The notes beneath the pieces are model-generated. The model did no database searches. It was given only the letters and a program-made list of their open reading frames with translations, and was not told the origin of the DNA. A stretch of 60,056 nt of DNA from Clostridia bacterium (GTDB lineage Bacteria > Bacillota > Clostridia > Oscillospirales > Acutalibacteraceae), in the NCBI GenBank assembly GCA_017544665.1, contig JAFYDS010000052.1:1-60056 (forward strand), written 5' to 3'. The position numbers were made by a program, and so were the translations under genes. Numbering within the stretch: the stretch's first letter is position 1; each line of letters begins with the position of its first letter. Positions 1 through 60,056 of the stretch are shown piece by piece.

Positions 1-313
1 CCATCATACCGGGCATGGAAGCGCGGGCGCCGGAACGCACGGAGACCAGCAGCGGGTTCTCTTCGTCGCCGAACTTTTTGCCGGTGATTTCTTCCAGCTT
101 CGGAATCGTCGCCATGATTTCAGCCTGGATGTCGTCGTTGATCCGGCGGCCGTCCTCATAGTACTGGGTGCAGGCTTCGGTCGTGATCGTGAAGCCCTGG
201 GGAACGGGAAGACCGAGGTTGGTCATCTCGGCAAGGTTCGCGCCTTTGCCGCCGAGCAGTTCTCTCATGTCAGCGTTGCCCTCTTTGAACAAATAAACAA
301 ATTTTTTGCCCAT
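1..313 (-). CDS. ppdK: Pyruvate, phosphate dikinase, N-terminal part (runs off left edge)
   Basis: This is the first 104 codons of pyruvate, phosphate dikinase, the cytosolic enzyme that interconverts pyruvate, ATP and phosphate with PEP, AMP and pyrophosphate. The N-terminus starts [12 protein letters not shown] and carries [10 protein letters not shown] at about residues 22-31, the hallmark of the nucleotide-binding domain. It continues to [14 protein letters not shown], the conserved segment that ends the visible part. The start is ATG at 313-311, preceded on the minus strand by GGAGG with a suitable spacer. In anaerobic Firmicutes the enzyme works in PPi-linked glycolysis or gluconeogenesis. 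The catalytic His domain and the PEP domain lie outside the window. PEP synthase is the only close alternative, and the MGKKFVYLF start favours PPDK. Confidence 0.95.
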
Positions 314-383
314 CGGAATCATTCCTCCAAAAAAATAATTTGCACAATTTTTGCAAACGCAAAACCGCATTTGCAATCACTTG

Positions 384-412
384 ATTTTAACAAATTTACC
401 GCCGTTTGTCTA
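384..412 (-). promoter_or_regulatory. Predicted sigma-A promoter of ppdK
   Basis: On the minus strand TAGACA (407-412) is separated by exactly 17 nt from TAAAAT (384-389), with TGT directly before the -10. This leaves a leader of about 65 nt before the ppdK start. The leader contains a 26-nt imperfect palindrome at 351-376 (TTGCAAA ... TTTGCAA), which could be an operator or a leader hairpin. Confidence 0.6.
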
Positions 413-522
413 TTTATTTTTTAGATATAGATTGGTCGATTATTCACTTTTTTTTGTAAGTTTTCACAACAGGGATTCCGGCGTGTAAAAAAAACGCGCA
501 GTTTTCCGATTTATTTTCCGTT

Positions 523-551
523 TTGGGTAGAAATTTATGCGGGAGTATGCT
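523..551 (+). promoter_or_regulatory. Candidate promoter for the lipoprotein/ABC gene run
   Basis: TTGGGT and TATGCT are separated by 17 nt. An overlapping TATGAT at 551-556 is an alternative -10. The leader to the ATG at 668 would be about 110 nt. The match to consensus is only moderate. Confidence 0.35.
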
Positions 552-667
552 ATGATAGAGTGAATAGTTTCCGCTTTTATTTAAAGTAGAATCAAAGAAC
601 TGTAAATATAATATTATACTTGAAGTTATCTTTTCCATCTTTCAGCATGATTTCGGAGGATCCCGAT

Positions 668-1303
668 ATGAAACGAGTCATCGCCCTGAGCCTTTGTCTG
701 CTCCTGCTCGCGCTCTTCGCCGCCTGCGGCAAAGGAGGCGACCCGTCCGTCACGGACGATACGTTTTATGAGACGCCCGTCACGAACCCCGCCTTTACCG
801 AAACGGGCACGTTCACGTTCCCGAAGGACACCGTAACGATCAAGGTGCCGCTCGCCTTTTTGAAGCAGGAGGAGAAAGCCAATCTCGCCGCCTACGCCGA
901 CGCCCACAGCTTTTATTCCGCCGAGGCGGACGAAAAGAAGGGCATCGTCACATTCAAGATGAGCGACCTCACCCACCGGCTGCTGCTGACGCGCGTCGGA
1001 ATGGACGTGATTGAGGCGCTGTACGGCTGTCTGGACGACGGCACGTTCCCGTACTTCAAGGGAATTGAAAACTATGACAGCGCCGGCTTCGCGGAGCTGA
1101 TCATCCTCGTGGACGGCTACGCCTATATGTCTGACCCCGACGCGGACACGCTGCCCTATACGCTGGCGCAGACCTGCATGGTCTATCAGGGCTTCACCGA
1201 AGAAACAAAATACCGCTGCCGCGTGCTGGTCAAGGACGAAGCGACCGGCGGGCTGGTCAAGGACGAAACATACACGCAATCGAACAAAGATTTCAAGCAG
1301 TAA
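668..1303 (+). CDS. Secreted lipoprotein of unknown function
   Basis: A 211-residue lipoprotein precursor. The start is ATG at 668, preceded by CGGAGGA at good spacing. An in-frame ATG at 620 has no ribosome binding site and would bury the signal peptide. Residues 1-20 are MKR followed by a Leu-rich core ending in LFAAC, a type II lipobox, so Cys20 should be lipidated and the protein anchored outside the membrane. The mature part begins with a Thr/Pro-rich linker, followed by a compact acidic domain with a Leu-rich helix (TFKMSDLTHRLLLTRVGMDV). I recognise no family. It sits just upstream of an ABC ATPase/FtsX-type permease pair and could be an accessory component of that system, but this rests only on position. 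Confidence 0.8.
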   Translation: MKRVIALSLCLLLLALFAACGKGGDPSVTDDTFYETPVTNPAFTETGTFTFPKDTVTIKVPLAFLKQEEKANLAAYADAHSFYSAEADEKKGIVTFKMSDLTHRLLLTRVGMDVIEALYGCLDDGTFPYFKGIENYDSAGFAELIILVDGYAYMSDPDADTLPYTLAQTCMVYQGFTEETKYRCRVLVKDEATGGLVKDETYTQSNKDFKQ

Positions 1304-1317
1304 AGGAGACAAATGAT

Positions 1318-1386
1318 ATGCAAATGACCATGCGCCGGTCCGGCGACGGGATAAGTTGTAATAAAGTGAAGGGGGAAGTCCATTGA
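1318..1386 (+). CDS. Possible 22-aa upstream mini-ORF overlapping the ABC ATPase start
   Basis: A 23-codon frame (including stop) starts at ATG 1318, preceded by AAAGGAGAC at canonical spacing. It ends in TGA at 1384-1386, so its stop overlaps the TTG start codon (1383-1385) of the downstream ATPase. The peptide begins MQMTMRRSGDG and is basic, with no membrane segment. The arrangement looks like translational coupling: the strong ribosome binding site belongs to the mini-ORF, and the ATPase has its own AGGGGGAA and a weak TTG start. It could instead be a chance frame in a 79-bp spacer. No homologue is known to me. Confidence 0.35.
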   Translation: MQMTMRRSGDGISCNKVKGEVH

Positions 1387-2084
1387 GTTTCATCGAATTT
1401 GAATCAGTCTATAAGCGCTACACCGCGGGCGAGATCGTGATCCCCGCCGTGGACGGCGTCAGTTTCCAGATCGAAGAGGGCGAATTCTGTCTGATCGTCG
1501 GCGCGAGCGGCGCCGGTAAATCCACCGTGCTGAACATGCTCGGCGGTATGGACAGCTGCGACGACGGCAAGATCCGCGTCGCGGGCCGTCTGATCAACAA
1601 CCTGTCGAAAAACGAGCTGATTAACTACCGCCGCTATGACGTCGGCTTCGTCTTCCAGTTCTACAACCTTGTGCCGAACCTGACGGCGCTCGAGAACGTC
1701 GAACTGGCGAGCCAGATCAGTAAAAAGGCGCTCAATCCGCGCAAGGTGCTCGAAAAGGTCGGTCTGCGCGAACGTATGGACAACTTCCCCTCGCAGCTTT
1801 CCGGCGGCGAACAGCAGCGCGTTTCCATCGCGCGCGCGCTCGCCAAGAACCCGAAATTGCTGCTTTGCGACGAACCGACCGGCGCGCTCGACTACCGCAC
1901 CGGCAAACAGATCCTGCGATTGCTGCAGCGCACCTGCCGCGAAACGGGCACGACCGTCGTCGTCATCACCCATAACCAGGCGCTTGCCGGCATGGCGGAC
2001 CGCATCATCACCATGCGTTCCGGCCGCGTCATCCAGATCGCGGTCAACGATCATCCGGTTTCGGTCGATATGCTCGAGTGGTAA
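1383..2084 (+). CDS. ABC transporter ATP-binding protein (MacB/LolD-type)
   Basis: A 233-residue ATPase that powers the large permease next to it. It carries Walker A GASGAGKS (about 40-47), the Q-loop FQF (about 91-93), signature LSGGEQQR (about 139-146), Walker [13 protein letters not shown] (about 159-170) and the switch His in VVITHN. The spacing and the PTGALD sequence are typical of the MacB/LolD/FtsE group, whose permeases are FtsX-like and do mechanical work on lipids, peptides or proteins rather than classical substrate transport. The start is TTG at 1383 after GAAGGGGGAAG. The next start codon (2095) follows 10 nt after the stop, so the two genes are certainly one operon. Confidence 0.93.
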
Positions 2085-2094
2085 GGAGAACATC

Positions 2095-5000
2095 ATGAAC
2101 AAAGCGCTAATGAAAGATACGCTGCGCACGATCGACCGCACGAAATCGCGCTTTATTTCGTTGGTGGCCATCGTGGCGCTCGGCGTCAGTTTCTTTGCCG
2201 GCATCCACGCCACGGCCCCGGATATGCGCGACACGGTGCGCCAGTATTATCTGGACACCAACGCGATGGATCTGCAGATCATTTCCACCGCCGGTCTGAC
2301 CGACGACGACGTGCGCGTCATCGCCGGCATTCAGGGTGTGGAACATGTCAGCGGCGAAAAATTTGTGGACGGCGTGCTGCGCGTCAACGGCGAAAAGGTC
2401 AGCGAGCTGGACGGTTCGGAGCTGACCGTGCGCGCCTATGGGCTGGACATTGAAAAAGCGGCCAACGCCGAAGCGGGTGTGGACGACCGCACCTTCCTCA
2501 ACCGCCCGCAGCTGCTGGAGGGCAACTGGCCCACCCAGGCGAACCAGTGTCTGGTGGACGCCAGCAACCTTTCCACCCCCAAGGAGTTCCAGATCGGCGC
2601 GGTCGTGTCGATCGAGGGTGCGGGCACCGATATCGACGGCACGCTGCGCAACAAGGAGTTCGCCATCACCGGCATCATCCGCACACCGCTGTATATCAAC
2701 TTTGAACGCGGCAACACCCAGATCGGCACCGGCAAGCTCGGCACCTTCATCTACGTTCCGCAGGAAAACTTCAAGACCGACTATTACAGCAGCCTTTCCA
2801 TCAAGCTGCAGGGCACCGACACGCTGGATCCGTATTCCGATGAATACGAAGCCTATATTGCCCCTTACGTGCAATACATCAGCTCCATTTCTCAGGATTG
2901 TCTGGCGCCGCGCGTGACCAAGCTGCGCGCGCAGTACACGAGCGAAGTGGAGAAGGGCGACCGCGATTATGCTGCCGCCAAGCAGCAGACCGACACAAAA
3001 ATTCAGGAAGCCGAAAAGCAGGTTGCAACGGTGCTGGATATGGCGGAAAACGGCGACGCCAAACTGGCGGAGTTCAAGCGTCAGTATAACGAAAAAGCCG
3101 CCGAGGCCAACCAGAAGATCGGCCAAAGCAAGGTGGAGCATTCCACCCAGTACGCCGCCTATGAGCAAAAGCGCGCGGAATACAACGCTGCCAAGGCGCA
3201 GGTGGACCGTTACGCCAACGCCGAAACCGAGCTCAAAACCGCCCAGACGGAATACAACGTGGCCAACACGCAGGTCACCACGCTGATGACCACGGTCAAC
3301 TATCTGGAAAACCTGATCGGCACCACCCGCGGCGCGATTTCAAACCTTGATTCCACCCAACGCACGCAGGTCAGCGACATCATCAACCGCTTTGAACAGT
3401 CGGGGCTTGTCGGCGTTGAGGTAGATAATATCATCAGCTCCATCAACTCCCTGACCGCCGTGGGCACGGCGGAAGAGATGGCGGCCTATCTGGAACCGCA
3501 GCTGCAGACGCTGGAGCTGCAGCTGGCCAACACCCGCCGCGAGCTGACCGACACCAAGGCCGTGCTGGCCGCCAAAAAGGTGGAGCTGGACAACGCCAAG
3601 GTGATGGTGGAGCAGCTCAAGGGCACCCGCGAGCAGCTTGCCGCGGCGGAAGAACAACTGAACGCCGCCGAAAAGCAGCTGACCGGCGCCAACTATGACA
3701 TTCAGTTCGGTGAACTGGAGGTTCTTTCTCAGCTGACCGACGCCAAAAACCAGATCACCAACTATGAAACGAACCTGCAGATCGCAAAATCAAAAGCCCC
3801 CACCATCAAAGAGGAATTTGAGCAGCAAAAGGCCGAAGCTTACAGCAAGCTGCAGTCTGCCAAAGACAAGCTGGACGCGGCCAAGTCGTTCCTGCTGGGG
3901 CTCGACACCGCCAAATGGTATGTCAACGACCGCAACGAAGCGCTCAAGGGCTTCATGGAATACGGCGAGACCGCAGACCGCACCGCTGCCATCGCCATCA
4001 TCTTCCCCTGGTTCTTCTTCCTTGTTTCCACCCTTGTTTCGCTGAACACCATGACCCGCATGGTGGAAGATGAGCGCACCCAGCTCGGCACGCTGAAGGC
4101 TTTGGGCTTCTATAACAAGGAAATCATTTTCAAATACATTTTCTATGCGCTCACTGCCAGCGTCATCGGCGGCGTGGCCGGCTCGTTGCTCGGCTTCATC
4201 CTGTTCCCGCTGGCGATCACCACCGCATTCAACATCATGTTCGACGTGCCGGCGCTGGTTCTCAAATATCGCTTCACTTATGCGATTCCGGGCCTTGTAA
4301 TCTCCATCCTGTCCACGGTGATGGCAGCCAACGGCGCCAGCTACCGAAGCCTGAACTCGGTCGCCTCCGCGCTCATGCGTCCCAAGGCGCCCAAGGGCGG
4401 CAAGCGCGTTCTGCTGGAGCGGTTTCCCAAGCTCTGGGCCTCACTGAGCTTCACCTGGAAGGTCACCTGGCGCAACGTGTTCCGCAACAAAAAGCGGTTC
4501 ATCATGGCCGTGATCGGCGTGTTCGGCTGCACGGCGCTTCTGGTTGCCGGCTTCGGTCTGGACAAGAGCATCAAGGACACCCTGAATGGCCAGTTCACCG
4601 CCGAAGACAGCATTATCCGCTATGATATGCAGATCGTGACCAACGGCTCCTATGACACCACCGTCATGGAATGCGACGCGCTGAACTATGTGCGCAGCAG
4701 GCCGGAGATCGGCAACGCCAATCTGACCTATATGAAGGTGTTTGACACCACGAACAGCGAAGGCAAAACCAAGATGGAAACCTATCTCGTTGTGCCGGAA
4801 GACGCATCCATGCTGGAGCAATACATCTATCTGCGCGACGCTGAAACGGGCGAGCACCTCGAGGTGCCGGAGCACGGCTGCGTGATCACCAAAAAGATGG
4901 CTGTCAAGCTGAAGCTGGACGTCGGCGACACGATTATGATCAACATTGACGACGAAACGCAGATCCCCGTTCCCGTTGCCGCCATTTGTGAAAACTACAT

Positions 5001-5610
5001 CTTCCATTATCTGTATCTTTCCAAAGACGTCTATGCACGGGTGTTCAATGCGAACCCGCAATACAACTACATCACGGCAAGGCTGGCCTATGATCTGACG
5101 ACCGAGCAGAAAGACAATCTGGCAAAAGATCTGATGGCGGAATATTCCATCAGCGCCCTGGCCTATCAGGAAGACATTCAGTCTTCGTTCGACACGCTGT
5201 TTGATGCGCTCGGCTATATCGTGGTCGTTCTGGTTGTTTCCGCCGGTCTGCTGTCGCTGATCGTGCTGTATAACCTGTCAAGCATCAATATCCACGAACG
5301 GATCAAGGAGATCGCCACGATCAAGGTGCTCGGCTTCAACGACAAAGAGGTCGCAACCTACATCTTCCGCGAAAACATCCTGCTCGGGGTCTTCGGCACC
5401 ATCTTCGGTCTGCTCGGCGGCATCGGCCTGCACCGCATCGTGATCCTTGTGGGTGAAGTCGATCTGATCCGCTTCGGCCGCGACGCCGGCATTATGGCCT
5501 TTGTCTGGGCCACGGTGCTCTCTATGGGCTTCACCATGCTGGTCAACCTGATCCTGATGCGCAACCTGCGCAAGGTGGATATGGTTGAATCGCTCAAATC
5601 CATTGAATAA
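2095..5610 (+). CDS. Large FtsX-family ABC permease with extracytoplasmic coiled coil
   Basis: A 1,171-residue membrane protein, the permease partner of the upstream ATPase. ATG 2095 follows AAGGAGAACATC; the frame stays open upstream into the ATPase gene, but only as an overlap. Order: transmembrane helix 1 (about 19-37); an extracytoplasmic MacB-like domain (about 40-285); a long Gln/Glu/Ala/Lys heptad-rich coiled coil (about 287-600); a first FtsX helical bundle (about 630-765) with the stretch FPWFFFLVSTLVSLNTM; a second extracytoplasmic domain opening with a helix at about 801-823 (MAVIGVFGCTALLVAG); and a C-terminal FtsX bundle (about 1039-1171). Such permeases are usually 400-1,000 residues, so this is at the long end because of the coiled coil. 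The substrate cannot be read from sequence; peptide or lipid efflux or cell-wall signalling are possibilities. Confidence 0.9.
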   Translation: MNKALMKDTLRTIDRTKSRFISLVAIVALGVSFFAGIHATAPDMRDTVRQYYLDTNAMDLQIISTAGLTDDDVRVIAGIQGVEHVSGEKFVDGVLRVNGEKVSELDGSELTVRAYGLDIEKAANAEAGVDDRTFLNRPQLLEGNWPTQANQCLVDASNLSTPKEFQIGAVVSIEGAGTDIDGTLRNKEFAITGIIRTPLYINFERGNTQIGTGKLGTFIYVPQENFKTDYYSSLSIKLQGTDTLDPYSDEYEAYIAPYVQYISSISQDCLAPRVTKLRAQYTSEVEKGDRDYAAAKQQTDTKIQEAEKQVATVLDMAENGDAKLAEFKRQYNEKAAEANQKIGQSKVEHSTQYAAYEQKRAEYNAAKAQVDRYANAETELKTAQTEYNVANTQVTTLMTTVNYLENLIGTTRGAISNLDSTQRTQVSDIINRFEQSGLVGVEVDNIISSINSLTAVGTAEEMAAYLEPQLQTLELQLANTRRELTDTKAVLAAKKVELDNAKVMVEQLKGTREQLAAAEEQLNAAEKQLTGANYDIQFGELEVLSQLTDAKNQITNYETNLQIAKSKAPTIKEEFEQQKAEAYSKLQSAKDKLDAAKSFLLGLDTAKWYVNDRNEALKGFMEYGETADRTAAIAIIFPWFFFLVSTLVSLNTMTRMVEDERTQLGTLKALGFYNKEIIFKYIFYALTASVIGGVAGSLLGFILFPLAITTAFNIMFDVPALVLKYRFTYAIPGLVISILSTVMAANGASYRSLNSVASALMRPKAPKGGKRVLLERFPKLWASLSFTWKVTWRNVFRNKKRFIMAVIGVFGCTALLVAGFGLDKSIKDTLNGQFTAEDSIIRYDMQIVTNGSYDTTVMECDALNYVRSRPEIGNANLTYMKVFDTTNSEGKTKMETYLVVPEDASMLEQYIYLRDAETGEHLEVPEHGCVITKKMAVKLKLDVGDTIMINIDDETQIPVPVAAICENYIFHYLYLSKDVYARVFNANPQYNYITARLAYDLTTEQKDNLAKDLMAEYSISALAYQEDIQSSFDTLFDALGYIVVVLVVSAGLLSLIVLYNLSSINIHERIKEIATIKVLGFNDKEVATYIFRENILLGVFGTIFGLLGGIGLHRIVILVGEVDLIRFGRDAGIMAFVWATVLSMGFTMLVNLILMRNLRKVDMVESLKSIE

Positions 5611-5622
5611 AGAGGTACCCTT

Positions 5623-6465
5623 ATGCTTGTCAATATGAAAGATCTGCTGCGCGACGCGCAGAAAGGCGGCTATGCCGTCGGCTCGTTCAGCGTTGCCAAC
5701 ATGGAAATGGTGCGCGGCGTGATCGCCGCCGCCGAAGAGGCGAAAGCGCCCATCATCCTGCAGATCGCCGAGGTGCGGCTGAACCACTCCCCGCTCGCCC
5801 TCATCGGGCCGTTGATGGTCGCCGCAGCGAAAGAGGCGAAGGTGCCCGTCGCGGTGCACCTCGACCACGGCACGACCCTCGGCTGTATCGGGCAGGCGCT
5901 CGACCTCGGCTTCACGTCCGTGATGTTCGACGGGTCGCATCTGCCGCTCGAAGAGAATATCCGCATCACGAAGGAAGTCGTCGCTATGGCGAAGCCCTTC
6001 GGCGCGGCGGTCGAAGCCGAGATCGGCTGCGTCGGCGGGAGCGAGGACGGCAGCGAGGATATCGCCATGCGCTGCACCGACCCGAAGCAGGCAGAGCGCT
6101 TTGCCGCGGAAACGGGCGTGGACGCGCTGGCGGTCGCCATCGGCAACGCCCACGGCAACTACAAGGACACGCCGCATCTGCGCTTCGATATTCTTGAAGC
6201 GATCCGCGACTGCACGAACATTCCGCTCGTGCTGCACGGCGGCACGGGAATCTTGCCCGAGGAGTTCGTCCGCTGCTACAAGACCGGCATCAAAAAAATC
6301 AACATCGCCACCGCCACCTTCGACGCGGTCGAACGCTCGGTACGCGAAAGCTACACCGCCGGCGCGATCAAAGGCTACTACGACCTGCACTGCGCTGAGA
6401 TCCGCGGCGCTTATGAAAACGCGAAGAAGCATATCGCGATCTTCGCCACGGGAGGCCACGCATGA
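5623..6465 (+). CDS. iolJ: Class II ketose-bisphosphate aldolase, probably IolJ
   Basis: A 280-residue zinc-dependent class II aldolase. Catalytic and metal residues are visible: Asp81/His82 in HLDHGTT, Glu133 in EAEIG, His177 in NAHGNY and His205 in LHGGTG. The phosphate-binding segment reads KINIATA, as in GatY/KbaY/IolJ, rather than the NxDT of fructose-bisphosphate aldolase. Since an IolC-like kinase is two genes downstream, the best fit is 6-phospho-5-dehydro-2-deoxy-D-gluconate aldolase of inositol breakdown, giving dihydroxyacetone phosphate and malonate semialdehyde. It begins 12 nt after the permease gene and its stop overlaps the start of the next gene (ATGA), so the three following genes are translationally coupled. 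Tagatose- or fructose-bisphosphate aldolase activity remains possible. Confidence 0.8.
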   Translation: MLVNMKDLLRDAQKGGYAVGSFSVANMEMVRGVIAAAEEAKAPIILQIAEVRLNHSPLALIGPLMVAAAKEAKVPVAVHLDHGTTLGCIGQALDLGFTSVMFDGSHLPLEENIRITKEVVAMAKPFGAAVEAEIGCVGGSEDGSEDIAMRCTDPKQAERFAAETGVDALAVAIGNAHGNYKDTPHLRFDILEAIRDCTNIPLVLHGGTGILPEEFVRCYKTGIKKINIATATFDAVERSVRESYTAGAIKGYYDLHCAEIRGAYENAKKHIAIFATGGHA

Positions 6466-7643
6466 AACGTACGAAACAGGCGCTCGCCTTCTGTCTGAGC
6501 CTGCTGCTCCTGGCGGTCTGCGCGGTGTCCGGCTTTGCCGCGGACGATGCGTCCGCGCTGCGCTTTTGCGACGACGGGACGTTCACGATTTTGCACCTGA
6601 CCGACACGCAGGACGACCAGTACCCCGCGCACGAGCTGAAACCCTTCCTTGAAAAAGCGATCGAGACGGCAAAGCCCGATCTGATCGTCTTCACCGGCGA
6701 TCTCGTGGAAGATACCCGCCCGGGCGATTTCAAGGATGATTTCGGGATCTGGGAGGGCGTTTCCGTCCTCGGGAACCCGGACAAGACCATGAAAAACGCG
6801 TTCACCGCGGCGGACTATGTGCTGTCGATCTTCGAAAACAGCGGCGTCCCCTTCGCGCTGACGCAGGGCAACAACGATTACAAGGTCAACGTCTATAACG
6901 CCGAATGGGAGCTGTTCTACAAGAACTACGCCCATTGTCTCGTGAACGACATGAGCGAGTTCTCCGACGGGATCGACTACCGGCTGCCCGTTTACGGCAG
7001 CGACGGCAGCGTGAAGCTGAACCTCTACTGTCTGGACAGCGGCAGAGCTGAAATCGACGACGCCTCACTCGACTGGTACAAAGCGGACAGCGACGCGCAG
7101 AAAGCGGCGAACGGCAGGACTGTCCCCGCCTTCGTGTTCCAGCACATCCCCGTGGACGAAGTCAGCCGCCTGTTCACCCCCTGCGACGCCAAGGATCCCG
7201 ACGGCGTGCTGGTCGCGGACTTCGGCGCCTTCCGGTACTATAAGCTCGCCGACACGGCGCACGGCTGTTTCAACACCGTCTATCACAGCGAGACCGGCGG
7301 CAGCAAGGAATTCGCCGCGTGGAAGCAGCAGGGTGACGTGATCGCCGCCTTCTTCGGCCACACGCATCAGGACGGCATCACCGGCACCTATGACGGCATT
7401 GAGCTGAATATCACCTACGGCTGCGAGTTCGCGAAAGACGGTCCCTACGGGATGCGCGTCATCACGCTGCACGAAGACGACGTGACACAGTATGACAACC
7501 AGTCGTATACCTACACGGACGGCGCGTTTGCCGCCGATCCGGATCAGCAAGCGGCAAAAACGCTGTTGCAAAAGATCTCCATGTTCTTCAGCAGCTTGTT
7601 TTATGTGATAAAAACTATGATCAGAAAGGTTGTTTCTCTATGA
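6462..7643 (+). CDS. Secreted calcineurin-like metallophosphoesterase
   Basis: A 393-residue exported phosphoesterase. Residues 1-25 form a signal peptide (MKRTKQ, hydrophobic core, GFAADD). The binuclear metal site motifs appear in order: HLTDTQDD (about 44-51), FTGDLVED (about 78-85), QGNND (about 134-138), QHIPVDE (about 227-233) and FFGHTHQDG (about 302-310). The C-terminus is a hydrophobic to amphipathic basic tail (LLQKISMFFSSLFYVIK) that could hold the enzyme at the membrane. Its start overlaps iolJ and its stop overlaps iolC, both as ATGA, so it is made in step with two inositol-catabolic enzymes. That context suggests it might dephosphorylate an inositol phosphate or phosphodiester outside the cell. 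This is inference; the family is substrate-diverse. Confidence 0.85.
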   Translation: MKRTKQALAFCLSLLLLAVCAVSGFAADDASALRFCDDGTFTILHLTDTQDDQYPAHELKPFLEKAIETAKPDLIVFTGDLVEDTRPGDFKDDFGIWEGVSVLGNPDKTMKNAFTAADYVLSIFENSGVPFALTQGNNDYKVNVYNAEWELFYKNYAHCLVNDMSEFSDGIDYRLPVYGSDGSVKLNLYCLDSGRAEIDDASLDWYKADSDAQKAANGRTVPAFVFQHIPVDEVSRLFTPCDAKDPDGVLVADFGAFRYYKLADTAHGCFNTVYHSETGGSKEFAAWKQQGDVIAAFFGHTHQDGITGTYDGIELNITYGCEFAKDGPYGMRVITLHEDDVTQYDNQSYTYTDGAFAADPDQQAAKTLLQKISMFFSSLFYVIKTMIRKVVSL

Positions 7644-8656
7644 AGTACATTGAATTTGACCAAAGCAAACCGCTCGACGTCATCCCCATCGGCCGTGTGG
7701 CCATCGACTTCAACCCCACCGACATGAACCGTCCGCTCGCGGAAAGCTGCAACTTCCAAAAGTATGTCGGCGGCTCCCCCGCCAACATCGCGGTCGGTCT
7801 GGCGAGACTGGGCAAAAAGGTCGGCTTCATCGGCAAGGTCAGCGACGACCAGCACGGCGACTATGTCGTGGATTATTTCAAGAAGGACGGCATCGACACG
7901 TCCAACATCTTCCGCGCGCAGAACGGCGAAAAGATCGGTCTGACCTTCACCGAGATCAAGAGCCCGACAGAGAGCAGCATTCTGATGTACCGCGACGGCG
8001 TCGCCGATCTGATGCTCCACCCGAGCGAAGTCAGCGAGGACTATATCAAGTCCGCCAAAGCGATCGTGATCTCCGGCACCGCGCTGTCGCAGTCGCCTTC
8101 CCGTGAAGCCGCGCTCAAGGCGATGATGCTCGCGAAAAAGAACAACGTCGTGATCATCTTTGATATCGACTACCGCGCCTACACCTGGAAGAACGCGGAC
8201 GAAATCTCGATCTACTATTCGATGGTCGCGCGCAACGCCGACGTCATTCTCGGCTCGCGCGAGGAGTACGACCTGACCGAGGCGATCACCGGCGTTTGCA
8301 AGACGGACGAAGAGAGCGCCGCGCTGTGGCAGTCCTACGGCGCGAAGATCGTGATCATCAAACACGGCAAGAAAGGCTCCACCGCCTATACCAACGACGG
8401 CAAGAGCTATTCGATCAAGCCCTTCCCCGTCAAGACGATGAAAGGCTTCGGCGGCGGCGACGGCTACGCCTCCGCGTTCATCCGCTGCCTGCTCGACGGC
8501 TGGGAGATCATTGACGCGCTGGAGTTCGGGACGGCGAGCGCCTCGATGCTCGTTTCCGCCCACAGCTGCTCCGCCGCGATGCCGACCGTGGAACAGGTCG
8601 AAGCGTTTATCAAAGAAGAAAAAGCGCTCTACGGCGAAATGGTCGCCCGCGTCTGA
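7640..8656 (+). CDS. iolC: PfkB-family sugar kinase, probable 5-dehydro-2-deoxygluconokinase
   Basis: A 338-residue ribokinase/PfkB-family kinase. The N-terminal VIPIGRVAIDFNP and GGSPANIAVGLARLGKKV patterns are those of IolC, with the PfkB signature 1 in GGSPANIAVGLARLG and the catalytic Asp in GFGGGDGYASAF near residue 275. The middle part (DIDYRAYTWKN, then NADVILGSREEYDLTE) also follows the IolC pattern. It phosphorylates 5-dehydro-2-deoxy-D-gluconate, producing the substrate of IolJ. The start ATG 7640 overlaps the previous stop. No other iol genes (iolG, iolE, iolD, iolB) are in the window, so the rest of the pathway must lie elsewhere, or this pair acts on a related sugar acid. Confidence 0.87.
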   Translation: MKYIEFDQSKPLDVIPIGRVAIDFNPTDMNRPLAESCNFQKYVGGSPANIAVGLARLGKKVGFIGKVSDDQHGDYVVDYFKKDGIDTSNIFRAQNGEKIGLTFTEIKSPTESSILMYRDGVADLMLHPSEVSEDYIKSAKAIVISGTALSQSPSREAALKAMMLAKKNNVVIIFDIDYRAYTWKNADEISIYYSMVARNADVILGSREEYDLTEAITGVCKTDEESAALWQSYGAKIVIIKHGKKGSTAYTNDGKSYSIKPFPVKTMKGFGGGDGYASAFIRCLLDGWEIIDALEFGTASASMLVSAHSCSAAMPTVEQVEAFIKEEKALYGEMVARV

Positions 8657-8696
8657 TCAAAAAAAGCGGCGTTTTCCGCAAAATATTCACAAAATG

Positions 8697-8728
8697 TTCA
8701 CATATATGCAGAATACGTCCGCTATAAT
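8697..8728 (+). promoter_or_regulatory. Candidate promoter of the 36-aa peptide gene
   Basis: A perfect TATAAT lies at 8723-8728, 35 nt before the peptide start. The -35 is poor: TTCACA at 8697-8702 would need a 20-nt spacer. Recognition may depend on another factor or the site may be weak. Confidence 0.4.
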
Positions 8729-8763
8729 GATTTTGAAGAAAATGAAAGGAAGGAGAGAACAAG

Positions 8764-8874
8764 ATGATTACTGCTGTTTCTATCTTTGTTCACGCGATCA
8801 TCGCGCTTGTCAAGCTCGGCGTGCTCGGCATCAAGGCTGACATCCTGCTCGCGAAGCTCGGTTTCATCATCTGA
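8764..8874 (+). CDS. 36-aa hydrophobic peptide
   Basis: A 36-codon gene with its own signals: TATAAT upstream, AAGGAAGGAGAG eight or so bases before ATG 8764, and a strong intrinsic terminator 25 bp after the stop. The peptide starts MITAVSIFVHAIIALVK and is almost entirely hydrophobic, with three Lys, one His and one Asp spaced along it and an FII C-terminus. It could span the membrane once or fold as an amphipathic helix. It has no leader-type cleavage site, no Cys and no modification cassette beside it. I recognise no family. Plausible roles are a small membrane protein, a regulatory peptide or a surfactant-like peptide. The complete promoter, ribosome binding site and terminator package makes a real gene likely. 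Confidence 0.6.
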   Translation: MITAVSIFVHAIIALVKLGVLGIKADILLAKLGFII

Positions 8875-8898
8875 GTTCTTCGGATATCGAACATAACA

Positions 8899-8940
8899 AA
8901 AACAGGACCGCGCAATAGCGGTCCTGTTTTCTTTTCTTTT
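8899..8940. terminator. Bidirectional intrinsic terminator
   Basis: A perfect stem (AACAGGACCGC, loop GCAATA, GCGGTCCTGTT) at 8901-8928 is followed by TTCTTTTCTTTTT on the plus strand. A-rich sequence upstream lets it also serve the convergent thioredoxin gene. Confidence 0.9.
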
Positions 8941-8948
8941 TAGCCGCG

Positions 8949-9260
8949 TTAAAACAGCATGGCTTCGATGTCTTCCTTTTGCGCAAAGCCGACCTTGGTG
9001 TCGGTAAGCTGTCCGTTTTTGAACACCAGCAGCGTCGGAATACTGGCGATCCCGAAACGGATCGCGAGCTCCTCCTCTTCGTCCACGTTGACCTTGCAGA
9101 CCTTTGCCTTGCCGTCATACTCCTCCGCGATCTCCTCCACGGTCGGCGCCAGCATCCGGCAGGGACCGCACCAGGGCGCCCAGAAATCGAGCAGCACGGG
9201 AACGTCCGCCTTGAGAACCTCCTGTTCGAATTGATCGGTCGTCAAATTGATTTCAGCCAT
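8949..9260 (-). CDS. trxA: Thioredoxin
   Basis: A 103-residue thioredoxin, the cytosolic disulfide reductant. It shows the active site FWAPWCGPCR (about residues 26-35), the cis-Pro segment ASIPTLLVF (about 72-80) and the conserved KVNVDE strand, at exactly the usual length of the family. The chosen start is ATG at 9260-9258, preceded by AAGGAAGGATC. An upstream in-frame extension covers the promoter and has no ribosome binding site. It is a single-gene transcription unit, with its own promoter (9294-9321) and the shared terminator at 8899-8940. It faces the 36-aa peptide gene tail to tail. Confidence 0.96.
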   Translation of the reverse strand: MAEINLTTDQFEQEVLKADVPVLLDFWAPWCGPCRMLAPTVEEIAEEYDGKAKVCKVNVDEEEELAIRFGIASIPTLLVFKNGQLTDTKVGFAQKEDIEAMLF

Positions 9261-9293
9261 CTTATGATCCTTCCTTTCTGTTATGCTGTCTCT

Positions 9294-9321
9294 ATTATAC
9301 CACAAAAAATAAAAAAGTAAA
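9294..9321 (-). promoter_or_regulatory. trxA promoter
   Basis: On the minus strand TTTACT (9316-9321), a 16-nt T-rich spacer ending TGTGG, and TATAAT (9294-9299). An 11-bp perfect AT palindrome (9332-9342 with 9345-9355) lies just upstream of the -35, where an UP element or regulator site would be. Confidence 0.75.
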
Positions 9322-9362
9322 GCTTTTTTCAAATTAAATTTTGAAAAATTTAATTGCAGGGA

Positions 9363-9404
9363 TAAAAAAATAGCATCCCGCAGGCGCGCTTGCACCCACG
9401 GGAT
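9363..9404 (-). terminator. Intrinsic terminator of the InlB-repeat protein gene
   Basis: On the minus strand a hairpin with outer stem ATCCCG/CGGGAT (9375-9404), an inner stem with one G-U pair, and a TTTTTTT tract (9364-9370). Confidence 0.7.
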
Positions 9405-9414
9405 TCCATTTGGA

Positions 9415-9873
9415 TCAGCCAAGCAGTTTCTGCACGCTGGCTGCCAGTTCCTCATAGTAGGTCGAGATCTGAGCGAAGAGCTTGTTCAGACGGGCAAAGA
9501 TCGAAGAGATGAAGGAGATGAGCGTGATGTTGCCTTCCGCTTCGTTGTCATACAGCTTTTTGTAGGTCGCGATGTAGGACATATCACTGTTCGCGACCGG
9601 CAGCGTACCGCTGTAATAGGTCTTGCCGTCTTCACCGAGCCAACCGCTGAACTCCCATTCCGGATCGCCGTCCTGTCTCGCTTTGACCGGCGCCGGCGGG
9701 CCGACGGGGACCTGCCCCTTTTCAACGACCACGATGTTCAGCACGGTGTTGTCATCATCATAGAAGGTGATCGTTACCGTCTCCGCGGGCGCGGCATCGT
9801 CCGCAAACGCGAACACAGCGGCGCACGAGAAGAGCATCACGACGCACAGAAGAATAGCCAATACTTTTTTCAT
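9415..9873 (-). CDS. Small secreted protein with InlB B-repeat-like domain
   Basis: A 152-residue exported protein. ATG 9873 follows TTTGGAGGTAATCAAC. Residues 1-26 are a signal peptide (MKKVLAILLCVVMLFS..., cut after FAFA). Residues about 31-108 resemble an InlB B-repeat (Listeria-Bacteroides repeat): VTITFYDDDNTVL, a V.KGQVPVGPP turn, W.FSGWLGEDGKTY, then MSYIATYKKLY. Such domains are beta-rich surface modules that mediate protein contacts. The C-terminal 40 residues form an amphipathic helix (SFISSIFARLNKLFAQIS) ending in LLG, with no LPXTG motif. It is monocistronic, with a consensus promoter and its own terminator, which suggests substantial expression. Function unknown. Confidence 0.85.
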   Translation of the reverse strand: MKKVLAILLCVVMLFSCAAVFAFADDAAPAETVTITFYDDDNTVLNIVVVEKGQVPVGPPAPVKARQDGDPEWEFSGWLGEDGKTYYSGTLPVANSDMSYIATYKKLYDNEAEGNITLISFISSIFARLNKLFAQISTYYEELAASVQKLLG

Positions 9874-9933
9874 GTTGATTACCTCCAAAGAATATCTGAT
9901 AAAAACATCGGGATATTTCCATCTTGTGTTCAT

Positions 9934-9962
9934 ATTATAAAGGATTCTTTCGCTTTTGTCAA
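9934..9962 (-). promoter_or_regulatory. Consensus sigma-A promoter
   Basis: TTGACA (9957-9962), exactly 17 nt, TATAAT (9934-9939): a perfect match at both hexamers. It drives the small secreted InlB-repeat protein, with a leader of about 55 nt. Confidence 0.92.
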
Positions 9963-10072
9963 TAAAAAAGCGGGAATCAAATACGCCGATTTTGTAAATA
10001 ATGAATGACAGAAAGTTGTTGGAATTTTGCGGATGTGTGGGTTTCCCCGGTCCGGACGCCGTCGGGACTGCA

Positions 10073-10270
10073 GGATTTCGATGAAGACGGCGTTTTCTTC
10101 GCCCGACGGCTGTACACCTGTACGCCGAGGGCGAAAAATGTCGAAAAAAGAAAAACAATAATGGGTATGGGCGCAGCCCATCCAAAGAAATGAAAAGAAA
10201 CAGGATGCACCTTGCGGCGGCATCCTGTTTTCTCTAAAATGATAGTTTTTCTTTTTGTTCTTCGCGAAAT
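10073..10270 (-). repeat. Structured intergenic repeat, copy 1
   Basis: About 198 bp that recurs at 34891-35092. From the right on the minus strand it holds CGCGAAGAAC followed by an A-rich arm, a terminator-like hairpin (10198-10230), a small hairpin ATGGGC/GCCCAT (10167-10181), a T-rich arm complementary to the A-rich arm, and a long imperfect hairpin with TTCGCCC/GGGCGAA ends (10098-10134). Stems are kept while loops change between copies (loop GCA here, GAA in copy 2; ACCT here, TGGT in copy 2). Together with the promoter at 9934-9962 it fills the 411-bp gap between the genes on either side. Short frames inside it have no ribosome binding site. Confidence 0.85.
10198..10230 (-). terminator. 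Terminator of the glp-type operon (inside repeat copy 1)
   Basis: On the minus strand AAACAGGATGC, an 11-nt loop, GCATCCTGTTT, then CTTTTC. It lies 54 bp after the last gene of the glycerol-3-phosphate operon. Confidence 0.8.
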
Positions 10271-10284
10271 ACCGCAGTACGTGC

Positions 10285-10641
10285 TTACATTTCGTTCGTC
10301 GCCACGATATCAACGCCCGTGTCGCAGACGTTGCTGATCAGCACGTCGCCCAGCTTGATCGGCGCATCGACCACTTCGTTGTTGATCGCCGCCATGCAGT
10401 CGAACATCTTGCCCTTCGGGATCGGCTTCGACGTCTTGACCGGGACCACGGGCAGCGCGCCGCCGTTGACACGGATCGTGCTCGTCAGCATGCGCACGGG
10501 GTTCGTGCATTCGTCGATCGCGTATTTTTCACCGCGTTTGCAGGTGTTGCCCGAAGCGGAAAGCACCTTGCCCTTGTCGTCCAGTTCCACGCTGAGCGCG
10601 CAGCCGATGGGGCAGGAAACACAAATCATATCACGTTTCAT
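10285..10641 (-). CDS. DUF1667 protein, glycerol-3-phosphate oxidation accessory
   Basis: A 118-residue DUF1667 protein. It begins MKRDMICVSCPIGCAL with a CxxCPxGC motif, followed by GNTCKRGEKYA, so four Cys residues sit where a metal or iron-sulfur site could form. The C-terminal half has the family's PVKTSKPIPKGKMFDCM stretch. In Firmicutes this gene almost always follows a GlpA-like dehydrogenase and an NAD(P)/FAD oxidoreductase, exactly as here. It overlaps the upstream gene by 4 bp (ATGA), so the two are translationally coupled. A role as a small electron-transfer or assembly subunit is likely but not proven. A terminator follows inside the downstream repeat. Confidence 0.9.
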   Translation of the reverse strand: MKRDMICVSCPIGCALSVELDDKGKVLSASGNTCKRGEKYAIDECTNPVRMLTSTIRVNGGALPVVPVKTSKPIPKGKMFDCMAAINNEVVDAPIKLGDVLISNVCDTGVDIVATNEM

Positions 10642-11897
10642 TGTTGTACCTCCAGTCTGACGACCATCTCTTTCTTCTCGAGCGCGCGGATGTCTTCCGC
10701 CTTGATGATGACGTATTCCATTTCGCCGGGGGCGAGCTTGGGCTTTTTCTTGTTGTAAAGCACCTTGCCGTCGCTTTCGACGATGATGCGCGCGTTGCGG
10801 AACACATCCGCCACACGGAAGTAGAGTTTGACGTCCTTGTCGGTGTTTTCGTTGATATTCTGCGGGACCACATAGCGCACGCCGTCCTTGCCCTTGACGG
10901 AAACATAGCGGTTTCTGCCTCTGGGTTTGTTCTTGATGTACGCCGCGGCGCCTTCGCCCGCGATCTGGCTTTCCGCCGTCACGTAGTCCACCAGGTCATG
11001 CACCTGCAGCACGTTGCCGCACGCGAAGATACCCGGACGGTTGGTCTGGCGGTTTTCATCGACGACGGCGCCGTTGGTCACCGGGTCGATCAGGATGCCT
11101 GCCATGCGTGTCAGCTCGTTTTCGGGGATCAGACCGACCGACAGCAGCAGCGTGTCGCATTCGACATACTGCTCCGTGCCCGGGATCGGGCGGCGGTTTT
11201 CATCGACGTTGGCGATCGTGACGCCCTCGAGGCGTTCGATGCCGTGGGTCTGGATGACCGTACAGGAGAGCTTCAGGGGGATGCCCATATCCTCCAGGCA
11301 CTGGACGATGTTGCGCTGCAGACCGCCGGAGAACGGCATCAGTTCGCAGACCATTTCGACCTTCGCGCCTTCGAGCGTCATACGCCGCGCCATGATGAGA
11401 CCGATATCGCCCGAACCGAGGATCACGATCTTATGGCCGGGCATATAGCCGTCGATGTTGACGTATTTCTGCGCCGTGCCCGCCGTCATAATACCGGACG
11501 CGCGCGAGCCGGGAATATCCAGCGCGCCGCGGGGCCGTTCGCGGCAGCCCATCGCGAGGATGATCGCCGTCGCGGAGATCTCCAGCATACCGTCCACGTC
11601 GTTCGTCGCGACGACGATATTGCCGGTGCGGATCTCCAGCACCATGGTGTTGACCTTCACTTCGATGTCGGTCTTTTCCACCTGTTCGATGAAGCGGTAG
11701 GCATATTCCGGACCGGTCAGCTCCTCGCCGAAATAATGCAGACCGAAGCCGGCGTGGATGCACTGTTCCAGAATGCCGCCGAGCGTTGCCGCGCGTTCGA
11801 GAATGATGATTTTTTTGACGCCGCACTCTTTTGCCTTGAGCGCCGCCGCCATACCGGCGGGGCCGCCGCCGATGACTACAAGATCATATTTCTGCAT
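10638..11897 (-). CDS. NAD(P)/FAD-dependent oxidoreductase (glp operon)
   Basis: A 419-residue pyridine-nucleotide-disulfide-type flavoprotein. The FAD-binding dinucleotide fold is at the N-terminus (VVIGGGPAGMAAALKAK, about 6-22) and a second nucleotide fold carries ILGSGDIGLIMARR (about 155-168). The family's second FAD motif appears as GIFACGNVLQVHDLVDYV (about 290-307). It lacks a redox-active CxxC of the glutathione reductase kind, and belongs to the group that passes electrons between NAD(P)H and a partner dehydrogenase. Its operon partners are a GlpA-like protein (10 bp upstream) and a DUF1667 protein (4-bp overlap), the usual clostridial glycerol-3-phosphate dehydrogenase set. The start ATG is preceded by AAGTGAGGGAAAGACG. 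Confidence 0.92.
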   Translation of the reverse strand: MQKYDLVVIGGGPAGMAAALKAKECGVKKIIILERAATLGGILEQCIHAGFGLHYFGEELTGPEYAYRFIEQVEKTDIEVKVNTMVLEIRTGNIVVATNDVDGMLEISATAIILAMGCRERPRGALDIPGSRASGIMTAGTAQKYVNIDGYMPGHKIVILGSGDIGLIMARRMTLEGAKVEMVCELMPFSGGLQRNIVQCLEDMGIPLKLSCTVIQTHGIERLEGVTIANVDENRRPIPGTEQYVECDTLLLSVGLIPENELTRMAGILIDPVTNGAVVDENRQTNRPGIFACGNVLQVHDLVDYVTAESQIAGEGAAAYIKNKPRGRNRYVSVKGKDGVRYVVPQNINENTDKDVKLYFRVADVFRNARIIVESDGKVLYNKKKPKLAPGEMEYVIIKAEDIRALEKKEMVVRLEVQQ

Positions 11898-11907
11898 CGT
11901 CTTTCCC

Positions 11908-13353
11908 TCACTTCGTTCTGTTATACAGGATCACGGAATCGTTGCCGAACTTGGTAATCTTGTTCATTTCCTCGCCCAGTTCGCGCGCGAGGATCTCGAC
12001 CACCTTCGAGCCGCAGAAACCGCCCTGGCAGCGGCCCATGCCGGCGCGGGTGCGGCGTTTGACGCCGTCCACATCGCGGGCGCCGCACGGCGCTTTGATC
12101 GCGTCGACGATCTCGCCTTCGGTGATCCCTTCGCAGCGGCAGATGATCCGTCCGTAACGCTTGTCTTTTTCCACAAGGACTTTCCGCTCTTCGTCGCTCA
12201 GCTCGTTGACATGGATCGGCGCGGGACGGTCGGTCAGGAACTGCGCCTTGCGCGGATACTGCGGCGCCATTTCCTTGAAGATGTTCGCTACATAGCGCGC
12301 GATCGCGGGCGCCGCCGTCAGACCCGGCGACTCGATGCCGGCGACGTTGATGAAGTGTTCGTTCGCCTTGCTCGGTCCGATCAGGAAATCGGAGTTGTTG
12401 ATGTCGATGTGGGCGCGCAGACCGGCAAACGAGGTGATGCAGTTGCGGGTCGAAAGCGCGGGAATGACGGTCTTGACGTCCTCCTTGACGATGTTGAGAC
12501 CTTCGATCGTGGTATCAACGTCGAGCTTGCTGTCGAAGTCGAGGTCGATCGCCGTCGGGCCCATCAGCACGTTGCCGTGCACCGTCGGGGTGACGAGGAT
12601 GCCCTTGCCCATCTTGGACGGGCAGTGGAACAGCACGTGGTTGACCATCTTCTGCTCGTTCTTGTCGAGCAGATAGTATTCGCCCTTGCGCGGGATGATG
12701 CGGAACGAGGTGTCGCCGATCATCTTCGCGATCTGGTCGGCGAACACGCCGGCGCAGTTGATGACGTACTTCGCCTTGATGACGCCGCTGGCGGTGGACA
12801 GCGCGAACAGCCCGTCCTTGTATTCGATATCGAACACGCCGCTGTTGCGCTTGACGCGCGCGCCGTTGAGGACGGCGTTTTCCACGCAGGCGATGGTCAG
12901 CTCATACGGGCTGACGATACCGGCCGTGGGCGCCCAGAGCGCGCCGACCGCCTCTTCGCTGATGTAGGGCTCCATCTCGCGCAGCCGCTCCTGGCTGATG
13001 ATGTCCATATTCGGCACGCCGTTGGTGAAACCGCGCTCGAACAGCTCGTCGAGCGTCTTCATGTCGTCCCAGCTGTAGGCGACAACCAGGGAGCCGATAT
13101 TCTTATACGGCACATGCAGCTTGTTGCAGTAATACGCCATCAACGACGCGCCCTGCACATTCAGCCGCGCCTTGAGCGTGCCCGGCTCCGCGTCGAAGCC
13201 GGCGTGGACGATCGCGCTGTTCGCCTTCGACGTGCCCATGGCGACGTCGTTGCATTTTTCCAGCAGCACGACCTTCAGGTCCAGCTTAGACATTTCGCGT
13301 GTGATCATCGCGCCGCATACGCCGGCGCCGATCACGGCAACATCATATTGCAT
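11908..13353 (-). CDS. glpA: GlpA-like FAD-dependent glycerol-3-phosphate dehydrogenase with BFD-type 2Fe-2S domain
   Basis: A 481-residue flavoprotein with two domains. Residues about 1-370 are a DAO-type FAD domain, opening with YDVAVIGAGVCGAMITREM and containing FAGLRAHIDINNSDFLIGPS near the active-site region. Residues about 400-465 form a BFD-like [2Fe-2S] domain with Cys pairs in IICRCEG and GMGRCQGGFCG. It oxidises glycerol 3-phosphate to dihydroxyacetone phosphate, feeding electrons to the next gene's flavoprotein. The start is ATG 13353 after GGAGGAAACAAGAT; a longer frame upstream would run through the promoter. First gene of the three-gene operon. A 2-hydroxyglutarate-type oxidase is the alternative for the first domain, but the DUF1667 neighbour supports the glycerol role. 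Confidence 0.9.
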   Translation of the reverse strand: MQYDVAVIGAGVCGAMITREMSKLDLKVVLLEKCNDVAMGTSKANSAIVHAGFDAEPGTLKARLNVQGASLMAYYCNKLHVPYKNIGSLVVAYSWDDMKTLDELFERGFTNGVPNMDIISQERLREMEPYISEEAVGALWAPTAGIVSPYELTIACVENAVLNGARVKRNSGVFDIEYKDGLFALSTASGVIKAKYVINCAGVFADQIAKMIGDTSFRIIPRKGEYYLLDKNEQKMVNHVLFHCPSKMGKGILVTPTVHGNVLMGPTAIDLDFDSKLDVDTTIEGLNIVKEDVKTVIPALSTRNCITSFAGLRAHIDINNSDFLIGPSKANEHFINVAGIESPGLTAAPAIARYVANIFKEMAPQYPRKAQFLTDRPAPIHVNELSDEERKVLVEKDKRYGRIICRCEGITEGEIVDAIKAPCGARDVDGVKRRTRAGMGRCQGGFCGSKVVEILARELGEEMNKITKFGNDSVILYNRTK

Positions 13354-13419
13354 ATCTTGTTTCCTCCGTTTCTTCAAAAGACAACACGCGCCGCACACAC
13401 GGTTTGACGCTGTATTTTT

Positions 13420-13448
13420 ATTGTAGCACCTCGGCAGTCAATCGTCAA
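13420..13448 (-). promoter_or_regulatory. Promoter of the glp-type operon
   Basis: TTGACG (13443-13448), exactly 17 nt, TACAAT (13420-13425) on the minus strand, with a TGC extended -10. Confidence 0.85.
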
Positions 13449-13494
13449 CAACATCGGGTGAAATTCGAAAGATTTTTTAATGAAATCCCCGCCC

Positions 13495-16101
13495 TCAGAA
13501 CCAAAGCTGGCGAATGTCGGAGCTTTGCGTACTCAGAACGCCCGTGTCGCTGCGCACGACCGCCTTCACCTTGAAGCAGGCGCGCCCGCGCGGATAGACG
13601 CCCGTCGTGAACGAGGTGCCGGTCGTGGTGCCGATGCAGACCAGCCTGCCGTTCTTCTTCGGCGCGTAATAGATCTCGTAATCGCAGTCGCCGGCGTTGT
13701 TCCAGCTGAGCACCGCGCGCTGTCCGCTTTTTTGCGCCGACAGCGAGAGCGGCGCGGGTTTCGTCGCGGTCAGCTTTCTGGCGCTGTCGTCGCTGCGGAG
13801 CACGCCGTCTTTCGTCTTCGCGAGCGCGACGACGACAAAGGTGTATTTCTGTCCGCTCGCCCGGTTTTTGAGCCGGACAAACAGGTTTTCGGTCTCACAG
13901 AGCTTTTGACGCTGTTTGCCGGTCAGCTCATACACGGCGTAGCCGGTCGCGCCGCTGACCTTCTCCCAGGAGAGCGTGATACTTGTCGCAGTCTGCGCAG
14001 CGTCGAGTCCGGTCGGCTTGCGCGGGACGATCTGGAAGCGCAGCGTCTTTTCGCCCTCATAATTGCGGCGGAACGTCAGCGTCACGGTATAGACGCCGAG
14101 CTTCTTTCTCCCCTTTTCGAGCGCGACGGTGTAATCCTTCTTTTCTTTGAGCCGGTTGCCTTTCGCGTCGCGGACTGTTACCGTCGGGGTCTTCTGCTTC
14201 CCGTCGAAGGCGAAGCGCGTTTTGGAAAGGGCGCAGGTCTTGACGCGGCAGATCTTTTCTTTCGAGACGGTCTTGCCGCAGCGTTTGCAGGTTTTGATGA
14301 TCTTCCCGTTTTGTTTGAGCGTCGCCGGGGTGCGCGTCGTTTTGAGCTTGTGTCCCGGCGCTTTCAGTACGGTCTGCGCCTGCAGGACCTTGCCGCAGAC
14401 GCTGCAGTGGCTGCCCTCGGTTTTGCCGTCGCGGGTGCAGGTCGCTTTCTTTGCTTTATCAATAACGACCGTGTGCGCCGTCCGCGGGAGGGTCGTGACG
14501 TCCTTGCGTTTGCCGCAAACCGTGCAGTGGTGGGACTGTTCGCCCTGTGCCGTACAGGTCGGCTGTTTATCGACCGTCCATTCCGTCTGGAAGCTGTGTC
14601 CGGGCGCGGGGAGGGTGATCTCCTGCTGCGCGCCGCAGACGCTGCAGACGCCGAGGCCGCGTCCCGCGACGGTGCAGGTCGGTTCCTGATAGACCTCCTG
14701 CGTGACAAAGCTGTGTCCCGTCGGCGGGATCGTGCCGGCCTGTTCGAGCGTTTTGCCGCAGACGCCGCAGTGCGCGCCGCTGCTTTTGCCCGGTTCGGTG
14801 CAGGTCGGGGCAACCACCACGTCATAGACGAGCTGATGGTCCGTCCGCGGGATCGGCGTCACGTCCGTGCGTTTGCCGCAGCGGGTGCAGTAATGCGACT
14901 GCTCGCCCTGCGCTGTACAGGTGGCGGGCTGATCCACCACCCACGTCGTGTCGAACTGGTGCCCGAGCGCCGCAAGGCTCTGCTTCTTTTCCGCGCCGCA
15001 GCGGGTACAGAGCATCGTCGCGCTGCCGGCGGCGGTACAGGTCGGCTGTGTCAGAACCGCCGTTTCGATATAGTCGTGTCCGAGCGCCGCCGTCGCCGTG
15101 CCCGCTTCGATCACCTTGCCGCAGACCGCACAGGTGATCCGCCCGCGGGTGCCGCCCTTGGTGCAGGTCGCCGCGATGTCGTCGCTTTGCGCCGTGTGAT
15201 CGACGCGGTCGAGCGATGTGACCTCTTTGCGCGCGCCGCAGCGGGTGCAGTGGTAGGACTGCTCGCCCTTCGCCGTACAGCTCGGAACGCGGTCGATCGT
15301 CAGCGTCGTGCTGTAATCGTGTCCGAGCGCGGGGATCGCAACGCTCTGTTCCTGTCCGCAGGTCGCGCACAGAACGGTCTTTTCTCCCTTTTCGGTACAG
15401 GTCGGCGCTTTGACGGCGACGCCGTCCAAAGAAAAGCTGTGTCCGTTCGCCTTGACAAAATGGTCCTGCTTCGTCGCGCCGCATATGCGGCAGGTATGCA
15501 GGGTATAGCCCTGTTCTGTGCAGGTCGGCGCCACTGTGCTGTCCAGAAACGCGTGTCCGGTCTTCGCAATCGGCAGCGTTTCCAGTTTTTCGCCGCAGCG
15601 GGTGCAGCCGCGGCTGCGCAGCCCGTCGGTTTCGCACGTTGCTTCGCGGTCGATCACCCAAAGACCCGCCTCGTGACCGAGCGCGGGCACAAAGTTGTCG
15701 TCCATCTCCTTGCCACAGATCGTGCAAACCAGATGGCGCGACCCGGCCTGCGTACAGGTCGGCTCGATCGTTGTAATCTCAAACGTATGGTTCGTCTGTT
15801 TGATCGAAAGCAGATCGGTCACCGCGTCGCAGCGCGAGCAGTGTCTCGTCTTGAGCCCCGGCGTATCGCAGGTCGGCTCCCGGTCCACCGTCCATGTCAG
15901 CGCGAAGTCGTGCCCGAGCGCGGGAAGAACTTCCGTTTTGGTTTCGCCGCAGCTGCAGCGATATACCTTCGCGCCCTGCGCGGTGCAGGTCGCCGCTGTC
16001 TCGGTCTCCAGAACAAACGCGTGCGTATGCGCGCCGCCGGCCGCAAAGATGACGACCGACAGCAGCAAACACATCAGCAAACAAAAGCCGCTCTTTTTCA
16101 T
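13495..16101 (-). CDS. Secreted protein with 14 Cys3-His repeats, an Ig-like domain and two FN3-like domains
   Basis: An 868-residue exported protein. ATG 16101 follows AAGAGGAA with a 9-nt spacer, better than the GTG at 16110. Residues 1-28 are a signal peptide (MKKSGFCLLMCLLLSVVIF...). Residues about 33-610 hold 14 regular repeats of about 39 residues: TCT..G......C..CG..........GH. Each keeps three Cys and one His, the pattern of a small metal knuckle. A fifteenth copy is degenerate. Then come an Ig-like domain common in gut Firmicutes (FAFDGKQKTPTVTVRD ... DYTV) and two fibronectin type III-like domains (about 690-868). There is no LPXTG or membrane anchor. Similar Cys-repeat proteins are common but unassigned in gut Clostridia. 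It ends an operon with a glycosyltransferase upstream. Confidence 0.85.
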   Translation of the reverse strand: MKKSGFCLLMCLLLSVVIFAAGGAHTHAFVLETETAATCTAQGAKVYRCSCGETKTEVLPALGHDFALTWTVDREPTCDTPGLKTRHCSRCDAVTDLLSIKQTNHTFEITTIEPTCTQAGSRHLVCTICGKEMDDNFVPALGHEAGLWVIDREATCETDGLRSRGCTRCGEKLETLPIAKTGHAFLDSTVAPTCTEQGYTLHTCRICGATKQDHFVKANGHSFSLDGVAVKAPTCTEKGEKTVLCATCGQEQSVAIPALGHDYSTTLTIDRVPSCTAKGEQSYHCTRCGARKEVTSLDRVDHTAQSDDIAATCTKGGTRGRITCAVCGKVIEAGTATAALGHDYIETAVLTQPTCTAAGSATMLCTRCGAEKKQSLAALGHQFDTTWVVDQPATCTAQGEQSHYCTRCGKRTDVTPIPRTDHQLVYDVVVAPTCTEPGKSSGAHCGVCGKTLEQAGTIPPTGHSFVTQEVYQEPTCTVAGRGLGVCSVCGAQQEITLPAPGHSFQTEWTVDKQPTCTAQGEQSHHCTVCGKRKDVTTLPRTAHTVVIDKAKKATCTRDGKTEGSHCSVCGKVLQAQTVLKAPGHKLKTTRTPATLKQNGKIIKTCKRCGKTVSKEKICRVKTCALSKTRFAFDGKQKTPTVTVRDAKGNRLKEKKDYTVALEKGRKKLGVYTVTLTFRRNYEGEKTLRFQIVPRKPTGLDAAQTATSITLSWEKVSGATGYAVYELTGKQRQKLCETENLFVRLKNRASGQKYTFVVVALAKTKDGVLRSDDSARKLTATKPAPLSLSAQKSGQRAVLSWNNAGDCDYEIYYAPKKNGRLVCIGTTTGTSFTTGVYPRGRACFKVKAVVRSDTGVLSTQSSDIRQLWF
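14330..16010 (-). repeat. Intragenic array of 14 Cys3-His repeats
   Basis: Repeat units of about 117 nt encode TCT..G, a C..CG pair and a terminal GH about 14 residues later. Alternate copies resemble each other more (for example the AQGEQSHYCTRCGKR and AQGEQSHHCTVCGKR units three apart), a sign of block duplication of two or three units. Confidence 0.8.
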
Positions 16102-16143
16102 CCGTTTCACTTCCTCTTTTTTTGACCGTCCCCTCCGGTCCTG

Positions 16144-17088
16144 TTAAAAGCGCCGCTCCTCCGGCAGATTGCTTTCGCTCACAATATAGTGCGGCCGGTT
16201 CTTGCTTTCGCCGTACACGCGCGCGAGGTATTCGCCGAACACGCCGATCGTCAGCAGGATCCATCCCGCCAGAAACAGCACCGCGAACAAAACGCCGAGC
16301 GACCCGGGCACCAATACGCCGCACAGCCGGATGATCAGCAGCACGAGCGCGAACAGCACCGACAGCGCCAGCAGCCCCAGCCCGCCGTACAGCGGCAGTT
16401 TCAGCGGGAGATCAGTATAGGCAAAGATCCCGTCTGCCGCGTAGGAAAGCAGCTTTTTATAATTCCACTTCGTGTCGCCCGCCGCGCGCGCAGCGTTCTC
16501 GTGCGGGAACCACTTCGTCTTGAATCCGACAAAGGCGAACATCCCCTTCGTAAACCGCCGGTGTTCGCTGAGCGAGAGGATCGCGTCGGCGACCTTGCGC
16601 TTCATGACGCGGAAATCCTGTGCGCCGGGGTCGATCTCGACTTCGCTGATCCGGTTTGCGGCGCGGTAGAACGCGTCGGAAAGCTTGCTTTTGAGCTTGC
16701 CTTCGCCCGCGCGGTCGGTCCGTTTCGCCGCGGCGACGTCATAGCCCTCTTCGATTGCGGCAAGCATCGGGCCGAGCAAGGCCGGTCTGTGCTGCAGGTC
16801 GGCGTCGAGAATCGCGACAAGCTCCCCTTTTGACGCGCGCAGTCCCGCCAGCATAGCGGCTTCCTTGCCGAAGTTGCGCGAAAACGAAAGGTACCGCACC
16901 GCGCTGTCGCGCAAAGCGAACTGCTTGAGCAGCCCAAGCGTGCCGTCGGCGCTCCCGTCGTCGACAAAGATCAGCGTCGCGCGGTAGCCCGGCAGCGTTT
17001 GCAGCGTCCGCTTTACCGTTTCGTAAAACTGCGGCAGTACCGCCTCTTCGTTATAGCAGGGTACGATCAGATCGAGCGTTTTCATCAT
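16144..17088 (-). CDS. Family 2 glycosyltransferase (DPM1/GtrB-type), membrane-bound
   Basis: A 314-residue GT2 enzyme. The GT-A domain has LIVPCYNEEAVLPQFYE (about 6-22), FVDDGSADGT (about 41-50), FSRNFGKEAAMLAG (about 69-82) and the metal-binding DADLQHRP (about 95-102). The C-terminal part has two transmembrane helices (about 234-260 and 268-290). This is the polyprenyl-phosphate mannose/glucose synthase architecture (GtrB, DPM1), which loads a sugar onto undecaprenyl phosphate for wall-polymer or teichoic-acid decoration. It starts 22 bp after the HAD-glycerate kinase gene and lies 42 bp before the Cys-repeat gene, so all three are probably co-transcribed. ATG-ATG doublet at the start; AGGAGAGATACC precedes it. 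Confidence 0.92.
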   Translation of the reverse strand: MMKTLDLIVPCYNEEAVLPQFYETVKRTLQTLPGYRATLIFVDDGSADGTLGLLKQFALRDSAVRYLSFSRNFGKEAAMLAGLRASKGELVAILDADLQHRPALLGPMLAAIEEGYDVAAAKRTDRAGEGKLKSKLSDAFYRAANRISEVEIDPGAQDFRVMKRKVADAILSLSEHRRFTKGMFAFVGFKTKWFPHENAARAAGDTKWNYKKLLSYAADGIFAYTDLPLKLPLYGGLGLLALSVLFALVLLIIRLCGVLVPGSLGVLFAVLFLAGWILLTIGVFGEYLARVYGESKNRPHYIVSESNLPEERRF

Positions 17089-17110
17089 GGTATCTCTCCT
17101 GTCGAAAGTG

Positions 17111-18859
17111 TTAGATCTCTATGCGCTTTGCGGCGCGGATCAGGTCGGCTTTCGCCGACTCCTTGATCTCGTCAAACGGCAAATGCCGGTCGTTCGTTTC
17201 ATAGACCGCCGCGATCCCGGCGGCCGCAACGTCTTCTTTGTTTGCGTCGAGCAGGCCCACGACGGCGATCACCGGCGTGCTGCCGGCGCGTTTCGCGACG
17301 CCGAAGGGCGCCTTGCCCATCAGGCTCTGCGCGTCCATCTTGCCTTCGCCCGTGATGATGAGGTCGGCGGTCTTCGCCTTCTCTTCAAAATGCGCCGCGT
17401 CCAACAGGCAGTCGATCCCGCTGACGAGCGTCGCGCCGCAGAACGCCTTGAGCGCGAAGCCCAGACCGCCCGCCGCGCCCGCGCCGGGGAAAACGGCTTC
17501 GTCCTTGCCGACCACGGCTGCCGCCGCTGCGGCGAGGGTTTGCAGCCCCTTGTCGAGCAGCTGCACATCCGCGGGCGACGCGCCCTTTTGCGGGGCGTAG
17601 ATGTACGCCGCGCCGCGCGGACCGCAAAGCGGGTTTTCCACGTCGCAGAGCACCCGCAATGTGCAGTGTTTCACGCGCGGATCGAACCGCGAAAGGTCGA
17701 TCGTTTTCAGTTTTATAAGGCTCCCCCCGCCGGGCGGGAGTTCGGTTCCTTTTTCGTCAAGGAACCGCGCGCCGAGCGCCGCGAGAAAACCGGTCCCGCC
17801 GTCGGTCATGGCGGAGCCGCCGAGGCCGAGCAGGATCGTTTTGCAGCCGCTGTCGAGCGCGGCACGGACAAGTTCCCCCGTCCCGTAGGAGGATGCGCGC
17901 AGGGCGTCGTTCTGCTGTTCAATCGCGATCCCGCTTGCCGCCGCGGTTTCCACCACAGCCGTGCCGTCAGGCAAAAGCGCCCACGCCGCTTCGACCGGGT
18001 GCCCGAGCGGGCTTTTGGCGGTCATGTATTGCTTTTCGCCGCCGAAGATCTCAAGATAGGCGTCCACGGTGCCCTCTCCTCCGTCGGCGATCGGGAGACA
18101 GACCGCGGTCAGCGCCGGGGCTCTTTCGCGGAGCACAGCTGCGACTGTGTGCGCGACCGTTGTCGCGGAGAGCGTCCCCTTGAAGGAGTCCGGCGCGATC
18201 AAAACGGTCTTGCCGCCGCGCACAGCGCGCAGCACGCCGCGCAGATCATCGCAGACCGGGCAGCCCGTGGTCTCCAGCCGGGCGCGGCTGTTGTGTCCGC
18301 GGGAAACGAGGATACAGTCGCAGCCGATCGCCTGCGCCGTTTCAAAGTCGTGGGTCGTGTCGCCGACAAACAGCGTGCGGCGCGGGTCCACCTTTCTGTT
18401 CGCGAGCCAGTCGCGCGCGACGGCGACCTTGCTTTTGCCGAGGTTGTTTTCGCTGCCGAGAACGTCGTTGAAGCGGTCGGAGAGCCCGTAGGACGCGACC
18501 TGCTTTTGCAAAAGATCGTGCTCCGTCGCGGAGATCACGACCTGCTTTGCTCCGTCTTTCGCGAGCGCATCCAACACCGGGACCGCGTCGCTAAAGAGCG
18601 CCGCCTCATGGAGCTTTGACGCGTAGAGGTCGGCGTATTCGCAGGCGACCGCGGCGTAGTCCTCTTTGGAAAAATCGAAGCCGAGCGACCGGTAAAAGTC
18701 GATGATCGGGAAGGCGAAATGCGCGAGATAATAATCGCGGTCGGCGCGCTCAAACAGCCCGCGACGGCGCAGCAGCTCGTTTTCCACCGACAGATTCAGT
18801 TCCAGATCGTCCAGCAGCGTGCCGTTCCAGTCCCACAGCACAAAGTCATACCGCCGCAT
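17111..18859 (-). CDS. Fused HAD phosphatase (phosphoglycolate phosphatase-like) and glycerate 2-kinase
   Basis: A 582-residue two-domain enzyme. Residues 1 to about 205 are a HAD hydrolase: DWNGTLLDD (motif I with both Asp), VISATEHDLL (motif II) and FVGDTTHDFETAQAIG (motif IV), as in phosphoglycolate phosphatase. Residues about 215-582 are a GlxK-type glycerate kinase: VLIAPDSFKGTLSA, PIADGGEGTVDA, LGLGGSAMTDGGTGFLAALG and IITGEGKMDAQSL. The frame is continuous through the junction with no stop or slippery run. These are normally separate proteins. The fusion would join phosphoglycolate clearance with 2-phosphoglycerate formation. ATG 18859 follows GGGAGGTGCGCGC; a longer upstream frame runs through the promoter. 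First gene of the operon leading to the glycosyltransferase and Cys-repeat protein. Confidence 0.88.
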   Translation of the reverse strand: MRRYDFVLWDWNGTLLDDLELNLSVENELLRRRGLFERADRDYYLAHFAFPIIDFYRSLGFDFSKEDYAAVACEYADLYASKLHEAALFSDAVPVLDALAKDGAKQVVISATEHDLLQKQVASYGLSDRFNDVLGSENNLGKSKVAVARDWLANRKVDPRRTLFVGDTTHDFETAQAIGCDCILVSRGHNSRARLETTGCPVCDDLRGVLRAVRGGKTVLIAPDSFKGTLSATTVAHTVAAVLRERAPALTAVCLPIADGGEGTVDAYLEIFGGEKQYMTAKSPLGHPVEAAWALLPDGTAVVETAAASGIAIEQQNDALRASSYGTGELVRAALDSGCKTILLGLGGSAMTDGGTGFLAALGARFLDEKGTELPPGGGSLIKLKTIDLSRFDPRVKHCTLRVLCDVENPLCGPRGAAYIYAPQKGASPADVQLLDKGLQTLAAAAAAVVGKDEAVFPGAGAAGGLGFALKAFCGATLVSGIDCLLDAAHFEEKAKTADLIITGEGKMDAQSLMGKAPFGVAKRAGSTPVIAVVGLLDANKEDVAAAGIAAVYETNDRHLPFDEIKESAKADLIRAAKRIEI

Positions 18860-18889
18860 GCGCGCACCTCCCTTTTGTTGATTCATTTT

Positions 18890-18918
18890 ATTGTACCACA
18901 AACCGCGCCGCAGTGCAA
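18890..18918 (-). promoter_or_regulatory. Promoter of the HAD-glycerate kinase operon
   Basis: TTGCAC (18913-18918), 17 nt ending TTTGTGG, TACAAT (18890-18895) on the minus strand. It begins immediately after the terminator of the preceding gene. Confidence 0.8.
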
Positions 18919-18953
18919 GAAAAAAGCGGCACGAAACTGTCGTTTCGTGCCGC
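18919..18953 (-). terminator. Intrinsic terminator of the membrane protein gene
   Basis: A perfect 12-bp stem GCGGCACGAAAC/GTTTCGTGCCGC with a 4-nt loop (18926-18953), followed on the minus strand by TTTTTTC. Confidence 0.93.
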
Positions 18954-18964
18954 AAAGATCGCTG

Positions 18965-20752
18965 TTATTTTACATCCGTTGCGTTGAGGATCGATCCGCT
19001 CGCCTTTTCGTAGGTGATCGTCACTTCGTCGCCCTCGTTGAGAATGATCACGTTCTCCGCCTGTGACGCTGTGATGCGGAAGTACTTTTTGCTGCCTTCC
19101 ACCTGCAGGAAATAGACGGATTCGCCACCGAGGACCGCCGTGCGGATGTCGCTCACCTTACCGGTGATCGTCTTGGTCGTATCGACCGGCTGCGCGTCGG
19201 GCGTCGGGTTGTCGGGATCGTTGTTGTCGGTCGCTTCCTTGATCTCGTCGATATCAACGTCGATCTTGATGTTGTTCTGCTTGAGCTTTTGCACATAGGC
19301 TTCCATGCACTCCGCGATCGTTTCGCCGGTGACGACGACCTGATAGTTCTGGACGTTGACCATCGCGTAGCGCTTGACGAGGGACGAGGTGTCCTTCAGC
19401 GACATGAAGTAGGTCGGCTGGCCGCTGATGTTCAGCAGAATCGGGAAGGTGGCGCGGTAGCCGTAGTCCTGGACGACGCCTTCCGCGGAGGACGCCGCCG
19501 AGTATTCCTTCGCGCCGGAGACCTCATAGAAGTTCGCTTCCTTCGTACGCATGTTGACGAGCACGAAGCCGATGATCGCCTGGTCGCCGGAAACGGAGGT
19601 GACGCCGGTGTACATATACACGTCGTCGTTCACCGCGAGGAAGTTGGAGCCTTCCGTCGCGACCTTCACGCCGTCCTGGACGATGATGGAGTTGATGAAG
19701 CCGCCGCCGTATTTGCCGTGATAGTTATACTGCTCGACAAGCAGGCTGTTGGAATAGATCACGTCGATCCACTGCAGCGCCGGGTCGTTCTTCACTTCGT
19801 CCAGTGTGTATTCCGCGCTTTCGCCGGTGATCGCGTTGACGAGCACGACGCCCTTGACGTCCGTGCCGCCGAACAGACCGATCGTCTTATCGAGCACCGG
19901 GCACAGCCAGAACGGTTCGCCCGCTTCGTCGATCTCGAAGTGCGGCTCGTCGAAGATATAGGTCGGGTACTTGAAGCGCATGTGGCGCATCAGGAATTTG
20001 CTGAAATGCTCCTCGGTGGAGAAGCGGATATAGCTGCCTTCAGGCAGGAGCACGAGATCCGCCTTCTGCGTGACCATGTCGACCACGATATAGCCCGGGA
20101 AGCCCGTGCCGGTGTTCTTGAGCCACTTGAAGATGTCGCCGTAGGCGAGGGTCGTCACACGGACGGGGGCATTCTTGTAGTTGATCTGGGTGAACTTGCC
20201 GGACAGCTCGAACTGCGAGACCTTGTTGATCGAGCTCAGGTCGCCGAGCGCACGGTTGGCGAGCGCGGCGGCCGCCGCGTCGTCGAGGACGGGCACGCTC
20301 TGGAAGTTCGCTTCCGCCACGTCGCTGACAAAGGTCTTGCTTTCGTCCACGTCAATGATCCGGCTGTAGGAGTTCGCGCGGAAGATGACGGAGGAGATCA
20401 GCATACCGACGCCGACCACGACCGCCAGCAGCAGAATGATCGCGCCGGGGACCAGCGCCTGCTTCTTGACATAGACCGTGTATTCGGGCTTCGCGATCAC
20501 GCCGGAGAGCAGCACCTGCAGCGCAACGTAGATCAGCGCGACCACGCCGAAGTACATATACATGTCGGTGCTTTTGAAGTTCATCGCCGGCAGCATGAAG
20601 TAATAGGCGATCACGGCGCCGATGATCGTGCCGATGATCGAGATCACGGTCTTGATGCCGGCTTTTTTCGGCGCGAGGTAAGCGTCTTTACCGCTGCCCT
20701 TGCCTTTGCCGGAGGAACCGCTTTGCGAAAAATCAACTTTAATGGGATCCAT
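18965..20752 (-). CDS. Membrane protein of unknown function
   Basis: A 595-residue protein I do not recognise. ATG 20752 follows AGAGAGGGTACT. The N-terminus is a Gly/Ser/Lys-rich cytosolic tail (about 1-30). Three transmembrane helices follow (about 33-53, 65-86 and 99-124). The remaining 470 residues are mostly beta-rich and probably extracytoplasmic, with segments such as LPEGSYIRFSTEEHFSKFL and GYIVVDMVTQKADLVL that suggest tandem PepSY-like or propeller folds. The last 75 residues (KTITGKVSDIRTAVLGG ... EGDEVTITYE) look like a small OB-like beta barrel. It has its own consensus-type promoter and a perfect terminator, so it is a single-gene unit. A role in envelope function is likely only from topology. 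Confidence 0.75.
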   Translation of the reverse strand: MDPIKVDFSQSGSSGKGKGSGKDAYLAPKKAGIKTVISIIGTIIGAVIAYYFMLPAMNFKSTDMYMYFGVVALIYVALQVLLSGVIAKPEYTVYVKKQALVPGAIILLLAVVVGVGMLISSVIFRANSYSRIIDVDESKTFVSDVAEANFQSVPVLDDAAAAALANRALGDLSSINKVSQFELSGKFTQINYKNAPVRVTTLAYGDIFKWLKNTGTGFPGYIVVDMVTQKADLVLLPEGSYIRFSTEEHFSKFLMRHMRFKYPTYIFDEPHFEIDEAGEPFWLCPVLDKTIGLFGGTDVKGVVLVNAITGESAEYTLDEVKNDPALQWIDVIYSNSLLVEQYNYHGKYGGGFINSIIVQDGVKVATEGSNFLAVNDDVYMYTGVTSVSGDQAIIGFVLVNMRTKEANFYEVSGAKEYSAASSAEGVVQDYGYRATFPILLNISGQPTYFMSLKDTSSLVKRYAMVNVQNYQVVVTGETIAECMEAYVQKLKQNNIKIDVDIDEIKEATDNNDPDNPTPDAQPVDTTKTITGKVSDIRTAVLGGESVYFLQVEGSKKYFRITASQAENVIILNEGDEVTITYEKASGSILNATDVK

Positions 20753-20805
20753 AGTACCCTCTCTTTCCGCATGGCGCGCCATGCCTGTCAGTTCTATACT
20801 TCCCT

Positions 20806-20834
20806 ATTATACCGAAGGGAACACAAAAAAGCAA
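20806..20834 (-). promoter_or_regulatory. Promoter of the membrane protein gene
   Basis: TTGCTT (20829-20834), 17 nt, TATAAT (20806-20811) on the minus strand. Confidence 0.75.
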
Positions 20835-20844
20835 TGAATATTTT

Positions 20845-21432
20845 TTAAACGCTTTGCTGTTCGTCGAGACTGAGATAGAAGCCGCCGAGGAAGTCCTCCA
20901 AAAACGCGTCCGCCTCGGGCAGCTGCATTTTGGCGACCGCCGCCTTTGTCGCGTCGAGCGCGAGCCGGAACTCGCGGTTGCCCGCCTGCTCCTCCTCGAT
21001 ACACTTGATCAGCGCGGCGATCTTGTCCGCCGCCTTGACGATCCGCCAGAGATACGCGTCGCGCTCTTCGCGGAAGAACGCCGCGCGGTAGCTGTCGCGC
21101 AGATCCTCCGGCAGCATGGAAAGCAACCGGTCGCAGGCTTCTTTTTCCACCTGCAAAAACGCGTCGTGCAGCGCGTCGGAGTGGTACTTCACCGGCGTCG
21201 GCATATCGCCTGTGATGATCTCGGGCATATCGTGATACAGGCCGAGAAACGCGGCGCGCTCCGCGTTGACATCGCCGCCGAAGCGGGTGTTTTTGATCAG
21301 CGCGATGGCGTGCGCGATCGCGGCGACGTCCGCGCTGTGCTCGCTGAGGTTTTCCTGCCGCGTGTTGCGCATCAGCGCCCAGCGGTCGATATATTTCATC
21401 CGCGCGAACATGGAAAAGAAGTTATAATTCAT
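20845..21432 (-). CDS. YfbR-like HD-domain 5'-deoxynucleotidase
   Basis: A 195-residue HD-domain hydrolase. The metal-site residues are visible: His in NLSEHSADVAAIAHA (about 27-41), the HD pair in FLGLYHDMPEIITGD (about 63-77) and the distal Asp in VKAADKIAALIKCIEE (about 139-154). The pattern and length match YfbR, which dephosphorylates deoxynucleoside 5'-monophosphates in the cytosol. ATG 21432 follows GGGAGGTGCTTTCT; the upstream in-frame codons have no ribosome binding site. It has its own promoter (21462-21491). No terminator is visible between its stop and the promoter of the next gene, which is 13 bp away. Confidence 0.88.
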   Translation of the reverse strand: MNYNFFSMFARMKYIDRWALMRNTRQENLSEHSADVAAIAHAIALIKNTRFGGDVNAERAAFLGLYHDMPEIITGDMPTPVKYHSDALHDAFLQVEKEACDRLLSMLPEDLRDSYRAAFFREERDAYLWRIVKAADKIAALIKCIEEEQAGNREFRLALDATKAAVAKMQLPEADAFLEDFLGGFYLSLDEQQSV

Positions 21433-21461
21433 AGAAAGCACCTCCCGTGTGCGTTGCAATT

Positions 21462-21491
21462 ATTGTAGCACAAACGAAGAAGGAAAGTCAA
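21462..21491 (-). promoter_or_regulatory. Promoter of the YfbR-like gene
   Basis: TTGACT (21486-21491), 18 nt, TACAAT (21462-21467) on the minus strand, with TGTGC before the -10. Confidence 0.7.
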
Positions 21492-21499
21492 CCTGTTGC

Positions 21500-23242
21500 T
21501 TACTCCATGCCCTTATACAGCCGCGCGTAGATCCCGCCTTTTGCCAGCAGCTCGTCGTGCGTGCCCTCTTCCTCGATCCCGTTTTCGGTCAGCACGAGGA
21601 TGCGCGACGCGTTGCGGATCGTCGTCAGACGGTGAGCGATCGTGAACGTCGTGCGGCCGACAGACAGCGCGCGCAGCGACCGCTGGACCAGCTGTTCGCT
21701 CTCGTTGTCGAGCGAGCTGGTCGCCTCGTCGAGGATCAGCACCGGCGGATTCTTGAGGAACACCCGTGCGATGGAGATGCGCTGCTTTTGTCCGCCGGAG
21801 AGCATCACGCCGCGCTCACCGACAAAGGTGTCGTACTGCTGCGGGAGCTTTTCGATGAATTCGTCCGCGCCGGCGAGATGCGCCGCGTGGCGGATCTCCT
21901 CCATCGTCGCACCGGGCTTGCCGTAGCGGATATTGTCCGCCACCGTGCCGGAGAACAGATAGACGTCCTGCTCGACGACGCCGACCGCCCCGCGCAGGGA
22001 CGCGAGATTGAGCGAGCGGATGTCCTTGCCGTCGAGGGTGATCTCGCCCGCCGTCAGGTCATAGAAGCGGGAGATCAGGCTGCACATCGTGGTCTTGCCG
22101 CTGCCCGAGGGACCGACGACCGCCACGTTTTCGCCCGGCCGGACCGTCAGATCGAGGTGCTCGAGCACGTCGCCCTTCTCTTTATCGTAGCTGAACGTCA
22201 CGTCGGAAAAGACGATCTCGCCCTTTACGTCGCCGAGGTCGGCGAGCGTCCCGTCGTAGCCCGGCTCCGGCTCGACCGTCATCACCTCGGCGAAGCGCTC
22301 GATGCCGGTCATGCCCTTTTCAAACTGCTCGGTGAATTCCACGATGCGCTTGATCGCGGCGATCAGCATCGCGACATAGAGGAAGTACGCCGTGTAATCG
22401 GCGGTCGTGATCTGCTTTTTCATCACGAACACACCGCCGAGGAAGAGCATCACCACATACATCAGCCCGTCGAAAAGGCGCACCATCGCGTTGAGCCGCG
22501 CCATATAGCGGTAGGAGTCCCGCTGGACGCCGGCAAGCCTTGCGCTCTCCGCGTTGAACTGGGCGCTCTCCTCTTCTTCGCCGGAAAACGATTTGACCAC
22601 GCGGATGCCCAAAAGGGCGTTTTCGGTCTTCGCGTTAACGTCGCCCGCGATCTCGCGCCGCGCTTTGAACACCGCCCGCATCTTGCGGCGGAAATACATC
22701 GTGCCGAAGAACATGAACGGCAGCAGCACGAACGCCGCCGCGGTCAGCGGCAGGTTGATCGTGCAAAGGAAGCCGAAGCTGACGCAGATCTTGATCCCGA
22801 AGATGAAGAACTCCTCCGGACAGTGGTGCGAGAACTCCGCGATATCGAAGAGGTCCGTCGTGATCCGCGCCATCAGCTGGCCGACCTTGGTGTTGTCGTA
22901 ATAGCTGAACGGGACGCGCAGCAGGTGGGCGAACAGGTCCTCGCGCATATCGCGCTCGATCATCACGCCCATCGTGTGCCCGACATAGATCATATAATAG
23001 CCCGCGCAGACGTCCACGAGCTTCAGCGTCCCGTAGATCGCGGCGAGGGTCAGCACCAGCTGCAGAGAAAGCCGGGAAAAGTCGTCCAGCGCGACCGCCG
23101 TGATCCGCCGCACCAGCATCGGCAGCACGATCTCATTGAGCGTCGTCAGCGCGGCGCAGAACAGATCGAGCGCCACAACGCCCTTGTGCTTTCTGAAATA
23201 CGGCAAAAACCACTGCCGCAGCATGCCCTTGCGTTGTCCCAT
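21500..23242 (-). CDS. ABC exporter, fused permease and ATPase
   Basis: A 580-residue half-transporter. Residues about 15-310 form a six-helix type I exporter membrane domain starting MGQRKGMLRQWFLPYFRKHK. Residues about 340-580 are the ATPase: Walker A VGPSGSGKTT, signature LSGGQKQRISIARV, Walker B PVLILDEATSSLD and the switch His in FTIAHRLTTIRN. Such proteins (MsbA, MdlB, BmrA type) export lipids, drugs or peptides as dimers. No second half-transporter is adjacent, so it may work as a homodimer. ATG 23242 follows AAGGGAGCGACAGAT; the longer frame upstream passes through the promoter. No peptidase domain is present, so it is not a bacteriocin-processing exporter. Confidence 0.93.
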   Translation of the reverse strand: MGQRKGMLRQWFLPYFRKHKGVVALDLFCAALTTLNEIVLPMLVRRITAVALDDFSRLSLQLVLTLAAIYGTLKLVDVCAGYYMIYVGHTMGVMIERDMREDLFAHLLRVPFSYYDNTKVGQLMARITTDLFDIAEFSHHCPEEFFIFGIKICVSFGFLCTINLPLTAAAFVLLPFMFFGTMYFRRKMRAVFKARREIAGDVNAKTENALLGIRVVKSFSGEEEESAQFNAESARLAGVQRDSYRYMARLNAMVRLFDGLMYVVMLFLGGVFVMKKQITTADYTAYFLYVAMLIAAIKRIVEFTEQFEKGMTGIERFAEVMTVEPEPGYDGTLADLGDVKGEIVFSDVTFSYDKEKGDVLEHLDLTVRPGENVAVVGPSGSGKTTMCSLISRFYDLTAGEITLDGKDIRSLNLASLRGAVGVVEQDVYLFSGTVADNIRYGKPGATMEEIRHAAHLAGADEFIEKLPQQYDTFVGERGVMLSGGQKQRISIARVFLKNPPVLILDEATSSLDNESEQLVQRSLRALSVGRTTFTIAHRLTTIRNASRILVLTENGIEEEGTHDELLAKGGIYARLYKGME

Positions 23243-23275
23243 ATCTGTCGCTCCCTTCGTTTTTGCTTTTGCATC

Positions 23276-23304
23276 ATCGTACCACAAACCGCCGCGTCTT
23301 GCAA
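23276..23304 (-). promoter_or_regulatory. Promoter of the ABC exporter gene
   Basis: TTGCAA (23299-23304), 17 nt ending TTTGTGG, TACGAT (23276-23281) on the minus strand. Confidence 0.65.
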
Positions 23305-23335
23305 GCCGTCCGGGGAAAACAATTTTTAAAAATAC

Positions 23336-23364
23336 TTGCAACCCGCTCTTTCTTTTGCTACAAT
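23336..23364 (+). promoter_or_regulatory. Promoter of the secreted hydrolase gene
   Basis: TTGCAA (23336-23341), 17 nt, TACAAT (23359-23364) with TTTTGC before the -10. It lies back to back with the exporter promoter. Confidence 0.75.
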
Positions 23365-23397
23365 GAAACCACAATCAAGAATCAGGGAGGTCCTTTT

Positions 23398-24339
23398 ATG
23401 AAACATCTGCACCGCGCGCTCGTTTTGCTGCTTTCCCTTGCGCTGTTGCTGACGCTTTGTGTGCCCGTGTTCGCGCTCGGCACACAGCGGCTCGACCCGG
23501 ATCAGCCGTTCGAAAACAGCGCCTTTTTTGACTATGAAAGCTACCGCATCCATTACCGCGTCTTTCCCGCCGAAAACGCGAAGGATCAGATCTTCCTGAT
23601 CCACGGCTTCGCCCTGTCGTCCTACTGCTTCGTCGCGCTGGCGGAAGAGCTGGTTCAGGCGGGCTACACCTGCGTTTTGGCGGACCTGCCGGACTTCGGC
23701 TACTCTACCCGTGAGACGCAGGACACCGTAAAACTGCCGCGTGAAGAGATCATGCACGCCCTCATGACGTCGCTGAGCGACAAGCCGTGGTTCGTCGCGG
23801 GCCACTCGATGGGAGGTTACGTCGCCCTCGGCCTTGCCGAAAGCTACCCCGAGAGCGTGAAGAATGTGTTGCTCTACGGCACCTGCGGCAACGACGGCGC
23901 GCCGGACTTTGCGGTGAAGCTGATGGAAAATGACACCTGGTGCGCGCTGATCGGTCCCATGATGGAGACCGCCGGCAAATCGAAGCTGCTCGTGCGATTG
24001 CTGTACGTCTTCGCCTGCAACTCGCTTTCCTACGCCATGCACTATGACGCCAGCAAGATCACCGACCCCTACTATATCAAGGGCACCGGAACCGGCGCCA
24101 TCCGCAACTTCACGATGCTGCCGAAGACGAACTACGACTTCGTGCGGACGATGCCGCCGATCCTCTTTGTCAACGGCGACCATGATTACGTCATCACCGA
24201 CAGCAACCGCAAAAACATCCGCGCCGCGCTGCCGGAGAGCAGTGTGGACTACGTCGTCAAGGGCGCGGGTCACATGGTGATCGAGACCCACGCCGCCGAG
24301 ACCGCCCGGGTCACCGTGGACTTTTTGGCGGGGAAATAA
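23398..24339 (+). CDS. Secreted alpha/beta hydrolase
   Basis: A 313-residue exported serine hydrolase. ATG 23398 follows AGGGAGGTCCTTTT. Residues 1-26 are a signal peptide (MKHLHRALVLLLSLALLL...VFA). The alpha/beta fold is clear: FLIHGFALSSYCF with the oxyanion HGF (about 66-78), nucleophile GHSMGGYVALGLAE (about 136-149), an acid in FVNGDHDYV (about 257-265) and the catalytic His in GAGHMVIETH (about 288-297). The substrate is unknown; family members are esterases, lipases and haloperoxidase-like enzymes. The last 254 bp of this gene are repeated almost exactly at 25514-25767. A terminator-like hairpin follows the stop. Transcribed from its own promoter at 23336-23364. Confidence 0.9.
   Translation: MKHLHRALVLLLSLALLLTLCVPVFALGTQRLDPDQPFENSAFFDYESYRIHYRVFPAENAKDQIFLIHGFALSSYCFVALAEELVQAGYTCVLADLPDFGYSTRETQDTVKLPREEIMHALMTSLSDKPWFVAGHSMGGYVALGLAESYPESVKNVLLYGTCGNDGAPDFAVKLMENDTWCALIGPMMETAGKSKLLVRLLYVFACNSLSYAMHYDASKITDPYYIKGTGTGAIRNFTMLPKTNYDFVRTMPPILFVNGDHDYVITDSNRKNIRAALPESSVDYVVKGAGHMVIETHAAETARVTVDFLAGK
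24086..24339 (+). repeat. 3' end of hydrolase gene, copy A of a 254-bp direct repeat
   Basis: This segment reappears at 25514-25767 with no indels (offset 1,428 bp) and, by eye, five substitutions including the stop codon (TAA versus TGA). Sequence before and after the repeat is unrelated in the two places. Confidence 0.93.
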
Positions 24340-24351
24340 GACACAAAAAGC

Positions 24352-24375
24352 GCGGTTCTGCCAAAGCAGAACCGC
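24352..24375 (+). terminator. Terminator-like hairpin after the hydrolase gene
   Basis: A perfect 10-bp stem GCGGTTCTGC/GCAGAACCGC with loop CAAA. The tract after it is only moderately T-rich (TTGCTGCGTTT), so termination may be partial and the next gene may be reached by read-through. Confidence 0.55.
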
Positions 24376-24406
24376 TTGCTGCGTTTCACTTACAGGAGGA
24401 ACAAAT

Positions 24407-25465
24407 ATGCTGACCGAACTGCTGCGGGAACGGAACGTGCCCGCGCTGCTGCCGAAGGAAGAAGCGGTGGAAGTATTGCAGCGGGAGGAATACGGCTTTT
24501 TGCCGGAAGCACCCTCTGCGCTGTCGTTCACCGCTGAAGAGAACATCATCCCGCGCTTTTGCGGCGGGAACGCCGAGCTGCACCGCGTCACGGTCTCGTG
24601 CACCGTGCGGGGCAAGCCGTTCTCGTTTCCGTTTTCCGCTGTGCTGCCCACGGACGGGCGGCGGCACCCCTTTTTCATTCACATCAATTTCCGCGACGCG
24701 GTCCCGGACCGCTATATGCCCACGGAAGAACTTGTTGACAACGGCTTCGCGGTGCTGTCTTTCTGCTATCAAGACATAACAAGCGACGACGGCGATTTCA
24801 CGACCGGCCTTGCCGGCCTGCTCTTCCCGGACGGCAGGCGCGGCCCCTCTGACCCCGGCAAGATCGCGCTCTGGGCCTGGGCGGCACACCGGGTAATGGA
24901 CTGGGCCCAAAAGCGAACGGACGCCCTTGACCTCACGCAAGGCGTCGTTTGCGGCCACTCGCGGCTGGGTAAGACCGCGCTGCTTGCCGCCGCGACCGAT
25001 CCGCGCTTCGCTTATGCCTATTCCAACGACTCCGGCTGCGCCGGGGCGGCGCTGGCGCGCGGCACAAGCGGCGAAACGGTGCGCGACATCTGTCAGAAGT
25101 TCCCGTTCTGGTTTTGCGAAAACTATCTGCAATATGTTGACAACGAAGTCAACCTGCCCTTTGACCAGCACGATCTGATCGCCGCCGTTGCGCCGCGGCG
25201 GGTGCTGATCGGCAGCGCGTCGGAAGACACCTGGGCCGACCCGCTCTCGGAGCAGCTTGCCTGCGTCGCAGCGTCGCCCGCGTTCACATGCGGGTTCGAC
25301 TGTCCCGACCGTCCCGCGCAGGCCGGCGAGGCGTTTCTCAGCGGCGACGTGGGCTATCACCTGCGCCGCGGCCGACATTATTTCAGCCGTGCCGACTGGC
25401 ACCAGCTCATCCGGTTTGTCAAGCTGCACGGCGAAGAACCGAAACCGGGCGGCAGCGAAGCCTGA
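24407..25465 (+). CDS. CE15-like alpha/beta hydrolase (glucuronoyl esterase-type)
   Basis: A 352-residue hydrolase with no signal peptide. It carries the nucleophile motif VVCGHSRLGKTALLAAATD (about 182-200). The GxSRxGK pattern is that of carbohydrate esterase family 15 and related xylan or glucuronoyl esterases, though the usual Cys is His here. A catalytic His is plausible in GRHYFSRADWHQL near the C-terminus, and ASEDTWADPLSEQL holds the acidic region. ATG 24407 follows AGGAGGAACAAAT. Lack of a signal peptide suggests action on imported oligosaccharide esters. It sits between the intact hydrolase gene and a copy of that gene's 3' end, so it may have arrived by a rearrangement. Function inferred from motif only. 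Confidence 0.75.
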   Translation: MLTELLRERNVPALLPKEEAVEVLQREEYGFLPEAPSALSFTAEENIIPRFCGGNAELHRVTVSCTVRGKPFSFPFSAVLPTDGRRHPFFIHINFRDAVPDRYMPTEELVDNGFAVLSFCYQDITSDDGDFTTGLAGLLFPDGRRGPSDPGKIALWAWAAHRVMDWAQKRTDALDLTQGVVCGHSRLGKTALLAAATDPRFAYAYSNDSGCAGAALARGTSGETVRDICQKFPFWFCENYLQYVDNEVNLPFDQHDLIAAVAPRRVLIGSASEDTWADPLSEQLACVAASPAFTCGFDCPDRPAQAGEAFLSGDVGYHLRRGRHYFSRADWHQLIRFVKLHGEEPKPGGSEA

Positions 25466-25513
25466 GCAAATCCGCCCTTCCTTGCGGCATGCGGCTGCGA
25501 AAGCCGCAGCTTT

Positions 25514-25767
25514 CCGGAACCGGCGCCATCCGCAACTTCACGATGCTGCCGAAGACGAACTACGACTTCGTGCGGACGATGCCGTCGATCCTCTTTGTCA
25601 ACGGCGACCATGATTACGTCGTCACCGACAGCAACCGCAAAAACATCCGCGCCGCGCTGCCGGAGGGCAGTGTGGACTACGTCGTCAAGGGCGCGGGTCA
25701 CATGGTGATCGAGACCCACGCCGCCGAGACCGCCAGGGTCACCGTGGACTTTTTGGCGGGGAAATGA
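25514..25767 (+). pseudogene. Truncated duplicate of the secreted hydrolase (C-terminal 84 codons)
   Basis: This stretch repeats 24086-24339 with five base changes. Three of the four within codons alter the residue (Pro to Ser, Ile to Val, Ser to Gly), and one is silent (Arg); the stop changes TAA to TGA. It keeps the C-terminal segment of the hydrolase with FVNGDHDYV and the GAGHMVIETH motif but lacks the signal peptide, oxyanion hole and nucleophile. No ribosome binding site precedes the fragment. It is a recent relic, or the surviving tail of a second tandem copy. A terminator follows at 25784-25816. Confidence 0.9.
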
Positions 25768-25783
25768 TATTCTGAAAACGTAA

Positions 25784-25816
25784 ACAGACGGCTCTGCGAA
25801 AGGTGGAGCCGTCTGT
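25784..25816. terminator. Bidirectional intrinsic terminator
   Basis: An 11-bp perfect stem ACAGACGGCTC/GAGCCGTCTGT with an 11-nt loop, followed by TGTTTGTTT. It lies between the hydrolase fragment and the convergent ATPase gene. Confidence 0.8.
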
Positions 25817-25843
25817 TGTTTGTTTAATCGAGACTGCTGCGTA

Positions 25844-26596
25844 TTATTTTTCGTCCTGCAGCAGCAATTCCAGCATGTGCGCCGGATCGTTCAAAAACCG
25901 CCGCGTTAGCCGAAAGGCTTCCGTTTCCCAATAGGATACTTCCCGAATCCCGCCTTGATCGATCTGCAGCACCTGCGCGCCGGGATAGGTCATCAGAATG
26001 GGCGAATGCGTGGAAATGATGAACTGGGAATTCTGCTTCACCAGTTGATCGATCCGGCACAGCAGCCGCATCTGCCGCATCGGCGACAGCGCCGCCTCCG
26101 GTTCGTCCAGCAGATACAAACCGTGCCCGCCGAACCGCTCCTCCGCAAGCGCCAAAAAGCTTTCGCCGTGCGATTGCTCGTGCAGGGAAATGCCACCGTA
26201 GCTTTGGATGATCGGCGGACCCATCATGGTGCTGTGATCCAACTCGTCAATATGGCTCGCGACGTTATAGAAGCTTTCCGCGCGCAGAAAATAGCCGTCC
26301 CGCGGCGCCGTAACGCCTTTCGCGATCCGCAAAAACCGATAGAGATCCGCATGGGAATCCGCCGTGGAAAAGTTGAAGTTTTTGCTGCCGCCTTCCGGAT
26401 TGAAGCCGAGTGCAATGGCGATCGCTTCCAACAGCGTCGATTTTCCGACCCCGTTTTCTCCCACCAGGAATGTCACCGGCCGCCGCAGTGTCAGCGGCGT
26501 TTCGCAAAGCGCACGCACGGCAGGCAGCACCGCGTAATACCGCACGTTGTTCAGCGGCTGCTCTATCGAGATATGCTTTATAAAAAGAGAATTCAC
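25844..26596 (-). CDS. AAA family ATPase (COG3910-type)
   Basis: A 250-residue ABC/SMC-like ATPase of the COG3910 type. It carries Walker A FLVGENGVGKSTLLEAIA (about 44-61), then the family's GFNPEGGSKNFNFST block, FFLRAESFYNVASHID-like segment (here YFLRAESFYNVA), signature LHEQSHGESFLAL, Walker B LYLLDEPEAALSP and switch His FIISTHSPILM. Members are single-domain cytosolic ATPases of unproven role; some related ATPases work in DNA repair or phage defence, but no nuclease partner lies beside it. The start is taken as GTG 26596 after AAGGAG with a 10-nt spacer. An ATG 12 codons upstream overlaps the -10 element and is unlikely. Confidence 0.88.
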   Translation of the reverse strand: MNSLFIKHISIEQPLNNVRYYAVLPAVRALCETPLTLRRPVTFLVGENGVGKSTLLEAIAIALGFNPEGGSKNFNFSTADSHADLYRFLRIAKGVTAPRDGYFLRAESFYNVASHIDELDHSTMMGPPIIQSYGGISLHEQSHGESFLALAEERFGGHGLYLLDEPEAALSPMRQMRLLCRIDQLVKQNSQFIISTHSPILMTYPGAQVLQIDQGGIREVSYWETEAFRLTRRFLNDPAHMLELLLQDEK

Positions 26597-26620
26597 CCTT
26601 CGACCGCTCCTTCCAAAAAG

Positions 26621-26649
26621 AGCATAGCACAACCACGCGGGGGAAACAA
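26621..26649 (-). promoter_or_regulatory. Promoter of the COG3910 ATPase gene
   Basis: TTGTTT (26644-26649), 17 nt ending TTGTGC, TATGCT (26621-26626) on the minus strand. Confidence 0.6.
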
Positions 26650-26718
26650 GTCTTTTTCAAAAGGTTTTTCCGTTTGTCGACACTAAGTCCGTTTTTCGGG
26701 TCGGCAAACAAAGCCATC

Positions 26719-26749
26719 AAAAAAGCAGCGACAAGATCGCTGCTTTTTT
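26719..26749 (-). terminator. Intrinsic terminator of the DUF4434 gene
   Basis: A perfect stem AAAAAAGCAGCGA/TCGCTGCTTTTTT with a 5-nt loop. It lies 12 bp after the stop of the minus-strand gene. Confidence 0.92.
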
Positions 26750-26760
26750 ATGTTGTTGTA

Positions 26761-28044
26761 CTACGCTGCCGACCGATTTCCCGCGGCGTCCACGGCGGTC
26801 ACCGTATAGCCTGTTCCGCTGACGGTAAAGGTCAGTTCTGCGTTCGCCTCAACCCGGCCGATCGCGGTCCCGTTCTGTTCGACGAGATAGTACGCCACGC
26901 CGATGTTGTCCGTCGCGGCGTCCCAGAGCAGTTCTCCGTTTTCCACACGCACGTTCTGCGGCGCGGTCGGCGGCTCTTCTTCGAGCACACAGCCGTTTTG
27001 CAGATAGTCAAGATAGCAGTCGTGATACGCGTGCGTCCCCGTCAGAGGGCAGTAATAGTGGTTGTAAGAGAACACCACGATCTCGTCGCAGTACTGCGCC
27101 GCTGTCTGCATCTGCCACACGAGGCGGTCCAGCGTCGCGGCGCTGTTGACCGTTTCGAGCGTCGCCGGCGGCATCAGCGGGATGTTCCCGCGCGCGACGA
27201 TCAGGTTTTCACAGTTTGCCCACAGCCGCAGCTGCGCGCCGCAGCCGTCCACTGCTTCTTTATACATCTGCCAGACCTTTTCAAGATCGCGTTTTGGCGT
27301 CCACTGCGCGCCGACGGCGTCCTGCGGACAGAAGATGTCCCCGTCGCGGAAATGCGCCGCTTCCAAAAGCATTTGCCACATCGGCAGCGTCGCGAGGACG
27401 GACGGCACGGCGATGTACTCCGTGAAATAGGGGCTCAGCAGCAGCGGCAGATCGCTGTTGAGCGCGGTCGCCGTATCGAGGAGCTTGTTCAGCCCGCGCG
27501 CGAGAGTCAGCACGGTCGCCTTCATCGTCGGGATGTTGCTGATTTCCGGCGTGAAGTACCAGCCGTAAAACGCGTCGGGGTAGGCGTCGTAATAGCGGTC
27601 GTAAAGTTCGCGCATCATGTCCGCCATCACGGAGCAGACCTTCGAATACTGTCCGAACAGGCCGCCGAGCACCCACCAGCTTTCGAACGACGCGAGCCCG
27701 ACAAAGAGCTTGACCCCCGCCTTCTGACAGGCGCGCAGCGCGCCTTCGACCACGTCTCCGTAACCGCCGTGCCCCTGCAGCGCGTCGATTCCCGTCGGAT
27801 AATAGACGATCCAAGCCCCGCGCAGGTCCATCTGCGCCGTGTCCTGCAAGATCAGCTTGTCAAGGCCCGCCTCTTTCATGGCGGCGAGCTCGGCATCCCA
27901 GCGGTCCTTGTCCCAGTCCACGCAGTACCACGCCTGCAGGAACGAGCCGGTGAACACGGGGGCGGTTTTTGTCTGCGCCGCGGGCGTGTGCCCGAGGAGC
28001 GCCAATACCAGCGCAAAGAACGCGCTGACCAGTCGTTTCAACAT
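26761..28044 (-). CDS. Secreted DUF4434 glycosidase-like protein with FN3 domain
   Basis: A 427-residue exported protein. Residues 1-25 are a signal peptide (MLKRLVSAFFALVLALLG...). Residues about 30-345 match DUF4434, a TIM-barrel glycosidase-like domain: FTGSFLQAWYCVDWDKDRW near the start, AGLDKLILQDT, FYGWYFTPEISN (with the acidic residue expected at a catalytic strand end) and RLWANCENL. Residues about 355-427 form an FN3-like domain beginning PPTAPQNVRVENGELLWD. No catalytic activity has been fixed for DUF4434. ATG 28044 follows GGAGGGGAAAGCG. It lies 18 bp after another secreted protein gene, forming a two-gene operon that ends in a strong terminator. Confidence 0.87.
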   Translation of the reverse strand: MLKRLVSAFFALVLALLGHTPAAQTKTAPVFTGSFLQAWYCVDWDKDRWDAELAAMKEAGLDKLILQDTAQMDLRGAWIVYYPTGIDALQGHGGYGDVVEGALRACQKAGVKLFVGLASFESWWVLGGLFGQYSKVCSVMADMMRELYDRYYDAYPDAFYGWYFTPEISNIPTMKATVLTLARGLNKLLDTATALNSDLPLLLSPYFTEYIAVPSVLATLPMWQMLLEAAHFRDGDIFCPQDAVGAQWTPKRDLEKVWQMYKEAVDGCGAQLRLWANCENLIVARGNIPLMPPATLETVNSAATLDRLVWQMQTAAQYCDEIVVFSYNHYYCPLTGTHAYHDCYLDYLQNGCVLEEEPPTAPQNVRVENGELLWDAATDNIGVAYYLVEQNGTAIGRVEANAELTFTVSGTGYTVTAVDAAGNRSAA

Positions 28045-28062
28045 TCGCTTTCCCCTCCTGAT

Positions 28063-28914
28063 TTAAGCCATGCTGTATGTGCGGATCATGGTCTTGGACG
28101 CGAACGCGACGTCCAGATAGTGGAACAAAACGCCGCCCTCCGTTTCCCGGATCGCGAGTCCCTCCGCTTCGGTGATGGCGTTGCCCATATTGCGCACGAT
28201 CGCCGCGGTGGTTTCGCCGGTCAGCAGATCGACCGCCCAGGTGACCTTTTCGTCGGACCCGTCGTTGCTCGAAAGATAGAGCGTGCCGTTCCAGATGTCG
28301 CCGCCGGTGATCTTTGTAACGGTCCGGTCCATTTTGATTTTTCCCGCAAAGGAGAAGTCGGCAAGGCGCAGCATCCGCACCTCGTCCACCTGACGCGCCT
28401 GCGTGTAATAGACGATATCGTCCTTGACGCAGACCCAGGGGATATGTCCGTTCCCCCGCCCTTCTTCGGGCAGAACGTGATACTCGATAAAGTCGAGCGT
28501 TTCGGCGTCGAACACCATGATCGCGGGATCTTGAAAGAAGAACGCTTCGCAGGCAGCGTAGATCCTGCCGTCATAGTACGCGCAGTCCCCGAGGTGGGAA
28601 TAGCCCTTTTTGACGACCGCCGCGGGCAAGCACATATCGTTAAACTTGACGATCTCCCCCGTCGCGGCGTCGATCTTCACGATCGCGTTGTAGTTCAGAT
28701 ATTTGATGCAGCCGGTCCCGTAAAAGTACGTGCCGTCCGTCGCGACTCCCTGACAGAACGCCGCGCCGTCGGAATAGGGATATGCCAGCTCGGTTTCAGG
28801 GACGAGTTCTCCCTGTACGACCGCCGCCGGCGACGACACCGCGCCGACCAGAGTAAACAGCAGCGCAAAGCCGAGACGGAACACTTTTCTGAAAAATACG
28901 ACCAGTGAAGCCAT
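28063..28914 (-). CDS. Secreted beta-propeller-like protein of unknown function
   Basis: A 283-residue protein with an N-terminal signal or anchor segment (about 8-30, hydrophobic, ending SSPAAV). The rest consists of about five similar beta-rich units. These include a DGTYFYGTG-type turn followed by IVKIDAATGEIV, a DGRIYAACEA turn followed by IMVFDAETLDFIE, an NGTLYLSSNDG turn, and WAVDLLTGETT. This D-G-x-(I/L)-Y then (V/F)DxxTGE pattern is typical of propeller blades. I recognise no specific family. It precedes the DUF4434 gene in the same operon, so both may bind or process the same extracellular glycan. ATG 28914 follows GGGAGGTAACGCT. No promoter is evident between it and the tRNA gene. 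Confidence 0.75.
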   Translation of the reverse strand: MASLVVFFRKVFRLGFALLFTLVGAVSSPAAVVQGELVPETELAYPYSDGAAFCQGVATDGTYFYGTGCIKYLNYNAIVKIDAATGEIVKFNDMCLPAAVVKKGYSHLGDCAYYDGRIYAACEAFFFQDPAIMVFDAETLDFIEYHVLPEEGRGNGHIPWVCVKDDIVYYTQARQVDEVRMLRLADFSFAGKIKMDRTVTKITGGDIWNGTLYLSSNDGSDEKVTWAVDLLTGETTAAIVRNMGNAITEAEGLAIRETEGGVLFHYLDVAFASKTMIRTYSMA

Positions 28915-28941
28915 AGCGTTACCTCCCGCAAAAGGGCTTTT

Positions 28942-28977
28942 GAAAACACCGAAACCCCTTGATTGCTCAAGGGGTTT
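28942..28977 (-). terminator. Terminator after tRNA-Thr
   Basis: An 11-bp perfect stem (28952-28962 with 28967-28977) right after the tRNA 3' end on the minus strand, followed by a weak tract (CGGTGTTTTC). Read-through may supply the secreted-protein operon downstream, which lacks its own visible promoter. Confidence 0.7.
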
Positions 28978-28981
28978 TCAA

Positions 28982-29057
28982 TGGAGCTAGTAGTCGGACT
29001 CGAACCGACGACCTGCGCATTACGAATGCGCTGCTCTACCAACTGAGCCATACTAGC
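28982..29057 (-). tRNA. tRNA-Thr (anticodon CGU)
   Basis: A 76-nt tRNA on the minus strand with CCA encoded. Acceptor stem GCTAGTA/TACTAGC, D arm GCTC/GAGC, anticodon stem GCGCA/TGCGC with loop TTCGTAA (anticodon CGT in DNA), and T arm GTCGG/CCGAC with loop TTCGAGT. It reads the Thr codon ACG. A promoter (29085-29113) and a terminator flank it, so it is a single-tRNA unit. Confidence 0.97.
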
Positions 29058-29084
29058 GTGTCAACATCTCGCTGACAGGATTGC

Positions 29085-29113
29085 ATTATAACATAAAACT
29101 TTGCGCTTGTAAA
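29085..29113 (-). promoter_or_regulatory. tRNA-Thr promoter
   Basis: TTTACA (29108-29113), 17 nt ending TATGT, TATAAT (29085-29090) on the minus strand. Confidence 0.82.
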
Positions 29114-29125
29114 GAGGAAAACGAG

Positions 29126-29160
29126 AAAAATTTGCCCCGGAGAAAATTTTCTTGCGGGGC
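29126..29160 (-). terminator. Intrinsic terminator of the dnaI operon
   Basis: On the minus strand GCCCCG, an AT-rich self-complementary inner stem, CGGGGC, then AAATTTTTC. The hairpin starts one base after the dnaI stop codon. Confidence 0.8.
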
Positions 29161-29161
29161 G

Positions 29162-30154
29162 TCAGACCGTCCCCTCGCGCGCCTTTTGCTGGCGCACGTC
29201 CTTGCCGTAGAACTGCAGAATGTCGCAGGTGCCGAGGATGCGCGACGTCAGCCGCTGGGAGTAGATCGCCTCCAGCTCTGCGGGCGTCAGATTCGTCGAA
29301 AAGAGCGTCGGCAGTCCGTCGTTGATCCGCTCGTTGACCAGCTGATACAGCGCGGACAGCGTGAACGAGGTGACCATCTCCGTCCCGAGATCGTCGATCA
29401 CGAGCAGGTCACTCTTGTAAAGATCCTCCTGCAGCTCGTCGTCCTGATAATTCCGGTTGAAGTGGTCCTTCTCGAGCCGATCGAGGATGCCCGGCGCGCT
29501 GTCGTAATACACGTTGAACCCGCGGTCCAGCAGCCGGTTGACGACCGCAAGCGACAGATGGGTCTTGCCGAGTCCCGTTTTGCCGAGCATGATGAGGCTC
29601 TTCGCGCCTTTCGGGAAGGTTTCGGCATACGAGCGCAGATAAGCGCAGATGCTGCTCATGATTTGGCGGTGGCTGCGGCCGAGCGCCGGGTCGGGCATAT
29701 CGCTGTAGTACCGCAGCGAAAACGTCTCGAAGGTGCATTTTTTGAGCTGTGCGGCGCCCTTGATGCTTTCCTTCGCCGTCTGGCGGATCAGGTCGAGGTA
29801 GCATTTGCAGTAATAGTTGCCGTGGGTGCCGGTGTCTTTGCAGACGGGACAGGTATAGACCGCGTCGAGATAGTCCGGCGCAAAGCCCGCTTCCGTCAGC
29901 GCGTTTGCGCGGCGCGCCTGCGCGTCGAGACTGCGCTGCGAGAGCGCCGCGATCTGTTCCTGGGTATTTTCGCCCTGACAGGCGATCCGAATCAGCTCCG
30001 CGCCGCAGAACGCCATCTCGCGCTCCGCTTCCAAAACGGCGGGACAGCGCGACGCGACCTCGGCGTGCCGCAGCTGCTGCAGCTGGTCCGCCTGCGCGCG
30101 GCGGGCGTCAAGGGCTTCCTTTGCCTTTTGATAAACGCTTCTCTTGTAGGCCAT
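29162..30154 (-). CDS. dnaI: DnaI/DnaC-type helicase loader ATPase
   Basis: A 330-residue AAA+ ATPase that loads the replicative helicase at origins and stalled forks. The N-terminal helical part (about 1-95) leads to a zinc-binding segment with CPVCKDTG and YCKCYLDL (about 101-123), as in DnaI. The AAA+ domain has Walker A MLGKTGLGKTHLSLAVV (about 191-207), Walker B LLVIDDLGTE (about 252-261) and sensor FSTNLTP (about 287-293). It starts 12 bp after dnaD, the partner primosome gene, as in other Clostridia. ATG 30154 is the chosen start; the preceding gene's end overlaps the ribosome binding region (GAGGCGCC). An IstB transposition protein is excluded by the zinc segment and the dnaD neighbour. 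Confidence 0.93.
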   Translation of the reverse strand: MAYKRSVYQKAKEALDARRAQADQLQQLRHAEVASRCPAVLEAEREMAFCGAELIRIACQGENTQEQIAALSQRSLDAQARRANALTEAGFAPDYLDAVYTCPVCKDTGTHGNYYCKCYLDLIRQTAKESIKGAAQLKKCTFETFSLRYYSDMPDPALGRSHRQIMSSICAYLRSYAETFPKGAKSLIMLGKTGLGKTHLSLAVVNRLLDRGFNVYYDSAPGILDRLEKDHFNRNYQDDELQEDLYKSDLLVIDDLGTEMVTSFTLSALYQLVNERINDGLPTLFSTNLTPAELEAIYSQRLTSRILGTCDILQFYGKDVRQQKAREGTV

Positions 30155-30166
30155 CGTGGCGCCTCC

Positions 30167-31201
30167 TCATTCGTCGTCTGCCGGCAGATCCTGCATACCG
30201 ATCGCCCGCTTGCCGAAGTCTCCGATATCATAGGACGCGTCGGACGAAAAGACGCTCTCCGTCCGGCTCCTCTTGCCCGCTTTTTGCTTGCTCTGGGCGT
30301 AGTGCTGCGCGCTCCAGCGTTCCTGTGCACGCGCCGCCTCGGCAGGCGTTTTGACGCCGTTTTGCTGCCAGGAGCGCAAAACGCGGTCCATGTATTCCAG
30401 ACTCAGCTTGTTCGTGTTGTCGATACAGATCTCATATGCCAGCGCGATCATCTCGGCGGAAAAGCCGAGCTCCTTGCTCCAGCTCAGCAGGTAGCGTTTC
30501 TGCTTCGCGGTCGGGTTGCGGTTCTTCGCGTTCGTCAGCGCGCGGAACTGTTCCCAGACCGTGTCGGTCGTGTGCTGCTCGCGGATATATTCCTCAGCGC
30601 TTTCGAGCGAGTCGATCTCCTTCTCGCTCCACTCGCGCCCGATCGACGCGATGTATTTGTAGCCGGTCTTTCCCTTGGATTTGGCAAATTCCAGCAGCAT
30701 CAGGATCACCTCGACCGGGAGGTCGTAGGTGTCGTGGAGCATGATGAGGATCGACTGTCCCTCGTAGCCGATCGTTTTGCCGAGCTTTTGCTGCGCCTCC
30801 TGAAACAGCTCGCGGAAGTCCTCGCATTCCTGCAGCCGGATCGCGATCTGTTCGTGGGTCGGGCGGGCGAGCGGCAGTTCGGGCGCCTCTTTTTTCGGTT
30901 CTTCCGGCGCTTTCACAATCGCGGGCGCCGCTTTCGGCAAAGCGGGCACCGGAACGGGATCGCCGTCGGCGGGGATCAAGATCCCCTGCTGCTGCCAGAA
31001 CACCAGCGCGTCCGCCACGTCCGCTTCGTCCCGTTTGAGCGTCTGCGCGATCTCTTCGCTCGAGAGCGCTTCGCCGCGGCAAAGCATCAGCAGCAGCGCC
31101 TTGAGCGCCGTCGGCGAGGCGAGCAGAAGGTTGTCTTCCACCACCGCCTTCGGGACAGCAAAGATCGACGCGTAGGCCGCCGGGTTGATTTGATAATTCA
31201 T
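30167..31201 (-). CDS. dnaD: DnaD domain primosomal protein
   Basis: A 344-residue primosome component. The N-terminal winged-helix region (about 1-80: PAAYASIFAVPKAVVEDNLL, then SSEEIAQTLKRDEADVADAL) matches the DnaD/DnaB N-terminal fold. A Pro/Ala-rich linker (about 85-110) follows. Two copies of the DnaD C-terminal helical domain come next, the first with YKYIASIGREWSEKEIDSLE (about 186-205) and the second around YLLSWSKELGFSAEMIALAY and VLRSWQQNGVKTPAEAA. Each shows the family W..........A pattern. It remodels DNA and helps DnaI load the helicase. It is the third gene of a four-gene operon starting with a polysaccharide exporter, 17 bp after the exporter ATPase. Confidence 0.9.
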   Translation of the reverse strand: MNYQINPAAYASIFAVPKAVVEDNLLLASPTALKALLLMLCRGEALSSEEIAQTLKRDEADVADALVFWQQQGILIPADGDPVPVPALPKAAPAIVKAPEEPKKEAPELPLARPTHEQIAIRLQECEDFRELFQEAQQKLGKTIGYEGQSILIMLHDTYDLPVEVILMLLEFAKSKGKTGYKYIASIGREWSEKEIDSLESAEEYIREQHTTDTVWEQFRALTNAKNRNPTAKQKRYLLSWSKELGFSAEMIALAYEICIDNTNKLSLEYMDRVLRSWQQNGVKTPAEAARAQERWSAQHYAQSKQKAGKRSRTESVFSSDASYDIGDFGKRAIGMQDLPADDE

Positions 31202-31218
31202 ATGACGTTGTCCTTTGA

Positions 31219-31962
31219 TTATTTTTCGTTGACCATGCAGCGGTACAGCGCACAGACGTCCGACGCGTCTCCGTTCGCCACCAGCTGCCCCTGGGTCAGA
31301 ATGATCGCTTTGTTGCAGATGCGCTCCACATTGCCGGTGCTGTGCGAAACATAAAGCACCGTGACGCCGTCGCTCATCATGCTTTCAAGGCGGCGTTCGC
31401 TCTTTTCCTTGAACGCCGCGTCGCCGACCGACAGCACCTCGTCGAGGATCAGCACTTCCGGCTTGACGGACGTCGCGATCGAAAAGCCGAGCCGTGAGCG
31501 CATACCGGAGGAATAGCTTTTGATCGGCGCGTCGATAAAATCGCCGATCTCGGAAAACTCCACGATCTCGTCGTATTTTTCCTGGATGAACTTGCGCGAA
31601 AAGCCCATCGTCGCGGCGTAAAGGAAAATATTCTCTCTGCCGCTGTAGTTGGAATCGAAGCCCGCGCCGAGTTCAAGCATCGGGGCAATAATCCCTTCCG
31701 TATGCACGCGCCCCTGCGTCGGTTTCAGTACGCCGGCGATCGTTTTCAAAAGCGTACTCTTGCCCGCGCCGTTGAAGCCCAGAACGCCCATCCGGTCGCC
31801 CTTTTTGAGCTTGAACGAAACGTCCTTGAGCGCCCAGAATTCCGTGTAATGCAGCTCGTGCTTCACCAGACGGATGAAATACTCCTTGGCGTTATCCACG
31901 CCCTCTTTGTTGATATTGAAGCGCATGCTGACATGATCCGCTTCGATTGCGTATTTGCCCAC
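31219..31962 (-). CDS. Polysaccharide/teichoic acid ABC exporter ATPase (TagH/RfbE-type)
   Basis: A 247-residue ATPase of a surface-polysaccharide exporter. It has the group's N-terminal VSMRFNI strand and long insert before Walker A, then LGFNGAGKSTLLKTIAG (about 72-88), signature YSSGMRSRLGFS (about 157-168), Walker B LILDEVLSVGD (about 178-188) and switch His VSHSTGN (about 211-217). The DEVLSVGD form is diagnostic of TagH, Wzt and RfbE proteins. It stops soon after the ATPase core, so it lacks the C-terminal carbohydrate-binding domain of Wzt. Its permease is encoded 13 bp upstream. The exported polymer is unknown; no wall-polymer biosynthesis cluster is adjacent. ATG 31962 is preceded by AGGGGTGAAAC. 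Confidence 0.93.
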   Translation of the reverse strand: MGKYAIEADHVSMRFNINKEGVDNAKEYFIRLVKHELHYTEFWALKDVSFKLKKGDRMGVLGFNGAGKSTLLKTIAGVLKPTQGRVHTEGIIAPMLELGAGFDSNYSGRENIFLYAATMGFSRKFIQEKYDEIVEFSEIGDFIDAPIKSYSSGMRSRLGFSIATSVKPEVLILDEVLSVGDAAFKEKSERRLESMMSDGVTVLYVSHSTGNVERICNKAIILTQGQLVANGDASDVCALYRCMVNEK

Positions 31963-31975
31963 TGCGTTTCACCCC

Positions 31976-32824
31976 TTAAATGTGCAGAATAAACTTATCC
32001 TGATTCCGATAGAACAGCCAGAAGCCGACGATCACGGTCACAACAGCAAACGCCGCCGTGTAATACATCAGCACCATATCCCAGTTTTTCGAAAACTCGT
32101 TGCCCCAGATGACGGCGGCGCGGAACATGCTCACCAGACCGTACAGCGGATTGATTTTCAAAATGCGCAGCTGCATGCTGCCCTCCACAAAGTTCAGCCG
32201 GCTCGGGTGATAGACGATCGGCGTCAGATAGAACAGCAGCAGACAGAACACGTCGTAGAGGTTCTCCACGTCCTTGAAGAAGACCGAGACCGTCGCGAGG
32301 ATCATCCCGACGCCGAGCGAGAGCACCAGCGTGATCAGGATCGGCACGATCGTATAGACGACGCGCCAGGTGACGGAGATCGGGTCCATGCCCCGCAGAT
32401 TGAAGAACAGGATAACGACCACAAGGACCGACAGGGAGATCAGGAACGTCACGAAAGCGGACAGCACCGACGAAAGCGGATAGATGTACTTCGGAACATA
32501 GACCTTTTTGATCATGGATGCCTGCCGGCGGATCGAGGTCATGGCGCGCTTGGTCGCCGTGGTATAGAAGTTGAACAGCAACCGGCCGCAAAGCAGATAG
32601 ACCGGGTAGTTGACGACCTTGCTGCTGTCTTTGCCGAAGACGTTCATGAACACGAACGCGAGCACGATCATCGTCAAAAGCGGCTGCAGAAACGTCCAGA
32701 AGATACCCAGTACGGAGTTGCGGTATTGCAGTTTGATGTTTTTATTCACCAGTTCCCGCAGCAAAAACCGATACTTCATAAAGTTATCGATATGGGATCT
32801 CGCGGCGGTTTTGATTCTGTTCAA
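31976..32824 (-). CDS. Polysaccharide ABC exporter permease (TagG/RfbA-type, ABC-2)
   Basis: A 282-residue ABC-2 permease with six transmembrane helices. The N-terminus (about 1-40) has the amphipathic segment LRELVNKNIKLQYRNSVLG typical of TagG/Wzm/RfbA, followed by IFWTFLQPLLTMIVLAFVF. Other signatures are LLCGRLLFNFYTTATKRAM and FYLTPIVYHPSRL. It transports a lipid-linked glycan across the membrane with the ATPase encoded 13 bp downstream. The start is probably TTG 32824 or the adjacent GTG 32827, after AAGGAGG; no ATG has a ribosome binding site. An apparent longer frame to 32977 runs over the promoter at 32885-32913. Confidence 0.9.
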   Translation of the reverse strand: MNRIKTAARSHIDNFMKYRFLLRELVNKNIKLQYRNSVLGIFWTFLQPLLTMIVLAFVFMNVFGKDSSKVVNYPVYLLCGRLLFNFYTTATKRAMTSIRRQASMIKKVYVPKYIYPLSSVLSAFVTFLISLSVLVVVILFFNLRGMDPISVTWRVVYTIVPILITLVLSLGVGMILATVSVFFKDVENLYDVFCLLLFYLTPIVYHPSRLNFVEGSMQLRILKINPLYGLVSMFRAAVIWGNEFSKNWDMVLMYYTAAFAVVTVIVGFWLFYRNQDKFILHI

Positions 32825-32884
32825 CACGACCCCTCCTTCGTATTGCGCTGCGTCGAAATGACGGAATTCTTTTGGGGATTTATT

Positions 32885-32913
32885 ATTATACCACAATCCG
32901 CTCTGCTTGACAA
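32885..32913 (-). promoter_or_regulatory. Promoter of the exporter-dnaD-dnaI operon
   Basis: TTGTCA (32908-32913), 17 nt ending TTGTGG, TATAAT (32885-32890) on the minus strand. No other promoter is visible between the four genes, which are spaced 12-17 bp apart. Confidence 0.85.
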
Positions 32914-33006
32914 GTGGGAACCGAGAGTTTTTGCCGCCGCGGCGTATAACCGCGCGAAAACCGGGCAACACTATCACGAAAGCAAAACGGAAAGGATGGT
33001 TGCTGC

Positions 33007-33438
33007 ATGAATGAAGAAAGCATCGGCCTGCTGCAGGCCTGCGACAGCGGAACGAAAACGGGAATGAATTCGATCCGCGCCGTGCTCGACAAGGTGCGGA
33101 ACGTCGAGCTGCTGCGGCTGCTGACCCACTCGATGGAGACCCACGAAAAGCTCGGCAAGGAGATCATGGCGCTGCTCGAGACCGCGCAGCAGGAAGGGCG
33201 CGACCCCTCCGCGATGGCGCGCATCGGCGCATGGTTCAAGATCAGCATGGAACTGCTGATGGAGCCGACCGACCAGACCGTCGCCGACCTGATCACCGAC
33301 GGGTGCAACATGGGCGTCAAGCAGATCTCGGTCTATTTCAACCGCTATCCGAACGCAGATCCGAAGGTCAAGGCGATCGCGGACCGGCTGCGGATCGAGG
33401 AAGAGCAGCTCGCCAAACAGCTGCGGCTCTATCTCTAA
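33007..33438 (+). CDS. Small all-helical protein of unknown function
   Basis: A 143-residue soluble protein starting MNEESIGLLQACDSGTKTGM. ATG 33007 follows GAAAGGATGG. It is predicted to be nearly all helical: RAVLDKVRNVELLRLLTHSM, then KLGKEIMALLETAQQ, then MARIGAWFKISMELLM, then VADLITDGCNMGVKQISVYF. The amphipathic spacing and the single Cys near each half resemble four-helix-bundle proteins such as the DUF2383 group, but I cannot assign it. It has no signal peptide. It is transcribed towards the alpha-galactosidase gene and the two overlap by three bases at their stop codons (33435-33438). No clear promoter was found in the 93 bp upstream. Confidence 0.75.
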   Translation: MNEESIGLLQACDSGTKTGMNSIRAVLDKVRNVELLRLLTHSMETHEKLGKEIMALLETAQQEGRDPSAMARIGAWFKISMELLMEPTDQTVADLITDGCNMGVKQISVYFNRYPNADPKVKAIADRLRIEEEQLAKQLRLYL

Positions 33439-34715
33439 GCGAGCCGCACCGCGAGACAGCCGTGCGCCGGAAGCGCCGCGGACAGAACGCCGTCTTTGAC
33501 TTTGCCGCGCGCGCCCGTCCAAAGATCGGTCGTCTCGTACGTTTTCCGGAATCCGTATCGCGTCAGATCGACCGATACGGTGCTTTCTTTGTCCGCGAGG
33601 TTGAACAGCGCGAGGATGTCGCGCCCCTGTTTGTCGCGGCACGCCCAGACCGCTTCGTCAGCCGTGCGGAAGAGCTGGCGGTTGTCGGTGGAACTGCGGT
33701 CGAGCGAAAGGATGGCATCGTTCGTGATCAGCGCGAGGTCCGCCGGCGTGTTGTCGCGCAATTCGCCGCCGAGCATCAGGGGCGAGCGGAAGATGCACCA
33801 GAGCGTGAGCATCGTGCGTTGCTCGTCGGGCGTGAAGTTGGTCGGGCGGTCCTTGTCGCCGAGGTAGCGCGCGTTTTTGCAAAGCCGTCCGAGCGGCAGC
33901 ATATCGCAGTCCGGCCAGCAGCCGGCGGAGCGGTAGTCGTTCCACGCTTCGCAGCGCTCGAACATTGCGTACAGCTTGTCCCAGTGGTCCCAGAAGTCGC
34001 CGGTCATCCGCCACATATTGGCGTGCTGCCGCAGATGCGCGGCGTTCTCGGTCCGCGCCGGACCGGGCGACAGGCTGAGCACCATCTCTCTGCCGCAGCG
34101 GTCGATCGCGCGGCGGATCAGCTCGATCTCCTCCTTCGCGGAATAGGGGCAGTCCGGACGGAACTCCGTCACGGCGATGTCGTCCACCTTGACGAAATCG
34201 ACGCCCCACGACGCGTACAGCGAAAAGAGGCTGTCGTAATATGCCTGCGCGCCGTCCTTGTGCGGGTCCACGCCGTACATGTCGGTGTTCCAGCTGCAGA
34301 TCGAATACGGGTGCGCGATCTCGCGGGCGGTGCGGTCGCTGCCGAAAATCGGCGTGTTGCGGTGGACCGCCTGCCGCGGAATGCCGCGCAGGATATGGAT
34401 CCCGAACTTGAGCCCCATGGCGTGGATCTCGTCCGCGATCGGCCCGAAGCCGCGCGGGAAGCGGTTCGGCGCCGGCAAAAGGCGGCCGTAACCGTCCATA
34501 CAAAGGTCGGCGAAGGGGTGGTAGTCGTTGGAATCCGCCGTCGGCTCGTACCACTGGATGTCGCAGACGACGTATTCCCAGCCGTATGGCTTCAGGTGCG
34601 CCGCGATATAAGCGGCGTTGCCGAGCAGCTGTTTTTCGTTCACGGACGCGCCGTAGCAGTCCCAGCTGTTCCAACCCATCGGCGGACGCAAGGCAGCTTT
34701 GTCTTTTGGCAGCAT
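33435..34715 (-). CDS. Alpha-galactosidase, glycoside hydrolase family 27
   Basis: A 426-residue GH27 enzyme, cytosolic because no signal peptide is present. The N-terminal PPMGWNSWDCYGASVNE (about 12-28) is the family signature. The nucleophile is the Asp in FVKVDDIA (about 182-189) and the acid/base is in the SAGCWPDCDMLPLG segment (about 265-278). A C-terminal beta-sandwich follows (about 330-426). It hydrolyses terminal alpha-D-galactosides, or in some subfamilies beta-L-arabinopyranosides, from imported oligosaccharides. ATG 34715 follows GGGAGGGGAGTGC; a long upstream in-frame extension runs through the promoter and an intergenic repeat and is not coding. It is a single-gene unit with its own promoter. 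Confidence 0.93.
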   Translation of the reverse strand: MLPKDKAALRPPMGWNSWDCYGASVNEKQLLGNAAYIAAHLKPYGWEYVVCDIQWYEPTADSNDYHPFADLCMDGYGRLLPAPNRFPRGFGPIADEIHAMGLKFGIHILRGIPRQAVHRNTPIFGSDRTAREIAHPYSICSWNTDMYGVDPHKDGAQAYYDSLFSLYASWGVDFVKVDDIAVTEFRPDCPYSAKEEIELIRRAIDRCGREMVLSLSPGPARTENAAHLRQHANMWRMTGDFWDHWDKLYAMFERCEAWNDYRSAGCWPDCDMLPLGRLCKNARYLGDKDRPTNFTPDEQRTMLTLWCIFRSPLMLGGELRDNTPADLALITNDAILSLDRSSTDNRQLFRTADEAVWACRDKQGRDILALFNLADKESTVSVDLTRYGFRKTYETTDLWTGARGKVKDGVLSAALPAHGCLAVRLA

Positions 34716-34739
34716 AAGCACTCCCCTCCCTTTGCTTCT

Positions 34740-34768
34740 ATTGTAGCAAGGGACGCAGGGGAAGTCAA
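34740..34768 (-). promoter_or_regulatory. Promoter of the alpha-galactosidase gene
   Basis: TTGACT (34763-34768), 17 nt ending TTGC, TACAAT (34740-34745) on the minus strand. Confidence 0.85.
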
Positions 34769-34805
34769 TATAAACACGGTTTTTCCTCCGTGACAGGCAT
34801 AAACG

Positions 34806-34876
34806 AACAGAGCGCAGGTGGTTTCCTGCGCCCTGTTTATATAAGAATCGTTTGTTTTCCTTTTCGTTCTTCGCGA
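34806..34876 (-). repeat. Partial extra unit of the structured repeat
   Basis: A 71-bp partial unit next to copy 2. It holds a terminator-like hairpin (34806-34837) and the A-rich arm followed by CGCGAAGAAC in the same order as 35019-35090. In the minus-strand RNA the stem has a G-U pair where the plus strand would have A opposite C. Confidence 0.75.
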
Positions 34877-34890
34877 CGGAAAGGGCGGAT

Positions 34891-35092
34891 GGATTTCGAT
34901 GAAGACGGCGTTTTCTTCGCCCGAAGGCTGTACTGGTGTACGCCGAGGGCGAAAAAACGCCGAGAAAAGAAAAACAAAAACGGGTATGGGCGAAGCCCAT
35001 CCAAAGACACCATAAAAGAACAAAGCGCAGGTCGTTGTCTGCGCTCTGTTGTACAATGGATTGATTGTTTTTCTTTTCGTTCTTCGCGAAAT
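34891..35092 (-). repeat. Structured intergenic repeat, copy 2
   Basis: About 202 bp matching 10073-10270. It contains the TTCGCCC/GGGCGAA hairpin (34914-34952), the hairpin ATGGGC/GCCCAT with loop GAA (34986-35000), complementary A-rich and T-rich arms (near 34962 and 35066) and a terminator-like hairpin at 35019-35050. It sits between the end of the giant gene and the promoter of the next gene, in the same orientation relative to both genes as copy 1. With the extra unit it fills most of the 463-bp gap 34716-35178. Confidence 0.88.
35019..35050 (-). terminator. Secondary terminator-like hairpin in repeat copy 2
   Basis: On the minus strand AACAGAGCGCAG, 8-nt loop, CTGCGCTTTGTT, then CTTTTATGG. 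One pair is G-U in this strand and would be an A-C mismatch in the other. Confidence 0.6.
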
Positions 35093-35106
35093 GCATCCGC
35101 CCCGAG

Positions 35107-35139
35107 AAAAGCCCCCTGACTCTTTCGAGCCAAGGGGCT
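35107..35139 (-). terminator. Intrinsic terminator of the giant gene
   Basis: On the minus strand AGCCCCTTGGCTC, loop GAAA, GAGTCAGGGGGCT, then TTTC. It lies 40 bp after the stop codon of the giant gene. Confidence 0.85.
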
Positions 35140-35178
35140 TGTTGTGGTTTATGCGTGTGTTTTACCTTTCAGCTTTGC

Positions 35179-38100
35179 TCAGCGGCCGAAGCGGAAGAGC
35201 TTCGCGAAGAAGTTCCGGATCGCCTGGATCAGCTTCTGGAACCAGTTCAGCGACTTCTGGGTGTTTTCAACCGTCTGCTGAACTTCTTGCTGCGCTTCGT
35301 GGTATTCTTCATCCGTACCAACGGTTTCTTTCCAGACGCCCGTGATGGATTCCATCGCATCCGCGATGCCTGCGTACATGCAGGTGTCGGGTCCGTCTGC
35401 CAGAGCCTGGAAGATCCGCTGGAGAATCGCCTTCACGTTGTTGACGTTGCCGTCGTAGGCTTCGTTGATCACGATGCCGAGACCGAGCAGTGAGAACAGC
35501 GAGGAGATGATGATTTCAGCCACGTGGTTCGCGTCGCAGGCGTTGAACATTTCGTTCACGCCGTAGCCGACCGCCTGTTCAGCGCCGCCGCCCGGAGCCA
35601 GATCGAAGACGTCGGACAGCCATCTGACGAGGGCTTCTTTGTTCTGCTGTTCGCCGAACATCTTGAGCAGCCAGGTCAGGACCAGCGTCAGCGTGTCACC
35701 CTTATCGGCGATGATCTTCGTCTGGGTGGTCTTCTGCGCTCTGCCTTCGTAGCCGACCGGATAGTTCGCGATGTAGGACGGAAGCTCGGACTTGCGCATC
35801 GCAACCGCGAAGGAGTTCGCAGCCTGCGAGCGGGACGTCGCAACTTCTGTCGTACCGTCAGCACCCTGACGCGCCAGCTTCGTCCAGTCGATTTCCGGAA
35901 TGTGGAAGCCGTACTTCGCGCCGAGGACATTGATGCCGATCTCGAAGCTGTTGAGCAGCTTGGACAGGTTCAGTTTCTCGGACAGGTCGATGTTGAAGAG
36001 TGTCAGGACTGTGTCAACGATCGTGAAGACCGGGGACAGCAGGTTGCGGACCGCCAGATAGAAGCCTTCGTTCGATACGAAGTATGCGAATGTCGGCAGG
36101 ATTTCTGCGAGTCTGTCAACCGGCTTGCCGAGGATCCAGTCGATCTGGTACGCCAGACGTTCCAGAATGTAGCCGAGCAGCTGCGTCTCGTCTGCCGCGT
36201 ACGCGGACTTGTAAGCCGCCAGGTTCTTGACATTGTTCGCGCTCAGGCCGAGTGCCTCAAGCAGCGGGATGATCGCGTAGTCATAGCCGTTGGAGCCCTT
36301 GATATCCACGATACCGAGCAGGTTGAGGGTTTCGCCCTCACCGATCAGCAGCAGTTCGAGGATGCCGTTGAGCGGGGTCAGGACCATAGCCAGCGTCTTC
36401 GCGAAGTTCTTGAGGTCGCCGTCTCTGAAGCCCCAGTTGGTGCCTTCGAAGGCCGGGACATCCGCCCACGAGGTCTTGCCTCTCAGGATCCGTTCACCGG
36501 TCGTCAGGCCGATGCGCTGATAGACTTCGTGGAAGTGTCCGACTGTCAGATCCAGTCTGCCGGCGTCGTCAAGATCCTTCAGCGTCTCAAGGATGCCGTT
36601 GATCTGTTCTGTGCTGATCAGCGGTACCACCTTGTCAAGGATCGTGTTGACGTTCGCGTTCGTCGCGATCTTGGTGTAAACCAGATCCTTCAGCGAGCCG
36701 ACATTGGCCATGCCGAGAATCTTGTTGATCAGGGCGTCAGCGTCTCTCGCGATGATGTCGGCGTTCGCCTTGGTCAGCGTGAAGTACGCTCTGTAATCGA
36801 AGCCGAGCGCGCCTTCCAGCGTGTGGTTCTGGATCGGGATGTTGACCGGATCGCCGAACAGACCGATGATCAGGTCGATGATCTTGGTCGGATCTTCGAT
36901 GATGTCCTCCACGATGCTGGACCACGGTTCCTCAAGCTCGATGCCGAACGCGTCAAGGATCGCGTGGACGTTGTCGGCGGTCAGGATCGCCTTCAGCAGG
37001 GCGATCAGCGAATCCGCCTTGTCGCCGACGACGTTCTTGTAGGTCGCGGTGTGCAGCGTGCTGTCAGCGTTGACATATTTGTCATACTTCGTGTCGAGCT
37101 TGCTGTTCACCTTGTCGCAGTAGCCGTCGTTGTCTGCGTCAGCCGCAGCCATCGCAGCCATTTCGAGCCAGTCGAAGTCGATCGTCAGGCCGAGCGGCGT
37201 GCCGTTTACCTCAAGGTTCGTCAGCAGGTTGGTCAGCAGGTCGTTGAGATCCTGCGCCTTCAAGGCGATCGAGATGCCGGCCGGGACGCCCGGATGCTCA
37301 ACGCCGATGTAGGTCGCGAGACCTTCGCCGCCGGCGAGCATATCACCGAGGTTGACCTGGATGGCGATCGGGATCAGACCGTCAACCGCTTCGATGAGGT
37401 TGTTGATCGGGGCGATCAGATTCGTGATGATGAGTTCAAGGTTGTCTTCACCGATCAGGTAGAAGAGGTTCGCAAGAATCGTCAGCAGCGTATCGATCGG
37501 TTTGTCAAGGATCTTGTCGACCTGCGCGAACAGCATGTCGAGGATCGGCTTCAGGCAGCTGCCTGCCGTGGATGCCGCCGATTCGTACTGGGCCTGAGTC
37601 TTCGCCTCAATGCCGAGTGCTTCAAGCAGCGGGATGATCGCGTAGTTGTAGCCGTCGCCGCCGAGGATGTTGATCTCGTCGAACGCGGTGATCTTCGCAC
37701 CGTTGTGCGTGCCGTCAGTCTCGAACGGGACGCGTTCCGTACCACCCATCAGGATGATCGCGAGGATACCGTCAAGCGGCTTGAGCATGTCGCAGATCAG
37801 GTTGCCGAGGTCATCCAGGTCGTCGATCTTCCAATCGAACTCGCCCGGATTCAGATGGAACTGTGTCTTCTGGACGGAGGTGGTGTGTCCTTCGTCGTCG
37901 GTCACTTCTTCCATCACCGGCGTCAGCGTGTACGGCGTCTCGTCGATCGTGGTCGACGGCATGCCGGCTGCGCCGTAGAAGGTCTTCTCTTCGCCGTCCG
38001 CCGTGTAGGTGTAGACGTACTTCAGATGGCTGTTGGCAACGTCAGCCCAGGTCTGAGACGAGCCGATCAGGGTGCTCAGTTCGCTGCTGAATGTGCCAGC

Positions 38101-41100
38101 CGTGAAGGCCTGCGGGTTGATGTCGATGCTTGTCAGGTTCGTGAACTGTCTGACATAGGTCATGACCATATCGATGGTGTCTGCCGGGAGACCAGCGAGC
38201 AGCGGGACGATCAGGTTGATCAGCGTGCTGCCGAGGTCAGCGTCAGCGATCAGACCGTAGACCAGTTCCTTCAGGTCGGTCGCTTCGATGCTCGGGATGA
38301 GACCGAAGATGGCCGGGATCAGCGCGTCGATCTTGGAGAGAAGGTTGTTCAGCTGTTCACGCTTGTTGCCTTCGCCGTCCAGACCGCTCGAAATCTTCGC
38401 AAACGGATCTTTCTCGTTGTAGGCCCTGTATTCGACAAGGTACTTCTTGAGCAGTTTCGTCAGGAGTCCGACCAAATCGTTCTGCTTGCCGGCAAGCGAC
38501 ATGATGATGTTGTAAACCGTGTTGGGTTCGCCTTCGTCATTCGTCGGCTCGATATTGAGCATATCGGCGAGAATGGTCAGGAAGTCTTCGCTCAGGACCG
38601 TGCCGAGGACGAACATGATGGTGTCGCCCAGTTCGACGTGCCACATCTTCTGCGGCGTGTAGGCGACGGTGTCGCCGATCGCGCTGCCGTCGTCATACTT
38701 GATGGCGGCGTACGCGAGGTCGCGGAAGAAGGTGTCGGGCAGCGCGTTGATCGCGCCGACTTCTTCGCCGGTCTCCTGATCCGTCACGGCGATCTTGCCG
38801 AGGAAGCCGTTGATGAGATCGATCAGCATCTTGCCGTTGTTGCCGGCGATGTTGATGATGTCATCCAGGCCGTAGCCGACGCCGTTGATCTTGATCAGAC
38901 CCTTGAGCAGGTTGTTGACCTGATCTCTGGTGATGATGTCGCTGACTGCGTCGAGGATGCCGAGAACCGGAGCGATCAGGTTCTGGATCGCCGGCGCGAC
39001 CGCGTCATTGGCGATGAAGTACGACAGGTTGCCGATGACGATGAGCAGCGTCTGGAACGGCGTGTCGCCGAGGCTCGGAAGCAGCGTGTCGACCAGATAG
39101 CCGATCACGTTTTCGAGGGCTGCGACACCGCTGTCGTTCGCGGCTGCCTTCTCTACTGCGCCGAGCTCTTCAAGGCCGAGACCCTTGAGCAGCAGCGGCA
39201 GGAGCGAGCGTTCGTATGCGTAACCGGCGGTCAGGCTGGTCACTTCCGTTCCGTTGGCGCGGATCGTCAGATCCTGGCCGGTCAGGACGAAGGAGAGTAC
39301 CGGATCGAGCGGCTTGAGCAGCGCGATGATCGCGTCAAGGAAGCCGTCCTTATCGGTGATGCCGGAGAAGATCGGGTCAACCGCATACTGCATGTTGCCT
39401 TCTTCATCTTCGCCGAGTTCGGTGACGTGCGCGGCCTTCACATCAGCCCACGTTTGTGCAGTGCCGATGTAGGCGATGACCGCATCGTTACCGGTTGCCG
39501 CCGCATAAGCCTGCGGGGCAAGGTTGATGCCGAGCAGATCGTTGAGCGCCGTCGTCAGGTCGCCGGACAGGAAGCCGCCGAGCGCCGGGATGAGCGCCGC
39601 TGTGATCTTATCCATCATCTCTTCGGTGAAGAGCTTGGAGTTCAGCAGGTAGTCGATGATGTCGGCAAGATCCGTCTTGTTCGCCGCGGCAAGATCCACG
39701 ATCAGTTCGGGCGGGTTCTCACCGGCCGCAATGATGTTGATCACTGCCGGCAGCGCCTTCTTGATGACTCTGTCGAGCGCCTGGATCGCGTCGTCGAGGC
39801 CGTCGGGCGCGCCGAGGTCGACTTCGTTCAGGTGCTTGAAGATGTACAGGAAGTTTTCGACGTCATAGCCGCCGGTCAGCAGCAGGATGACGGCAACGAT
39901 CAGGTTGTTGATCGCGTCCGGATTGTCGAGGATGTCTTCAATCGCCGTACGGATGCTTTCGTCGAGCGTATCCGGCAACAGCGCAAGGATCAGGTTTCTG
40001 ATCTCCGCGGTGTTATCCGGCGTCAGCAGGACGTCAAGCAGCGTGATGAACGTATCGGTCGGATCGCCGATGATGTTCTCGTACGCCTTGAAGCCTTCCG
40101 CAGCCTGTTCCTCAGCAGTGTAAGTCTGTTTTGTTTCAATCTTCAGCAGTTCAGCGCCGTTGGTGTTCTGTTCGGACGCAATCTTCGTCTTCGCCATCAT
40201 GGCGGCCACGGTGTTCCAGTTGATGTCAAGCGACAGGGAGATCGTGGTACCGTTGATGTCGAGCGAGCCGATGAGGCTGTTGACCAGTTCGATCAGCTTG
40301 TTCGGGGAGACGTCGATCGAGACGCCCGCCGGAATACCGGTGTGGGATTCGCCGAGGTAGGTCGTCACGATTTCGGCCGTCTCGCTGCCGAGGTTGTCAA
40401 GGTCGATGTTGATCGCGATCGGGTAAACGTCGTCGATTTCAACAGCAAGCTTGTTGATCGGGGCGAGCAGGTTCTCCGCGATCGTGTTGATACCGTCGGA
40501 GCCGATGAAGTAGAAGATATTCGCAAGTTTTTCAAGGAGCGTATTGACAGGCGCCGCCAGGATTTCCTTCACCACACCGACGACTTCGCCGAGGATGTAG
40601 TTGACGGACGAGCCTGTGCTTGCGACCTCCGCCTTGTACTCGGCGTAGGTCTTCGGCGCGATACCGAAGGCTTCGAGCAGCGGGATGATCGCGTAGTTGT
40701 AACCGTTGCCGCCGAAGACACGGATGTCAGCGCGGTCATCGGTCTCGTCTTCGAGGACGATGATCTGGCCTTCCTGAAGCAGGACCTTGAAGATGATGTC
40801 GAGCGGGAGCAGGAGGTCGGAAGCGAAGTTGACGATCGCATCGAGGTTATTCAGCTTCCAGTTGAACTCGTCGGCTGTGACATTCATCTTGGTCTGGCGT
40901 ACCTGGGCGCCGTCGTCCATGAGCGTCAGATCATAGGTCTTTGCGGTTTCGCCTTCGCCGAGGGTGATTACGGTTTCGCCGGCCTTCGCGTAGTAATCGT
41001 AGGTCTTCGCTTCCGCACCCTCGCCGACGGTGTAGGTGTAGTGATACATCGGAACCAGCGTGTAGGTACCGGCGTTGTCACCTTCTTCGATCGTGTAGGT

Positions 41101-44100
41101 CGTCTCTCCGGCCGGGCCGTAGTAGTCGACCGTCTTGGCGTCTTCACCGGAGCCGATTGTGTAGGTGTAGTAGACCACCGGGCTCAGCGCGTAGGTCGCA
41201 GCTTCTTCGCCTTCACCAATCGTGATGGAGGTTTCGTCCGCGAGGTCGCTGTAGTAGGTGACTGCCTTACCGTCGCCGTCGGTGTAGGTGTAGACGTACT
41301 TGGTGTATCTGTTGGCAATCTGCTGCCATGTGGTCGCGCTGCCGATGAAGTTCTTCAGCTCGCTGCCGAAGTCATCGTTCGCGAAGGTCTGCGGGTCAAG
41401 CTTCACGTCGATATTCGTGAGCTGCTTGACATAGCCGAGGATCGTGTCGAGGTCGATGCTGCCGGATTCGATACCCGCGAGTACCGGAACGAGCAGGTTC
41501 ATCAGCAGGTTGCCGAGGTCAGCCTTCTTGACAAGATCGGTGACGATGCTTTCGAGCGATGCGCCGTCGCCCATCACCAGGCTCAGGATCACCGGAATCA
41601 GGCTGTCGAGTTCGACCAGCGCGTCGGAGATGTTCTCCTTCGTGATCTTGTTGCTCTTCGGCTGGACGGCGATCTTGGTGATCTCCTCCTGCTCGATGGT
41701 GGTGTAATCGATGGTGTAGTCGTTCAGCAGCATCACGATGATGTCAACGACTTCGTTCTGCTTACCGGCGAGACCGGTGACGATCTGGCCGACGTCGGAA
41801 TCTTCGTCGATCTTCGCGAGCTTCTTGATCAGGTCAAGGAACTCTGGGCTGAAGGCTGTCTGCAGGATGTACATCAGCGTATCAGTCTTGTCGATGTTCC
41901 ATTCGAAGACCTGTTCGTTCACTGCCGGGTTGGACGGATCTGTGACGACGATGCCGTACATCGCGATCTGCTTGAAGAAGTCGGACGGAAGTTCGGTCGT
42001 GACCTGAACCGTGGCGCCGGTGCTGTCTTTCAGTTCAATGCCCTTGAGCAGGTCGTTGATCAGCTTCACAAGACCGCTGCCGTCGGTGCCGGCGATGTTG
42101 ATGATGTCGTCAAGGCCGTAGCTCTTGTCGCCGATCTTCACATAGCTGGCGATCAGATCGTTCAGCTCGCCGCGCGAGACGATCGCGCTCAGCGCGTTGA
42201 CGATGCCGAGGACCGGAGCAAGCAGGTTGTTGATGACCAGCGCCACACCGTTGTTCGCGATGAAGAACGATGCCTGGGCAAGGACCTCAAGGATCGTGGT
42301 CAGCGGCGCAGCCTCGATCTGGCCAACCAGATCGAATACGCCGTCCACAATGTTCTTGAGCAGGTCGTTGCCGTTGTCGCTGGACGCAGCCGCGTCAAGG
42401 TCGACATTGAGCGCCTTGAACAGCGGGATCAGCGCCGTGGTATAACCGTTGCCGCCGTTCAGGACGAGTTCATCAATCAGGATCTTGATGCCTTCGCCGT
42501 TGAGCAGCCAGCCGAGAACGGGTTCTGCCACTGCAGTGATTTCATAGATGATGTCAAGGAACGAATCCTTATCGGTGACATTCCAGTCGTACGTGACGAC
42601 CGCCTTGGTCTGATGTTCGGTGCCGTTGACCATGACCGGCGTCAGATCGTATTCCACGTCGTCAACCGTGATCTTGGTCTTGTCGGCGGTATCGAAGGAG
42701 ACCTCAGTGGTCACAGCGTCGTCGCCTTCGCCAACCGTGTAGGTGTAGTAGTACAGCGTCTCTTCGCCTTCACCGGTCGTCTTCTGGACCTTGTTGTAGA
42801 TCGGGGTCAGCGTGACGGTCTCGCCGTCGATTTCGGCGGTGGTCGCGTCGGCTTCCGTCGTGTAGTACTCGACTTCTTTCGCCTCGTCGCCTTCGCCGAC
42901 GGTGTAGGTGTAGCCATACTGTTTGTACTGTTCAGCAAGAGCCGCCCAGGATTCTGCGTCGCCGATGAAGTCGGCAATCTGACCGCCGTTGGCTTCGGAC
43001 ACAGTCTTCACGCCTTCAACGGAGATATCGATCCGCAGGATTTCCTTCACGATCTTGTTGACCAGTGTCAGGGTTTCGTCGTCCATACCGCCGAGCAGGT
43101 TCACGAGCAGGCTCATGATCATGTTGACCGTCTTGTCGTTGAACGCGAGGTCGTTCAGCAGGTAGTTGACGATGTTTTCGATCGTTGCGTTATGGTTCGT
43201 GCCTTCATAGATCTTCGTGATCAGTTCGGCCGGCTCTTCCTGCGTGGCAAGCAGTTCGATGATTTGCGGAACCGCTCTGAGCAGGATCTTGTCGAGCTTG
43301 TTGATCGCGCTGGTGACATTCGCCTTCTTCGGTTCCAGACCGTGCTGGCTGTTGTAGTTGTAGTTCGCAGCACCGAGGAACTTGTAGATCATTTCTTCCG
43401 GTGTGAATCCGTAGTCGCCGGTCAGGATCTTGATGATCGTGTCGACGAGGATGGCCGGGTCGTTGATCGCCTTGCGGATAATCGGCTGGAGCGCTTCAGG
43501 CAGCGTGGTGAGGTCGAAGCCGATCATGTCGAGAATCGCTTCGATGTTCTCCTTCGTCAGGAGCATCTCGGTGATACCGATGAGGGTATCTGCCGGGTCG
43601 CCCTTGATGTTGCGGCCGAGCGTGCCTTCGCTGATATCCCAGGCCGGGTCAACCTTCGACGGGAAGTACTCGATCTCGGTTGCCGAGCCGTCCACCGTCT
43701 TCGCGGACTGCGCGGCGAGCTTCGAGAAGCGGAATTCAAGCTCAAGGCCTTCGACATACTTCGCAATCAGAGAGCCGATGATGTCTTCGAGCGTGATCGC
43801 GTCGAGGTCGATCGTCAGACCGACGTTCGCTCTGTTCGTCTGGACATCGGAGCCGAGCCAGAAGTTCGCGATGGACGCGTCTTCGTCGTCGGAGAGCAGC
43901 GCCTTCAGGTCGATCACGATCGCGATCGGCAGAACGTCTTCGATCGTCTTGATGATTTCGCTGACCGGAGCGATCAGGTTCGAGACGATCTTGGTCAAGC
44001 CGTTCTTGCTGACCGTGTAGGCGAGGTTCGCCACAAGACCGAGGATGAAGGAAATCGGGTTTTCAAGGTTCGTGTCGCTCAGAAGTCCGAGGATGGACTC

Positions 44101-47100
44101 GAGGATGTACTTGAGGGCAGGTTCGTTTTCAACTCTCGTGTTGTACTCAGCCTGGGTGATCGGGTCGATACCGAGGGCTTCGAACAACGGGATGATCGCA
44201 TAGTTGTAACCGCTGCCGCCCATGATGTTGATTTCGCGGAACGCACTCAGGGAGTCGCCGTAAGTGCTGCCGTCGAAGTTGTAGACGCCGCCCGCAAGGA
44301 TCAGCTTCAGCAGATCGTCAGCCGGTGCAAGGATGTCGCAGACGATTTCGATGAAGCGGGCCTGCTTCTGCGCGTTGGTCGTGCAGCCGTCGAACCAGCT
44401 GACAGCGTCGGAGCTGTCGACCTTCGTCTTCTGAACGTCGCTGTCGATCATGACAGGCTTCAGATCGTAGGTGATCGCGTCGTCGCCTTCGCCGACGGTG
44501 TACTTCGTTTCGCCGGCCTTGTTCAGGGTGATTTCCGTGGTGACGGCCGCTTCGCCTTCACCGACGGTGTAGGTGTAGTAGTACAGCTTCTCTTCGCCTT
44601 CGCCGCTCGTCTTCTGGACCTGTTCAAAGACCGGGGTCACAGTGACGGTATGGAGGTCTTCACCCTCGCCGACTTCGGCCGTCGTCGCGTCGTTCGCAGC
44701 AAGATAGATCTCGATCTTCTTGGCGTCTTCGCCGGTGCCTTCGGTGTAGGTGTAGGCGTACTTCACATACTTCGCGGCAACGTCTGCCCACGTGGTGTCT
44801 TCATTCACGGTCAGGCCGCTGAAGTACGGGGCAAGCGAGGCTTTCGCGCTGTAGGTCTGGACGGAGATGTCGATATCCATGCCGACGATATCCTTGACAA
44901 GGCCGAGGACCATGTCGATCGTCTTCCAGGTGTCTTCGTCCATGTTGCCGAGCAGGCCGACCAACAGGTCAACCAGCGTGCTGACCAGCGCGTCGCTGTA
45001 CAGCTTGTCGCCGATCAGGTCGCTCAGCGAGCCGAGGTCGAGCAGTCTGAGAACCGGGCTGACCAGCTTGTCAAGCGTCGTAATCGCCTGCGTGGTCTGC
45101 TCCTTCGTAACGGTGCGGTCTTGCGCCGTGCCGGTGACGCCCTTGTAGGCGATCGCCTGCTTTTCAAGCGCAGGATCGGTATCCGGGATCAGCTGGTAGG
45201 TCAGGACGTACTTGTTGAAGAGCTTGACGATGATCTTCACAAGACCGTTGAGGTCGTCTGCGTTGAGGATGTTGTCCACAACCTCAGCCACAACGCCTTC
45301 GAGTTCCAGACCTTCGAGGAGATCCTTGATCTCTTCGGATTCCTTCACGAAGTTCAGGAGACCGACAAGGAAGTATTCGGGCTGGCCGACGATGCTCGCG
45401 ACAGAACCGCTGACGATCTCGGCGCCGTCGAAGGTGACCTTCTGGTCAAGATCGTTGATCAGGCCGGTGTCTGCGCCTTCTCTGTAGGTCGTGTAGGTCT
45501 CGTAGTCACCGAGCTGACCCGCGAGGTCGTAGAGCATCTGTTTTGTAATATCAAGGTTCAGTTGTTCGTCTTCCGCCTTGCCGCTGTTGATCGCGTCAAG
45601 GATCGTGTTGATCAGACCCTTGGTGACCTTCGGCTGGTGCGTTTCTTCGTCGATCTCGTCGGTCACGGTGTCTTCGAGCTTCAGCATGTCAAGGTGAATC
45701 TGAATCTCGTAGAAGTCCTCGATCTGCGCGAGCAGCGAGTTGACGAACGCGAGCGCGTTGTCGACGATGTTATACAGACCGTCGTTGGCAAGGAAGTAGA
45801 TGACGGATGCAAGGTTCGTCGCAAGGAACGAAGCCGGGTTCGCAGCAAGGTGGTCAACGATCAGCAGCACTTCGTTGATCAGATAGCTCAGCATATCTTC
45901 GACGGTCGTCTTCTGGGTGTTGAAGTCTTCCTGGCTCAGCATGTCGCCGTTGGCCTTGCGCAGACCGAACGCCTCAAGCAGCGGGATCAGGGCCTGCGAG
46001 TAGCCGTTGGAGCCGCGGATCTCAAGATAGCCGTTGCCGAGTTCGGTGCCGTCCTGACCCGGATCCGTGCCGGAGTCCTTACCGGACGGCAGGCCGTTGA
46101 CGGTCGCGTCATCCGGATCGATCGCCATGTAGGTGACCTTGTTGCCCGTGCGGATCGCCGTGAAGGTCTTGCCCTGAAGGACAACCTTGAAGAGATCAGC
46201 AAGCGGTTCCAGGATGGATGCAAGGTTGTGGATGATGCCGGCCTTGTCGATCTGCGTGTAAGCGTCGCCTTCGCCGGTACCCCACTTGAAGCCGTCGTAG
46301 TAGTCGCTCTTCTTCGAGTCGACCTTGGTCTTGTGGACCATTTCGGTCACGCCTTCTTCGACTTCGACTTCTTCCATGATCTTCGTCAGCGCGTAGGTCT
46401 TGGCGGTTTCGCCTTCGCCGATGGTGATCGTCGTTTCGTCCGCGCCGGTGAGATAGACTTCAACCTTCGTCGGTTCGCCGTCTTCTCCCTCTGCCGGGAC
46501 GGTGTAGGTGTAGCCGTAGCGCGTGTACTGCGCGGCCACGTCTGCCCATGTGGTGTCTTCGGTCACGTCGGCGCCGATGTAATCCGCAAGGAAGGAATCC
46601 TTGTAGTCATACGGAGTGATGCCGAAGTCGATGCCGAGGATGTTCTTGACATAGCCGAGGACCGTGGCGATCGTGCCCATGGTGTCTTCGCCTACGCCCG
46701 CGAGCAGGCCGACCAGCAGGTCGACGATCAGGCTCATCGTGTCGTCCGTGAAGGCCAGCTTGTTGAGCAGGGCGTTCACAAGGTTCGGCAGGGTCATTTC
46801 CAGCGACGGATCAGCGTCGATCTGATCCACGATGTCAAGGAGCGTCTTCACGATGCCGGTCTGGCTTTCCGCCGGGATCAGGGTCGACAGCGACGGAAGC
46901 AGAATCTTGACCGCTTCGCTGATCACAGTGTCGAGCTTGCCCGGAATCGGGGCGACCTGCGTCTGAAGTTCCGGATCGAGGTTCTCGTATGCGGAGTGAT
47001 CCGGCGTGATGAGTTTACCGTTGAGGGAAACGTAGGTGATCTCGTAGCCTTCGAACAGCTTCGTGATGATGTCAGTCAGCTTCAGGCCGTTGTTTTCACC

Positions 47101-50100
47101 GTTGATGATGGTTTCCAGGATACCGCCGATCAGCGCCTTCGTATCGTTGGATTCGACCTTCTTGTCAACGATCTTGTTGACAGAGTCGAGGGCGTTGTTC
47201 GAAAGGACTGTCTCGAGCAGGAAGACCAGCGAGTCTGCGATATCAACTGTGAACTGTCCTTTGCGGATGACATAGCGGCTGTAATCCACGGCGGGATAGT
47301 TGCCCATGTTGTATTCGCTTTCGGCCATCTTCACTTCCTCGCCGTTCTGGGTGAAGAAGTAGTAGACCTTATCACCGGACTGCTGCTGCGGGATGTTGAT
47401 CGTATGACGGACATAGTCGGTGAAGAACGTGCTGTTAAGCGGCTGGAAGACTTCGATGGACTCGTCGTCAATCGTCTTCACGATGATGCCGGTGAGCAGA
47501 TCGTTCAGGATGCGGACGATGTTCGAGCCGTCTTCGCCGGCGATACCGAGGATATCGTTCAGCGTGTAGATCTTCTTACCGTTGGTATCCAGGATGAAGT
47601 GTCCTTCGTTATCCTTCTTACCTGCGGTGATGGGCAGATACTTTTCAAGGATATCGTGGATGTTTTCGTTGATGAGTTTTTCAAGGATCGGTCCAAGAAT
47701 CGGTTCCGCAATGTTCACGAGCGCAAGCGCGGGCGCGAGCAGGTTGCGTACGACCACTTCAACGCCGTTGGAGGCAAGGAAGTAGGACAGGGTCGGAAGC
47801 AGGGTCAGCAGGTATTCGACCGGGCCGTTCTCGAGCTGTTCGACCAGACCGAAGATCGCGTCGGTCAGCGCCGACAGCGTGACGGAGGTGCCCTTGCCGC
47901 TCATGTAAGCAGCCGGCGTCGTCAGATACTGATCGTCAATTGCCAGCGCCTTCAGCAGCGGATAGATCGCGTTCTCGTAGCCGGTGTTGCCGAGCAGCGT
48001 CAGCACGCCCTTCTCGGCGCCTTCCGCCTGGAGAATCTCGATGTTGTCGCCTCTGAGCAGGAAGTTGAGAACCAGTTCAAGCGGCTTGACAAGACCGTAG
48101 ATCGCGTCAACAAATGCGGAGACCTTCGCATCCATGGTCGTGGCGGCGTCGATGCCCCAGGCTTCGTCAAGGACGACCTTCTTGCTCTGGACGCTCGCTT
48201 CTTCCTGATGCAGGTTGTAAGTAACCGCATCCGGATCCGTGCCGACGGTGACGGTGGTCATGCCGATCGGGCCGTAGTAGTCGACCGTCTCGTCGTCCGC
48301 ATTCACATAGGTGTAATGCGCGACCTGCGTCAGCGCGTATTCCACAGCGTCGTCGCCTTCGCCGACCGTGATCGTCGTCGTGCCTTCCGGCTTATAGACG
48401 GTCTCGATCGTATCTTCAGCGCCGCCCTCGCCGGGCACCGTGTACTGATAGCGGATGACCGGGATCAGATCCACCGTGACGGTGTAGCCGCTGATTTCAA
48501 CGTCTGTCTTCTTGGTGCTGATTTCTTCAGCAAGCTTGGTGTAATAATCGTTATAGATGATGTTGCCGTCTTCATCCTTCACAACGACCTTGTTGCCGTC
48601 AACCAGTTTGTAGGTCGGGTTGTCGTTCGCGTCAAGGATGATCTTGCCGTCTTCGTCTCTGTCGAATTCATAGGTGACATAGGCGAAGTGCGAAGCGTAA
48701 TCGCTCGGATTGATAAGTTCGGACCAGCTGACATCTTCGCGTGTGCGGTCAACCGTTTCGCCTTCCACTTCCTTCGTCGGGTTGAGCGCCAGCGCGGCGT
48801 CAATCCGGGCGTTCAGGAAGGGCTTGAATGGGGCAGCGCTTTCATCTGCATACGCATACGGCGCAATGTTGAGTCCGACAATCTGGTCGACCAGCGGCGC
48901 AATACCGTCGATCGAGTCGCCGTTTTCGGCAAGCAGGCCGAAGACCAGACCGATGATCGTGTTCGCCATCTCGTCGTTGATGACGTACTGCTGCAGGATC
49001 GCGTCAACCGCATCCTTCAGCGAGGCGCCGTCCGGTACGTTCTTGAGGATCGCCTTGAAGGTCTCGTTCTCCTTCAGGATCGGCAGGAGTTCCGGAATCG
49101 CGGCAAGGAGCGTCTTGTCGAGCTTCTTGATCGCGCGGCGGACCTTTCTCTGCTTGTCGCCGGAACCGACGACTTCGTTACCGTCGATATAGGTATCGTA
49201 GTCATAGGTCAGTCTGTCGAAGGACAGGTACTCAAGCAGCATATTCTTCACGTCGTACTCGTTGAAGTACTTGAGGAGAATCTTGAAGATGACGTATCTG
49301 TTCTCGCCGGTGACCGCGTCGAGGATCTGCTTCACGGTGTCGCTGACCGGTTTGCCCGAGATCTGTTCGATCAGGCTTTCGACCAGGTCGCCGCCGAGGA
49401 TCGTGTCGCCCACGATCGCCATCAGCGTATCGGCCTTGGTGGAGACGACGCCCTTCATGGTGCGTCTGTCGCCTTCGGTCGTCACATAGTCGCTCGAATA
49501 GTAGCGGATGGTTTCAACGTCGTCGATCTGGCAGGTCTTCACGATGATGTACTCGAAGAGACCGATGACCGGGATATCGCCGAGATCGATGTCCTTCTCT
49601 TCCAGCAGGTTATACAGCAGGTGTTCGAGGGCATCGCAGGTCAGCAGATTGTCGACCAGATCGTAGATGTCGTTGATGTTGTCAATGTTCGGAATGATTT
49701 CCTTCAGCGTGTCATTGTTCTTAATGAAGCCGAGGATGATTGCGTAGAGATCAAGCGCAACATACTTCTTGTTGCCTTCGCTGTTGACGTTCGCCTTGCT
49801 GATTTCGACTTCAGCGCCCGTCACGTCGTTCACGTGGTCAAGCAGCGTGATCAGCGGCGCGACAAACTGTTCGATGCCCTGCGCCAGACCGTCGGTGTAG
49901 ATGAACCAGACCAGCTGCGGCAGCGCGCCGACGATCGTCTGGATCGGGGAGCCGACGATTTGCTGAATGAGCGCATCGACATAGTCGAGGATCTTTCTCG
50001 CATAGGCGGTATCGTCCAGCTGCTTGAACGCCTTCTTGTCAATCAGATTCGGGATGCCGAGGGCTTCGAAGACCGGGATAATGAAGCGGTCATAGCCGTC

Positions 50101-53100
50101 GCCGCCCGTGATGTGGATACCGTCGAGCAGGATCAGGTCTTCTTCGGTGAGCAGCATGCGGAGTACCGGAACCAGCGGCGTCAGGATCTGGCTGATCAGC
50201 GCCAGAACGTCGTCATAGGTCTCGATGCCGAAGCTGTTCGTACCGGTCAGGTTGATCTCATACTCGTAAACCGGCTTGGTTTCGTCATAGATCGGGTTGT
50301 TGTCACCGTCGAACATCGGCTCGTCGTTATCGTCAAGCATCTGTTCATAGACGATGCTGTAGGTGTTGGTTTCGTCATCCTTCGCGGTCTTGTAGATCTT
50401 ACCGGTTTCCACGTCGTACGCCGTGCAGCCCGTGATCGCGTCTTCCGCGTTATAGGTGTACAGCCACGCGGTAGCGCCGGTCGTCTCGGTGACCGTCTTG
50501 CTGACGAATTCGCCTTCGCCGTTCACGGTAACAACCGTCTTGGTGTTGCCGGATTCGGTCACAGTGATGACATAGTGGACGTCTGTCGCGTTATCCTTCG
50601 CGGTGATGGTGATCGTGTTGCCTTCGGTGACAGCCTTTTCGTCGTCGCCGGCTTCACGGATCGTGGTGTCTTCATAGATCTTGACCGTCTTCAGGCCTTC
50701 ATAGGCTTCGGACCAGGTGACCTTGCCGTCATGGTCTGCATCGTAAGGAATGAAGTAACTATAGAAATTCGTCGGATTCTCCGCATCGCCCATGAAGTGC
50801 GACAGCGTCAAATCGAGGCCGTCCACGATGTCGGGCAGCATGCCGATCACGTTGGTGATGGTCTCGTTGCCGCCGATCGCGTTGACAAGCAGCGCAACCA
50901 GTGTGGTCGCCAGACCAGCCTTGAACTCGCCGTCCACCGTGCTGTCTTTCATCAGACCGACAAGCAGGTTTTCAACCAGTTCCTGCGTGGTGGAACCGCT
51001 CAGGGTCAGACCGCCGAGCGTGCCTTCGGGCAGCAGGCCGATCACGGCCGGGATGATGCCGCCGATCAGCGTGTCGATCTGCGACGGCAGGGCTTCGAGT
51101 TCATCCTTGTTGATGCCGGCAGCGTCATAGTCAATGCCCTCTTCAGCGGCAATGCGGGCCTCCAGTTCGGGATACTCGCTCGAGACTCTCGCCGGCTGAT
51201 ATTCGACCTTGTACCAGGAGAGCAGGTCGATCAGGAGACGTTCGACCGGTTCTGCGTCGTCAAAGATCGAGTAGATCAGAACAGCCATCAGGTAGTCTGT
51301 GTTCGGATCGTCCAGATCGAAGCTTTCGCCGAGTTCCTTGCCGGCGCCGAGCTTCTCGTAGTTGATCTTCAGCAGGCCTTCCGCCACATCGCGGATACCG
51401 TCGTTGAAGACGATCCAGTTGAGCACTTCAAGGAGAACCGTCTCGCGGTCGACCACATAGGTGTCTTCCACTTCCGGCGTATCGGGATCGTCAACCGGGT
51501 CACGCTTCAGAATACCGTCGCGTCTGTTCTTGATGATGACCTGATTTTCGCCTTCGCCTCTGGTGATGGTTTCAATCTCTGTGAATTCAGCGTATTCCTT
51601 CATGCTCTGGTGGGCAGCCAGCCATGCGCAGGAAGCAATGTCGATGAAGATGGTGTCGGGCAGGATCTCACTCAGGACGAGCTTGGTCTCCACGCCGGTC
51701 TCTTCGTCTTTACCGATCGAGATCGAGATGCTGTCGATCAGCTGCTGGATAATGTCAAGGAACGTGGCGTTGTCATCGGTGTCGTCGCCTGCTCCGTTGT
51801 TTGCCGGCGCTCTGCGCGGCGCAAGGTTCGGCGTCGGCGCAGTCACGACTTCGCCGTTTTCGTCTTCGAGCAGCGGCTCAAAGATTTCCGCAATCGCCGC
51901 GTCAGCCGAGGCTGCGTCTGCACCGTCCGCGTCGTCGATCACGTCAAGCATATACTGCGCAGTCGTCGAAGCGGGCGAGCCGTTGCCGCTCGGGGCACCC
52001 GGCGCATCGCTGGAGCCGGTTTCGGGTTCTTCTTCATCCTGTGCAATGATGCCTCTCAGGGCATCCTTGATCATGCCGAGGACGTCAATCTTGTAGATGG
52101 GTTCGATCTTCTGGGTGATCGTGGTCACCGGCGCGAGCAGGTTGGTAACCAGCTTGTCAGCGCCGTCACTGATCAGGAAGCGCGCCAGATGCGGCAGCAT
52201 GATCAGCAGGGTGTTGACCGGTCTGTCGCACAGCGACTCGACCAGCGCCCAGATCGCATCGACCAGCGTTTGCAGGATCGCCTTATAGTTGTTGTTGTTC
52301 GTATTCGGATCTTCAATCAGCGTCCAGATGCCGTCGACGTTATTGATGGTCGCGTCGGTACCGTAGACCGTCTTCATGAAGTCTTCAGCCGAAATCAGGC
52401 CGCCTTCCAGATACAGTTCGCTGGAATCGGTGTGAACCTTGGTTTCGTCCGCTTTGTACAGCTTGTCGATCGCAAGCGCGCGCAGCAGCGGCAGGATCAC
52501 GGTCTGATAGCCTTCCAGGCCTTCGATATTGATCTTGTCATAGAGCGTCAGGCGGTTGCCCGTGAAGAGCATTTCGAAGATCGGGGTCAGCGGCTGGACA
52601 AGCGCCCAGACGAGGTCGACAATGGCCTGCAGCGGATCGTCCGCATCGGCAAGACCCCATGTAACGTTGACTTCAACGGTCGTTGCGCGGACGTCGGAAT
52701 CTCTCTTGATCTGGGTCACGCCGTCGGCTTCGTATGCCGGCTCGACTGCTACCTTCACAGCGTCGTCGCCTTCGCCGACCGTGATCTCGGTCAGGCCGAC
52801 CGCAGTGTTCCAGTACTCGTTGTTTTCTGCATCGACATACTTGTACTCCGGATCAAACGCCGGCGTCAGTTCGTAGGTCTCGCCGTCGATTTCAGCGGAG
52901 GTGAGGTTCGCAGCGCTGTTGGTGTATTCCTTCTTGATTTCGTTGCCGCCCACCGTCACAGTGTAGGTGTAGACATAAACCAGGTGGTTCTTGGCGACCT
53001 GCGGCCACTTCTTGCTGTTGCCGATGACGGAAGCAAGCTGCGGCACCGCGGCCTTCACCTTCTGCGGCGTGAGGTCATAGCCCGCACCCGCGACGATGTC

Positions 53101-56100
53101 GATGATCGCGCTGATCAGGTTCGGGTTGTCAGCTTTCGCCAGTGCGGCGAAGACTTTGCCGAGCAGGCCGTTGATCACGTCGTCGTTGCAGGCATACTTC
53201 TTGATCAGCGTGTCAACAAGGTTGCGCAGCGTGATGTCGTCTTCTGCGGTCAGGCCGAACTTGGCGAACAGACCGGTTTCGTCTTCTTCGGTCGCCGGAT
53301 CGTCCTGCTTCGTCAGCGTTTCCTTGAACAGATTCAGGACTGTGCCGACCAGGTTGTCAAGGTTATCGATCGCCGCGGAGGTCTTCACGCGGGAGATCTC
53401 GGAAACAAGGTTATCCTTGTTGACGGGGACTCCGTCTTCTTCGGCCGCGTCTTCGACGGTCTTGTTATAGGCAAGCACTTCGTCGAGCGTGTCGTAACCG
53501 GCGTCTTCATAGAATTCGTAGTGTGTCTCGCTCTCGATGTCGGCGAGGACGATCTCTTCGCCGCCGTCTACCGTGTAACCGGTAAGCAGTTCGACGAGGA
53601 CCTGAACGAGAACGTCTTCGTTCTGGAACACGTTGGTGATGATCTCGTCAAGCATCTCAGCGTCTTCGCCGTTTTCGTCGGTGATGTCATAGCCGAGGAT
53701 ATTGCCGAGCAGTTCCTTGATGGTCGTGTTCTGGAAGATGAAGTTGAGCAGCCACATCAGGACTTCCGCCTTGGAGACGGGGACCTGACCCTTGTCGGTG
53801 ATCTTCACGCGGACGTCGGAGGCCGTTCTCTCGTCGCCGAGGGCAGCGATGGTCTTGAAGAAGTTCTTCAGTGCGTTGGCTCTGTTTTCAATGGCCGTTG
53901 CGTCGTTATCGGGATCGTCGTCGTTGAGCATCGCCTTCGCCGCCTGCTCGACGGCCTTGTTGATGAACAGGACGATCGAGTAGTTGTAATCGCCCGTGTC
54001 GTCGTCGCCGGCCTTGAACAGCGAGCTCATGTCGATCTGCAGCGCGCTGAGCATCTTCAGCAGGGACATGGTGAAGTTCGGTACGAAATCGTCGACATAG
54101 TGGAACGTGATTTCGCCGGTTTCTTCATCCACTTCGTACTGCGCCTGCAGCAGGTTCTGGATCGAGGACCAGTCGGTCTGTTCGTCGCCGAGGATCATGG
54201 AGCTGATACCGTCAAGGACGGCCGCCAGGATCTCGTCGACCTTCACATAGAGGATACCCGCGGGGATATCATAGTCAGGCGCGATGTTCCAGCCGATGAT
54301 GTTTGTCAGGGTGGTGATCGGGATCAGCAGGTTCTGGACCCAGGTGGTCAGACCGTCGCCCCAGATGAAGTAGGCGAGCGTCGGAAGCGCTTCGGCGAGG
54401 GTCGAGATCGGGCATTCGACCAGGATCTCGATGAAGTTGAACAGGTAGTCGACAAACTTGCCTGTCGCTTCGCCCATGCCTTCGGGCTTCAGAATCTTCT
54501 TGCCGTTTTCGTCAAGTACAAAGTTGTTGCCGTTTGTCTGATAGATCATCTTCAGATATTCATCTGTGCTGATCAGGTTCTGCGGGATCTGTTTGTCTGC
54601 CGGCTTGCCGGTGTTGAGGTGGTCGGCGATCGTCTGATTGCCGTCGCCGCCGGTGTACGGCTCGCTGTTGACGTAGTCGAGGATCTGCTGCAGGCCGAAG
54701 GCGTTCAGCAGCGGGACAAGGACGTTATCCCAGGCGTTGTTGCCTTCGATACCAAGACCGCCGTTGAAGAGCTTCAGATCGTCGCCCGCAAGGAGCATCG
54801 AGAACAGAGAAGCAAACGGTTCAAGCAGTTCCCAAAGGTTGGAAACGAACTTGTCTTTCTTGTCGCCGAAGGTGGCGTCAATGCTGCCGGAGTCAATGCT
54901 GTCAAGCGCCCACGACCACATCGGCGTCGCGTCGGTGTACTTAATCTTGAGCTTCGCGACGGTGAACTTCGCGTCTTCGTCGGCCGGCGTGGTCACGCTG
55001 ATGTCGCCGTTCTCGAGGATGGCGATCGCCTTCAGTTGATCGTACTCGCTGACGTATTCCTGCTGCTCGCCGTCCTTATCCTTATAGGTATAGACGAAGT
55101 TGCTGCCGCTCTTTGCGCGGATCTTACCGGAGGCGATGAGGTATTCGGTGATGATCGTTTCGGTCGTACCGGCTTCCTCGTCTTCCTTCTCGGTCGATTC
55201 ATAGATGATGTTGTTCTCTTCGTCGAACATCATCAGGCCGTTGTCGTCATAGGCGTACTTGTAGCCGCTGGCGTGGTTCGCGAAGATGTTCGCCCAGCTG
55301 AAGTCGACCTTTTCGCCGTTCTTGTAAGCGAAGACGTTGCCCGCTTCGTCGGTGGTGGTCGTCATGTTGCCGCCGCTCTTGTCGAAGCCGTAGGACAGGA
55401 ACTCATAGAACTGCGTCTTGGTCGTTCCATCCTGCTTGTAGAGCCATTCGGACGGCATCAGGCCGAAGCCGGCCGCGTTGACGATCTTGATGATCGCGTC
55501 GATTTCGTTGAAGTCGATCGTCTTGCCGAGCAGGTTCAGCACGGCGTTGATGATCGTCGTGAACATATCGTCGACGAAGAGGTTTTCGTTGCAGACGCTT
55601 TCCACGAGCTTGAACAGGCTGTCGCCCTGGGTGTACTCGTAGTCGATCGGCATGGTGATGATGTCGTTCGAGACGAGCGCGTCAAGGACGCTCGGAACCG
55701 CCTTCGAAATGACATAGTCGATGTTGGCGATGGCGTTGTTCACGCTCTGCTCGGTGAACTTGTCGGCCGTCGAAGCCCAGTCGTAACCGGAGTGGTCAAT
55801 GGAATAACCGCCCTCGTCTTCATACTTATTATATTGTGTGACTTCGGCTGCGGTCACGCCTTCGACGCCGTTCATGTACTCATAGAAGTACAGGTTGCCT
55901 TCGTCGGGCGTGTAGTCGGTCAGCAGGTCGATCAGAAGACCCGTGACGATGTCGACGCGCGTCGCCGAGTAGTTGTGGTTCGCACCTTCCAGAATCGTCG
56001 CGGCGCTCTTCAGCTTGGTCACGACGTTCGTGATGATGTTCTGGATACGTTCGTTGGATTCCACGTCATACGCCGTCTGGATACCCATATTCTCGAAGAC

Positions 56101-59100
56101 GCCCATCAGCGTGTCGCCGAGGAAGGTGATCAGTTCGGGCGAAAGGACCTGACGCAGCAAGGTGATCAGCAGCTGGCCCGGCGTGGAGTAGAAGTAGGTG
56201 AACTTGACGTTGGTGCTGGTGGTGTTGTAGTAGCGCTTGGTCGGCAGACGTTCCGCACCCTTCGAGCTCTGCGCCGCAAGGGCGGCAAAGTCGAGCATCT
56301 GGATGTACGTCGAACCCACGTTCTCCTCTGCGCCGGTGATGAGCCGCGCAAGCAGGTCGTTCAGCAGCGTTTCAAGGTCAAGGTACTTTTCAAGCAGGCC
56401 CTGGATGTCGAGCGCGATGATGCGTTCGAGCACCGGATCGGCGATCTTGAGCAGCTGAAGCACGGGCGCGATCAGGTTTTCCACCGCGATCGCAAGGTTG
56501 TTCTTGGAATCGGCCGGCGTCTGCGGCTTATACATGAAGTAAGCGAGGTTCGGCAGCGCCGAGGCAAGCACGGTGATCGGCTTTTCAAGCAGCGCCTGAA
56601 CGCCGGTGGTACCGAACAGCAGGTCGCCGATACCGGCGAAGAGCTTGCCGAGCGGGGAATTCGACATCTTCATGAAGCGGTTGCCGTTCTTGAGGTCTGT
56701 CGTATTCCAGTTTGTGGTATTGTACGTGCCGATGTTGTAGCTCTTGCCGTACACGTAGTTATTGAACTGGTACTGATACACGCAAGCGCCGGTATCCTTC
56801 AGGCCGACAGCCTCAAAGATCGGGACGATCGCTTCCGCATAGCCGAAGCCGCCGCGGATGGTCAGCTTGTCGGCGATGGTGATCGGTTCACCCGCGAGGA
56901 TGAGGTTCAGGATCGGAGCAAGCGGCTGCAGGAACGCCATCAGGAAGCTCGCCAGTTTTTCATAGCGGGCTCTGCCTGTCGCGTTGCCGGCGCCGAGCCA
57001 GTCGATGTCGTCTGTCGCTCTGTTGAAGCTCATCTCCGCCCAGGAGAGGTCGTCGATGCTCTTGCCGAGCTTGGTCGCCTGACCGCTGATCCAGGTGCGG
57101 ATCGAGGTGCTGCGGACGTTCGTCGCCGCCGCCGGGCCGGTGCCGCCTGCCGCGTCATAGAAGCCCTTCGGGGAGATGTCGAGGTCGATTCTTCTCGTGA
57201 GGGTAACCACACGTTCCAGAATCTCGGTGTTCGCAATCAGCTTCGAGAGAATGCCGACATTGTCATTGATTTCGCCGGTTTCCGGATCGGGTTCGGTGTC
57301 GGGGATATGCGAACCGAACAGGAGATCCATCAGAATGTCAATGAACTCGTTCGAGCAAAGGATCTGCGAGACCGCTTCTTCGAGCGTGTCGATTTCACCG
57401 GAGATGATCCGGTTGACGATATCGGTCAGGCCGTATTTCTCGATCAGCGGCTGCAGCGCTTCGAGGTTGCCGAGGATCGAGCCGAGGAACGGGACAAGGG
57501 AGTTGACGATCGTGTCGATCGATTCCGCCGCCGCGTCCGCCTTCGCGATCCGCAGTTCGTCGGTGTTATTGCCGTTCTTGCTAAGACCGTTGTCGGAAAG
57601 GAGGGTCGTCAGATATTCGCCGAGCTGGAAGTTGGTGTTCCACTTCTCGTTCGCCGTCACGACGGTGAGCAGCTGATTGCCTTCCTTATCCTTGAAGGAG
57701 CTGTAGTTGTTGTAGATGTAGTCGATAAACGGATCCGTTTCCACTTTATACGGGTTCAGCAATTCGATCAGGATCGCCATCACGTTGTCGGCGTTGCCGT
57801 CAAGGATGCGGCTGATCATACCGAGCGTATCGGTCGGCTCCGCGTCGGGATTGTCCGGATCGGGCTCGCTTGTCAGCAGCCCGTCAAGCAGCGGCGTGAT
57901 CTTATACCAGGTGCCGTCGTCCGCGATCCAGCGCAGCAGCTCGAGCAGCACAAGACCGGGCCGCGTGGCGACCTTCCAGTGGGTATAGCCGTCTTCCAGC
58001 GCCTTGCTTGTGATCGTACCACACGCAAGCAGGCGGTTGACAGGTAAGGATAACGGTACTGCGGTCGTTCGGTTGTTTCCGATCGGGTTGTTCGCACCTG
58101 TATTCGTCTTGGAATACAGCCAGCTGATCAGCCCGTCGCCGAGCAGGTTATAGAGCGTCTGCGTCAGTGCGCCGCAGCCCTTGAAGTAATACTTCGTGCC
58201 GGCGCCGTTCACCTGATAGAACGCCGGTTCGGTTTCGGACACTTCGCCCGTTTCCTTATTGTAGGTCATCAGGACCTTGTCGTCCTCAAAGTTGGCAGTC
58301 GGTTTGGTCGTCGTCGCCGTCGCTTTGAGCAGACCGCCGACCACGCCGTCGATACCGGTGGAAAGGTCGATGCCGACCTTGTCGCGCAGGAGGGCTTCAA
58401 TATCAAGGACAGAGCCAAGCTCCAGCGTATAGACGTTGATGCCGAGAACGGCAAACTTGATCTTGATGTTCTTCAGCTTCGGCACGAGCTGGTTGTCGTC
58501 AAGCATCGCGAGCAGGTTCGGGAGAATGTCCGCGATCGTCTTGACGGGGTTGACGAAGAGGGTGCCTTCCATCCACTGGATCAGCGGCTGGAAGATATCC
58601 TGCCACAGCAGACGGCCGTAGCCGTTGGCGCTGCTGATAACGTAGCACTGTTTGAAGGCCTGCTCTGTCGACGTATGGCTTTGAATCGTGCTCTTGGAGG
58701 CATAGTTGTTGATGCCGAGCAGCCAGTAGAGCGGCTCGAAGAGTCTCGTATACAGGTTGTCGCCGTCGAGCGTAAGGGCAACGTCCAGACGGTCGGAACC
58801 GACGCCGACGTTGGATTCGACCGAGGAGCTCGCGCCGGTCAGCGCCGTACGCAGCACCGCGCCCATCGGACCGAAGGCCGCCGCAAGGGCAGAGTAAAGG
58901 GTATTCGGCGTGCGTGCGTCGAGTTTCCAGGTGTTCTGCGGGTCAGCTTCCATCGCGGACCAGTCAACAACATCGCTTTGGTTAACATCAAACGGATCAA
59001 CCATAGTGCCACCACTGTACAGACCGGATCTTGAGGTCTGTTTAGCAGTTCGGCCAGTTTTGCTCCAGAAGGAGACGTCCTGATTGTGTTTGCCGAGAAG

Positions 59101-60056
59101 AGCCGCCGACCAACACGCCGCTTTGTCACCGAAGCGGGTGGCGGTGTTCATCGCGGTGATGACGTTGGAGTAGTTATACGGCAGATGGGAGCCGTCGTAG
59201 AACATATACCAGCCGACCTGGTCGTCGCCGCGGTCGCGGGTACCGAAGAGGTGCGGGGAGACCGGGAGACCGCGGCGCAGAATACCGGAAAGACCCTGCA
59301 TGTAGATGTAGGCGACCGTGATGTCGATCGGGTCTGCGTTGGTCCAGACGCCGTCGGTGATCATGCCGCCGATCGCGGGATAGACCGCCTCGAAGAGGGT
59401 GTTGAGCAGTTTGCCGTTATAGAGCATATCCACGATCAGGTTGATCAGGAATTCGCGCAGGTTCTTGACGTCGTCGCCGACCCGGACCGTCTTGTTCTGG
59501 CCCGTGGTGGTGTCAAGGAAGGTATAGGCCTGCTTCCATTTGCCGAGCATGCCCTGCTTCTGCGGTTCGCCCGTTGCGGGATCGATGACCGGTTCGCCGG
59601 TCACGGGATCGGTGACGTCCACCATGATCAGGGAGTCGAGGATCGAACCGACGTCGTTGGAAACAAGCACCGCGTCAAGGTCGTTGACCGCGTTGTCAAG
59701 AAGGGTCGAGACCTGCGCGTCGGTTGCGCCGTTCGCATAGCTCGTCAGACCGACCGCGTTGACCGCTTCGGTAATTTTATCGACCTTGATATTGTTGACA
59801 GCCGATCTCCAGCCGTAGGTCTGCTGGCTGATGCCGCCGACGCCGAACAGGTACTTCTGGATCTCGATGTCCGCGCCGGCGCCGCTGCCGCGGGCGGTGA
59901 TCAACGAGCGCAGATTCGTTTTGAAGGAGCTGGCCTGCGAGTAAGCCGTACCGGCGGTGTTATAGAGGTTCTGCAGCGGGCTTTGCGTCGGCTCGCCGGC
60001 AGCGGCGACGTAGTGCGCCGTAGTGCTCAGCCAGTTGAACAGGTTCGCCGGGGTCA
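35179..60056 (-). CDS. Giant modular repeat protein, at least 8,291 aa (5' end outside window)
   Basis: One open frame fills 24.9 kb and stays open to the right edge, so the N-terminus, any signal peptide and the promoter are not seen. It is built of at least 13 homologous modules of about 455-805 residues. Each module has an anchor like GGNGYNYAIIPLLEALGI, a hydrophobic segment like PVDTLLTILANLFYLIG followed by a (V/I).NLLAPV segment, and a DTL..LL..ILS block with a LL..Y.V segment. Each ends with a TWADVAA.Y box and, in most, acidic Tyr/Thr-rich units (YTYTVGEGDDAK). Helical, solenoid-like segments seem to alternate with beta linkers. An EF-hand-like loop (DADHDGKVTWSE) occurs in module 5. 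The C-terminus is a basic amphipathic tail (WFQKLIQAIRNFFAKLF) with no LPXTG, dockerin or S-layer domain. No family recognised; probably a surface or secreted structural or adhesive protein. Confidence 0.85.
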   Translation of the reverse strand, partial: TPANLFNWLSTTAHYVAAAGEPTQSPLQNLYNTAGTAYSQASSFKTNLRSLITARGSGAGADIEIQKYLFGVGGISQQTYGWRSAVNNIKVDKITEAVNAVGLTSYANGATDAQVSTLLDNAVNDLDAVLVSNDVGSILDSLIMVDVTDPVTGEPVIDPATGEPQKQGMLGKWKQAYTFLDTTTGQNKTVRVGDDVKNLREFLINLIVDMLYNGKLLNTLFEAVYPAIGGMITDGVWTNADPIDITVAYIYMQGLSGILRRGLPVSPHLFGTRDRGDDQVGWYMFYDGSHLPYNYSNVITAMNTATRFGDKAACWSAALLGKHNQDVSFWSKTGRTAKQTSRSGLYSGGTMVDPFDVNQSDVVDWSAMEADPQNTWKLDARTPNTLYSALAAAFGPMGAVLRTALTGASSSVESNVGVGSDRLDVALTLDGDNLYTRLFEPLYWLLGINNYASKSTIQSHTSTEQAFKQCYVISSANGYGRLLWQDIFQPLIQWMEGTLFVNPVKTIADILPNLLAMLDDNQLVPKLKNIKIKFAVLGINVYTLELGSVLDIEALLRDKVGIDLSTGIDGVVGGLLKATATTTKPTANFEDDKVLMTYNKETGEVSETEPAFYQVNGAGTKYYFKGCGALTQTLYNLLGDGLISWLYSKTNTGANNPIGNNRTTAVPLSLPVNRLLACGTITSKALEDGYTHWKVATRPGLVLLELLRWIADDGTWYKITPLLDGLLTSEPDPDNPDAEPTDTLGMISRILDGNADNVMAILIELLNPYKVETDPFIDYIYNNYSSFKDKEGNQLLTVVTANEKWNTNFQLGEYLTTLLSDNGLSKNGNNTDELRIAKADAAAESIDTIVNSLVPFLGSILGNLEALQPLIEKYGLTDIVNRIISGEIDTLEEAVSQILCSNEFIDILMDLLFGSHIPDTEPDPETGEINDNVGILSKLIANTEILERVVTLTRRIDLDISPKGFYDAAGGTGPAAATNVRSTSIRTWISGQATKLGKSIDDLSWAEMSFNRATDDIDWLGAGNATGRARYEKLASFLMAFLQPLAPILNLILAGEPITIADKLTIRGGFGYAEAIVPIFEAVGLKDTGACVYQYQFNNYVYGKSYNIGTYNTTNWNTTDLKNGNRFMKMSNSPLGKLFAGIGDLLFGTTGVQALLEKPITVLASALPNLAYFMYKPQTPADSKNNLAIAVENLIAPVLQLLKIADPVLERIIALDIQGLLEKYLDLETLLNDLLARLITGAEENVGSTYIQMLDFAALAAQSSKGAERLPTKRYYNTTSTNVKFTYFYSTPGQLLITLLRQVLSPELITFLGDTLMGVFENMGIQTAYDVESNERIQNIITNVVTKLKSAATILEGANHNYSATRVDIVTGLLIDLLTDYTPDEGNLYFYEYMNGVEGVTAAEVTQYNKYEDEGGYSIDHSGYDWASTADKFTEQSVNNAIANIDYVISKAVPSVLDALVSNDIITMPIDYEYTQGDSLFKLVESVCNENLFVDDMFTTIINAVLNLLGKTIDFNEIDAIIKIVNAAGFGLMPSEWLYKQDGTTKTQFYEFLSYGFDKSGGNMTTTTDEAGNVFAYKNGEKVDFSWANIFANHASGYKYAYDDNGLMMFDEENNIIYESTEKEDEEAGTTETIITEYLIASGKIRAKSGSNFVYTYKDKDGEQQEYVSEYDQLKAIAILENGDISVTTPADEDAKFTVAKLKIKYTDATPMWSWALDSIDSGSIDATFGDKKDKFVSNLWELLEPFASLFSMLLAGDDLKLFNGGLGIEGNNAWDNVLVPLLNAFGLQQILDYVNSEPYTGGDGNQTIADHLNTGKPADKQIPQNLISTDEYLKMIYQTNGNNFVLDENGKKILKPEGMGEATGKFVDYLFNFIEILVECPISTLAEALPTLAYFIWGDGLTTWVQNLLIPITTLTNIIGWNIAPDYDIPAGILYVKVDEILAAVLDGISSMILGDEQTDWSSIQNLLQAQYEVDEETGEITFHYVDDFVPNFTMSLLKMLSALQIDMSSLFKAGDDDTGDYNYSIVLFINKAVEQAAKAMLNDDDPDNDATAIENRANALKNFFKTIAALGDERTASDVRVKITDKGQVPVSKAEVLMWLLNFIFQNTTIKELLGNILGYDITDENGEDAEMLDEIITNVFQNEDVLVQVLVELLTGYTVDGGEEIVLADIESETHYEFYEDAGYDTLDEVLAYNKTVEDAAEEDGVPVNKDNLVSEISRVKTSAAIDNLDNLVGTVLNLFKETLTKQDDPATEEDETGLFAKFGLTAEDDITLRNLVDTLIKKYACNDDVINGLLGKVFAALAKADNPNLISAIIDIVAGAGYDLTPQKVKAAVPQLASVIGNSKKWPQVAKNHLVYVYTYTVTVGGNEIKKEYTNSAANLTSAEIDGETYELTPAFDPEYKYVDAENNEYWNTAVGLTEITVGEGDDAVKVAVEPAYEADGVTQIKRDSDVRATTVEVNVTWGLADADDPLQAIVDLVWALVQPLTPIFEMLFTGNRLTLYDKINIEGLEGYQTVILPLLRALAIDKLYKADETKVHTDSSELYLEGGLISAEDFMKTVYGTDATINNVDGIWTLIEDPNTNNNNYKAILQTLVDAIWALVESLCDRPVNTLLIMLPHLARFLISDGADKLVTNLLAPVTTITQKIEPIYKIDVLGMIKDALRGIIAQDEEEPETGSSDAPGAPSGNGSPASTTAQYMLDVIDDADGADAASADAAIAEIFEPLLEDENGEVVTAPTPNLAPRRAPANNGAGDDTDDNATFLDIIQQLIDSISISIGKDEETGVETKLVLSEILPDTIFIDIASCAWLAAHQSMKEYAEFTEIETITRGEGENQVIIKNRRDGILKRDPVDDPDTPEVEDTYVVDRETVLLEVLNWIVFNDGIRDVAEGLLKINYEKLGAGKELGESFDLDDPNTDYLMAVLIYSIFDDAEPVERLLIDLLSWYKVEYQPARVSSEYPELEARIAAEEGIDYDAAGINKDELEALPSQIDTLIGGIIPAVIGLLPEGTLGGLTLSGSTTQELVENLLVGLMKDSTVDGEFKAGLATTLVALLVNAIGGNETITNVIGMLPDIVDGLDLTLSHFMGDAENPTNFYSYFIPYDADHDGKVTWSEAYEGLKTVKIYEDTTIREAGDDEKAVTEGNTITITAKDNATDVHYVITVTESGNTKTVVTVNGEGEFVSKTVTETTGATAWLYTYNAEDAITGCTAYDVETGKIYKTAKDDETNTYSIVYEQMLDDNDEPMFDGDNNPIYDETKPVYEYEINLTGTNSFGIETYDDVLALISQILTPLVPVLRMLLTEEDLILLDGIHITGGDGYDRFIIPVFEALGIPNLIDKKAFKQLDDTAYARKILDYVDALIQQIVGSPIQTIVGALPQLVWFIYTDGLAQGIEQFVAPLITLLDHVNDVTGAEVEISKANVNSEGNKKYVALDLYAIILGFIKNNDTLKEIIPNIDNINDIYDLVDNLLTCDALEHLLYNLLEEKDIDLGDIPVIGLFEYIIVKTCQIDDVETIRYYSSDYVTTEGDRRTMKGVVSTKADTLMAIVGDTILGGDLVESLIEQISGKPVSDTVKQILDAVTGENRYVIFKILLKYFNEYDVKNMLLEYLSFDRLTYDYDTYIDGNEVVGSGDKQRKVRRAIKKLDKTLLAAIPELLPILKENETFKAILKNVPDGASLKDAVDAILQQYVINDEMANTIIGLVFGLLAENGDSIDGIAPLVDQIVGLNIAPYAYADESAAPFKPFLNARIDAALALNPTKEVEGETVDRTREDVSWSELINPSDYASHFAYVTYEFDRDEDGKIILDANDNPTYKLVDGNKVVVKDEDGNIIYNDYYTKLAEEISTKKTDVEISGYTVTVDLIPVIRYQYTVPGEGGAEDTIETVYKPEGTTTITVGEGDDAVEYALTQVAHYTYVNADDETVDYYGPIGMTTVTVGTDPDAVTYNLHQEEASVQSKKVVLDEAWGIDAATTMDAKVSAFVDAIYGLVKPLELVLNFLLRGDNIEILQAEGAEKGVLTLLGNTGYENAIYPLLKALAIDDQYLTTPAAYMSGKGTSVTLSALTDAIFGLVEQLENGPVEYLLTLLPTLSYFLASNGVEVVVRNLLAPALALVNIAEPILGPILEKLINENIHDILEKYLPITAGKKDNEGHFILDTNGKKIYTLNDILGIAGEDGSNIVRILNDLLTGIIVKTIDDESIEVFQPLNSTFFTDYVRHTINIPQQQSGDKVYYFFTQNGEEVKMAESEYNMGNYPAVDYSRYVIRKGQFTVDIADSLVFLLETVLSNNALDSVNKIVDKKVESNDTKALIGGILETIINGENNGLKLTDIITKLFEGYEITYVSLNGKLITPDHSAYENLDPELQTQVAPIPGKLDTVISEAVKILLPSLSTLIPAESQTGIVKTLLDIVDQIDADPSLEMTLPNLVNALLNKLAFTDDTMSLIVDLLVGLLAGVGEDTMGTIATVLGYVKNILGIDFGITPYDYKDSFLADYIGADVTEDTTWADVAAQYTRYGYTYTVPAEGEDGEPTKVEVYLTGADETTITIGEGETAKTYALTKIMEEVEVEEGVTEMVHKTKVDSKKSDYYDGFKWGTGEGDAYTQIDKAGIIHNLASILEPLADLFKVVLQGKTFTAIRTGNKVTYMAIDPDDATVNGLPSGKDSGTDPGQDGTELGNGYLEIRGSNGYSQALIPLLEAFGLRKANGDMLSQEDFNTQKTTVEDMLSYLINEVLLIVDHLAANPASFLATNLASVIYFLANDGLYNIVDNALAFVNSLLAQIEDFYEIQIHLDMLKLEDTVTDEIDEETHQPKVTKGLINTILDAINSGKAEDEQLNLDITKQMLYDLAGQLGDYETYTTYREGADTGLINDLDQKVTFDGAEIVSGSVASIVGQPEYFLVGLLNFVKESEEIKDLLEGLELEGVVAEVVDNILNADDLNGLVKIIVKLFNKYVLTYQLIPDTDPALEKQAIAYKGVTGTAQDRTVTKEQTTQAITTLDKLVSPVLRLLDLGSLSDLIGDKLYSDALVSTLVDLLVGLLGNMDEDTWKTIDMVLGLVKDIVGMDIDISVQTYSAKASLAPYFSGLTVNEDTTWADVAAKYVKYAYTYTEGTGEDAKKIEIYLAANDATTAEVGEGEDLHTVTVTPVFEQVQKTSGEGEEKLYYYTYTVGEGEAAVTTEITLNKAGETKYTVGEGDDAITYDLKPVMIDSDVQKTKVDSSDAVSWFDGCTTNAQKQARFIEIVCDILAPADDLLKLILAGGVYNFDGSTYGDSLSAFREINIMGGSGYNYAIIPLFEALGIDPITQAEYNTRVENEPALKYILESILGLLSDTNLENPISFILGLVANLAYTVSKNGLTKIVSNLIAPVSEIIKTIEDVLPIAIVIDLKALLSDDEDASIANFWLGSDVQTNRANVGLTIDLDAITLEDIIGSLIAKYVEGLELEFRFSKLAAQSAKTVDGSATEIEYFPSKVDPAWDISEGTLGRNIKGDPADTLIGITEMLLTKENIEAILDMIGFDLTTLPEALQPIIRKAINDPAILVDTIIKILTGDYGFTPEEMIYKFLGAANYNYNSQHGLEPKKANVTSAINKLDKILLRAVPQIIELLATQEEPAELITKIYEGTNHNATIENIVNYLLNDLAFNDKTVNMIMSLLVNLLGGMDDETLTLVNKIVKEILRIDISVEGVKTVSEANGGQIADFIGDAESWAALAEQYKQYGYTYTVGEGDEAKEVEYYTTEADATTAEIDGETVTLTPIYNKVQKTTGEGEETLYYYTYTVGEGDDAVTTEVSFDTADKTKITVDDVEYDLTPVMVNGTEHQTKAVVTYDWNVTDKDSFLDIIYEITAVAEPVLGWLLNGEGIKILIDELVLNGGNGYTTALIPLFKALNVDLDAAASSDNGNDLLKNIVDGVFDLVGQIEAAPLTTILEVLAQASFFIANNGVALVINNLLAPVLGIVNALSAIVSRGELNDLIASYVKIGDKSYGLDDIINIAGTDGSGLVKLINDLLKGIELKDSTGATVQVTTELPSDFFKQIAMYGIVVTDPSNPAVNEQVFEWNIDKTDTLMYILQTAFSPEFLDLIKKLAKIDEDSDVGQIVTGLAGKQNEVVDIIVMLLNDYTIDYTTIEQEEITKIAVQPKSNKITKENISDALVELDSLIPVILSLVMGDGASLESIVTDLVKKADLGNLLMNLLVPVLAGIESGSIDLDTILGYVKQLTNIDVKLDPQTFANDDFGSELKNFIGSATTWQQIANRYTKYVYTYTDGDGKAVTYYSDLADETSITIGEGEEAATYALSPVVYYTYTIGSGEDAKTVDYYGPAGETTYTIEEGDNAGTYTLVPMYHYTYTVGEGAEAKTYDYYAKAGETVITLGEGETAKTYDLTLMDDGAQVRQTKMNVTADEFNWKLNNLDAIVNFASDLLLPLDIIFKVLLQEGQIIVLEDETDDRADIRVFGGNGYNYAIIPLLEAFGIAPKTYAEYKAEVASTGSSVNYILGEVVGVVKEILAAPVNTLLEKLANIFYFIGSDGINTIAENLLAPINKLAVEIDDVYPIAINIDLDNLGSETAEIVTTYLGESHTGIPAGVSIDVSPNKLIELVNSLIGSLDINGTTISLSLDINWNTVAAMMAKTKIASEQNTNGAELLKIETKQTYTAEEQAAEGFKAYENIIGDPTDTFITLLDVLLTPDNTAEIRNLILALLPDTLDESIRTAIEDILDNPDAINNLIVAVILLLTGGYDVENFLYIFKHLNEVDLGAPDGLDDAIQALDRVIKKALPAVINIIAAGENPPELIVDLAAANKTDLADIIDYLLNSKLFTEEMMDKITAALIPALGGFLSGDLTTALNDLLGINLAPQAYAAATGNDAVIAYIGTAQTWADVKAAHVTELGEDEEGNMQYAVDPIFSGITDKDGFLDAIIALLKPLDPVLSFVLTGQDLTIRANGTEVTSLTAGYAYERSLLPLLLKGLGLEELGAVEKAAANDSGVAALENVIGYLVDTLLPSLGDTPFQTLLIVIGNLSYFIANDAVAPAIQNLIAPVLGILDAVSDIITRDQVNNLLKGLIKINGVGYGLDDIINIAGNNGKMLIDLINGFLGKIAVTDQETGEEVGAINALPDTFFRDLAYAAIKYDDGSAIGDTVAYTPQKMWHVELGDTIMFVLGTVLSEDFLTILADMLNIEPTNDEGEPNTVYNIIMSLAGKQNDLVGLLTKLLKKYLVEYRAYNEKDPFAKISSGLDGEGNKREQLNNLLSKIDALIPAIFGLIPSIEATDLKELVYGLIADADLGSTLINLIVPLLAGLPADTIDMVMTYVRQFTNLTSIDINPQAFTAGTFSSELSTLIGSSQTWADVANSHLKYVYTYTADGEEKTFYGAAGMPSTTIDETPYTLTPVMEEVTDDEGHTTSVQKTQFHLNPGEFDWKIDDLDDLGNLICDMLKPLDGILAIILMGGTERVPFETDGTHNGAKITAFDEINILGGDGYNYAIIPLLEALGIEAKTQAQYESAASTAGSCLKPILDMLFAQVDKILDKPIDTLLTILANLFYLIGEDNLELIITNLIAPINNLIEAVDGLIPIAIQVNLGDMLAGGEGLATYIGVEHPGVPAGISIALKAQDLNDLLTNLLTNLEVNGTPLGLTIDFDWLEMAAMAAADADNDGYCDKVNSKLDTKYDKYVNADSTLHTATYKNVVGDKADSLIALLKAILTADNVHAILDAFGIELEEPWSSIVEDIIEDPTKIIDLIIGLFGDPVNIPIQNHTLEGALGFDYRAYFTLTKANADIIARDADALINKILGMANVGSLKDLVYTKIATNANVNTILDKVVPLISTEQINGILETLKDLDDAGRLDLTVGHFHEVYQRIGLTTGERILRGKTSWADVPAFEGTNWGFRDGDLKNFAKTLAMVLTPLNGILELLLIGEGETLNLLGIVDIKGSNGYDYAIIPLLEALGLSANNVKNLAAYKSAYAADETQLLGYILERLAYQIDWILGKPVDRLAEILPTFAYFVSNEGFYLAVRNLLSPVFTIVDTVLTLFNIDLSEKLNLSKLLNSFEIGINVLGAKYGFHIPEIDWTKLARQGADGTTEVATSRSQAANSFAVAMRKSELPSYIANYPVGYEGRAQKTTQTKIIADKGDTLTLVLTWLLKMFGEQQNKEALVRWLSDVFDLAPGGGAEQAVGYGVNEMFNACDANHVAEIIISSLFSLLGLGIVINEAYDGNVNNVKAILQRIFQALADGPDTCMYAGIADAMESITGVWKETVGTDEEYHEAQQEVQQTVENTQKSLNWFQKLIQAIRNFFAKLFRFGR
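40895..41310 (-). repeat. Three tandem 42-residue acidic beta units in the giant protein
   Basis: About 126 nt each, encoding YTYT.G.GEDAK, YYGPAGETTYTI and EEGDNAGTYTLVPM-type segments. Single or double copies of the same unit occur near 37870-38030, 42640-42930, 44430-44780, 46350-46530, 48190-48580 and 52690-52980. Copy number per linker runs from none to three. Confidence 0.8.
50700..50760 (-). other. EF-hand-like calcium loop in the giant protein
   Basis: Encodes DADHDGKVTWSE, which fits the 12-residue EF loop rule: Asp at 1, 3 and 5, Gly at 6, Val at 8 and Glu at 12. Looser D.D.DG motifs occur near 48655 (DRDEDGKIILD) and 37130 (DADNDGYCD). The loop sits where other modules have the TWADVAA box, at the start of the beta linker. 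Confidence 0.6.

Follow-up and report, generated by a model that had tools for sequence, protein, structure and literature searches.

The window, the whole 60,056-base stretch of DNA that was analysed, carries on its minus strand a single reading frame for a giant protein of 13 diverged modules. With a probability of roughly 0.6, we interpret this protein as a Sec-exported, C-terminally membrane-held, long helical rod that serves the cell as a shield or spacer and whose modules come from a two-module ectodomain linked to an ABC transporter. Specifically, the signal-peptide-like start suggests that the giant would leave the cell via Sec, and an amphipathic helix at its C terminus would hold it at the membrane. 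From there it may project outwards as a long rod of mainly helical structure, acting as a shield, as a spacer or in contact. Its origin would lie in tandem duplication of modules, beginning with a membrane-anchored ectodomain of two modules whose gene neighbours that of a MacB-type (type VII) ABC transporter, the giants having retained export and C-terminal anchoring, yet standing alone. Because the module tree is unrooted, the direction of this change, from the short form to the giants, is a guess. Giant anchored surface proteins were already known; neither the module family nor the C-terminal tail turned up in the libraries and literature surveyed, so that the module would be undescribed and the anchor possibly so.

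A maintained gene for thirteen diverged modules

The frame spans positions 35179-60054 (minus strand) and comprises 8,291 sense codons plus a TGA at 35179-35181. It stops at the right edge because the contig stops there, the window being the entire contig C249 of an assembly that consists of 259 contigs and is estimated to be 74% complete. A sequence-only reading of this DNA had described one frame of at least 8,291 codons running off the right edge and had argued for a maintained gene, and both statements stand. Comparison with a close relative (L044, from the Ruminococcaceae MAG RUG13155) yields a dN/dS of 0.275 over 4,179 codons, and values of 0.19-0.38 in each of nine windows along the alignment. 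Two further pairs of sequences give 0.087 and 0.136. The differences are distributed 661/460/1370 by codon position in the sense frame, and amino-acid identity is 0.78 in the sense frame versus 0.62 in the antisense frame.

An open frame of 7,507 codons on the opposite strand (35524-58047, plus strand) is a codon-usage shadow and not a gene. Its openness results from the sense frame having only four TTA, CTA or TCA codons among 8,291; the relative L044 has one in 4,223 and its opposite strand is likewise nearly open, and a homologue from the same genus (genome G003) has 69 in 9,396. Since the antisense strand is also open, openness alone is weak evidence for coding, and selection and conservation are the strong evidence. 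The 35179-60054 frame is a real, maintained gene under purifying selection and no chimera. The sequence-only reading had itself named an assembly chimera as what could undo its claim; this candidate fails, as independent assemblies hold collinear homologues.

A hairpin that follows the stop codon (35109-35140, minus strand; 14-bp stem, GAAA loop, short T run, z -3.6) is a probable intrinsic terminator. A terminator had been proposed earlier at 35107-35139, and the hairpin is indeed present there, although a consensus terminator scan does not include it in its minus-strand list. Just downstream on the same strand is an alpha-galactosidase-like gene (33435-35096; Melibiase_2 and Melibiase_C). 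It has no counterpart among the first five listed frames downstream of the giants in each of 20 relatives. Downstream neighbours show no broad conservation among the giants, and therefore offer no operon clue to function.

The 5' part of the gene probably resides on contig C251 of the same assembly. The N terminus of the G003 homologue, used as a query, has one match in the window's own assembly, and this lies at the end of C251, in a frame that is open at the contig end and starts with AAGGAGG, ATG and the signal-peptide-like sequence MKLGKKALSCLLAIMMIVTSVSVCFSSLAA. The last 65 nt of this frame match the first 65 nt of the window's minus strand (59992-60056) at 64 positions, and the single mismatch may be the cause of the contig break. 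Provided that C251 adjoins C249, the full-length giant would have about 8,939 aa. The start of the G003 homologue is similar, consisting of AAGGAGG, ATG and a sequence, MKLGKKALSCVLAIMMIVSSVSVCFSVLGA, that also resembles a signal peptide. Calls of signal peptides and transmembrane helices throughout come from visual inspection or a loose rule on hydrophobicity, and not from a trained predictor. The 5' end and signal peptide that the earlier reading had set out as the things to look for would thus lie on C251, the signal peptide by inspection, and the two signal-like starts make it likely that the protein lies outside the cell, as had been suggested.

An independent profile count of the module core arrives at the same 13 diverged, homologous modules that had been claimed from the letters alone. 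The cores lie on the minus strand at 58351-58956 (module 1, profile A2), 56284-57042 (module 2), 54136-54939 (module 3), 51934-52683 (module 4), 49681-50262 (module 5), 47482-48183 (module 6), 45520-46305 (module 7), 43756-44421 (module 8), 42034-42609 (module 9), 40258-40893 (module 10), 38788-39387 (module 11), 37210-37860 (module 12) and 35866-36456 (module 13). All 13 are reciprocal best hits, in the same order and at 38-59% identity, of modules in the G003 homologue on contig C13, which is complete at 9,396 aa and has 15 modules. Modules 1-9 correspond to modules 1-9 of that protein and modules 10-13 to its modules 12-15, leaving its modules 10 and 11 as extra. In the module tree, modules 1-9 and 13 of the window protein each group immediately with the corresponding G003 module, and 10-12 fall in less resolved groups. 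This pairing by position indicates that the duplications mostly predate the split of the two genomes.

Modules 12 and 13, modelled together by AlphaFold2 as the C-terminal two modules (25 alignment rows; pLDDT 74, pTM 0.58), are mainly helical with small beta hairpins, and so is the model of a short relative, P0054 (41 rows; pLDDT 80, pTM 0.67). The linkers between modules hold YTYT-type repeats. The sequence-only reading had suggested a long fibre-like or solenoid structure, into which such modules might stack.

The C-terminal tail and its other carriers

The protein ends in an amphipathic, aromatic and basic tail, SLNWFQKLIQAIRNFFAKLFRFGR (35182-35253, minus strand), which we propose as a membrane anchor. 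The giants strongly conserve a C-terminal segment of the form SLNWFQ(R/K)LI..I(K/R).FF.K(I/L)F. The hydrophobic moment of the tail is in the top 0.4% among windows of the giant protein, and in the AlphaFold2 model the tail is of low confidence, mostly with pLDDT under 50. Among 597 scored candidates are 26 giant relatives, which have 8-14 modules and are 4,637-8,000 aa long; 22 of them end in the tail, one is cut before its end, and three (P0073-P0075) have by inspection a transmembrane-like helix with a charged flank in the tail's place, as do the short relatives. The exchange of tail and transmembrane-like helix argues for a membrane anchor. Two mid-sized module proteins (L074 and L075, in G009 and G142) end in KVRFYNYDWQK, a third type of C terminus that is neither tail nor transmembrane helix.

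A profile made from the tails of family members only (A5) has 21 matches in the window's own genome at E 10 or better, two of which belong to the module family. Eighteen of the 19 others (L082-L093, L115-L121) are no more than 11 residues from a stop codon; E is 0.05 or better for eight of the 19 and weaker for the rest. The loose signal-peptide rule is passed by 16 of these 19 proteins and failed by L086, L093 and L117; the internal match L090 passes, and for L088 the start to which the rule was applied is doubtful. Pfam scans of eight tail carriers identified one BspA-type LRR protein, one DUF6273 protein and two that are weakly alpha/beta hydrolase-like. The exact reversal of A5 has one match in this genome (E 0.05), 413 residues from its stop. 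An earlier reversed control (A9), in which 8 of 10 rows were exact reversals, has five, with a best E of 0.05, and three of these (one in C69, two in C210) are C-termini that resemble the tail. In G003, four of seven non-giant tail matches are within 11 residues of the stop, with two being identical 276-aa copies.

A broader tail profile (A10), built partly from the A5 matches in the window's own genome, has 27 matches in that genome and at least one in 31 of 150 genomes of the taxonomic family, compared with 8 of 198 genomes sampled elsewhere in the phylum. Within the family, 22 of 30 loci (the best loci of 30 of the 31 genomes, some of them module proteins) are no more than 10 residues from the stop. 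Outside it the same is true of three of nine loci, each of the three lying in a short frame (49-148 codons). Genome G015 has 12 A10 matches and no module match, which indicates that the tail is independent of the modules. We consider this FF-rich amphipathic tail to be a candidate C-terminal retention signal. Neither the sharing of the tail nor the short relatives beside an ABC-transporter gene had figured in the sequence-only reading.

Family, short relatives and competing explanations

No Pfam or NCBIfam family reaches its cut-off in the 8,291 aa, no PHROGs family matches at E 0.01, and a sequence search of the PDB returned nothing below E 0.12, in agreement with the earlier statement that the protein belongs to no recognised family. 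The domains that the sequence-only reading had reported as missing are likewise absent: Pfam and NCBIfam scans find no SLH, dockerin or cadherin domain in the giant, and its C-terminal sequence has no LPXTG followed by a hydrophobic stretch and a basic tail. Of 150 genomes sampled from the taxonomic family, 24 match the module profile, the window's own genome counted, as do three of 295 in a sample of the order (its own genome, one family member and one genome from another family). Where a source names the matching proteins, it lists them as hypothetical and assigns them to Acutalibacteraceae, Ruminococcus, Faecalibacterium or Clostridia. Twenty-two named loci, some of which share one genome, come from uncultured Oscillospiraceae, Ruminococcaceae, Ruminococcus or Clostridia, and 20 of them retain the C-terminal two modules and tail at 34-82%; L056, which runs off both contig ends, and L065, which is the contig of L049, were left out of this comparison. 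For one giant relative, P0084, with 10 modules in 6,029 aa, a precomputed Pfam match to PF26098.1 is on record. A paralogue in the window's own genome (L036; G000:C136, around 9244-9246) is split by one in-frame stop into pieces of 1,695 and 702 residues, and is either a pseudogene or an assembly error.

The giant's conservation, coupled with its signal-like start, would also suit an adhesin or a cell-to-cell contact fibre whose modules bind the host, plant fibre or other microbes and do not form a passive shield. The modules within a protein are diverged, yet any one position is conserved from genome to genome, as would be expected if positions had distinct ligands, and a ruminant gut site is named in 11 of the 22 locus titles. 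Pfam and NCBIfam detect no known binding domain in the giant, however, and no ligand is indicated. We regard this explanation as unlikely, though the best placed of the alternatives to a shielding or spacing rod.

The smallest module relatives are two-module proteins that are predicted to be membrane anchored. The one in the window's own genome (an 872-residue frame) has a signal-like start and a C-terminal transmembrane-like helix followed by KRKKKK. At least nine of the 150 sampled genomes contain full-length matches to the short form (G000, G003, G043, G056, G057, G060, G076, G123 and G138), a lower bound given that at most six candidates were scored per genome; the G056 match is in two pieces. 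In eight of the nine, the next same-strand frame downstream of the short gene encodes a protein with ABC_tran and FtsX domains that is 62-72% identical to the G003 copy, whose gene begins right after the stop of the short gene; G123 has a short relative without such a gene. Examples of short relatives directly before the MacB-type gene are at L037:2690-5305 and L035:8093-10960 (both minus strand). In the neighbour proteins scanned with Pfam (two of the eight), ABC_tran and FtsX are on one chain. The ABC protein matches the PDB entry for MacB, 5gko, at E 8.8e-69 with its best stretch at residues 2-299, and scores 293 bits against the NCBIfam MacB equivalog, for which the cut-off is 966. Because the genes adjoin, the short proteins are likely to be extracytoplasmic partners of a MacB-type (type VII) ABC transporter. 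Against this count G123 and more distant ABC relatives (about 50% identity) in genomes without modules, none of the eight inspected having a module gene beside it. In 41 aligned short relatives, D, E, N, T and two C residues are invariant and no His, Lys or Arg is, which argues weakly against an enzyme. The two invariant cysteines (C168 and C323 in P0054 numbering) may form a disulfide.

Given that the short relatives adjoin the ABC_tran and FtsX gene in eight of nine genomes, the giant might likewise be an accessory of a type VII transporter, acting as a scaffold in the envelope or a hydrophobic conduit alongside a MacB-like pump. The giant loci make this improbable: none of 127 frames downstream of giants at 20 loci matches the ABC_tran and FtsX protein along its full length, with three (L047, L048 and L059) matching its ATPase part at 25-31%, and 16 of 24 module-bearing genomes yielded no ABC orthologue (62% or more). 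Far less probable still is that the gene is mobile, for instance of the phage tape-measure kind, as could be read into the long helical frame and a sub-threshold match to Pfam TMP_3 (E 0.095), against which stand the signal-like start, the PHROGs result and the lack of any phage domain in ten neighbouring frames scanned. Last comes an assembly chimera or pseudogene, for which the contig ending inside the gene and the incomplete assembly might speak, and which the collinear homologues and the low dN/dS in all nine windows render the least credible of all.

Extending the preferred reading of an anchored rod, we tentatively propose, and hold to be somewhat less probable than that reading itself, that an undescribed FF-rich amphipathic C-terminal retention signal takes the place of transmembrane anchors on dozens of exported proteins unrelated to one another in one family of gut Clostridia, where it would also hold cell-surface rods of up to about 9,400 residues derived by duplication from the ectodomain partner of a MacB-type transporter. 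If the tail is a retention signal, it would predict which exported proteins remain surface-bound in a family of Clostridia that are mostly uncultured, and would constitute a small portable anchor. An unnamed class of very large gut-bacterial proteins gains an anatomy, a family and a testable localisation, and the link of the short relatives to a mechanotransmission ABC transporter provides an entry point to module function.

Comparison with known systems

As described in PMC5985334, MacB-like transporters spend ATP on work outside the membrane; the same source places many Gram-positive adaptor genes in operons with macB homologues. The short relatives resemble such MacA-type adaptors in being predicted membrane-anchored ectodomains whose genes adjoin an ABC_tran and FtsX gene. 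They differ in having a C-terminal anchor and two helical modules, and in the absence of an HlyD/MFP adaptor (biotinyl-lipoyl) domain from the two short proteins scanned.

C-terminal sorting tags, among which LPXTG is also counted here, have a tripartite build of motif, transmembrane segment and basic stretch. GlyGly-CTERM (PMC3237569) and PEP-CTERM (PMC1569441), two such tags, share with the tail the property of being a short C-terminal region common to unrelated exported proteins of one genome. In contrast, the tail lacks the tripartite build and would be an FF-rich amphipathic helix with no evident processing motif.

Surface proteins form one of two main classes of huge bacterial proteins in the account given by PMC11573180, and the giant, at over 5,000 residues, belongs to the same size range. 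It differs from members described there in that Pfam finds no NRPS/PKS domain (no condensation, adenylation or ketosynthase domain) and no dockerin.

Ebh of Staphylococcus aureus has many helical repeats, which are FIVAR/GA three-helix modules. PMC6548404 describes Ebh as a giant surface protein of about 1.1 MDa that, together with two other giant proteins, shields adhesins, with a shorter Ebh having a weaker effect. As read from its sequence, the giant resembles Ebh in size class, secretion signal (present by inspection), proposed C-terminal anchor, predicted helical repeats and likely surface coverage. It is from another bacterial family, has no FIVAR/GA module by Pfam, and in most members of its own family the proposed anchor is an amphipathic tail and not the transmembrane and cytoplasmic kind. 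The giant is excluded from the Ebh class by module and anchor, and we hypothesize that the likeness between the two is one of action.
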